64,000 nt of DNA from Chrysomallon squamiferum (lineage: Eukaryota; Mollusca; Gastropoda; Neomphalida; Peltospiridae): NCBI GenBank assembly GCA_012295275.1, contig CM022672.1:27485930-27549929 (forward strand). The letters run 5' to 3'. A program made the translations under genes and the position numbers. The notes under the pieces were generated by a model. That model was given only the letters and a program-made list of their open reading frames with translations, was not told the origin of the DNA and ran no database searches. Positions 1-64,000 of this stretch are shown here, piece by piece (within the stretch, counting starts at the first letter, position 1; every line of letters starts with the position of its first letter).

Positions 1-5536
<5,536 letters not shown>

Positions 5537-5790
5537 CAGCCATCTGTGTAACACAGTCGTTTTTGTAGTCAGGTTTTACTGTGGAGAGTGAATGAGTGAA
5601 ACTATGATTTCATATCAGAGAAACTTGATTGTAGAGGATCTTGTTTTGAAATCATTCCTTTCAAGAAAGTGTTCAGTCTGTGATTCAATTCAGATCTTTT
5701 TTGTTTTGTTCATCTTTTATATGTGTTAACCTTTTTAATATGGTTCCTAGTATAGTAGGATCACAATAAACTTTTTTTTAATTATTATTA
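5537..5790 (+). terminator. KAT7 3' UTR with poly(A) signal
   Basis: The first canonical AATAAA after the stop codon is at 5765-5770, followed by a T-rich stretch. The cleavage site is inferred to be near 5785-5800. Confidence 0.55.
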
Positions 5791-7814
5791 TTATTTTTTT
5801 TTAATTTTATTGTGTCAGTTATGAAGGATAAAAAATGTAAAAGAATTTATCTATTTATATATTAATGTATATATTAAGTTAAATAATTTGTTGAAATAAT
5901 GTATCAGAAGTTGAATTATTATTTTAAAGATTGTAAATATGTTATATACTAGACTTTTTAGGGTAATGAAGTTTTATTTTACTTTTTTTGCTCGATATTT
6001 TCAGCACCAAGTCCTGCAATTAAAAATTTAAAATAAGTCAAATTGTAAAGCTTATTTTAGTAACAGTTTACATACCCAGCATTTATATAGCTAGTTACTA
6101 TCATTTATTGTATATGAAGGTGTCTTTTTAGTTACTTTTTATTTTAATAACAGGTCAATTTTAAATGTTTATCCATAAGTTGCTAATGAAAATTAAGTAT
6201 CAATATCTAGTTTATTATTATAAAGTGTATTAGAAACATAAAAAAAAACTACATTTACTTTTTAAAAATTCACTGAAAACCACTTTTTAAAAGTTTATTT
6301 CATATTTCCATGAAACAGATTATTTTAGTGTTCCCAAATCATGTTTTTCACTCAAAAACACCTTTTTTAAAAATCCTGGTAACTTAAGAAAGTTATTTTT
6401 TTGTAGTAATTTCTAAAATTGATAGGAAGTTGTACATAGTAAATCTGTTGAATTGATTGATTCGTAAACAAGACTGTTTTTATTGTATGGAATAAATATA
6501 GTTTGTTATGAGTTCATGTCCAGCAAAAAAACTGGCAAATACTTCACAATGTTGGGGCACATATAGTATTTATGAAATAAGCGATTCAAAATTTTAAGGC
6601 TGAAAAATGTGGTTTTAAAATATTATGAGAATTGAATTTGAAAAAAAAATAAATAAATATAATAAAAATAAAATAAATTTAAATTCCATCCATTCATTTT
6701 TAATCAGTTTTGGGGGGGTTTCAGTTTTTATTATTGATAGGGTTGGGGTGGGGGATTTTATGGTTTTTTTTTGTAATTAAATGCATTTTTATTAAAACTA
6801 CTCTTCAGTTGTTTATAATTTTAAATTTTTATATTTCAATTTTAATTTAAAAATCAGTATAAAGAAATCTGCATGTCAAACAGCTGTCTGGTTGTTGAAT
6901 GCTATAATTTGATATCTTTCTAGTAATAGTCGAGATCTTTTATCAGCTGGCAAAGTGAAAATTTGTAATTTTAATTAATATTTGTTTTTTATTTTTTATT
7001 TCTACTGCCTTGTAAAAGAATAAACTTTATTCTTCAGAAAAAACAACAAACCCAGATTAAAAAAAGAATTTGCATATAAAGCAGATAATTAAATATAATT
7101 TTTTTCATAGTTTGTTATTTAAACTTTTTATCTTTATTAAAATTATGCAGAATTACCATTTTCTATAGTTAATGCACAGATTAATTTGTTGTTTTTTTTT
7201 TTTTTGTTTGTTTTTTTGATTAAACAAAAGCAGTTTAACATTATTATTAAAAAAAATATATTAAAAATATTTAAAACAAAAAAATATGAATTGTGCTGTG
7301 ATTTAATGCTTTATAATACTGTACTTGTATTATTTTTATATTTTTATTACTTTCTGGTTGTCATTTTTTAATTATTAATTTTGATTTTATATTTTTTAAA
7401 TTTTTTTATTGTGTGAACTCAGTATTTTGTATACTAGACTTCACCATGTAAATACTAATGTTTGCTTTGTAACATAATTTTGGTTTATTTTTTTATTTTT
7501 TTTATTGTGCAGTTATTTAGATACTTGTTTTCTTTGTTTTATTTATTTTAGATCATACTGCTTTAGCTAAGAGGCATGTTCTGCTAGACAGACAGGAAAG
7601 ATTTATTTGGTGTATAAAAGATAACTGAATTAATTTTTTACCTACTAATTTCTGAGCCCTACTGATAGTAAAAACTGTAAAAATAAATAAAAATGCTAAA
7701 TGTTAAAGTTAAGAAGCAGTAAATTTTCATATAATTTAAAGAATATCTAACATCTTTCTTTACAAAATCTTGTCTTATTTTTTTTTTAAATTCTATCAAT
7801 TAAAAAACTAATTT

Positions 7815-7917
7815 TTATAATTGTAAAAATGATATACTTTACAGAAAATGAAATAATGGAATTTTTTATAGTCGTAAAAATGATATACTGTACAGAAAAT
7901 GAAATAGTGGAATTTTT
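7815..7917. repeat. Two-copy tandem repeat, period 51 bp
   Basis: Two near-identical copies (about 7815-7865 and 7866-7917) share GTAAAAATGATATACT and ACAGAAAATGAAATA and differ at only a few bases. This is a recent local duplication in non-coding DNA. Confidence 0.8.
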
Positions 7918-9162
7918 TAAGTTGAGAATAATTTATAATTTACTTAATATTGTGCAATACATGGAGAAAGTGTAAGAAAGGTATTTTTATTTTTGTTGTA
8001 ATTATTTTTCATTTCTCATTGATTTAATCATTTGTTTGTTTTATTTTATTTATGTTTTTAGTTTTTATTTATAATTATTTTACTTTTTTAGTTTCTCTAT
8101 TTTATTTTTTATTGTTTTGATACTTTATAATGAACTAACACTGACACAGGGTGATCCTACATGTGTGTTTTTTAGTTAGTGTACATACAGAACTGTTTTA
8201 TTTAGTGTATATAAAAATGTAAATAATTTTGCAGCATTGACTTTATCATCATGGTTTAAACGCAACAAACATTTTTCAATATGGGATCTTTTTGTGTGTA
8301 GAATTTAATATAACCACCTTGTTTCCAGAATAATTAAGTAAATTTACAGGTACATTTTTCAGTTTTTCAAATACATTTTGCTTTACTTCTTAGTAATATC
8401 CCCATTACTAGTCAGATCAAAATCTTCACATTTATCAACTTAATTGTCAGAATTCTTTCATTTTCTAATGCAGACTGATTTAATTGTTTATTTAATAATA
8501 AGAGATATTGCTTTATTTTATTTTTTATTATTTATTTTTTTATTTATGATTTTTTAACTTCTATAGTTTTTAATTTTCTTTGTTAAACAAAGACCCAAAA
8601 ACACCACATTTTTTTATTCAGTAATAAGAGTTACTCAGATAATTAGTTTTAATTTTTACTTTTTTTCTTTTTTTTTAAGACAAAATGTTTATTTAAATTA
8701 ATCTCAAAATTCAGCATATAACTATCAATAAACTATAAAAAGGAAAGGTTAAAAAAAATGTTGATATCTACATCAACTTTTTAAAATTATTTATTTATTA
8801 TTTGTTTTCTTCTTATGGAAAATAATACTACTGGCGTGTATATATATAGATACATATGTTATATAAAATATATAGATTAGAATGCATTAGGCACAAATAG
8901 TTGTTAAGCACCTCTGTTTGTCATAACTCTATAAATAAAACACCACTGGGATCCTGTGTTGTCATGGAATAAAATCATATGATGTATTTCTCTTTTATCT
9001 TTTTATTATTACTGTTTTTTTTTTTTTATTTATAAATTATAGTCTTGGTCTCTAACAATATGACATAGATCTAAAATCATTGATAAATGATAAATGTAGC
9101 TGGAAAAAATAGTCTGAAAAATAAATTTTATCATACTTTTAGACAGTTAATGAATTATTAGA

Positions 9163-9165
<3 letters not shown>

Positions 9166-9206
<41 letters not shown>
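9166..9206. repeat. Poly-T tract of 41 bases
   Basis: An uninterrupted T run. No flanking coding trace or target-site duplication is evident, so I call it a homopolymer only, not a retroposon tail. Confidence 0.9.
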
Positions 9207-9210
<4 letters not shown>

Positions 9211-10693
9211 GAGTGATAATGAAATCTTATGAGACAATACACCTGAATGATAGCAGTGTAGGAAACTTTTGTTTCCTTATAAATAGGAAAGCACATATTC
9301 TGGTGTTTTGATAACCAAACTTGCATTCTACTATTAAACTTAAACTTGGCTTTTTCTCACTAATATATGATTCATTAAGCAAATAATTTTGAAAGTATTT
9401 TAAAGTTAATTTAGATCAATTCATGAATTCTTTCTTCCTGCAACGTCATTCATTTATTATAATTTAATATAAAACTGGTGTTGAAAACTATCCAAGTTCA
9501 GTATTGACCAGAAAAGGTACAATTATTAAAAAGAAAATGCTTTTGTTAATCTATGCATATTTAAGTTCAGAACAATTCTTTTGTACAGCATGGAACATAA
9601 GATCCAGATTTGAGAAACTTCTGTGCAAATGCAATGTTTTGTGAAGTTATAATTACGGTGAAATGTTTCAAAAACAGAATTTTCTCAGTTCCTGTAATTT
9701 GCCAAATCCTAAAGTATAAAACAGTTAACCAAACTTCCCATTTGGTTTTGTCACTTCAATTTTGAGATAGTTCATGATGTGTGGGGGAGTGGGATGGAAC
9801 AATCTAGCTTGATATGCCTTAATTCACAACAAGCTTATTGTCATTTTATTTTTGGAATTTTTTTGTTTCATATTTTTATTTTATTTTTTGAAAGAACTGG
9901 TAAACAACTACAATCCCCAACACAAAATAAATTTTATTGGAGGTCATTTCTTGGCTAACTATTTATCCTTGTATAAACATCAATGTAAAAAAACAAAACA
10001 AGAAAATATACCCCTACAACAGATCCTGTTAGTGATGGACGGATTATTTTTTACCCAGTTCCTGTTCATAGAAGAAGTTATCTGGTGTACATGTGTACCA
10101 AACAAACTGAAAAACAAAATGCAGAATTATACAATGCTAAAAAAAACAAATTCCACTTTAATTACCTGTTGGTTAGCTGATGTATATTGCACATATAATG
10201 GCTATTGTACAACAAAATATTTAATACTTCCCAGTTGTTACAATACTGAAACAGGGCTTTAAAAATATACAATAAATGAACAGACTTGTTTGAAAACAAC
10301 AAATATTTTTTGTTCCTCTTATGCTTTGTTATGCATTAAGTTCTGCAGGGGAGAGGTACCCATCTAACATCTGTTGATGATGATGTTTATTGCACAAAAA
10401 TAAATGCACCAAATTCTGTTATATAAAACCCAACAACTGATGTGATAAATAAGTCTAAATCATTATGACGATATTTCTTTCTCAGTTGGCATGGATTCTG
10501 ATAATACAGTATTTTAATTTCTCATAAAAGATTTTTTTTTATTTTTTTTTTTTAATAACTATAGTTCCTAAAGACCAGTAGATTTAGTCTGGAAGATGAT
10601 AAATGTAAAAAGGGGTATTAGCAAAGTCTTTTTCTAAAATGGTAGATATGGTAACTGATATATTTTTTAAAAGTGCCAGAAAATATTTGATTA

Positions 10694-13695
<3,002 letters not shown>

Positions 13696-14281
13696 TGACA
13701 CCTGAAATAAATAACAATACTGCTTATTAGAGAGAGATAGCCAGTAGTTTAAATTGTCCGTAAACAATATTTTTTTTTTTTACATAAAAACAATTTTATA
13801 ATACATTCACTTCATATATGAATCGTATTTTTCTGACAGAAATAATGTTTAGTTTGTAACTTTTTTTTTTTTTTATAACACTATATTTAAATCTATCAAC
13901 TTGCAAAGTAGAATGCTTTCAAATCTCCATTTTTTTTTCTTAGCATAAAATTAATAATTGTATACAATATTAAAAGGTTCTTGTTAAATTTTCTTCAAAT
14001 TATGATTTCAGGCAAAAATATTAATAACAACTTTGAAACTGAAAAATAGGTTTAATGCATACGGATTTAGAAAATAAGCAGTTACTTGGTCAACATCATG
14101 TACCTTAAGTTACAAAAGAATAAAAAAAAAAAAAAAGAAGAGGAATTCAAAAATAAATAAATAATAATAATAATATTACCAATAAAAAAAAAATAATTTA
14201 ATACTGCTTTTAAGTATTATACTGTATTGACATCAAACTTTTTTTCCTTTTTTTTTCCGTTTACCTTTTCACTTCTGTAGT

Positions 14282-14290
14282 CTTTTTATA
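14282..14290 (-). promoter_or_regulatory. Possible TATA element for the minus-strand secreted gene
   Basis: On the minus strand this reads TATAAAAAG. About 25-30 bases downstream, GAAAAG is followed by GTAAAC, a possible donor for a very short 5' UTR exon. This is motif evidence only, in an AT-rich background, so it is weak. Confidence 0.25.
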
Positions 14291-14752
14291 GATTACTTGT
14301 GAGTGCACAGTATTTGAGTGTGCAGACGTTCCAGGTTGAGATATTTAACCGACGAGAGAACTTGATGGCAATAACGTGAACAACAACACCAACGTACCGG
14401 GTTAAATTATGTGATATGTCTGCTTGTAAAAGGGAGTGTTTGTAAGACGAAAACAATTATTGGTTTAATTTACGCATTTCATAAACAACCTACACAATGG
14501 GTTTTTTTTTAATGTTTTTTTTTTTTTATTTTCTTTCTTTTTTTTTATTATAATTTTTATTTAATTTATTCATTTATTTATGGGTTTGTCTGTCTGCTGT
14601 TCGATTGAAGTCATAAAATTTGCAGCCTTATTTATCAGAATTTGGATATGTTTTTTTGTGAACGTGTCATCTGACAAACGGAACAACAATCCCAGTGTCA
14701 TCCCCGTTAAACATGCAAGACAATCAGTGTGTTTTTAAAATTATTATTATTA

Positions 14753-14790
<38 letters not shown>

Positions 14791-17700
14791 AGGAGGGTGA
14801 GTGGGGAGTGGTTTTAAAGTGGATAAAGACTTTAGTATAGCATAGATCTTGTTTTATGAATCAGAATCCTGACAGTTCAGTATCCTACTCCTCCTGCTCC
14901 TCCTCCTCACCATCATCAAATTCTGATGATTATTATCTTTTTTACCCGTGATCCAGCAATTTCAAAATAAAAGACATACAGTTCAAACTTTAACAAGTGA
15001 AAACAAAATTATACAGATAAATACATTCCAATAGACACTATTACCATTTCAGATGAAAGACGAACATAAGAACATAACGAAAAGAAAAGAAACGATAAGG
15101 CTACATAGTAATAAACATTCGAAATCAACTCGAGTCATCTTGAAGAGATTTGAAACCTTTATCAAAATTATATATCTATTTTAGTGCTGATAAATCTTGT
15201 TAGTTGTCTACGATTTGCAAATCCTGGTTGTTGTTGTTGTGTGTGTGTGTTTTTTAATTGTTGGTAGGATAATTGTTTTTCCCGGCATTTTAACTATTTT
15301 TACATTGTAAATAGCACTCTTTTTATGATAATCAGTTTCGATAAACATTAAAATCTGATCATTTTTTTTTTATTATCTTTTTTTTTTTTTAAATTCACTC
15401 CGATTTATAATTGACAAATGTGGTACAGAATATACATTATCTTCTGCTATATAATAAAAATTAGTAAACACATTCATGTTTAATTTTTTAACTGTCAGTG
15501 TTAGGAGAGAGCATAATAAGGAATATATTACAAGCGAAATAAAGTATTTGTTAGTGATTTAAATGACCACAACCATTCACTTGTTTCTTTATTGGAATAT
15601 CACTTGTCAAACAAACAGATATTCCTAACTTTGATTTCTTTTTTAAAGTCATGTTTGGGGATTTCGAGATTTTGGAAGATTATGACTGACATATTGTACA
15701 GGCCATCACTCTTAATGTTTATATCACGTCTTTCATACAAAGTCATAAAAAAACAGGAAAACGTCACATGAAGGCATTCAGAATGTCGCCGATACATCAT
15801 CATTCTGCCAATGAAATTATAACGCCAGAATGCTGACGTTTCCATAATAATATAATTATACATTTAAAAAAAAAAAAAATAATAATAAACAAAATTGTAA
15901 AAAAAACTAACCCCCACAACTTTAGTTTAATAATACGTGACTGTACACTATTACAAGTATGCATACAAAGATGTTTTTATGTATAGATGCATTTATGTGT
16001 GAGCCTTTGTACGCAAGTATGTATGTATATTTGGGTGTGTGTTTGTGTTTTTGTGTGGGTTTTTGTTATGTATGTTTATTTGGGTGTATGCTACAGTTTG
16101 AACAATAACAGAAGGTTGTGCTGCATATTAATAATATATATTTGTATTGCCATAATTTACAATGCAATAAATGTTTAGAAATGCATTTAGTTAAATGCTG
16201 AATCTATCTTTACAGATTTATGGGATTAAACAAAGATTTTATAAAATTATTAATGCATCCATTGGTCATACTTCGGATGATCTAATTTGCAATGTTAACC
16301 TGGTATTAGGCAGGTTACTCCTCCCAGTTGATGTTAGATACAAAATTGTATTACGATAATAGTTTTTGGCTTCCAGCATTATTGTTATTGCTGTATCAGC
16401 TCTTTTTAATTGTTCCAACCGATAAGAATGGATTAACCCCAGTGTCACGGGAAATGAAAGAATGCATGTTTATTTAAAGAAATCTTCAACACATTTGAGA
16501 AGTGAATTTTAACCTACTTTGAAGATGGTAAATAAAAGCCATAAAAGATTTTAAATTTTTTCATTTTAATGTTTAAACATCAAAAATTATTAAAACAAAA
16601 CCAAAAACAACAATAATAATAAATAAACAAACAAATAAATAAATAAATAAATAAATAAATAAACTAAAGTGGATACAAAAACATTTCACTCTTTTAAAAC
16701 AAATACAGTACTCACCACTATTTCAGTACCAAATATGTCCATAACACTGCATGATGACTAAGTACGGAATTTTGACAACCGAGATGGCAGACTCACGACT
16801 GGTTTCAATCACGAAGACATTGGCACTGATGAACGAAAATAACAGCCTGTTTGAAGACTTCGCAAGCATGAATATATACAGTACTTTTACTATGTGTTAA
16901 AACAATTGCCGTCTTTTTGTGTTTGAAATTATTAATGTAAATAGTAGGACAAGTTTCTTTATGACAAAACTTTTGCAGTGCTTTATCTACATGCCCTGAA
17001 GGCATACAGCGGTTCTATATTTTTCTAGGGTGGACATCCTCCATTTCTTAAACTATTAATTAAATTCCTTATTTATTTTCTAATTATTTGGCTATGTGTA
17101 CATGCTGCAAGTATAACTATGTAACTGGGTGTGTGGTGTTATGGTGTGTTTCTATGTGTGTTAATTTTGTGACATGCTTAATGTATTTGAAATAATTTTG
17201 GGAATTAGAAACATTTTAAGTACACAATTTCCATAAAATAATAATTAGAAGTTAAGAAATATTTTTAAAAATGCTTAAACAATTTACAATGACAACAGCA
17301 ATAGCAGCAATAACGACAACAAATAGAAATATTTATTTCTTGCAAATAGAAATACGATCGGCTTTCGTAAATTGCATTCGTTCATACGAAGTAAACTTTT
17401 CTCACATATTGAATGGACCCGAGCCTGGTTTGTCGTGCTCTGACATCTATCTGTGTCAGAGGGAAAAAAATGACAGCTGTTGACAGGCACGGGACGTTAC
17501 CTTGAGATCTGAAAAGGGCGTGGCTCATGTCATTTCAAGTAATAGCTCTCTGCTTTTCTCTAGTCGTGTGTCTTTCTGATTCCTTATTTTCAGTTGTTCG
17601 TGTGTCTCTTTCTGTTCTTTCTCATTCTTTTCCTTTTATCTCTTCAATTTTTCTTTTTAATACTCGTGTGCCCGTAACATAATCCCACAAATATAATTTT

Positions 17701-18180
17701 TGTGGTTCTGTTGTTTGAAAGCAAATAATTCTTAATATTTGATGTTGCAAATTTATGAATCGGTGAATCACAGAGCCATGTATCTTAATAGAAAATATTC
17801 ATTCATTCATTAATTGTGACGAATAAAGACTACAGTTCAAACTAAACCAAAATTATTCTTTTATGGAATGATATAAAGACGCTATATACTAACACAACAA
17901 ATTTTAAGCAATGCTTAGGTTTATCTTAAATCAATTATTTTCTCGGAGGTTATAGACTTATGGTTTACTTAAATTTTGTTATAGTAATTTAGATTTATAT
18001 GCAACCAAGTCTGTCTAGAACTTTGTTTGGATGCTAAAATAAAAGTGGATCAAAATTTCATTTGCATAATATTAAATAATTTATTAAATCTTTTGAACAG
18101 CGATGCCGACCGATACACTTTTACTTAATACAAAGAACACCCAAATTGTGCCTTCGACCTACTTTTCTTTAGCGTTTATC
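14291..18180. other. Intergenic stretch without recognisable genes
   Basis: It contains ATT (14735-14790), GT/TTG (near 15230) and AAAT (16618-16663) microsatellites, a GC-box-like GGGCGTGGC near 17516 and a small inverted repeat TCTGACA/TGTCAGA at 17439-17460. The short frames in the stretch (for example 15600-15863 minus) match no family I know. Confidence 0.5.
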
Positions 18181-18960
18181 ATCAAAGGGAAGTAACTCGA
18201 ATGCTTGAAGGTACGCGTGGTTGATGAAAGGATTCAGTCAAATTGGGTAAATTTTATTCTTTTTTAATATATAGTTTTGCATAAAAGTAATTTTTAATGT
18301 TAATTTCAGGTAGTATATACCATAATTATAATTGCGAAACCGATTTTATTAGCAAATGGTTTGAAGTTTATCATCTATTTATTGCAAATACTCAGATCAA
18401 CATCTTTTTATGGAGGTTTCAAATTTTACGGTAGACTTGATCACGTCAAAAGTATTAAATTATCTTAAAAGAAGAACAAAGGATCTTGTATTAATTAAAC
18501 AATAAAACTAGTAAAATATAAATAATAACACACATACATATAAGTTCAGTAATTTTAAATGAATCCCTGATATCATTACAGTGTTGAATATTGAATATTT
18601 CAGTCATTACATGACAAAGCTGTAGTTTACGCCATTACGGTTACCAAGAGTTCACAATGTCCGTGCAAGCGACCCTATTCCGCTGACATGCACCACCTCC
18701 AATACTTTAACAAAATTATTCAGGCACAAAAAAAGAAAAAAGAAATGATTATTTTTCATTCCCAAAATTAATCGTAAATGAAGATACGGTATTTAGCGTT
18801 ATTTATACAAACTATTACTCAAAATCTCTCGAAAACTGAGAATTGTTCAAGCTGTAGCCCAAACCATCTGATTTGGCGATTAGACCGCCATGTTATCGGC
18901 TCATATTAGGCCACGTGATCAAATATTATTTTAAATTCTTCTCCAGTAGATTAAGTGTTT
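18181..18960 (+). promoter_or_regulatory. Possible promoter and first-exon region of the psq/BEN locus
   Basis: The first coding exon of the next gene opens with an acceptor at 20910, so a 5' exon must lie upstream. This stretch is the least AT-rich nearby. It holds possible donors (GAAG|GTACGC near 18212), a YY1-like ACCGCCATGTT at 18884-18894 and a CACGTG E-box at 18912-18917. I cannot locate the start site; the assignment rests on position and motifs only. Confidence 0.25.
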
Positions 18961-19983
18961 GTGATTATTTCAATATAAATAATTAATTATCAAAAACGGA
19001 AAATTTGTATCGATTTTGAATAAATGTTCATATCTGATGAAATTTCGGTATCATTTATAAAAACAATTATTTAATTCACTGTGTAATTTATGTTAGTATG
19101 TTCTCTGAGAAAAAATAAACTAAAAATGAACACAATATTGAAGATGCACTGATTTTTTAATTGCTTTTATTGATTTTAGCAAACACCCAGGCAATAGTTT
19201 AGTGACAAAAATTGAATATGAAAAGCTGTTGGATAAACAATTACTTTTGCCTAATTTTGTCTTATTTGTCTGTTTGGACATATATGCGTAACACAAATTT
19301 TATTTTGCAGACAAGCTAACCTTTCCATTCCATTATTAGGACTATTGTCACAATTAAAAGACTGATAATACAGTGATATTTTTGTTAAAGTACTGTATTG
19401 GTTAGACAATTTTTTATTAAAAGTTACATATATAGATAATTATTTAGTCTCCTCTTAAATGAATTTATTAATTTTTAAACACATAAATTCAATCAGATAG
19501 GTCTCTTTCTCAAACAGTGAAAAGTGCCAGTATGAACAGTGTCAGTGAAAATTTGATCAAATATGTACTTATTTTGTGCATCTTCTGTTAATAACTGTTT
19601 ATTACAGTAACATTGTAACACTGTCACTGTCAGATGAACATTTCACAACATTTTAGTTGTCCTGTATTATAAAGTTTTGTAGAAGCTTTTGTTAAAATTT
19701 ACAATGTAATAGTGTCAGATGAAATTTAGATAAATTTGTACTTGTATGTGCGTGTGGTAAGTTAAAACCACAATTTTTATTTTTTAAATTTATATATTTA
19801 CTTATTATTATTTTGACATTTCATCTGTTTTAATTTTTTTTTTTTTTTTAAAAATAAAAGTCAGAAGTGAATTAGTTTAATTTATTTTATTTATTTTTAT
19901 TATTTATTACACATACATATTTTTTTTTTTTTTTTTTTGTTGTATATCTGGCAAACACTATAAATAGTGGCAATATTGATGGC

Positions 19984-20012
19984 TGTGAAGCAGGTCCCAG
20001 ACGTGCTTCACA
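19984..20012. repeat. Perfect 9-bp inverted repeat (hairpin)
   Basis: TGTGAAGCA and TGCTTCACA flank an 11-base loop in otherwise AT-rich DNA. A short TTCCTA repeat follows near 20045-20062. It may be a remnant of a small non-autonomous element; no full element boundaries are visible. Confidence 0.5.
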
Positions 20013-20910
20013 ACAGCTTGCTCTGATTAGCACCTTAATTTTTTTCCTATTCCTATTCCTATGGCTAGATACAGTTCTGTATTTTTGGTCACTGATGTTT
20101 GAGACCTATTTTATTTTTGAAAAGTAATTGTCACACTTTAAGAAAAAAACAAAAACAAACACAAAAATAAATGAATCAAAGTATTGGTCTATTTTTATAA
20201 AACAGTTGTTATCACTCTTACAGTAAAGACATGAACCCAGTTAGGGTTTTCTTTGATCAGCACACTGTCAGTTAATACAGATCAACACTGTCAGATATCT
20301 GCTAGTATGTTTGAGATTACAAGCTCTGTAGTCATGTCACTGTTTTTTTGATTGTAAATGTTTCTCATTTCCTTTAACAAACCTGAATGTAATAAAGTTG
20401 CATTCTGTTTATTAAAATGGTCATTTTTATAAAAACAATCATCCCCATTTTATTATTATTAATTTTTTTTTAAAGTAGAAATTAGACAATGGTTGGTTAA
20501 TGGATTAAAAGATGAAGGTTACTAATTACAGTAAAAATGTCATATTGTCCCTTTCACACATATTCAGATTAAAAAAATATATATATAAAAATAACAGCAT
20601 ATTGCTACTAGTTGGGTATAATGAAAGAGGTTTTTTTTTTTTTTTTTTTTTTAAATTATTATTTTAAAAATATTTTATTACGTTTATGTTGGAATTACAT
20701 AGATTTATTATTATTATTATTATTTTTGTTTTCATTGAAAATTTTAAAGATAAGTTGAGGAACATTTATCTATTTTGTAAATGCAGGAGGGAAGAGATAA
20801 TTTATTTATATCCGGTAGTAGAAAAGAAGAATAAAAGATATGTCTTTTTTCAGTTAAAAAAACAATATAAACAAATTTGTTATATTTTAAATTACTTTAT
20901 TTGTTTTCAG

Positions 20911-21531
20911 ATTAATTCTTAAAAAGTGGCATCATGCTGGAGAAGCAGTATTCTGTCAAGTTCTTTTCGTCCTTCATTGAGGCCATACAAAAAGTATGTC
21001 GTGATTTTCTTGATTTTGAACAAGGTGTTGAACTCAGTGGCTATCTGGCTGTGGAAATAGATAACATAAAAAAGGAGAGATATGTTCTTAGTGAATTCAT
21101 ACAAAGCTCGGGTAATGTCATCAGTGAAAGTTTCTGCACAAAAGCATTCAAAACAGTTCCCAAAAGCTCACTGACATCAGAACACCGTGTTTTAAAAGAG
21201 CACAATGCTAGTCCAAGCACAGACTTGATGGACAGTTATGGACAAGAACAGGCAGCAATAAATCGCAGAACGTATCTTCCTGGAGGTTATTCTTCCAGTC
21301 AGAGACATTCCAGTTTTCAGAACACACGCTCCAGTCACTCATCACAGTCTCATTCTCAAATACAACCCAGACAATCAACTTCATGGGGAACTTCAGCAGA
21401 AACATCTCAGCAAAACATATCGAACAGAAGTTCTTTTCATGGCTCTCCAATCCGTTCCAGTTTTGAATCTAATGAGAGAGGATTTAAAAGAAATGCTACA
21501 GATTCAGAAGGTTCTCCATCCATAAAATTAG
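20911..21531 (+). CDS. Common exon 1: ATG and helical N-terminal region
   Basis: The acceptor TTGTTTTCAG ends at 20910. A stop codon in frame (20913-20915) precedes the ATG at 20934, which supports this start. Residues 1-70 (MLEKQYSVKFFSSFIE...) look mostly helical and conserved in style, as expected of an oligomerisation or partner-binding head. I cannot match it to BTB or any named domain. Residues 75-199 are Ser/Gln/Asn/Arg-rich and probably disordered. The exon ends after KL plus one base (phase 1) at a GTAAAA donor. Without splicing the frame would run to a stop at 21612-21614. Confidence 0.82.
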
Positions 21532-24500
21532 GTAAAATTAATTTAGTTATTATACCAAAACAAAAGAAATTCTGTGCAACTCTTTTAATAATTTACTTGG
21601 GATTATGCCACTGAAATTTTATTATTATACATATTTAAAAGATTTATTAAAAAAATATTGACAAAAATTAATTTAATGTTTTCTACCCAAAAGTTTATGT
21701 ATATCATATAAATTTAAAAAAAAATATATCAAGTCACTATTACTAGGTTAAAATCTAGGTTAGGTTGAGCATGTTTTTTTATTTTAAAGATAAAACATTT
21801 GACAAAGATAAGCATTGCAGAAGTAATATCTTTAATTTCAGATTGCCAGTCTGAGTCTTGTTTGTTTTTAAAAATGAAAACCTGTTAATACTGTTTCATT
21901 TACAGCACGATCTGGTTCAGCAGATCCTCCGTCAGGTAGCACATCAACAATAGCTTCAGAAACACACTCGAACCCTGAATATTCACAAACAGCACAGTCT
22001 GGTGGTGAAGAGAGTGTTCATTTACCATTGGCAGCAAAAGTTAAAGAAGAGGAAGATGATGACGATGATATCACTTTGATTGAAAACATTAGTGACTTTA
22101 ATAAAGGTGATGGAGGCTCTGGTGGTTACACTGGTGACTCTGGTGGTTACGCTGGTGACTCTGGTGGTTATACTGGTGACTTTTCAGATATTTTGCAAAA
22201 TGAGGGTGCCGGAACTTCACAAAATGTTTACATGCAGTTATCAACATCAGGAGAAAAAGTGGAACTTTTTAAGGTATTTATTATGTTTTCATTATTTTTT
22301 TGTCCTCTTGTTTTATACATTCTAAGAAATAAATCTTTCTGGATGATAAACGCTACATTTTCAGATTTTCTTCAGCAGTTATTTCATTGTGTTTTTTTTT
22401 TTTCACTTATATAGTAAATAATAAAATTACATAATCCGATTGATTATTCCTTTGAAATGTTTCCATAACATGAAATTATTTTCTGCAAGAATGTTTTTCT
22501 GACAATGAAAATAACTTAAAATATTTTTTTATTTTTAGACATATATGATTTATGTCGGTAAAAAATCGGCTTATTATTTCAGTATACTTGTGACAGACTT
22601 GTATTTGAACATATATATATATATATAAAAACCAAGCAAATAATAATAATAATAATATAAAAGCAGTATCCAGAAAGGTTTATTTTTTAAATATTTTAAC
22701 ACTGAATAAATTTTAGTATTTGTTTTGTTTTTGTTGTTCTTTTGCTCAATTTTTTAATCTTAGACAAAAATAAGGAAAAAACTTCCCACTTTGAGAAGCT
22801 TTTCCGGAATATAATTTTTTTCAGGAGAATTGCTGCATTGATTTAGTGGCTAAAAGTAAAAAATAAAAACTGAAAAACACTAGTCTCAACTGTAATGAAA
22901 TAATAACTTTTTAAAACTTGCTTTAGTTATTAAAGGAAATCATGTTTTTCTAGAAGTTTGCGTTGATGAGCAAAGTATTTATTATTAGATGTGAAACATT
23001 TGCTGTGAAAGTACAGTTAGAAAAAGCAAAGTGTGCTGGAGCTAGAACAGCATTAAAATATTACTTTTATATGCTTAAAAATTAAACTGTCAAGACCTTT
23101 GATATAGCAATTTGTAAAATATGTTTTGTAGTCATGATTTAGATTTTACCTTCACATAACAATTTATTATATTTAGCACTTTGTTGAAAATGCAAGATAC
23201 AATTGATTATGAAAAAAAAATAGCCTGTGAACTTACATTATTTTTACATGACACTGATATCCATTTCTTCCTTGTTTCAAATGTCATCTCTAGATTTTTA
23301 TGCATTTGTTGAAGGAATTATAAAAAGTAAACCGTCAATGTGTACAGTTTGGTAATATTTATATGTAATATTGTTTAATGATTCACAAAAGTTCTTAATC
23401 TCTTTGGACTTTGTCTTGTTTACAGTTTGATACTTTGCTTTAATAGCTAACATAATGAATATTCATGGTACATTTGTAAATGTTGGTGTGTGTAAATACA
23501 TCATTAAAAACAAAAGAATCCCATTTTATGAAACAAGCAAGGCTTTTTCTTATCAGTGTGGTCCTTAAGTTTACATATATAACTGTTCTAAGTATAGAAT
23601 TAACAAAACATTTCTTTTAGCCATGAGACCATTTTGTTTTTGTATTTGACGTTAATTAGGTAAATTATGTTAATTGATTAATACTGATGAAAAAGAAAAA
23701 AATATGCATGAAATAAAGTCAACAACAACAAAATAATATTTAAAATAAATGAAATGAATAATAATAAAAAAATTAAATAGAATAATATTAAAAAAAAATA
23801 ATTAATAGAATTAGTAAGTTAAATAAAAGCTTAAAAAAAAAAAAACAGTAAAAATAAATTCAAAACATTAGTAATAGTACATTATTTTAATAAAAAACAG
23901 TTGTTAAACGTTAGCTATTTTGGAGTTAATGCTCAAAATATTTTAGTTCATGAAAGGAAACCATATGTATATTTGTATTTAATACAACTGATTTTATTAG
24001 GTTTTTTTTGTTATTTTGTGTGTGCAATAAATTCCATGAATGGCAACCCTGGACTATCAGACCCATTAACTGGGTACCATTAACCCACTAACTGGTTTTG
24101 ATTTTGTTTTTGAAATTCAGTTCTTTACTTTGTTTCTTGCTGTACTTTGTAAACAAAGTAAATGATCAGATTGATAAAAGATACAATTCAAATGAATTAG
24201 TATGTACATAAAAGAAAAGAAGACAGTATGTACATGATTATCTATTTTTGGATTTCCAAACTTGGCAGAATGTAATCGGTCCATGCAGAATGTTAATTGC
24301 ACTAGATGCACCATACAGAATAATAAATAAAATCCCAAACACAATTTCAAATGATAAACAAAAAAGTACTCAGTTTTCTAACTTAATGTCCAGTAATGTG
24401 TAAACATTAAGTTGCATTTAACAGCAGTTAGTTTGACACAATTTTTTATTTGTAGGCAGAATACAAACACAAGTTAACTACAAATGTTTTTTGAAGACTG

Positions 24501-26682
24501 CCTGTAATTAATATATTATGTAAAGATTCCCTATGCTATGTACAGACTAAGGACTGAGTCAGTCGTATTTTGTTCTACTTAATCAACAACCTATTGTTCA
24601 GTAATTACAAAAGGTAACAGCAAATTGACCATTCCAGTCTTTTGCGTTTCAGAAGGCTAATTTATATTAAATCAGTAGTCAGGGACTTTGAAAAATAGAG
24701 GTTTTGAGTTACTGATGTTTGAAACATATCACCACTAAAATAAAGAATTTAACCAACTGTCTTTTAATTCCAAAAAGCAACAGAAGAATCCTTGACAATA
24801 CTAAATTTGAAATTTTATTAATTAACCTTATTTTTTTCGGGGGGGTGGGGAAGAAATTGCCTAAGTTTCAGGACTCTAGTCATAGCAGTGCTCAGCACAC
24901 AATATATAAAATAAATTAAAGGTAATTTAACATTTTTGTTTTGTTTGTGTTTGTTTTGTTTTTGTGTTTGTTTAAAGCATATTTGTTAAATTGATACTAA
25001 TTTTTAATATTGTCAGAAGATGTACTTTGAATATGGTTTGTTTTGTAAGCTGTACTTTGGAATTGGTTCTTTGTTTCTATAGATTATAATGATTACTGCA
25101 TTTTGGAATTAGTGTGTAGATTTCTTTCATGGAAATAGATATCGTCATTGCAGTTAACACGGAAATAAATGATTTGCTTGTTTTTAAACTAATTATGAAC
25201 ATGTATTGTTATATTTTCATTAATAACATGTAATATAAATTCATGTACTTTAAAAACCAGTTCAAAGATTTTCTGTGGTTTTTTTTTTATTCGATCTAAA
25301 TTTCTTAATGACATTGTCATTTGTGTTACTTCATCCAGTTGAGTGTACTCAAAGATGTTAGTGCTTGATAAGTCATAGTGTATGTTCCTAGTTTATAGTA
25401 CATTCCATTTTACTGTTTAAATTGATCTTATCATTCAGGAGATGGAATTCTTTACTAACTATTGATAACATTAAGAAAGTGTGTCATAAAATTGTTATGT
25501 TCTGGCTTTAACACTGTCTATTTTTAAAATAATTCATGTCATGGTCTAGAATGTGTTGATCAGTAAATAAAATTTAATATAGATTTACATTTACAGGTTA
25601 TGTTTTTATCATTATTAGTTTTAAATTGTTATATATAAAAACAGAATGTTGTGAGTAATGTTTGTTGAATGCATTCTGTCATGTGAGCATTATTCCACAA
25701 AATCATTGAACACAAATCACTAAAATTTCTTCCAGTGTATTTTTTAGCTATGTATTAGAAAAACCATGTTAATGAAACAAATCTGTATCAAACTTTTAAT
25801 TTATTTTTATTTGTTATTTATGTTCTATTCATAGTCTTTGTAAAAGAATTTACTGTAAAATATCATTAAAGGGTTTCAACAAAGTTGCTATATTTTGTCA
25901 GTTAAAAATAATTCTTATTTAATTTTATGAATGGGAATTCACTGAACAATGTAATGTGTAATATTTATTTAAAACATATGAAAATAAAATGTGGAGTTCA
26001 CACAGAAACCAAGATAACCTTCTAGTAGCCAGGCATATAATGATTCAGATCATGCAGAAATTTACTTTATAACTTAAAAAAATGAAAACTGAAAAAAGTG
26101 ATTAAAACTCAGGAAATTATTATTTGACAGCATAATGGCTCAAAATCATTGACCACTCAGGAATAGAACATTTTAAATACAGCTGCAAACTGCACACTGT
26201 CAAGAAACTGACAGAAACTTCCTCCTTTAATTAATCATATTCATAAGAGTGGTTTGGATGACAGCTTACAGATGCCTGTTTTGATTACAGAGGCAGGTGA
26301 TACATGTTATGTGCAGTGTACATACAAATGGTACATGCATGTTCTTTATTTATAGCAGTGCATTGATAGGAATCTACATTAAACTACATTTTATGATACT
26401 TTCGGTTGTTAATATATTATTTGAATATAAATATGCATACTGGTTCAACTAAAACATTACACTACACTATAGGCCCCCCAGACACACACATGTATTTTGT
26501 GACTTTATCGTTAAGATTGTACATAAACTGGCCAGTGTTTGATAATTTTGTTTTTAAATAATGTTACAATATTCATAAATGTAAAAATAAACAGCATTCA
26601 AAATAGTTTTTTATCAAGGATCTGTTCTGTTCATTAAAATTAATACTTCATGTTGTGGTATACAGGCTTTTCTAATAATGTT

Positions 26683-26719
<37 letters not shown>

Positions 26720-29700
26720 AGAAATGAAAGAAAAATGGATACAGCTGTGATAAAAAGTAAAACTACGAATAACATCAGTTTATTATTACTAATTAAAAAT
26801 GGGTATTTTTTTTCTGGATTCACTGGATGTTTATATAATGTACAAACTGAATGCTGAAATAATTTACAATTCAGTTTCTATATGGATTGTATATTTCTCT
26901 CCCTTTGTTTAGACTCAACGAATGAAAACATACACTCAATCAGCCTTTAAAGAAGCTATGCACTCTGTCCTGCAAGAAGGAATGTCACTGAGAAAGGCAG
27001 CCAAACTGTACAATATTCCTCACCAGACTCTTTGGAATCACGTCAGTGGCAAACATAAGAAATACAGAGATGAAATTCAAGCATTACAATTTTATGGAGC
27101 ACCTAACCCTCTAGCGAGGGAGATGAAACCATGATGATTTAATTTTGAAGTGGAACTTCCAAATTTTTATTGAAACAGATTTATTATTATTAGCTATATA
27201 AATTTTTGTTTTGTTTTGTTTTGTTATCATAATATAAATCTCAGAGATAGCTAAATTTGTTCATAAAACAGTCCAATAGATGCTAGCAAAACTTGTCAAT
27301 GAAGTATTGTCTGATTTCAAAGGTGTCAGAATAAAATGACAGCATTAAAACTTAAGGCATTTTTTATTATGTCCTCTTTACTTACCTTAATATATTAATT
27401 AATACTTTAAAAAAAAAACCTGTTGATCATGTTTTGACAGTCTTTTTATAAATCAATAGTGTTTTGGGGAGATTCAGTTATTTTTAAAGATACTTTAACT
27501 TTACATCACATGAATAAATTGAAAGTAACTTTTTAAGTTGTTCATGTTACAATTATGTATCGCAACTGGACATATTGCATAAGCTGCAAACATACATAAA
27601 CTGTTTACTATAATCTTCCATTTTGAGGATCAGGGCATTGACTGGAAATGTATTTGATTTTAAGTACTGTTTCTAGATGACCCTATTCAGTTACTTTTCA
27701 GTTGAGCCATGTGACTGGATAACTGAAGTATTACATTTGTTTTCCTCTATATATGATAAGACATGTGAAAATATTTGAACAAGCCTTGAAACTAGATGAA
27801 AAGTGGCAGCACATTAAATATTCTCTGCTTGAAAATGGCTTGGGTATTTATGGGTGCCAGTCTTGAATGAGCCTAATCAAGTATGAACAGTTTTGTATCA
27901 TATTGAAAAACCCAGCATTTACACTGAAGCTCATTAAATGCTCGCTTTTCTTAGATCTACAGAACATGTTGCCACATAAAATAAAAATATGTTGACTTGA
28001 GTAGCAAAAACTGTTGAGGTGACATTTAATCTTTTTCCTTCTTTGAATATTGTTACTTCTTTTTCATTTGTAGTACAACAGCAAATGGTGCACATTTCAT
28101 ATGAATTCATATAGAATTGGCCATTTTCTAAAAAAGAAAAAAAAACACCGACAATAATGTTCAGATACTGTTGTATGATTTAAACTAGAGTTAAATATAC
28201 ACACAAATACATTAACACAAAGTACTGATACCATAATTAAAAGCATTAAATAAAGGAAAGGAAAAATAAATCTACTAACCGCTTTTCTCTGTAGTTTGTA
28301 TTAGTGATAAAAAAACCAAAAAAAAAAAAAAAAAAAAAATTTTTTTATTTGGCATACATATGTTTTGTATGGATTATACAAAATGTAATATAAATATCTT
28401 TGTCATTTTACTGTGATAGGAGTTTCATGGATCAGGCCTCAGTGGAATATTTGAAATGTTTTCATTTTATCAAAGAATCTTGCTGATTAAGACTAATTTT
28501 ATCTTTTAACTGTTGTGGCTTCCTATCATTTTTTCAGCATGATAAAAAATTTTGTCTTTAGTTTAATATTTTAATTAACATTCCCCTGACAAATTATATG
28601 TACTGTTTATAATGTTTACTGAACATTTTAAAGCAGGCATACATTGGTAATGGTTTATAGAATTATTCTCTTTTGTTTTTGAGGATTCCTTATTTTTTTT
28701 TATGATTCATTTGAACACAATGCAGTGTTGTCATTTTTAAAAAAACTAAAAATAATGACCCTTATATTTACATATACTTCACATATTATATTGTAATACT
28801 GCATTAATAAATAACAGGTGTTACTGACTGATATTATGAAGTGTTAACACCAGATAGGATTCAGACTTTTTTTTTAAATAAAAGATTTATTAAACGGTAT
28901 CTCTGAAATAATGTTTCTCTCTCTACCTAGGCTCATCCAAAGAAAGCCTATACCCAATCAGCATTTAATGAGGCCCTGCGCTCTGTCACCGAATGTGGTA
29001 TTTCCATCCGAAAGGCGGGCAGAATGTACAATATCCCTCACCAGACTCTTCATGATCATATCCGTGGAAAGCGTAAGAAACAAAGAGAAGAAGTCCCTCT
29101 CTCGATGGTTCCTGAGCAGCGTTGCTCATATGAAAGTAAAGATGTCCATGTTGCTGAATAATCTGAACATCTGTCATGAATTATACAGACTGATGATAAT
29201 TGTTTTTTCTAAAACTAAAAAAAAAAAAAAAAATGGCCTAGTTGATGGTTCATGCAGCTTCATGATAATTGATAGTTAACTAATTTCCCTGTCTAGATAT
29301 TTTAATCATGTCAATCATTTTCTTGGTATTCAGACAAGAAATCCTAAAGGTGATGATAATGAAATCTGTTTCTTGGCTAGATTATGTTCTAGAAAATGTA
29401 ATGGAAAAGTGGTCAGTCATTTGGGTAAATATGGAAAAGATAAATTCTAGTAATTTATTTTTCTTTTAATACTAATAAGATTAACTGTTGGATATAACAT
29501 TGCAGTCTCTTTATAGATTAATATAAACCTTTGAACTGAAGCCAATTTATTAAAATTATATTTCTTTCATTTATTTTATTCGATTTTATTTTATTTTCCA
29601 TCATATTTTTCTGAGACCTGGGATCATTTCCAGGCATAAATTAGATACAGTTTTCAGTATACTGCAATATATTGTAATTTGTTTGCTGAAGTGTCATTAA

Positions 29701-32700
29701 ATAAATCATTTCAAAGCAGGCTTAGATATATTTCACACAAAATTATCAAAATATTATTAATACATATATTTTTTTAAATAAGTATCAAGTGAAACTTTTT
29801 AAAGCAAAAATTTCAACAATGTTTTTGAAAGAGTGTTGATGATGGTTGTTATGTTCTTTCTCTTTTTTTTCTTTTTCTTTTTTTTCTTTATTATTTTTTG
29901 TTTGTTTTGTTTTGTTGTTTTTGCATTCTGAGACTAACATGAAAATATATCTTTGTTTACTCCTTCAGTATAATTTGTAATTTGTTGTTCAGTCTGATGC
30001 AGTTTGAAGGTTTATTTTTTCCTATGTATTGTTTTAAAATACCAGAATATATATATATTTGCCAAAACAAATAATAATAGGAATCCTAGTGGTGGTTGTA
30101 TTTCTTTGTTGTTGCTAGTTGTAAAATGTAAGCAAAATCACGGTATACATGAATATGATGACCAAGTTATTTTGTTATGTACTGTGAAATATTCATTGTA
30201 ATGGTTGTTGAGTTGTTTTGAGTAAGAACTGCTGGGATCTTACGCAGTCAGCTGTATAATAGCCAACACTGCTGATGAAAATTACTAACATGTTGAAGCA
30301 TATAACTCAGATTAGTTTAATGTTGCTCTCAAACACTGTTCAAAATCAAATTTAAAAAATGTTGTTTTAGATTGTAGCCTAATTTATATACTGGTGAAAT
30401 GTATTTGTACATAATTAAAGTGTTAAGTGTTTCTTTTATTATTGTTACTGTTTTATAACTTACTGTACAGATTCTGATTTTATTTAATTTGATCTGTGTT
30501 ATTTATTAATGACATTAACATTTTTGAGTACAGTCATACCTCAGTTCTTCCGAAGAATTAATGTAGATTGGGTTAATCCATTCCTGATCCCCCAAAATTA
30601 AAGTAATTTAATAAAAATATTGCTTATATACCTGCGTAATAATAGTGACATGCATAAAATCACAACAGAAACTATAAACACAGTAAATAGATGAAATAAA
30701 TGAAGATGTAACTGCACTTTACCTGTACTAATCAGAGTCTATAGCATGAGTGGAAGGTGGAGAGAAAAGTGGAGAGGGAGAAAGATGTTACTGTTTGGAA
30801 TGGGAATTACCTTGCATAAAAGCATCAGGTAATTTTCCTTGTGGGGTTTTATCTTTTCTCTGCCTTTGCACCACTACAAGCTGCTTGAGATTCACTGAAC
30901 TTCATTTTCACTAAAGACCTGTCTAATGAGGTTTGTCACTACTGTTTAAAAATGTTCATGAAGTAAGAAAGATGCTGCATTGTTTACTGAAAAAGTTTAT
31001 GGTATGGTTTGTTACAACTTTGTCAGTTGTCACAAAACATTGCAACTCTCCCCATTTTCCAGACATTTCTTTAATTAGTGATTTAGAAACATACTCAAAA
31101 TAACACATTTCTCTTTCTGTCTTTGACAGTTGATACCTTTATTTTTTTCAAACATGTTGGAGAAGGGAGTTATGTGAGAACCTAAGTATCACTCTGCATT
31201 TTAAGTTTAAATAACATTTTTTTTTTAAAAACTTTAAAAAAAAAAAAAAATATTCGGTTTTATACAACTTCAGTTTTGGAGTAATTCCAAGATATTATTG
31301 TTTATTTTGTTAATTATTTTTCTAATTTTTGTTAACATTTGGATATTTAATGAACAAATAATGCACATGTAACTGCACACACATTTTATCATATCATTAA
31401 AATTTTATTTATTTATTTTTTATTTTTATAACTTGCTCCTATAACAGTTCAGAATTATTTTGTGATAAGTAATGTATAAAATCAGTTAATACATCCCTGT
31501 AGTTATTTGCTACAGTTGGCAATACTGTGGAAAATATTTGCCATTACTATTTAAAGAATATTGGTTTGTTTATTTTTGAATTAAATGTGTGACTCGTCAG
31601 TTTAACATATAATCATAATAATGGTATGCATGATTTGTTGTATTTTCATTGTTGTGCATCACTAAAAAATAAAAAAATGTGTTTTTAATAAATTCAGTAA
31701 TTTTACTTTGCTTTGTTTTTTATTATTTTATTATGACATACATTATGTTTACATTTTAATATGATAGTGATTCAGTATTATACTGAGAGAGAAATGATGT
31801 CTTAATGTAATACCTAAAATAAGAAACAGAAGAAAGACTGAAAAAAAGAAAAAATACAAATAATTTGCCAAAATATTTACAGTGTGAAATTCTTTTAAGA
31901 ATTATTTGCCCCATTTATGGCAGCCATTTTCTTAGCAAGTTTGTAGGTTAAGTGGATTTTTCTAAGACATGTTCATTTTTCTATATAGGCATGTGGGATC
32001 CAGCCAACACGAAAAAGGATGCAGTATTCACAGCTGGATCTCAGTGCTGCCCTCAAAGCAATAATGGATGAAGGGATGTCACTACGCAAGGCAGGAACAA
32101 TCTATAACATACCTTTCCAAACTCTGCATTTTCATGTGAAACGAAATCGTGAATCCCAGGTTTTGAAAAAAATGTTACAATAAATGGCAGTGAGAGTTGA
32201 CAAAAGTATGATGCACTTTCTGTTGCTTTGAAAACTGTTTGCTGCTGGAATGGATTCATTAGTACCATAAATGTATAGAGATGGTCTATACAAAAGAAGT
32301 TACTTTAATATTATGCTGCAGTTGCTTTGAAATTATCTAGCAGAAAGCATGTATTCAAACATAATAAAAAATGGCAGGTGCTATTTGTAATTCAATAAAT
32401 CTTGTATATAGTTTGTATTGTCCTAAAACATATATGCTTGAGTGAGTTTTGCAATACTGTGTGAATAATAATAAAATAACAACTTTTCACAAAAGCAGTG
32501 GCTGTTGGTAATATATACCAGACATTGCATTTGTTCGTTTTGCTAGAATTGATTTATATTTTCAACAGTATATGATACTTGTATTAGATGTAGCAGATAC
32601 ATTAATTAATTAAATGATGGCAAGTACCAGATTAATAAATTAGAAATGGGGAACATTTAAAACCGCGGAATAGCATTTCAATTTTAATATTATGGTATCT

Positions 32701-35700
32701 TGATAACATTTAAACTTAATAGATTATACTAGCTAATATTCAAATTTTATAAATGGACATGTATGTTTAAATATTATTATTATTGATTTATTAATTTTTT
32801 TTATTTTTATTTTTTTGTAAATTCTACTCAGATATAAAGATTATATTTCATATAAGACTTTTTTTATTTTAATTTACTTATTTATTAGGTTGTTCTCAAA
32901 TCACACTTGTACATTTGTTTGAAAACCTATATTTTACTTAGCAAGGACATAGTTTTCTGTTTTTGTTCTTAATGGAGTAACATGGACTACATGTTTAAAT
33001 AATAATTAATCTGTTTTTGCAAAATGCATATTTGTACAGATTGCCGAGTTTTATGATCATGTATATAACTGAAAAATACTGAAAGATTTGATAAGACATT
33101 ACTGGTAAAAATTGATTTGTATTAATTTACATTCAATTATTAACTAATAAAGATGTTTTGAAAACAAATTTCTTAATTGGCAGATATAAAAACGTACAGA
33201 TTCTGCAAAGGTTATGCTTTAAAATATTTAACACTGAATAAAAGATTTCTTTTATTTATTTTGTTTTTCATGATTATCCAAAAACTTTTCATTAGCTGAT
33301 TATGCCAATTATGAATATTTTTGATATTATTTCAGAATCAAAATCTTTCAGAAGAATTTAAATGATCTTTTTATTTATATTTTGTAGTTTAGGTTGTTTT
33401 ATTGTACCCAAAAAAGAATTTGCCTGTAACTGCAAATCAAGCAATAATATATGCTTACTATTATGACCATGAAGTAATAAAGATATCTTTAAGTTTATTT
33501 ATATTTTCTGTTTATATGCACAAACACACACACAACTTGTTTTATTTTATTTTCTTCTGTTATTATTAATAGCCAATATAATTTTTAAGTATAACCAGAT
33601 GCAGTATAAAATGCACTAAACTTAGAAAGATTACCTTAGCTCCAGTTGTTGTTAACTTTGGAATCAACAATAGAAGTGTTGAGGCAAAGTTGCTAATATC
33701 AGCTGGTAAAAGTTAAATATTGTTTTCTGTTAAAAATACATACATAGGTTTCAACAGGTTGCTTGTTATTTATTAAGAAGCAGCAGCAATGTTAAAGGAT
33801 TTGTGAACTACCCTTAAATATTGCAATCTGTGATAATAAAATCAATGAATGCAAACAACAAATATTAAGTTGAACATGATGTAATCACTCCTGTCAATCT
33901 ATTTTTCCTGTAAGGTCATTAAAGTAAAATGCTGTTACTATCATTCTGTTACAGACTTCATTAATAGGTCAAAGGCTTAAAATGATGTCACTAGATATAT
34001 CCTTTAAAAAAGATTTCTTTCCAGACTTATTAATGATTACAAAAGTCATGGTCACAACACTTAAACTGTAAATGTATGCGTGTATTTTGGCTTTTCAGTT
34101 GTTGCTCAAAGCCTCTGATGTCGTCAGACCAATTATTTAAAAATGAGGAAAGATTATTATATTTTTTTTATTTTTTTTATTTTAATACATTTATGATAAC
34201 TTAAGAGAATAATTGTTTTCTTGACTTTGTTTAGATGTTTTATGTGACCATAAACAACAACATTACAACACATTTTGTGATCTCTATTCACAAATCCTTA
34301 AGACTGTTCCTTTCTCTATACTTAGGCACAAGAATTTTACACACCTAGAAAACGGCTGCAGTACTCACAGATGGACCTCAATGCAGCTCTGAAGTCAGTT
34401 GAAGAAAATGGAATGTCCCTTCGCAAAGCTGGTACCACCTACAATGTGCCATTTTCAACACTGCACTTCCATATCAAACGTAACCGTAAAACTGATAAGG
34501 GAAAAATCAAACAGGTTGAAGACACTTGAAAGTTGCAGAGCAGTTGCTGCAGAATCTTATTTAAAAACAAAAAAAAGACACCCATAGTTAGATACTTGTC
34601 CAGTCTTTAGAGTATTGTGCTGATAAAAAAAAAAAAAATTTAATAATGACTTTTCTGTCATGTACATTGTTTACTTATGCTAATACATTAAGTTCTGTTT
34701 ATTCTTTTTTTTTTTTTTTTTTTTTTTTTTTCAACTCTGTGGTATTTTCATGATGATTTGAAGGAAATATTTCAGCAGTTACAGAACTTTGTCAAAAACA
34801 AGACACTGTGAACTTTGATATTGTTTATAGTTCTGTAAAGTGCAGACTTTAATTTATAATTAATTTGCTTGGATTCAGTTTGAATTATTTCTTATGTTAA
34901 TTAGTTGTAATCAGAATAAAAACAGTATTAGACTGATCATCGTGTTACTGTAAAATAATTATGATAAAATATATGAACCTGAAGTCAGTTATACAGTACA
35001 AAAGGTGTTTCCCAGCTGGCATTTTATAAATCCAGGGATAGTTATACAGGTAAAAGACGCCTTGATCACTATTCCATGATGTTTAGTAACTAGTCCAGTG
35101 TGGAAAAAAAGAAGATAAAAAAACAAAATATTTCCCCTTGCTCTTTTGAAGTGCATTAGTGTCAAAAACAGCTAATTTCCAAGAGGCTGGTATCAGGAAA
35201 TAATTAATAGCTTAGTAATTTACATGTGGAAAACTGATATGTCATCTTACAAGGTAATATTTTGAATTATTATGTATTTGGTGAAAAACAGCTGGGAAAA
35301 GAGTTTATTATAACTAAACAATACCTTTTGAATTTTAAATTAGAATTAACATTATTTTGATTGTTGGTTCATTATTTCTAAATGAAAGATTAATGTTTCT
35401 TTTCTTTATTGTAATCTCATTTTTTCTTCTTCTCCATCTGTTTTGTTTTTGTCTGGTTTAATGTTAAATATTTTCTCCCAACAACCTTTTTAACTTGATT
35501 GAACTTAAGTAGCAAAATAAATAAAAGTACTGTTGATGGGTTCTTCAAGAATGTGGACATGTTGCTTTAGTTATGTTGAAAACTGATGTGTTTCTTGTAG
35601 TAATAGACATTTTGAGATGCCAAATATTTGTTCACAGAAGGCTGAAAGATAAACTAAATTTTATATTACAGTTATCATGTCAGTTTTTATATTACATGTA

Positions 35701-38685
35701 AAATGTTAATGTCAGTTCTAAATAAAATTAATAATGAATAACATTTTTTAAAGTGTATTTTGTTTGAAATAACCCATATTATATTGCATACACTAAAATA
35801 CACAAATTAGTAAACAGTTCATTAAAAATGATTGAAATCTAAACAAAAACGGTATACTGTAAATAAAATGGCTGCTTAGACTTCAAATGTGATGCTTCCA
35901 CCAATTCAAGAAAAAAAATAGTAGATGAAAACATGCTAAGACAGACCAGATATTCTGTTATAACTTAGTACTGTGACTGCTAATGAAGTCAAAATCAGGA
36001 CTGTTCTGAAGATAAGCAAGAACACATGAGAAAGTATTTTTGGTGGGTTTTTAGTATTAATAAATTCTGTAGAAAATGAAAGAAATCAAATGTAAATATT
36101 ATAAATATTTCTCATAGATTAACATGGAAAAAATGCTTCAAATTTCAAAATAGGCAGAGAGTATATGAACTGAAATACAGAATAGAGAATTCTTATTCTA
36201 TTACTTTTTATTTTACAATTTTTTTTTAGATATTGAGGCAATATGCTCATAGTACTAATTTAAGAATATATCTTGGCACTATACTATATATAATCGGGGA
36301 AAAAAGAAAAAAGAGAAAAACTATTACTTTTTGCATCCTGTAATAGTATTCTTATCCTTAAAATACTTTGCTTATTTTAAAAATATATGGAAACTATCGT
36401 TATTTATTCATGTAGTGGTTTAAGACCTATGATGAAATTTGTACTTTTTGATTTACAAGCAGCATTGACCTTACTGGTTTTGTATTACATTTGTATTTCT
36501 TACATCACTAACACTATCCATTTTAAGTTTAAATTGGTTATTATTTTTCCAGGTATGTCTGGAAGAGAACATATGAATGTGGAATATATAAAAGTCTGAT
36601 TTCCTAATTTTAATAATTTCAACTTCCATTTTGATAAATTGTCCCCAGTACATACTGGTACTTTTTAAAAATATCACTAACATTGAAATATTTAAAGTGT
36701 GTATGAAAATTCAAGAAACTGTTATTAATTTCTTCATTGATTATTAGTCATTTTGCGTTTGTGTATGTGTATGGTATGTACCTAAATGAAAATAAAATGT
36801 GCATCTTAAATATTTTAAGTCTGTCTTAAATGTTTGTTTTAGTGATTTATTTAATTTATTTATTTATTTATTTATTTATTATATTTTTTTAAAAGTAAGG
36901 AATTTCCTCAGAAGGTTAAGGTTAATTCTGTTAAAGGTGAACCATTTCAATATTTTTTTTAAGTTTCATTTTGTTTATTATTTTCAGGGTTCTTCAATTC
37001 TTGGAAGTGACCCAGAACTAGCAGGAAAATTCCCTACTGTTTTAGTTGACAAAGATGGTCTGTTAGAAGCGGAAAGAAGAGCTGTTTTCAGTCGTGATCC
37101 ACCAAGTGCTTTGCTCAACCTTGTCATAGACCTTGTGTTCACTCCAGTGGAGTTGGCTAATTCAACAGGACTGGGGATCAAACCACGGAGAAGTGGAGCA
37201 GATCCCAACAAGCAGCCCCTTGATCCTGTCAAAGTGGACGCCATTAAAGGTTTGTTTCTTACTTGTTTTCCTCCATGACAGTCAGATTTATCACACCAAT
37301 GCCATCTGGTTTATTTATGCATTTACAAGGATTTAAAAAAATAAAAATAATTAATAATAAATAAATAATAATAATAATAATTAAATGAAGATGTTAAATA
37401 AATACAAAAAATATAAATGTGAATCAACATTAAATACACTTTTCCTGACATAATATATCCTTTAAAAATTTATTTGGATTAATTTTTGAGAAAGATATAG
37501 TAATCCAATATTTTAGTCCAGCCAGACATACATTAATAAGAGTAGCCACATTTATGTAAGTGCAGATGTACAACATATTTGGGTTTTTTTATTTTTTATT
37601 ACAAATGTAGTTGGTGTCAGAGATTTTTAAACAAATGTTTTAACTAAAATAACACTGTATTAATTTATTGGGTAAATGATACAGTGATAACTAGTTTCAG
37701 TCATTTCACTGTAATTTATTATTAATTTAATTTATTTATTTATTGAAATGAGAAAGAAGAAAACAATTATATTAATATCTGTGGGTCTGCAAGTTTAGTT
37801 TAATTTTAAAAATGCATTGGTCTAGTTCATAAGAAGTTACTGCAAAATTTACAAATAAATAATACTACTTACATTATTGTGAGGATTTTAGAATATTTTT
37901 ATTTTTATATTTTTTTCATTTTTTTTTTATTTTGGCTTAGCTTGACAGTAAGAATTTTATTACTTAAATTGTTCAGTCATTATTTGCATTTTTAAAATAA
38001 CTTATTAATAATAACTAGTCCTTTATTAATGATGTTAAAGTACCATAACTAAATAAGTGACAAATGATAAAATTTAAAAAGGAATCTGCACTTGAAATGA
38101 CACATTGATAATGCTTGAAAATTTGTTAAGAATGCTACAAGTAAAACGTTTATTTTTGGCTTCTTTTTTCCTTTTTGTATATATATTTAAGAAGTTAAAT
38201 TTGCATATGATAGTTTTCATGAATTAAGTAATTAAGAAACAGAATGATTCAAATAAAATGCAGTGTAGAAATGCCTCTAGTCATATTTCTAAATGGTTAA
38301 ATTAAGTAATTTATTTGCACTGATCAGCATAATAAATGGATGAAACCTTTGGACATTCATCAATTAGATTGTTTGTATAAAATTTGGCTGATTAATTCAT
38401 TGTTAGTCAGATTTTCACTGGTTTACTTTAAGATAAAACAATGCAAAGAGGTTATGAACATTTTAAATGTATTTTTAAAAAATAATTATTAACAATTACA
38501 CTCAAAAAATTAAGAAAATAAATCAAAGTTTTAAAATTTCAAGTGTCATAAGATGACAGTTTTACTTTGTGATTATGTGAGGCTGAAGGTTAGGAAAAAA
38601 AAAAGTATTCTAATTAATATTTAATATCCTGCCAGTTATAAAAATCCACTTACATGAAGACTTCTTAAATTTTTATTTATTTAAT

Positions 38686-38717
<32 letters not shown>

Positions 38718-38749
38718 TATATATATATATATAAAAAAAAAAAAAAAAA

Positions 38750-38797
<48 letters not shown>

Positions 38798-41700
38798 AAT
38801 ATAAAAAATAAATTATATATATAAATATATAAATAGATAGATTGATAGATTTTGGCTGGAATATCCTTTTAGTTTTTCTGTGCAGTTAATATGTAATTTC
38901 ATATTAATTTTCAATTTAAAAAAATACAAAAAGTAATAATAATTGTAATGCAGATTTCAGTGTGCTTTGCATCATACTTGAAAACAGAACATTTAATTAA
39001 ATCCTTCAGTAAAAAATGATCACAGCTTTGTTACATAACAAGATTGAAACGAAATAATTTAACACAAAAAAAAAAGAAAAAGAAAGTAGAAATAATTATA
39101 ATAATAATAAATATAAAAAATAAATAATAAAAAATAATAAAAACATAATTTATTATTTCAGAATAGTAATTAAACTCCATTACCAAGACCATCTTTGGGT
39201 TTTTCCTCCTGATTATATACAGCTACAACTTTTATTATTAGTACTCATATTTGTAATGACCATATTGTCTCAATGTCTTAAACAATAAGACAGATACAAT
39301 TAGCAGATTTAAGCATTATTTACATTACTTTGACATAGCTGCTGCATAAACTCTTTTTGCAAATGATTCAAAATATTAATACTTACTGAATATGATTGCT
39401 TTCAAATTTTCACCACAGTGTCACTGAATTTATCTCTTCAAACTTAATGATATATAAAACTCTGAGGCAATATCATACAATTAATTTTTGGCTTCAAGTT
39501 AGTTAGGTAATTTGTTGGTTTTAGTTTTTAACTTCCTTGTACAGATTTATATTATTATTACAGTATTTGAATAAAAAAATTTGAATAAAAAAAACATTTA
39601 TGCCATAGGTATTTAATTGTGTAAAAAAGAAAAGAAAGAAAAACTCACTGTTTGACAGACTCAAATGGTCATCACAGAGAACAGATATTATGGATTCTCT
39701 GTTACAGTAAAATTTAATGTTTGTAAAGGAATACATGTTAAGAAATTTTCCTGCAAAAGACTTTAACAGTTGTAATCAATTATGAAAATAGTTGATTTTA
39801 GCCAGAGCATTTTATATAAGAAAATAAAAGAAAAAGAAGAGAAAAAAAGATCTTTATAGTGGAGTATGGCTATGTCAAAGTTGTGTTATTAAAATCTGGT
39901 GGCTTTGGTGTGATTCTAATCTGACTGTTATCTTATTATTTGAAGATGCTCTCTGCCATTTTAATTTTGTTAAATTTTATTTTAATTTTTTTTGGGGGGG
40001 GTATTTTTTATTTATTTATTTTATTAACTATTTTGTCTTCATTGTTTTGTTTTTTTTACATTATTATTATTATTATTTTTTGTTATGTTTGGTGGTTTTG
40101 GGGGGGGAAGCTGTGTTTCCTGAGAAAAATAAAGGTCATTTCAAGAAAGTTATATCCAATTCATACAAGTTGAAAGGTTTTTCAGTATATTTATGGGTCA
40201 TTAAAATGAAAATGAAAGAAGTTATTAAAGCAGTTGATAGTTACAAGCCTAAAAGTTTGTTTTTTTACAAAAATTAAGTTAATATATTATTCTAAGAAAG
40301 AATCTTCATTTGTGAAATGTAACTATAATTTAGAATTTTAAATAAATTACATTTTCATTGTAATGGAGTGACAAAAAAATAAATAAAAATACATTTGCAT
40401 ATAAATGATTTTTGTAATTAACTGATTTAAAAAAAAAAAAAAGAAAAAAAGACATTTTTAAAGTTTTTTTTACACTTTTTTTACATGAAATGTTGCATAA
40501 TGGAATCACCAGTTTTGTATTTGGCATTTTCTGTCAGTGTTAAGAAACTGATCTTTTCATTTATTAATATAATTTATTATGGTTATTATTATTATTTTGC
40601 TGTGTCTATCTCAGTCATTATAGTACTACACATTGTGTCCCATGTAAATTTTAAATAACTGTAAACTTGTGTAACAGAAAAAAGCAGACACTTAGACCAG
40701 ATGTCTGATGAAATGGTTTAAAACCTTTCTTTTAATGACCAAAGGAACGTTTTAATAATAATAAAAAAATAAAAAATAAATAAATAAAATAAAAAATTAA
40801 ACTTTGCTCTGAAAGTTTTATTTGCTTTTATATTTTGCTTTTTCAAATCACATGATGCAAGTTTGTTATTCAGAAGAACCGCTCTTTTGCAGAGAGAAAA
40901 TATATATAAAATTATGTTCCTGATTTTAAAAGAAATACCCATTAATATAAATAATTAAATAAATAGATAATAAAAATATTATTACTTCTAATAAATAACA
41001 TTACTAATAACACGAAAGAAAGTCATCATACATTAATTGTAATTGAAAATTGTCTTAATTTGTTGATGACAAGAATCAATAAATAAAATCAAAGCTATGG
41101 AAGAAAACTAATTAGATCAAATAGATAAATTATTAATGGAAACATTCTCTTTAACAGTATTAAAAATTGATAATAAAATAATAATGAATTAAATATTTAT
41201 ATTTTTAAGCAGCATCAGTATTCTGTATTAGAATAAGAACTGTAAATTGAAGTATATGGTTTTAAATTCAGTGGAGAGTTTTGAAATGATAATGATTAAT
41301 GACAAAGGGTGGATAACATAATCTAGAGAAAATAGCATACTAAAGTTTGATTTTAATTTCAGAACACGATTTCTGTACTGAATATACCACATTTGTCATA
41401 GAATCCATATCATAGATTAATGATGTCAAAGATCTTACAAGTAAACCATTTGCAAGTGAATATATATTTAATATATTATTATTATTATTATTGAATCTAT
41501 AATAACCATTGTCATCTATTTAAACTTATTTTAATTATTTTATTTATTTATTTATTTATGTATTTATTTATTTATTTATTTAGTTGAATCAGATTATTCA
41601 GAATTTCCTAGTGTTCAGAGGGCATCTTCACTATTTATAAGATCAAATTTCTTTTAATATATCATGTATAATATTTCATGTAATACCATGTATTTTAGAA

Positions 41701-44700
41701 TGATTGCATCCAGGTTTGATATAGGATAATTTTTCCTTAAGAAAATATATATTTAGCCAGTTACACCTTATTTTAAATTTTTCATTCATATTATAGTGAT
41801 AGTATGTTCCACATGATTTGAATTATCATGACTGTTAGACATAGTATCATTTTTTAAGTAGTGGCTAAAGATTTTGTTTAATGCCTGTGATGGAAATACA
41901 AAAAGAATGAAAACATTCAAATTTAGCAAGTCCTTCCTCATTACATAGCAAATGTTTTGCATATAATAATCCTTTTTCAAAAAGAAATACCATGGATAAG
42001 AAGGAGGTTATTGATAGTGTAGTTTGAATAAATTATCTGTACAGGATTTCAGCTGCAAGAAAAGATGTTTATACACTAATTACATTGTCTGCTCGAACAC
42101 AATTTTGTCAGTCTCTTGTCTCTTACACCAAGAATAATTTGAAAATAAGGGAACATGTTTGAAGATTCAGTAAACTATCTACTTCACCTCTTCTGACAGT
42201 TATATTTCACTGGATCAGTTGAATCATCAGTACTGTAGTTTTATTTCAGTGAATATTCAGCTGTGTAGATTTGGTGTCTGGTAACACTGATACCTGTTTA
42301 AAACTGTAATATGTATCATATTTCATTTTGGTTTGTCTTGTAGAATTCCATCACACTGAGAGCAATGATAATATTCAGAATTCTGTTTGTTCTTATGATA
42401 ATACGGATAGTATGAATTGTAATACAAGTTCTACGTCAAAATAACATGTTTGTCATTGGTTCCAAGTGAATTGCTGTAAGTTAATAAAACAAACATGACT
42501 AAAGTGAAAGAAATATTAATTTTAAAAAAAGCTGGAACGTTAATAAGCAAGCTGCTGGCAAAATTTACAACAGCAAATACTAAATCTTTTCTGATGATTA
42601 AGAAGATTGTAACATTTTACTGTTTCTTTACTAAATGAAAAATGTATATTAGTCACTTTTGTAATATTACTCCAGTGAACATTTGTCTTTGCCTTGACAC
42701 AGTCAGCCATGAACTGAAGGTTCCTGTTTTTAAAATTAGAATGTTCACAGCTGAAGTTATCTGATGATAATTTTTGTGTATTAAATTTTATTTCTGAGAT
42801 TAGCTCAAATTAATGAAAATGTTTTGATTATGTAGGTGGCACTATGTTTTGATCAGGCCTACAAGTGATTATGTGAAAGAACTTTACAGTGTAATTGCCC
42901 ATGATGTTTATATTTGCCTCAAATGTATATGTTTGTAACCTTTTTTCTATTATAATGTAGCATTTCTTTTCAGCAGTTCAATAGCTTTATATTCTGAAGT
43001 GATTAATACCATTACTCTTCAAATACACTTCTTAATATTAATAAGTGTAATTAGACAAAATAAATTGAAATGCATACGTATACATGTATGCACATGCACA
43101 TCAGCCAATTCATTTTCATCTCATCTATTCACATTTCTGGGCTTGAACACATTCACATTTGTCATTTAATTCAATATTTCTTTACTATAGCCATTTGTAA
43201 TATTGTACTACTAATAAAATAATGTTGACCAAAAATACAAATTAGTTTAAACAGACAAAATGATTATATTCTTATTATGTTTCTTTATTTTGTTGATATC
43301 TTATTTTTATGTGTTTTTATTGGAGAGGGGTTTGAGAATCTTGTACAAATACCTGAAAAAAAATAATAACTGGAGGGAACTTGCGTGTCTGTATTTTGTC
43401 AAAATCAGTGTTTCACCACTGGTAATTCTGATGGTGGTAATTATGACACTGTTTGATTTATTTGTTCATGCTGCTCTTCTTGTTGGTGATAACTGCAAGG
43501 TTCTTTATTAATTTTGTTCAAAGAAAATGGTATCAGTGGCTTTGGTGGATTATTTAGTAATCTATAATGCTTTGGAAACACTGAAGGCATGGATTAACAT
43601 ATTAGATAATCTATGATGAATTATTATTATTATGTCATCTTGATTATTTAAAAAAAAAAAAAAAATGTTGAATCCATCAGTCTGTGGGGATAAAGTTGTC
43701 TTAAGACTTTGTGTTTCTATAACATATAGTTTGTGTGTGAATAATTGTTAAACAGAACACACACATACAAAAATGAAAATTAATATCTTTGTTAATTAGA
43801 TGTAAGAAAAGACTAACAATATTTATTTTCATACTGAGAAAATATTGTAAAAGCTGTTTGAACCTAATTGTTTTGCATCTTCTTCCTTGGTGTACCTAAA
43901 TGGAATTACAGGAGGCAAAAAAACCCAACAACAACAACAATAACAATAATTAAATAATAAATAAAACCATATATGATTGTTTTTAATAACATGCTATATC
44001 TGGCTATTTATCTCAGAACGATTTACAGAACTTTACTGTTTCATATAATACATGTATAGAAATACGAGTATTTAGATATCAATATCTTTCAATAATACTA
44101 TCTAGATTAATGTTGTTATCCCTTGGTTGATTATTTATTTTGTTTATTTATTTATTTATTTATTTTTATTTTTATTTTTATTTTTTCTATTTTTTGTTTT
44201 AAATTAATGTTTAATAGTCATCATGTCCTGTGAAATCATGGTAACATTAAATGAATGCTGTGAAATGCTGACTGTGTTAATTGCATGTAATTTATTACTT
44301 GATTAAAACTTCTTTGAGTTGTTAGATAAATTAGGGAGGGAATTTAAAAAAAAAATAAAACAGTATTTCATCCTGATATCCCCCAAAAACATATTTGTGA
44401 ATTTCAGTCTTTGGATTAAATTATTTAAAAAAACAACAACAAAAAACCATAACTAAAATGAGCTGGTTGTAAATTTAATATTGAAAACAAATGTTGGCAA
44501 ACTGCGTCAGTATTACAGTAGACCTTGTTTGTTTCAGATTATATCGAGACTGTGGTCTTTAAAAAGAGGTGGAATCAGCTGTCAAGATATGACTTTGCCA
44601 GAAAGTTCCTCTGCAAAAGTGGATATGCTCGTCTTAAACAAGGAACTTCAAAGAAACGAAAAAAAATATTTTAACATAAGGAATCTAAAAATAATTATTT

Positions 44701-47700
44701 TAAAAAGTAATGTTGTTTTGAAATGAGGTACAATAAATATATTGGATATTGATTGTTTCACAGAATAAATTTAATTATAGACTGTCACTGGATTTCAAAA
44801 ATATCATATGCTGAAGAAGTATTGAAATTAGTGTTTTGATCCAGCTTTGGTGTTTGATTGTTGATGAAGTATTTCAGTATTATCAGTGAATATCATTTTG
44901 CTAATTAAAATCTGTAGTTGATTTTTAATCTCTTTTCTTTATTATTAACCCATCATGTTGACACAGCTGATTCTGTGACAAAGTCATTAAAATATGTTAG
45001 TCAAACATGTATCAAAACAATGGTTTTTAAAAATCACCTGATATTTTGACTTTTGGGGGTTTTGTTGTTGTTGTTGTTGTTGTTGTTGTGAGGTGTTTGT
45101 CTTTGTTTTTTGTTTTTTTTACCAATTGTCAAATTTGGTGACCGAAAGGATAATACAGCATATAACCAAAACATGTTTGCTGTTGAAGGTTCTTGATTTT
45201 TAATACAGTAACATCATTTATAGGGTCCATAAATGTGACAGGTCACAGTTTATGTAAAATTTGAGAAGACAAACAGCCTGATAAAACCAGTATTGTTTTT
45301 ATCTGCATTACATAGTTGTAAAAGGAAGACATTAAAAACCTATAATATCTTTTAATAAGAAAAACCCAAAGATAATAATGCACATTACACAAGTAATGTA
45401 CTAGCATATCAACTGAACATAAAATATATTAATAGCTAATATTGTAACATCATTTCAATTTTTGATCCTTTCAAGACAATCTAAGCACATAAACACACAC
45501 ACACATACATATAAAGATAATTATTGTTCAGTCCCCCAAAAAGAACAAATAAAATAAAATAAAATAAATAAATAAAATTAAGAAAGAAAGAAAAAAAAGA
45601 TTTTTTAATAAACAAAATACATTTTAAAGGATTAATATAAAATATATTTGATTAGAAATGAATTATATTTAGTATTATACAGTAAAATTCGACTGTATAT
45701 ATATATATATAAAATATAAACAACCGAATAGCAATATACATATATACTACTATGATTTCCAGAAGTTCTTATGTATTAAATTATCAAAGGAAATAGTCTT
45801 TATTAGTTTAGCATCTTGAATATTGCAATAAACAGCTTTAGAATTATCTCAGTGTAAAATACCATCGATAAATAAAATTAATAATAATATTTATTCCTCT
45901 CTGTAATCAAATTTTTCCTGGTAAAGCATTTACTGACTTTTTTGTTGTAATTTCAAGGTTGTAGTTAAAATATTACTCAGTATTATAATTTGTTTCAGAT
46001 TATATCAGGGCTGTGGCCTCTAAACTTGAATGGCACATATTATCCAAGTCTGAATTTGCGAAAAAGTTCTTCAACAAACGTGCTTATGCTCGACAAAAAC
46101 AAGGATTTCCAACTCAGAAGCGAGTACAGATAACATGAGTATGGGTAGAAAGCAGTTTGTCACTAGTACTTTGTAGTTCGTTGAAAAGACAGAAGCAGCA
46201 TGCTGCCTTAATGTGCCATACTTTTACCAAGAAAAACAAAATATACATTTATAATATAAATTAAAAAAGAAGATATTTTAGAAATGTCTCTAATACGTTT
46301 GTTACTTAATCACTGTGTTAAAAACACTGGACACGAGTATTATTAAGGAAACTGTTATTGTGTGAATATACAAATTATATGTTGTTGCTTTTGGTTTTGG
46401 AATCATTGTTAGAATGTGCTTCCTGTTATTGTTCTGCTGTTGGCAAATTTACAAAAATACAATTCTCACTGGTTCTGGTGAGAGATGACAAGACAGTTTG
46501 AAAATTTAATCTATTAATAAACTTTTATTTTTTATTATTATTTTTTTTTTAAATTTAATTTAACTTTTTATTTTATAAGTTACATTATTTTTAAACTGTT
46601 TAATCTGATGTAAAATAGTTTTAAACGCTATTTTTTTAATTATTACAGTTTTATTGTCAAAACATATATAATAATTAATATATCTATCTGACAGTCATTA
46701 TGTAGTGTTCATCTACTGTAAATGGTTGTTTTCTAACTATTGACTTTGTTATTCCATGTGCGTTTATCCAAGGCTGAACAAGTTAGTGTTACAAGAGCAA
46801 CACTTCATATTTCTCATATTAAAAATACCTGTCACAAATCATATAACAGAGAGCATTCATGGTTTAGAGCATTCCTGACTTTGTTTCTGATCATACTATT
46901 TTCTGCACTATTTTCAACATTGTTATTCAGAGCAGACTATCACTCTGTGGTATTTTGCAAATTTAATGAGGTGTTGAATCTTTGTTTTTGTATTTTTTCA
47001 TATTCCTTTTTCAGTGTTGTTTTTTGAATTATTTGTTTCCATAGGATGAAATATGTTTGGCTTTAATGCTTTCTTTGAATGGAAGGAACATAGTTTTATT
47101 TTAATTTTAATTTTTTTTCAAGTTCAGACTATTATTTCTGTGATTTCTCAAAATCTGAACTAACCTCTTGCATTATTTCCTATTCAAAAATCTAAGTTAG
47201 CGGTTATCGTAACAAGGAAGAAAATGGTTAATTCTAATTTTTGAAAATATCTGTTATATCATATCTGCTTGTAGTTACAGTGTTAGCAGAATTGTAAGGT
47301 TTAGTTTTTAGATAATTACTCAGCATGGAGATTAAATTCTAAACACAGATGAAATAATGCCAAAGATTAAAACAGGAAATTTTACAATTTATTTCAGATT
47401 TTGTGAACTTGGTGATCGATATCAAAGGATGGCAGCACTTGCTACCTACTGATTTTTCAAGAAAGTTGATCAACAAACGTGCCTACGCTCGTATTAAACA
47501 AGGGCTCCAAACATTCAGCATAGGAATGGACATAAAAAATCTGTCTTTTTCTTGATATTTGATTTCTTTTTATTACTATATTTGTTAAAAGATTTTTAAA
47601 AAATCATAAATCTTTCATTATGAGAACTTTATTATTTGTTGGTGTTAATTTGAAATTTGACATTTTTTTCAAAAACTTATTTTGGATTTTATGGGTTTTT

Positions 47701-49485
47701 GGGGGGTTTTTGTTTTTGTTTTAATGAATCGAAATGTATGTGTCTGAAACTTACAACCTTAATGTTTGTTGATGGATATTGTTTGTTTATTTGTTTGATT
47801 TTAAAAAACCAAAGAAGTAAACTGTTTACTTGAAACCAATTTTTAGTTCAACATTTTTCTATCAGATAGTCTTGAATGTGAAGAAAACTCATTATAAGCT
47901 CTGATTTACTGTTAGTGGCAAGATCAAGAATAAAAATCACAAAGTGAAGTGGTTAAATGTTACTGTTTAAGTGAAAACATTTTCTTTTTCTACATGATGG
48001 ATGGTCTGCTTGAGATGTGGTGGGTCACTAGATCAGTTGCTCTTGATACCATTCACAACTAGTTAAACATTCTAACATTAACTGTATTATATACCATCCT
48101 GCTGTGAGATGGCACATATAAACAAGTGTTTGCTGTTTATCAGGAAGGTGTCCTTAAACAAGTCTGATATTGTATAACCATAATTACAGTGTGTTGTGTT
48201 TCATCTTCCTTTTTTCCATCTTGTCAAAGATGAATGTACTCTGTGAGATTCTTGTTATTGTTTTGTTAAAATGGTTTCTCTGGTTTGACACTGCACACCT
48301 TCATATTTGAAAATAAAAAATCTCCAAGTACTATATCTTCATCTAAAAGGCAAATAAAGAAAGGTTACTTGAACAGATGATCACCATCCAAAACTTTCCT
48401 CTGAGAGAGATCGTGTGAGATTTAAAGTATTTATTTTCATGAACCAAAGACATTTTATAGTAGAATTAAAAATTACAGTTATGTTCAGTTATTAGATATT
48501 TTAATGTGCAGATACATACATTTAAAGAAAATAAAATCTATATTTTGTTTCTTGTTTTAAAACTTTTGTTTTATTTATACTGTTGTTATTTTTATATAAA
48601 TATGCAAGGAGTGTTATCAAATGGTTCATTATCCTATCTTTATCAAAAGTGTTAGTGTAGTGCAAAAGTTCCAGTTTTGCCAGTTATCAAGCATTTAAAA
48701 TATTATTAACCAGTAGCTGTCCACATGTACTTCATCAGTATAAAAATAATTGCAATAATTATGGTCTTGTAAAACAGAATTCCACATACACTGCAAACAA
48801 CAGAACTATTTTATTATACTGAGACTGTCAGATAAACCTGGACACCAATAGAATCACAAAACTGTTAACTATGCAACAATGCACCAAAATAATTACCAAA
48901 AAATATTACACACTTTACTGTAACGGTTTAAAGTTTTTATAATGGAATACATGTACAGTGACAATTAAGTAAAAATATCTTCTGGTAATTAAACATTCAT
49001 TTAGAAAAGAAATATTAAAATTCATTTAATTTAGTAAAAGTATAGCTCATTTTGTCACAATGCTGTTTAAAACCCCACTTCTTTACAGATTATTATTCAA
49101 GAGTGTGTCATTTGAAAACATGGAGGACATTAGACAGAAAAGAACTTATGAAGAAGTTTTACAACAAATGCACTTCTGCAAAGCAATCTCTGCTTCTTCT
49201 TGTGTAGCTGACTTGTGGACAAAAGAATTTTAAAAAAAAAAAAATGCATACAGAGAGCCTTTCATTTTGTTTTTACTCTGTTCATGGCTGAGATACATTT
49301 CAGAATTTCAAAAACATTCTTACAGGAAGGTGGAATAAAAGAAATTTAAAACGTCGGACAATTATGTTTGTTCCGGGTTGAATTTAAAAAAATAAGAAAA
49401 AAAAAAAAAAAGACATTTTAGATATTTGTTAACATATTGCTTATCCTATTGGTCATGAATTTTTGGTTTCACCAGTTTGATAATA

Positions 49486-49531
<46 letters not shown>

Positions 49532-52500
49532 TTCACACCAAATGTCACATTTTTGTTGCACTGGGCATTTAGTTACCCACAGAGAACATGTAACATTCAT
49601 TCAAATGTATATATATATAATATATATTAATTTGTATCAAATCCACTGTGGATATTTTCCACTGAATATCCCACAGCTGGTTTATGTACCTTCCTACCTA
49701 TTGGGAAAATGCATGTCCTGTCCTTTTATAAGTTTATCTTACAACAGCTGCTGTGTAGTAAAGCAGGTTTACACTCACATTCTCTCATCATCAAGATAGC
49801 TAAACACCATATTCTTCACACCAAACGTCACATTTTTGTTCACTGGGCATTTAGTTACCCACAGAGAACATGTAACATTCATTCAAATTTAATTCAAACA
49901 GCTTAAGATAATTAATACGGACTTAACTTGAGTTCATCTCAGTGTACAGATTAAAAATACAAGTTTCTTCTATATATTTTTATAGATTTATTATTGGGTT
50001 TTTTCTCTTCCATTTTTTCCAATTAAGTTACTGTTAAGAATTAAACTGAAAATATTCTTACTGGTTCAATGAATGTAGTAATTTGATTATTACATTTATA
50101 TCAGATTTTAACACGGAAATGAATTATTACTTACAGCAGTATGATTCATTAATAAATCAGTTTTGTACGTTAGACAAGTTTTGAATGTGTGAAATTTTAA
50201 TGTTAGTCATAATTATATCCATGTTAAAATAATTGTGGACTAGACACAGGTATTTAAAAAAAATAATAGTAAATTTAAAAATAAATTAAGAAATTTCAGT
50301 AAAACAGAACAACAACTAATGTTTAAGAAATCGTATACTTTAATTTTATTATGTACTGTTACATCTAATAAAGGTAATTTATTATTCATCAGCAAAACTG
50401 AAACAAACATTCATTTAAATATTTTAAACTGATTTTTTGCATATATTCGAGATCAGTCAACCTCTCATTGTTACTTATTAAATCCAGCTAATTTTTTATG
50501 ATTTATTTCAGAATACATTGAATCTGTGTGTGCCATTAAAGGATTGGAAACATTAAATCATGCAAGGTTTAACAGAAAGGTCATTGACAAATGTGCATAT
50601 GCTAGAAGGGCAGTGAATTTGAAGATACAAATTCCAAAGTAACTATATACTGATATCTCAAATGCTTGAGATATTTGAACAGTAAAAGCAACAGCGAAGA
50701 CATGGATGTTTTGATTATGGCCATATATTCCTTTCAAATAAAATAAGAATTTAAGATACATAATGACATTAGCCACTAAGGCAGTAATGTTGCTCATGCT
50801 CTATATCTGCAAATATAAAATAAAATTAATTAGCATATCGCAATCTTTTAAAAAAAAAAAAAAAAATGTTCTTTATTATAATATGAAACACATTTATTGT
50901 AATCTACTATAAACAGAAAAAAAAACATTCATCTTGAACTTCATTTTGTATTCCAGTTTGTATAATGAACTGTGAAATAGTGTGGGTATAAAGTCAGGGG
51001 ATGGGAGTTGGTGAGCTAATTATTGTTGTTTATATACAAACTGACTGATGCATGTTAAAGCTGGATTGTCATTTAATTTTAATTATTTCATGAATGGAGA
51101 GGAATTTCAAGAATTCATAAATAAATGTTTTGCATTTATTTTTTCTAAACAAGACTAGTAAATGTATTCCTGAGAATAAAAATTGTTTAAAGTCTGTGAT
51201 TTAGTGTTTCATTATTGATCTGTGTTTCCAAAAGGATTTTGTGTTTCAGTGGCTATTTTACTCAGCATCTACACTCCTAATATTTTTAGCTTCAGTGTAT
51301 GTAGAGAGTAATTTTACTAAAACTGAGAAATCATGCTTGTAATCTTTATGCTATCATCTCTAAAAATACTGAATGAAACAAAAGTAAAAATGAATAGTGA
51401 TTCTAACTTTAACTGTATATTTTGCAGAAAGTACCATTTATATTGCCATTGCATAATGTTGTTGTTTGTGTGGGGGGGTGTTTTTGCATGCAATAGTTCA
51501 AATAGATCCGGGAAGAAGTATTCCAACTACAAACAAAAAGTTGTTAATCTTTGTGTAGAAGCAGAAGCATTGGATGGATGAACTCCTTTCCAGGACAGCC
51601 AAAGTTTGCAGTCTCAGGAGGCAGATTTCAGTCCGTTTCTGCAACATTTTGCCTCATCCAAAACAGCCTTGGAACCTACAAGTATATTCACCTCTGTCAC
51701 ACAGCAAGAACCTTGATACCAAACCCTGTCCTTTTCAAAACGTGGGCTTTGCCTATCTAAGTTCACAAGAGCTTTCACAGGAGCAAATTCTTCATGTTTT
51801 TATTATAGTTTTCTGCAATGCTGAGAGCAACAGAAAATATGTTGATTTAAGACATTATATGGTACATTGCACAGCACTGATGTGTCATGAATTTTGGACA
51901 TATGTTGTTTGAATACTGCACAGTCATTTAATCAAAATCTAAAACAATTTATTTATTTCTTACCATTTTTGTTATTCTTGCTGTCATTGGATAATGAATT
52001 AAACTATGTGAGAAAACAAGCCAAAAAAAAAAAAAAAAAATGCACCACCAACAAAAACAATTGTGAGAGTTGTTTCAACTACTGTTGCATTTAATTCTCT
52101 AATATCACATCATAATTCTATTTTAACTGTTGTGTTACATATTCAAAATATTTTTGTTTGTGAAAACAATTTTTTCATCTGATGATAATACTGTGCAGTG
52201 ATATCTTAAACACTGGGTTCAGTTAACATAATGTAAAAAATTTAAAAGAAAAAGAGTCATTTCAGGATATATATTGATTAAATCAGTTCTTTGTGAGAAC
52301 AATGGTAATCATATTACAAGTCAGCTATTTCACTGAATGTTATTTTAAAACATTTTATGATACAGCTGGCCACTGATTTCATGTGGTTATAAATTAATTA
52401 TTTTATGTTATTTAGATCTTCAAATATTTTATCTTACTTTTATATTATCTGATCTAGTGTTAATCTGATCTTATTTTATTTTGTAATTGTGTATTTTAAT

Positions 52501-55500
52501 AAACTGTGTTTATTTTACCCATTTGATAGTGTAATGATACAAAGTGCATTCAATACAGAATTTTGTTACCAACTAATCCTCTACATATGGTGCAAGACTG
52601 TTTTTAAGTTTAAATTGTGATTATCAGAGAAACCCCACCCCCCAAAACCAACAAATATTTCAAAACAGTTGTGCTGAGGAAATGTCAAGATGACATCTTC
52701 AAAAATAATAACCAAGTTTTAATTGCAAGATGACTTGTGGTTGGTAATATCTTTTAATGCATTATGTTTCCATAGCAGGTTAAAAATTTGACACAATGTG
52801 CTTTCAGAATTTCTTTCATTAAATTATGAATCAGAAAAAGGAGATGAGATTATTGCCTGTTTCTCTGGAGGCTGTAACTGATGTGATGTAATTTGTTTTC
52901 AGATTTCCTTGAATTGGTGAGCTTGAAGGAACAGTGGCAGCAAATGACTCGCAAACTATTTATTAGAAAGTTTATTAACAAAAGTGCAAAATCTAGACTG
53001 AAGCAAAAAACACGACTCTTAAAACTGGTAATGACAAATATACAGTGAATTCACCAAACACTGTCATCTGTATCTATATTTAATCAAGTATTCTGACTGT
53101 TAAACTTCTCAAGATTGATGTAATTATGTCACTCATATAATCAAAAAGATTTAGAAATGATAATTTTGTCACAGAAATAGAATTTGTAGTTAATGATACT
53201 TTATAAATATTAAAAGCAATTTATTTTTTATTTTTCAAATTTAATAGTATTATTTATTTATTTTATTTTATTATTATTACTATTATTATTTTTTTTATTT
53301 TTTTTATGCTTGTAAGAAAAGTAGAAACCTAATTTTTCTAGGTTGAAAATATATTTTTAAAATGATATTATGGAACAGCAGCTGAAAGCTCTTATTCTTG
53401 TGGAGGAGAAGGAAAAAAAAACTTTTGATTCTTTTTAAACTTAAAGCATAATCATATAATAATATGACACAATTAATCTCTGTAAATATCTACCAGTATA
53501 CATAACATTTTCTGGGTTTTATTTAATTTTATTATTATTAATATTCTTTTAATTATTTTAATTTTTATTTAATTAATTTTTTTATTCTATTTTATAGATT
53601 TTATCAGGATTAATAATAGTGTTATTATTAAATTACATTTGTTTAAATAGCAAAGCTGCTTTTCAAATACTATAATGGTTTTCTTTCAGAATTCATCAAA
53701 TGTGTGAATAGTAAGAATGGATGGCAGCCTATGAGTTTCCAACATTTTCTGCGGAAAGTCATAAACAAATGTACTTATTCTAGAACGAAGACAAAACGAT
53801 GTGAATTCTTTGGATCACAAAGAGTTCACAAAAGGCAGACAACTAGCTCATTTGAAAGAGACACCAAATATGGATCCCCTTTTGATGAACAACAAGATTA
53901 AATATTACAAAAAATAAACAGTCTAACTGTTGTTGCATATTATTAAATCTGTGATGCAGAAAATAAAATTACTTGAATACTAATCAAAATGAGTTGGAAA
54001 TGATAATGTTGTGACAGTAATAGAATTTATAGTCTATATGATACTTTCAGAATGTTATGTGGCAGTTGGTACAATTTATGTGGCATTAAAACTTATTAAT
54101 GGATTTTTTCACAGAAATCTTTTTCATCTTTAGGGTTCAGTCTTGTGTTTTATGAAAAGGTTATTGGTTTTCTGGAATTTCCTTTTTGTGATGATCTGTA
54201 GCATGCATTATATAGAGCCATATGTAATATCATTTCTACAATATATGCATATGTATATACAAACAAGCACACTTTCACAGAAACAAATAAATGTAAAATT
54301 AATGTATTATCTTGTTAATTTTGATATAACTATAGCTTTTGTGTATTTAATTAAATATTATTTAGTTCACTTTTTCATTAGACTTTTGTACCTTTCAAAG
54401 GTTTTATTAGTTTCAGCTTTTGAAAATCCAGTGAAATTAGAAATGTTTGTGTTCTGCATTTATTTGTTTGTTGATAACATTCCTCTCTGATGATTAAATT
54501 TATCTGAAAACAAATTTTGATTTTGTGTGATATGTTAAACCAGTGGGGCCAATGAAAGTGCACACAGTAAATTTAAAAAAAATAAAATAAATTAAAAAAT
54601 TAAAATAATAATAAATAAAATGACAGTGATAGTTTGTGATGCAGAATAAAAATGGGTTGTTGTGTGTATGATTTAGAACTGATAAATTAGAATGCTATGT
54701 GAGTGTATGTGTTAAATACTTACAATGAACATTCCTACTGTACAGGAAGACTTAATATTCTTAGCAGTAGACATATCTTTATAATTACAGGCTATAAAGA
54801 ATGGCTCATCATAACTTGTTTTGTTTTTTCTACTTTTTTTTTATATTTGTAATATTTTTATTTATTTCTGTTGGAATGAAGTGGATTTAAATTTTTTATT
54901 TTTTTTCAAATTTATTTTACTGTTTTTATTTATATTTGAATATATTTATGAGAACACTCATCAAAAACAGCTGGAAATGATAATTCTGTTACAACAACAG
55001 GACTTATAGTGTATGTGTGTGTATATATATATATATAAAAAAACTAAAGTTGTTAGAACTTGTAATTCATTTAACCACAATCATTATTCATTAACACGTT
55101 AATAGTAATCTTGACTGCTTTAAAATCTTGATTTATGGTTGCCTTAGAAAATGTTCTAGAAATGCTGTTTCAAAACAGGAAAACGGATCCCTGTTTGTGA
55201 GGAAATGTTTAGTATTGTTTGGGGTTTCTTGGTCTAAAAAACATGTATTCTCTTGTGTGATTTCTTCAGAGTGCATGCTGTTAATCCCAATCTGTGAGGA
55301 AATGTTTAGTATAATGTATGTTGTTTGCTCTGTTTTCTTGTGAATGTATGTGTCTAAAATGCATTATTTAGAGCAAAAATTAATTTAAAGAAAGAAAATG
55401 AATGTTTAGCAGTCGAATACAAAAATTGATAATGACTATTAATAATGTGGTTTTGATTTTCAGGTTTCCTGGTATTCTCCTGTGCCAAGAAAGGATGGAT

Positions 55501-58500
55501 AGATGTTCATCATAAAATATTTGTCAAGAAATTCATAGACAAATGCAAATATGCAAGGAATAAACTTGCTAAATCCTATCACACTTCTGATGACAGCAGA
55601 TTGCCTGTTAAATGTGTGCACAGGACTTATTGGATGCCCATGTAACAACTTCAGAGGGCATAGTTGATGCAAGACTGTCTGGATATACACATAACCTCTT
55701 CAAAAAGAATAGTAATATACAAAAGAAAGAGTAATCAACTAATTCAAAATTTTATGTTGAACTTGAGTAGAAAAAAAACTTGGACATCTCTATATGTGTT
55801 GGTTTTAAAGATGAAAAGATTTCTTAACTAGAAGAAAATAATAAATCTGACATGTTTTGAACTATCAGTTTTGTTTGCAACACCATTCTACAAACACTGA
55901 AAAACTAGCTGAATGAAATGATTACTTGTTTATGATAGAAAAATGTAAAGAATGGCACAAAAATAACAGATTTAAAAAAAAAATTCTTAACAATACTATT
56001 TGTGTAAAACTGTTGAGAAAGTTATTATAAAATATTAGGTTTCTTTGATCTACACTGTAATTGTAGGTCTTTATTAAGGCTTTTTAAACTGAAGATTTAG
56101 TTTGTCTATTTGTGACTGCAGTTGTTTGCTGTATTTGTTTATATGTGGCTGTTTTTGAATTGATCTTTATAGCAATCATTCAATCAGTCTTAGGTACAGA
56201 ATACAGAAGACACCGTGCAGGTTCATAAGTGAGAATTCTATTTGAAATATTTGCAGTCACACTGCAAATAACACCAAATAGTCCCAGTTATGCAAATAGC
56301 ATGTTGATCTTGTCACTTTATGTAATGCTTGGTGATTATAACTCGTTATTATTTCAGATTTATTGATATATGTCACACTTTTTATATGAACAGTTATTAC
56401 GTTTTACTCATTTGTTTGTGTGTGTATAATGATGATGATATGACAAAGACAATCTTTCAGTAAACTCTTTGTATGGCATTGGCTTATGATGATGTTTATA
56501 GTAAACTATTTGTAGGGCGTTGTCTAACAGTGTTCTTTATAATAACTCTTTGTAGGGCATTGTCTAATTGTCTTCTTTATATTAAACTATTTGCACTTGT
56601 TACTGGTGTAACAATAATAAATTATTTGTATGGCATTGGCTAATGGTGATGTTTATAATAAATTATTTGTGTGGCACTTGTTACTGGTGTTCTTTATGAT
56701 AAACTATTTGTATGGCACTTGTTCCTGGTATTCTTTATAATAAACTGTGGCATTGGCTAATGGTGTTCTTTATAATAAACTGTGTGGCACTTGTTACTGG
56801 TGTTCTTTATGATAAACTATTTGTGTGGCATTGGCTAATGGTATTCTTTATGATAAACTATTTGTGTGGCACTTGTTACTGGTGTTCTTTATGATAAACT
56901 ATTTGTGTGGCACTTGTTACTGGTGTTCTTTATGATAAACTATTTGTGTGGCATTGGCTAATGTTCTTTATGATAAACTATTTGTGTGGCATTGGCTAAT
57001 GGTGTTTATAATAAACTATTTGTGTGGCACTTGTTCCTGGTGTTCTTTATGATAAACTATTTGTATGGCATTTGTTCCTGGTATTCTTTATAATAAACTG
57101 TGTGGCATTGGCTAATGGTGTTTATAATAAACTATTTGTGTGGCACTTGTTCCTGGTGTTCTTTATGATAAACTATTTGTATGGCATTTGTTCCTGGTAT
57201 TCTTTATAATAAACTGTGTGGCATTGGCTAATGGTGTTTATAATAAACTATTTGTGTGGCACTTGTTCCTGGTGTTCTTTATGATAAACTATTTGTATGG
57301 CATTTGTTCCTGGTATTCTTTATAATAATCTGTGTGGCATTGGCTAATGGTGTTTATAATGAACTATTTGTGTGGCACTTGTTCCTGGTGTTCTTTATAA
57401 TAAACTATTTGTGTGGCACTTGTTACTGGTATTCTTTATAATAAACTATTTGTGTGGCACTTGTTCCTGGTGTTCTTTATGATAAACTATTTGTGTGGCA
57501 TTGGCTAATGTTCTTTATAATAAGCTATTTGTGTGGCACTTGTTACTGGTGTTCTTTATAATGAACTATTTGTGTGGCATTGGCTAATATTCTTTATAAT
57601 GAACTATTTGTGTGGCACTTGTTCCTGGTGTTCTTTATGATAAACTATTTGTGTGGCATTGGCTAATGGTGTTTATAATAAACTATTTGTATGGCACTTG
57701 TTACTGGTGTTCTTTATAATGAACTATTTGTGTGGCACTTGTTCCTGGTGTTCTTTATAATAAACTATTTATGTGGCATTGGCTAATGGTGTTCTTTATA
57801 ATAAACTATTTGTGTGGCACTTGTTACTGGTGTTCTTTATAATAAACTATTTATGTGGCATTGGCTAATGGTGTTCTTTATAATAAACTATTTGTGTGGC
57901 ACTTGTTCCTGGTGTTCTTTATAATAAACTATTTATGTGGCATTGGCTAATGGTGTTCTTTATAATAAACTGTGTGGCATTGGCTAATGATGTTTATAAT
58001 AAACTATTTGTGTGGCACTTGTTACTGGTGTTCTTTATGATAAACTATTTGTGTGGCATTGGCTAATGGTGTTCTTTATAATAAACTGTGTGGCACTTGT
58101 TACTGGTGTTCTTTATGATAAACTATTTGTGTGGCATTGGCTAATGGTGTTCTTTATAATAAACTATTTGTGTGGCATTGGCTAATATTCTTTATAATAA
58201 ACTATTTGCAAGGCACTTGTTACTGGTGTTCTTTATAATAAACTATTTGTGTGGCATTTGTTACTGGTATTCTTTATAATAAACTATTTGTGTGGCATTG
58301 GCTAATGGTTTCTTTATAATAAACTATTTGTGTGGCATTGGCTAATGTTCTTTATAATAAACTATTTGTGTGGCACTTGTTCCTGGTGTTCTTTATGATA
58401 AACTATTTGTGTGGCATTGGCTAATGTTCTTTATAATAAACTATTTGTGTGGCACTTGTTCCTGGTGTTCTTTATGATAAACTATTTGTATGGCACTTGT

Positions 58501-61500
58501 TACTGGTGTTCTTTACAATAAACTATATGTGTGGCACTTGTTACTGGTGTTCTTTATGATAAACTATTTGTGTGGCATTGGCTAATATTCTTTATAATAA
58601 ACTATTTGTGTGGCACTTGTTCCTGGTGTTCTTTATAATAAACTATTTGTGTGGCACTTGTTCCTGGTGTTCTTTATAATAAACTATTTGTAGGGCATTG
58701 GCTAATGGTGTTCTTTATAATAAGCTATTTGTTGCTTATGGTTAATTATTTGTATTCAAAATCAAATTTTGGTTTAAGGATAGCTGTGACATGTATATAT
58801 TGAGAAAACAACAACAAAAAAGAAATTATCTGAAATTCTGTAATTCACAGTAGTGGATTGAATATTACAATCATTTGTTAAGTGATTTCTACTAATTTGT
58901 ATGCATTTGATTCAGGTTTTGCCTCTTTCTTTTGTTGTTAAAGATGATCATAAAAATTAAAGTCGTTGCATTTTGGTGGCATTTTTGTTTAAATTTTATT
59001 TATCTGTTTATTTGTTTTATTTTTATTTTATTATTATTATTTTTTTAAATAGTTGGCTCTGATTAAATACATTGTAGATGTTAAAAACTGAATCAGAACA
59101 TTTAGCAATATATATTTAAATGTTTCTACAAGTAGACATTTTGCTTTGCAGCGTACTTCAAATCTGTTTGCAGGAGATGTGGTTGGAATGACATCTGTCC
59201 AAAACTGGTGCCTAAGAAATTACAAGCCAAAATGACTAACTCACGGAGGAAATACTGTAACCAGTGATTTATTCCGAGGAAACTTCATCAGTTTGAAAAT
59301 CAGGAATAAGACATCTGTGGCATTCTAAAAGAAAAATATCTTCTGAAAAACAATTAATGCCATATCATTTGTCTTATTGTGTTAAATTGCATTTACTGGA
59401 GGCTCTTAAAAATAATGTAAAATAATTAAAAATATAATTTTGCTAGCTGACATCTTCTGAAGTTTATTAAAGGTGTGTGGATAATCTCAGTGATAAGTTT
59501 AAGATGTAGGACTGAAAATTTGTTTCTCTTCCTTGTAAATGATCAGAAGATTGGATTTTAGTGCGAGCTGATTTGTATACAGTTACTAATCCTTTCAGTG
59601 AATAATTATAAATAGCTCCCAGCCAAATCAACAAGACTAGTTAATTCACTAGTACTTGCACTGCACACATTAGGGGTGAGTCCACTTCTTACAGCATAAT
59701 GATAAAAAAATAAAAAATTCAAGTTGCTGGATAAATCTGCTTTCTGCAGTAAATGTAATTCTGAGAGGATATACCTGCTTATCACAAGGAAAGGGTCAGT
59801 GTTAATTATTTAAATAGCAATGTTCAAGGATAAAGCTAAAATGTTTTAGTATTTGCAACTGATAATGAGAGTTTAGTGTTATTTTGTGTGTCCTTGTATG
59901 TTTACTAATTGGATAATAATATGTATGATAAATGTAAACATTTACATTTTTTGTTTTATTGTTTTGTTTTAGTTCAGTTCTGGTTTGCAGATCTAAATAC
60001 TGAATGATGTATGTGACACAGTGTTGTGACAGTAGTAGTGATTGTTTTAAGCTTTTGAAAGGATCTTCATGTTTTATTGGGATGTGAAATACCAGAAAAA
60101 GGGGAAAAGGTTGTTGTAATTTTAAGTAAAGCTTCTTAAATATAATAAGTGAGTAATAAATAAAAAAAGAAATTTAAAAAAAATTTAAAATATCTTTTTA
60201 AAAATTAGTTATTATTCTTTTTTTATTTTTTTTATTTTTAGCTTTATTTTTATTATTCTTTTTTTTTTTGGTAAAACTTCAGTAACATTTTATTTTCAGT
60301 TTTTTGTCAAACATTTTCAGTATTTTGAAGTCTGAATTGTGGATGTAAAAAGTCTAAATGTATTGACGAACCATTTACATGATATGATAAATATATTTTT
60401 GTATATTTTAATAGGAATTTGTTGTTTAATTTACAAGTTTCAGAAAGACACTTATGGAAGATTAATTTGGTAGCAAATTAGTTATTTTCAGTAAATAAAT
60501 AAATAAATAAATAATAATTTACCATCATTATTCTTCATTAATGCTGAACAAATTTCCACACATCAACTATTTTTCACCTATCAATCCATATCTATCCAGC
60601 CATTGTTTGCCACATATTTTACTAAAGACGTATTCTTCTTAGAACATTCAAAAATATCCAGACACCAACTTGACTGAAGTTGTTTTGCTTTGCAGACTTC
60701 TTCCATTCTGCATGCAAGACAAAAGGATGGACAGACATGGACTCAAGACAGGTGCATAAGAAATTTCAGGACAAAATCACAAATACTCGGAGGAAGTATG
60801 CTATTCAGAATGACACTCAGCAGTTTGACTAAAGTATATTTTCTTTTCTCTTCTCTGTGAAATGAATATAAAGAAATGCTGCAGTATTTTCTTAATAAGA
60901 AATTAGGAATGTAATGTAATGTGAAATTTAAAAAGAGCTGTTAATGCCATTCTGCATATTATAATTAAATTTTGGGTAGATTATTACAGGATGTGTTAAA
61001 TTATTATATGGATGTTATCATTTTTCAATACTAAATCTATCATTTTCAGTGTAACATTTGTCACCACCATGGTCTGTTATTTTGACTGTTACAGAATTTG
61101 TCAGTACTCCAGATCTATCATTTTGACTGAATTACAACATTTGTCACCACATAAAAAGTTAAATCATTTTGACTATATTGGTCACCATTGGTATGTTTCA
61201 TTTTGACTGTTGCAGCTTAACCTCAGTAGCTTAATATATACCAATCAAGTTGGCCACTAACAATATTAAAATTAAAAATTCCTTTAATTTAAACATGTTA
61301 ATGTAATTAGGATACAGACTTTTCTGAAAAGAATATAGTCACAAAAATTTACGTTGACTACAATTCATGAAAAGTCCTGTTAGTCATTTTTGAGGCTGTT
61401 ATTTAATGAGCATTCTAAACTGAAGAAGAAAATGTGTTTGAGAAGCTTCTGGTAATAATTGTGAAAGCATGTAAATTCATATCAGTGTGTGTATATAACT

Positions 61501-63142
61501 ATTATACATATGTTTATTTTCATTATTCACCAGTTAATTCACAAGTAGTTGAATTTGGTTGTTGAGAACAGTAATGGGCGATTATTTTTTGTTGGTTTAA
61601 TATTAATTTGCAAGATGGACGCTTGATGAAGAAAGGAAGACACTGAATGAAAGTTTATCTTTTAAAATGTATTTTCATTTATATACGTTTTTGTTTTATG
61701 CTTCTTTCACACCATTTTTTATTGAATATTGTTTTGTTTTTTACTTCATAAGTGGACATTTGAAATAAACTGAAATGTTTATCAACTTTACCTTTTGTTT
61801 TGTTATATAATTCAGATGCTCTGTTTAATTTCTGGTTTCTAAACACGCCCTCAAAAAATTGTAGAAAATGACCAGAATCCCAAACAAATAAAACAGTCTC
61901 TTCCAAAGCTTGTATTCTTTTTAATTTCTGATTTGTAAACACCCACCACAAAAACAAAAAACAAAAAAAATAAATAAATAAAACAATTCTAATAATAATA
62001 ATAAAAATAGTAATAATAATAACAATAATAATAATAACAATGATGATGATGATAAATGAATAAATATAATGAACAAAACCCCCAAACAAATAAAACAGGA
62101 TTTATCTTCCAAAGTTTGTCAGTGATGTATCATTTATGTGTTACATATAAAAAATCTTTAGCAGCTAAATGATAAATATAACCTACAGAATTAATATTGT
62201 ACAAAAACAACATGTCTGACACCTAATAAATGTGTTGATAAAAATGACATTCTTGTTCATTATTTAAATTTCCTTTTTCTTTTTTCTTTCCATTTTTCTT
62301 TCTTTTCTTTTCTTTTTCTTATTTTTTGGTTTCTGTATTTAATTTGTTAGGATTATAATTATTCTGACTTTGTGATGAAATATTCAGATATTACTTTACA
62401 GAAATAACTGAGAAAAGATTTTAAAATATTTATTTGTAATAACAAAAAGAAACTCTTTGACTTCCACTCAAACAACTCATCCTTAAAGAATCCTACAACT
62501 AATGGATTATTTTAAATAAAATTCTTAGTGTTTTTTTGTGTCGCTTATTTATTTGTTTATGTTTAATAATGAATGGTTTTATCTAGAATTGAGAACTTAA
62601 TGATGAATTATTTTTATTATGTCTATCTTAACTTGAGTTATCCCAGTATTCCTTGAAGTTTATTTGATTTACTTTTTTTACAAGTCTCTAAAAAACAGCT
62701 ACCTATAAATTCAATTATTTTTATTTTGTCTCTACATAAACTAGAATTATACCCAGCATACCTTGAAGTTTATTTGACTTAAATGAGTCTGTAGATAATA
62801 ATCAGTATAAAATCAAATGGGATAATGGATGGATGAAATAAAAATTGGACTGTAGTGAATTTAGTTCTATAAATATTTTTAATAAGTAACAACACACACA
62901 GTTATATAATTTCCAGAGAAAATATCTGGGTTTTTTAATATCATCATCACCAGGTGTTAAGTGTGCATCTGTTATTTTTTGTTTCAGCCTTTCTGAAGGA
63001 AGTAACCGTGCAGACGAAGTGGACTTTATTGAATCCAAGACAAATCATAAAGAAATTCCAAGATAAAGTGACAAACACACGCAAGAAACTGATTATGTCA
63101 GGATACCCTCTGCTCGACAGTTCTTCACTGTCTTCTAGCTAG
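20934..63142 (+). CDS. psq/BEN alternative-terminal-exon locus (whole gene; continues as isoforms)
   Basis: One transcription unit appears to share the exons 20911-21531 and 21906-22273 and then choose among DNA-binding ends. Option A is one of four psq-type terminal exons (26913-27134, 28931-29161, 31989-32183, 34326-34529), all entered in phase 0. Option B is the exon 36988-37249, also entered in phase 0, which encodes the first BEN segment. It must then be joined to one of twelve phase-1 terminal exons from 42344 to 63142. Products would be about 386-400 residues (psq) or about 447-480 residues (BEN). The exon architecture and phases are directly visible; joining in one transcript is inferred. 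Proteins of both domain types act as nuclear DNA-binding regulators, so a family of transcription regulators with different DNA specificities is the expected role. Confidence 0.8.
21906..22273 (+). CDS. Common exon 2: acidic linker with SUMO-type motifs and GGY repeat
   Basis: It enters in phase 1 after TTTCATTTACAG and leaves in phase 0 at AAG|GTATTT. It encodes residues 200-322 of all isoforms. Residues 244-259 hold VKEE, a sumoylation consensus, then five aspartates and ITLIE, an acidic-flanked SUMO-interaction pattern. Three 7-residue repeats SGGYxGD follow (22118-22180, exact 21-bp units). No folded domain is evident; it looks like a flexible linker to the alternative DNA-binding ends. 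Confidence 0.85.
22118..22180 (+). repeat. Coding 21-bp tandem repeat (SGGYxGD x3)
   Basis: Three 21-bp units (22118-22138, 22139-22159, 22160-22180) differ by only a couple of bases and encode SGGYTGD, SGGYAGD and SGGYTGD. Such units may vary in copy number between individuals. Confidence 0.9.
22274..26912 (+). other. Intron between common exons and first psq terminal exon
   Basis: About 4.6 kb of AT-rich DNA. I found no further psq, BEN or common-region exon here. It contains an AT dinucleotide run near 22611-22627 and A-rich microsatellites near 23740-23850 and 26683-26719. Confidence 0.6.
26913..27134 (+). CDS. psq terminal exon 1
   Basis: This phase-0 exon after TTTGTTTAG encodes 73 residues and a stop. 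It carries a pipsqueak-type helix-turn-helix: YTQSAFKEAMHSV, then GMSLRKAAKLYNIP, then HQTLWNHVSGKHKK. The pattern [helix]-x-G-x-S-x-R-x-A-A-x-x-Y-x-[IV]-P-x-x-T-L matches the HTH_psq family, which binds DNA through this motif. An AATAAA at 27330-27335 can end the transcript. It is closest to psq exon 2 (both share IPHQTL and a GK-x-KK end). Confidence 0.9.
   Translation, partial: TQRMKTYTQSAFKEAMHSVLQEGMSLRKAAKLYNIPHQTLWNHVSGKHKKYRDEIQALQFYGAPNPLAREMKP
27135..28930 (+). other. 3' UTR of psq exon 1 and intron
   Basis: Non-coding. It contains a (TTTTG) short run near 27210, the poly(A) signal at 27330 and a poly-A tract at 28317-28339. No further exon was recognised. Confidence 0.55.
28931..29161 (+). 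CDS. psq terminal exon 2
   Basis: This phase-0 exon after CTCTACCTAG encodes 76 residues and a stop. The helix-turn-helix reads YTQSAFNEALRSV, GISIRKAGRMYNIP, HQTLHDHIRGKRKK. It resembles psq exon 1 but changes several residues in the recognition-helix region (HDHIRGK against WNHVSGK), so a different DNA preference is plausible. The tail is short and unlike the other psq tails. The first clear AATAAA is distant (29700-29705). Confidence 0.9.
   Translation, partial: AHPKKAYTQSAFNEALRSVTECGISIRKAGRMYNIPHQTLHDHIRGKRKKQREEVPLSMVPEQRCSYESKDVHVAE
29162..31988 (+). other. 3' UTR of psq exon 2 and intron
   Basis: Non-coding AT-rich sequence with T-rich runs near 29860-29930. It includes the possible degraded repeat reported separately near 30530. 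No exon seen. Confidence 0.55.
30530..31180. mobile_element. Possible degraded MITE-like element
   Basis: The segment starting CAGTCATACCTCAGTTCTTC, with TTAATCCATTCCTGATCCCCC shortly after, resembles a terminal motif (TACCTCGGTT...TTCC...CCCC) that I recall from invertebrate interspersed repeats. Local composition is also less AT-rich than the flanks. No second terminus, target-site duplication or transposase is visible, so this is a weak call. Confidence 0.25.
31989..32183 (+). CDS. psq terminal exon 3
   Basis: This phase-0 exon after TTCTATATAG encodes 64 residues and a stop. The helix-turn-helix reads YSQLDLSAALKAI, GMSLRKAGTIYNIP, FQTLHFHVKRNR. With psq exon 4 it forms a second subfamily, marked by PTRKR or TPRKR before the motif and TLHFH[VI]KRNR at its end. 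An AATAAA overlaps the stop codon (32179-32184) and another lies at 32394-32399. Confidence 0.9.
   Translation, partial: ACGIQPTRKRMQYSQLDLSAALKAIMDEGMSLRKAGTIYNIPFQTLHFHVKRNRESQVLKKMLQ
32184..34325 (+). other. 3' UTR of psq exon 3 and intron
   Basis: AT-rich non-coding DNA with poly(A) signals near 32394. No further exon seen. Confidence 0.55.
34326..34529 (+). CDS. psq terminal exon 4
   Basis: This phase-0 exon after TCTATACTTAG encodes 67 residues and a stop. The helix-turn-helix reads YSQMDLNAALKSV, GMSLRKAGTTYNVP, FSTLHFHIKRNR, close to psq exon 3, and ends in a Lys-rich tail. An AATAAA at 34915-34920 can serve as poly(A) signal. Similarity to exon 3 at both protein and DNA level suggests tandem exon duplication. 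Confidence 0.9.
   Translation, partial: AQEFYTPRKRLQYSQMDLNAALKSVEENGMSLRKAGTTYNVPFSTLHFHIKRNRKTDKGKIKQVEDT
34530..36987 (+). other. 3' UTR of psq exon 4 and intron
   Basis: Non-coding. It has a poly-T run at 34707-34731 and a TTTA microsatellite near 36850-36890 shortly before the BEN exon acceptor. Confidence 0.55.
36988..37249 (+). CDS. BEN-domain first-segment exon (constant)
   Basis: This phase-0 exon after TTATTTTCAG encodes 87 residues plus one base. It reads as the first two thirds of a BEN domain: LLEAERRAVFSRDPP, LLNLVIDLVFTPVELANSTG, then LDPVKVDAIK, where known BEN domains have L...LF..EEL..SN..G...LD..K...I. The domain is incomplete, lacking the last helices with the usual INxKC-like motif. 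The donor AAAG|GTTTGT in phase 1 sends the transcript to the terminal exons beginning at 42344. Retaining the intron would stop the protein about ten codons later (stop at 37276-37278). It is the only exon of its kind in the window, so every BEN isoform should use it. Confidence 0.9.
37250..42343 (+). other. Long intron before BEN terminal exons
   Basis: About 5 kb of extremely AT-rich sequence with A-tracts, TA repeats (38690-38830) and ATTT microsatellites (41540-41583). No BEN-type terminal exon was recognised in it. Confidence 0.6.
38690..38830. repeat. Poly-A and (TA)n compound microsatellite
   Basis: A run of A, a short (TA)n block, another run of A, then a long (TA)n block. The second TA block (about 38753-38792) is self-complementary and could form a cruciform. 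Confidence 0.9.
42344..42444 (+). CDS. BEN terminal exon 1 (atypical tail)
   Basis: The acceptor TTTGTCTTGTAG is followed by a phase-1 frame of 33 residues and a stop (EFHHTESNDN...SSTSK). The length and phase fit the series, but the tail is Asn/Ser-rich, has no Trp and lacks the basic INKxxYAR end. If used, it would give a BEN isoform without the last helices, perhaps unable to bind DNA. It could also be a chance splice-site-plus-frame. Confidence 0.4.
44538..44674 (+). CDS. BEN terminal exon 2
   Basis: This phase-1 exon after TTTGTTTCAG gives a 45-residue tail. It completes the BEN domain with DYIETVVFKKRWNQL, RYDFARKFLCKSGYARLKQG and a Lys-rich end. The Trp at tail position 12 and the basic ...YAR motif are shared through the series. 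An AATAAA lies 58 bases after the stop (44732-44737). It is closest to exon 3. Confidence 0.88.
45999..46138 (+). CDS. BEN terminal exon 3
   Basis: This phase-1 exon after TTTGTTTCAG gives a 46-residue tail: DYIRAVASKLEWHIL, SEFAKKFFNKRAYARQKQG, then a basic end. The first 30 bases and the acceptor are very similar to those of exon 2, so the two are likely recent duplicates. An AATAAA follows only at about 46514. Confidence 0.9.
47398..47555 (+). CDS. BEN terminal exon 4
   Basis: This phase-1 exon after ATTTATTTCAG gives a 52-residue tail: DFVNLVIDIKGWQHL, DFSRKLINKRAYARIKQG, then an extension without obvious features. It has the full Trp, RK-x-INK-x-AYAR pattern of the core series. Confidence 0.9.
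49089..49207 (+). CDS. BEN terminal exon 5
   Basis: This phase-1 exon after TTCTTTACAG gives a 39-residue tail: DYYSRVCHLKTWRTL, RKELMKKFYNKCTSAKQ, then a Leu-rich end. The YAR motif is altered to TSAKQ, so the tip of the last helix differs from its siblings. It is one of the shortest of the core type. Confidence 0.85.
49528..49888. repeat. Two-copy direct repeat, about 77 bp each
   Basis: Copies at about 49528-49606 and 49811-49888 share CTTCACACCAAA, GGGCATTTAGTTACCCACAG and AACATGTAACATTCATTCAA, with only small differences. A (TA)n run (49487-49529) sits directly before the first copy. Confidence 0.88.
50512..50642 (+). CDS. BEN terminal exon 6
   Basis: This phase-1 exon after GATTTATTTCAG gives a 43-residue tail: EYIESVCAIKGLETL, RFNRKVIDKCAYARRAV. 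The usual Trp is replaced by Leu, while the RKVIDKCAYAR motif is intact. Confidence 0.87.
52903..53048 (+). CDS. BEN terminal exon 7
   Basis: This phase-1 exon after TTTGTTTTCAG gives a 48-residue tail: DFLELVSLKEQWQQM, FIRKFINKSAKSRLKQK. The YAR tyrosine is replaced by Lys and the end is strongly basic. Its 3' flank (from 53150) shares a block with the flank of exon 8. Confidence 0.88.
53690..53901 (+). CDS. BEN terminal exon 8 (longest tail)
   Basis: This phase-1 exon after TTTTCTTTCAG gives a 70-residue tail: EFIKCVNSKNGWQPM, HFLRKVINKCTYSRTK, then about 30 extra residues rich in Arg, Lys, Ser and Thr. An AATAAA lies just after the stop (53913-53918). Confidence 0.9.
55464..55645 (+). CDS. 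BEN terminal exon 9
   Basis: This phase-1 exon after TTGATTTTCAG gives a 60-residue tail: GFLVFSCAKKGWIDV, KIFVKKFIDKCKYARNKL, then a His/Cys-containing extension. It begins with Gly where others have Asp, Glu or Ala. It is the last core-type exon before the minisatellite. Confidence 0.88.
56456..58740 (+). repeat. 2.3-kb minisatellite of about 41-bp units
   Basis: More than 50 units alternate between two forms. Form A has GGCACTTGTTCCTGG or GGCACTTGTTACTGG; form B has GGCATTGGCTAATGG. All share TTTATAATAAACTATTTGTG or its TTTATGATAAAC variant. Some units are shortened. Near 57024-57371 a 116-bp higher-order unit is repeated about three times almost unchanged. Its short open frames are artefacts of the repeat. 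It lies between BEN terminal exons 9 and 10. Confidence 0.97.
59152..59267 (+). CDS. BEN terminal exon 10
   Basis: This phase-1 exon after TTTGCTTTGCAG gives a 38-residue tail: AYFKSVCRRCGWNDI, LVPKKLQAKMTNSRRKY. With exons 11 and 12 it forms a second subtype in which the core INKxxYAR is replaced by a [KM][IVM]TN[ST]R[RK]K motif. The acceptor is almost identical to that of exon 11. Confidence 0.88.
60696..60832 (+). CDS. BEN terminal exon 11
   Basis: This phase-1 exon after TTTGCTTTGCAG gives a 45-residue tail: DFFHSACKTKGWTDM, QVHKKFQDKITNTRRKYA. It is a second-subtype member with the conserved Trp. Confidence 0.9.
61012..61217. repeat. Imperfect repeats with CATTTTGACTG core
   Basis: TCATTTTGACT recurs with variable spacing, together with ATTTGTCACCAC or GGTCACCA, in four degenerate copies. 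This is non-coding sequence after BEN terminal exon 11. Confidence 0.65.
62988..63142 (+). CDS. BEN terminal exon 12
   Basis: This phase-1 exon after TTTGTTTCAG gives a 51-residue tail: AFLKEVTVQTKWTLL, QIIKKFQDKVTNTRKKL, then a Ser/Leu-rich end. It is a second-subtype member. It is the last exon found; more may follow beyond 64000. Confidence 0.9.
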
Positions 63143-63174
63143 AAATTTTAATTTTAATTTTATATATAACATAA

Positions 63175-63515
63175 ACAGTTCATGTTTAAAAATAAAAACA
63201 ACAAAACAGAACAAAAAATAGTTCATTTTGTTAAAAAGAAAAGAAAAACATTTCATGTTGTAAAAAGAAAAAACACAAAAAACAACAACAAAAAACCCAG
63301 TTTATTTTGTTAAAAATCAAAAAAGATAAAACAATAAAAACATTCATTTTGTAAAAATAAAAACAATAACGACACAAAAAAACTCTTCATTTTGTGAAAA
63401 TAAATTAGAAAAACAAAAAACATTTCATTTTATGAAAATAAAAAAGACAAATGAAAAAACAGTTCATTTTGTAAAAGTAAAAAACACAAAAAACACTTCA
63501 TGCTATAAAAATGTT
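63175..63515. repeat. A-rich degenerate minisatellite
   Basis: About seven imperfect units each contain TTCATTTTGT or a variant followed by AAAAA-rich spacer with ACAA blocks. It follows BEN terminal exon 12 and is non-coding. Confidence 0.7.
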
Positions 63516-64000
63516 TTTAAAAAAATCTTTGGAAAAAACGTAGTTGACTAAAAGTAACAAATAGCTGGAATGATGTGTTGTATCTCATTTCATTCAAGGT
63601 GCCATTATTTGTCTAAGACAAAGAAAAACATTTTAAAGATTTGTTGTTCAAACCTGATAAAAGTCTTGAAAAAACACTTTTGGTATCTAATAATTCCTAA
63701 CATATGTTAAAATTTTATTTGCCTTTGTTTGCCTAATCCCAGACTTCTGTATATAGAAAATTTAGTTCTTGTTTTTTTGTTTGTTTTTTTTAAACTATGT
63801 TTTAACTATGCATGGTTTCTCAATAATTGATACCAATTTTGTTATATTTTCCAATATAAATACTTTGGAGCAAGTTCATTTTTGTTATTATTATTATTAT
63901 TTTTTTTTTTTTAGATGAACTGTTTATAACTAACTTTTTCACACAAGTTGTTGTCTACTATATATAGTAGTTGAAAAAAATCATATTTCTCATGATGGAA
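63516..64000. other. Non-coding right end
   Basis: AT-rich sequence with no recognised exon. It is probably the 3' UTR of BEN terminal exon 12 or an intron leading to further terminal exons. Confidence 0.4.

Follow-up and report, generated by a model that had tools for sequence, protein, structure and literature searches.

How can a gene make use of an exon that breaks off in the middle of a DNA-binding domain? A first-pass annotation of a 64-kb stretch of the Chrysomallon squamiferum genome (contig CM022672.1; hereafter the window, in whose coordinates all positions are given) had proposed that one exon encodes the first part of a BEN domain, stops mid-domain in phase 1, and serves an array of eleven downstream exons, each completing the domain in the same phase with a stop codon of its own. 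We asked whether this array is real, to which gene it belongs, and what a choice among its ends would change in the protein.

The exon borders proposed for the array turned out to be exact. The BEN half exon (36988-37249, plus strand) is preceded by ...ttttcag, stays open in one frame for 87 aa plus one base, and ends at the donor AAAG/gtttgt. The eleven ends follow on the same strand at 44538-44674, 45999-46138, 47398-47555, 49089-49207, 50512-50642, 52903-53048, 53690-53901, 55464-55645, 59152-59267, 60696-60832 and 62988-63142 (below, each is named by its first base); every acceptor lies at its predicted base and, read with a leading G, each exon opens a frame of 38-70 aa closed by its own stop. 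The pattern that had been described for them, an aromatic start and usually a tryptophan near position 12, is there too: all eleven have an aromatic residue at position 2 and ten have Trp at position 12 (Leu in 50512). Lys is present at positions 23 and 27, and Arg or Lys at position 32, in the complete set, and 49089 has Lys in place of an otherwise constant Arg. Around these fixed points the ends are very different from each other, with a mean pairwise identity of 31% over the first 37 aa (range 19-51%). Ends 55464 and 59152 are separated by a minisatellite at 56461-58732 (2.3 kb, a 41/82-bp unit, about 57 copies of 41), the probable cause of the strand-skewed composition of that region.

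To assess the coherence of the array we left out one end at a time and used a profile made from the remaining ten to search the 2382 ORFs of the window (stop-to-stop, 18 aa or longer, either strand). The missing end was recovered in 11/11 trials, with E values from 1.2e-7 to 1.7e-13, and the best match outside the array had an E of 0.19. A DNA profile of the eleven ends, which could also detect broken copies, found none on either strand of the 64 kb: beyond its eleven source ends nothing scored below E 3.2. Synonymous differences per site exceeded nonsynonymous ones in 55/55 pairs of ends, a comparison limited by the non-independence of the pairs and by near saturation of the synonymous sites (mean 0.77). 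As a sequence observation, the exon series is solid.

The locus is larger than had been proposed: the BEN array was described correctly, and the constant N-terminal exons and four further terminal exons upstream of it had been missed. The gene extends on the plus strand from 20911 to at least 63142. Two constant coding exons lie upstream, set by their splice sites and frame and matched in tblastn by proteins of another vent snail, Gigantopelta aegis. The first (20911-21531, ATG at 20934) encodes an N-terminal domain of about 75 aa and part of a linker; the second (21906-22273) continues the linker, contains an acidic stretch and ends at a phase-0 donor (...GEKVELFK/gtattt). A 21-bp tandem repeat at 22117-22181, within this linker exon, encodes SGGYTGD-like repeats that are absent from the G. 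aegis isoforms examined. Further downstream lie four terminal exons that encode pipsqueak-type (psq) helix-turn-helix (HTH) ends, all with a phase-0 acceptor and a stop of their own. The first (26913-27134) and the second (28931-29161) scored 51.5 and 42 bits against HTH_psq (PF05225, cut-off 20.4 bits), and were the two psq exons scanned; the third (31989-32183) and fourth (34326-34529) were identified solely by a profile of these two (E 6e-16 and 5e-16, respectively).

Splice phases tie these parts together. The phase-0 donor at 22273 fits the four psq exons and the BEN half exon, which also has a phase-0 acceptor, and the phase-1 donor at 37249 fits all eleven BEN ends. The simplest reading is that one constant start would take either a psq end (one of four) or the BEN half, which in turn would take one of eleven BEN ends: a choice in two steps that gives 15 possible products (4 psq and 11 BEN) from the ends found in the window. 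A candidate short exon near 42345 was rejected, having no Pfam match and no match among 48 fetched proteins. On the minus strand, two exon-like open frames (12300-12797 and 12906-13490) gave no Pfam family above cut-off and perhaps belong to another gene.

The constant N-terminal domain is conserved but resembles no described family in Pfam or the PDB. It had no PDB match at E 10 and no credible Pfam match (best E 0.03, to unrelated families), and the 322-aa constant region as a whole gave no Pfam family at E 1. A relation to BTB was considered and rejected: none of 11 N-termini of the family matched BTB, and the Pfam search was empty. A structure prediction gave helices only, with a mean pLDDT of 50.7. 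By analogy with the position of BTB in mod(mdg4), our guess is that this domain would mediate association between proteins.

A protein search with one conceptual product revealed an orthologue in G. aegis, LOC121383032. It has the same constant start and BEN half, together with at least seven BEN ends and two psq ends; the G. aegis locus is an automatic annotation named 'uncharacterized protein', and a word search of the main text of the G. aegis genome paper for 'BEN domain', 'splic' and 'isoform' gave no match. Its isoforms, numbered up to X14, are NCBI gene predictions, nine of them readable (X3, X5, X6, X7, X8 and X11-X14), and the first 314 aa of these nine are exactly identical. Seven (X3, X5, X6, X7, X8, X11 and X12) have one start and the BEN half and differ only in their end, as expected from the earlier proposal that one BEN start serves alternative ends, which had called for a search of related genomes; the other two (X13 and X14) carry different psq ends. 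Alternative use of the ends is thus well supported by the annotation of the orthologue, and we infer that the exons would be spliced alternatively in C. squamiferum too.

Between the two species the constant parts are nearly frozen (77/78 residues identical in the N-terminal 78 aa, 85/87 in the BEN half), the linker is identical at 163/229 aligned residues, and the ends have diverged: counterparts in G. aegis were found for six BEN ends and two psq ends, with 46-87% identity. For the psq ends, the first matches X13 (60% over 73 aa) and the fourth the end of X14 (77% over 53 aa), and the best readable matches of the second and third are again X13 (52% over 60 aa) and X14 (67% over 52 aa). In the BEN array, 44538 pairs with X8 (81% over 42 aa), 47398 with X11 (87% over 38 aa), 49089 with X12 (54% over 35 aa) and 59152 with X6 (62% over 34 aa). 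These four pairs are the ones found in a tree of the BEN ends, built from just 40 columns and with long branches, where 4/16 inner branches are well supported, each joining one window end and one G. aegis end. End 60696 matches X7 (54% over 39 aa). The match of 62988 to X3 (46% over 50 aa) is not firm: X3 is as close to 60696 (18/37) as to 62988 (17/37), so that it is the tail and the BLAST score that favour this pairing. The end of X5 has no partner within the 64-kb window, and its counterpart exon may be located beyond it. In all eight readable G. aegis BEN products (seven of this gene, one of a paralogue) the residue after the junction is V or D, that is, a residue with a G-codon, in agreement with what the split codon requires.

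For five BEN ends (45999, 50512, 52903, 53690 and 55464) the readable G. aegis isoforms offer no clear partner. When the 48 fetched proteins were compared back to the window they matched every exon described here except 55464, which was also without a match in the protein comparison, and they pointed to no additional exon. One could suspect from these five ends, from the missing Trp of 50512 and from the Lys that 49089 has for an otherwise constant Arg, that few ends are in use and the remainder are duplicates heading for loss. We find this quite unlikely. The stops and frameshifts that such decay would bring are not seen: all eleven ends are intact and the 64 kb contain no decayed copy. The duplications also look old, given a mean identity of just 31%, and more G. 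aegis isoforms are hidden, since the protein collection is clustered at 90% identity.

Whether the joined exons truly make a BEN domain deserves scrutiny, for single-sequence matches are close to the threshold. Three of the eleven joined products were scanned with Pfam BEN (PF10523, cut-off 23.2 bits) and scored 25.1, 22.7 and 18.8 bits, the product of 60696 being the one that passes. From G. aegis, P0004 scored below the cut-off (19.0 bits) and the paralogue P0010 scored 34.0; the precomputed Pfam annotation lists no BEN domain for the seven readable BEN isoforms. A profile of the eleven joined products together with P0010 matched solved BEN domains, namely NACC1 (E 4e-5) and BEND3 (E 0.002). 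BEN domains fold into five helices, the C-terminal one serving recognition; a structural model of G. aegis X8 shows helices but is weak (mean pLDDT 42; best PDB match BEND3 BEN4, E 0.5), and in it a helix at residues 418-435 (local pLDDT 60-76) lies wholly within the variable part, 402-443.

The position of the splice joint acquires its meaning from the contacts of NACC1 with DNA, as described in excerpts of PMC11472053. There, the C-terminal helix alpha5 enters the major groove, with D462, T465 and R469 contacting bases and N466, R468 and R472 the backbone; G419, I420, S423 and R429 of the alpha3-alpha4 loop hold the backbone and R421 of the same loop touches a base in the minor groove. The same excerpts present alpha5 as the main base-reading element in both NACC1 and BANP. 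The first-pass annotation had stated that the C-terminal helix of BEN domains contacts DNA, and the structures of NACC1 and BANP bear this out, though in NACC1 a further base contact comes from R421, whose loop belongs to the constant part of the snail protein. In the profile alignment, with residues numbered by hand, the loop falls in the constant exon, where R421, S423 and R429 of NACC1 are matched by R, S and K; the counterparts of R400 and R401 are not kept, other residues standing there. The model and the alignment thus suggest that the variable exon covers the remainder of alpha4 and all of the predicted alpha5, while the constant exon would contain the loop for backbone and minor groove. 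There are good grounds to suppose that it is the helix that is exchanged.

The alpha5 pattern of NACC1 (D-x-x-T-N-x-R-R) can be followed through the ends by its spacing. Three of them carry A/D, T, N, R and R/K in this spacing, as A..TN.RR in 59152, D..TN.RR in 60696 and D..TN.RK in 62988; the other eight differ from NACC1 in at least two of the five places, and the column of the backbone-contacting Arg468 holds R or K in 11/11 ends. This register is inferred from motif spacing, as the printed NACC1 alignment ends before alpha5, its ungapped continuation would be five residues off, and a BEND3 alignment spanning the alpha5 region did not display the motif. With this register, the three base-reading columns agree in 37/165 cells among the window ends and in 16/18 between species counterparts, and the rest of alpha5 in 262/605 and 50/66, respectively, the counterpart values coming from six pairs that include the uncertain 62988-X3. 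Between counterparts, conservation is higher in the five contact columns than in all other columns (27/30 vs 110/192, Fisher p 4e-4); for the base-reading columns, the difference from the remainder of alpha5 is not significant (p 0.34). These data support, without proving, the idea that each end would have its own specificity and that this specificity is maintained.

An alternative is that the ends are real alternative exons that alter protein contacts, stability or localisation instead of the choice of DNA sequence. The tails differ as well, in ends of 38-70 aa in all, and 2/3 of the joined products scanned fall below the Pfam BEN cut-off; in mod(mdg4), the variable C-terminal regions interact specifically with different proteins (excerpts of PMC5666082). 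Yet all eleven ends retain the pattern and its two invariant lysines, the mapped contact columns are conserved between species in 27/30 cells, and alpha5 is the chief base reader in NACC1 and BANP (PMC11472053, in part). We regard this alternative as unlikely.

The explanation that we prefer, and consider likely, is that one gene for a transcription or chromatin factor makes a family of proteins through the choice of the last exon, and that in BEN products the chosen end sets most of the bases read. The constant N-terminal domain and acidic linker would be spliced directly to one of the four psq-HTH terminal exons or, alternatively, to the BEN half exon, from which splicing would continue to one of eleven terminal exons, each able to finish the BEN fold. 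The scaffold would come from the BEN half, as would the loop that holds the backbone and the minor groove of the DNA; the remainder of alpha4 would come with the chosen end, together with alpha5, the recognition helix, and for this reason the choice of end would determine most of the sequence read.

The 200 bases before the eleven BEN acceptors showed no intronic selector motif common to them: their most frequent 6-, 7- and 8-mers stayed within the maximum reached by 100 random sets. The BEN-end acceptors are modest when given a simple score for pyrimidines: 3.95-14.8% of the 2985 AGs score as high for ten of them, and 1.7% for 62988. All four psq exons have a TAG acceptor, and the BEN half and all eleven BEN ends have CAG. 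An AATAAA or ATTAAA lies within 400 bases after each of the 15 ends, which carries no information: the window is AT-rich and has, on AATAAA alone, one such motif for every 270 bases.

The gene is laid out like Drosophila mod(mdg4), in which constant 5' exons precede many alternative 3' exons, most of them coding for versions of a single kind of domain (excerpts of PMC4667647 and PMC5666082). In mod(mdg4) the start is a BTB domain, the ends are FLYWCH, and transcripts are joined by trans-splicing, some ends lying on the other strand (same excerpts). Since its mRNAs are made mainly by trans-splicing (PMC5666082, in part) and the constant-plus-variable layout is the same, one might think that the snail ends also come from separate transcripts. 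This we hold to be very improbable: the 15 ends share a strand with the constant exons and are all 3' of them, and neither the ORF search nor the DNA-profile search found a credible end on the minus strand of the 64 kb. With this layout, ordinary cis-splicing would suffice. The snail gene also differs from mod(mdg4) in having no BTB domain and in placing the joint inside the domain. The mod(mdg4)/lola-type layout of constant 5' and alternative 3' terminal exons is present, in the exon anatomy and in the predicted G. aegis isoforms, and we do not class the gene as a BTB locus of that type because no BTB domain was found in it.

How far does this architecture reach? A search with the BEN region gave G. 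aegis alone: from 299 candidates it retained 8 proteins, namely the seven isoforms plus a single LOC121383526 product, so the BEN array is known from one other species. The N-terminal domain gave 41 proteins among 99 candidates, in G. aegis, Haliotis and two further records; both counts come from protein searches that need shared five-residue words, so that distant relatives could be missed. This domain also heads other G. aegis proteins. Besides the orthologue, the 48 fetched proteins form seven groups with at least two products each, defined by identical first 90 residues and hence sequence groups, not verified genes. LOC121383526, with 8 products, has BEN, psq-like and zinc-finger ends, and the other six groups have zinc-finger or basic ends, as judged by eye or from the Pfam accessions given for them. 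Proteins P0034 and P0043-P0048, which come from Haliotis and from one G. aegis gene (LOC121383525), have the N-terminal domain fused to DUF3504 (PF12012), a combination that may be the older architecture.

Other genes exchange parts of proteins in comparable ways. Drosophila lola, by the title of a paper cited for it, has constant and variable exons. Products of lola and broad have alternative DNA-binding ends, in which entire zinc-finger units are exchanged and not half a fold. In the exon clusters of Dscam1, alternative exons do swap half of a domain while the other half stays fixed; these exons are internal and mutually exclusive and belong to a cell-surface Ig protein, in contrast to the terminal exons of a probable DNA-binding protein found here. 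We know of no array of ends in NACC1. It resembles the snail protein in its related BEN sequence, three of the snail ends having the D/A..TN.R(R/K) helix pattern, and differs in starting with a BTB domain (excerpt of PMC7764960). The new element is the splice joint within the DNA-binding domain. The first-pass annotation knew of no animal locus that varies a BEN domain in this way, and a limited search of the open-licence PMC literature likewise found no description of such a BEN array.

Taken more broadly, we lean towards seeing here a family of gastropod regulators that has a new, conserved N-terminal domain where others have BTB, and in which each gene would obtain many DNA-binding proteins through its 3' exons; in the gene studied here only the recognition helix would be swapped on a fixed BEN scaffold, giving a natural set of interchangeable specificities. 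If this is true, one gene could yield a set of regulators with different targets, and the locus would be the first described, within our limited literature search, in which alternative exons swap no more of a DNA-binding fold than the half with its recognition helix. Eleven natural variants on an identical scaffold are also a ready experiment on how BEN domains choose their DNA. Given the related G. aegis genes, whose ends are of psq, zinc-finger and BEN types, snails may possess their own equivalent of the insect mod(mdg4)/lola system, founded on another N-terminal domain.
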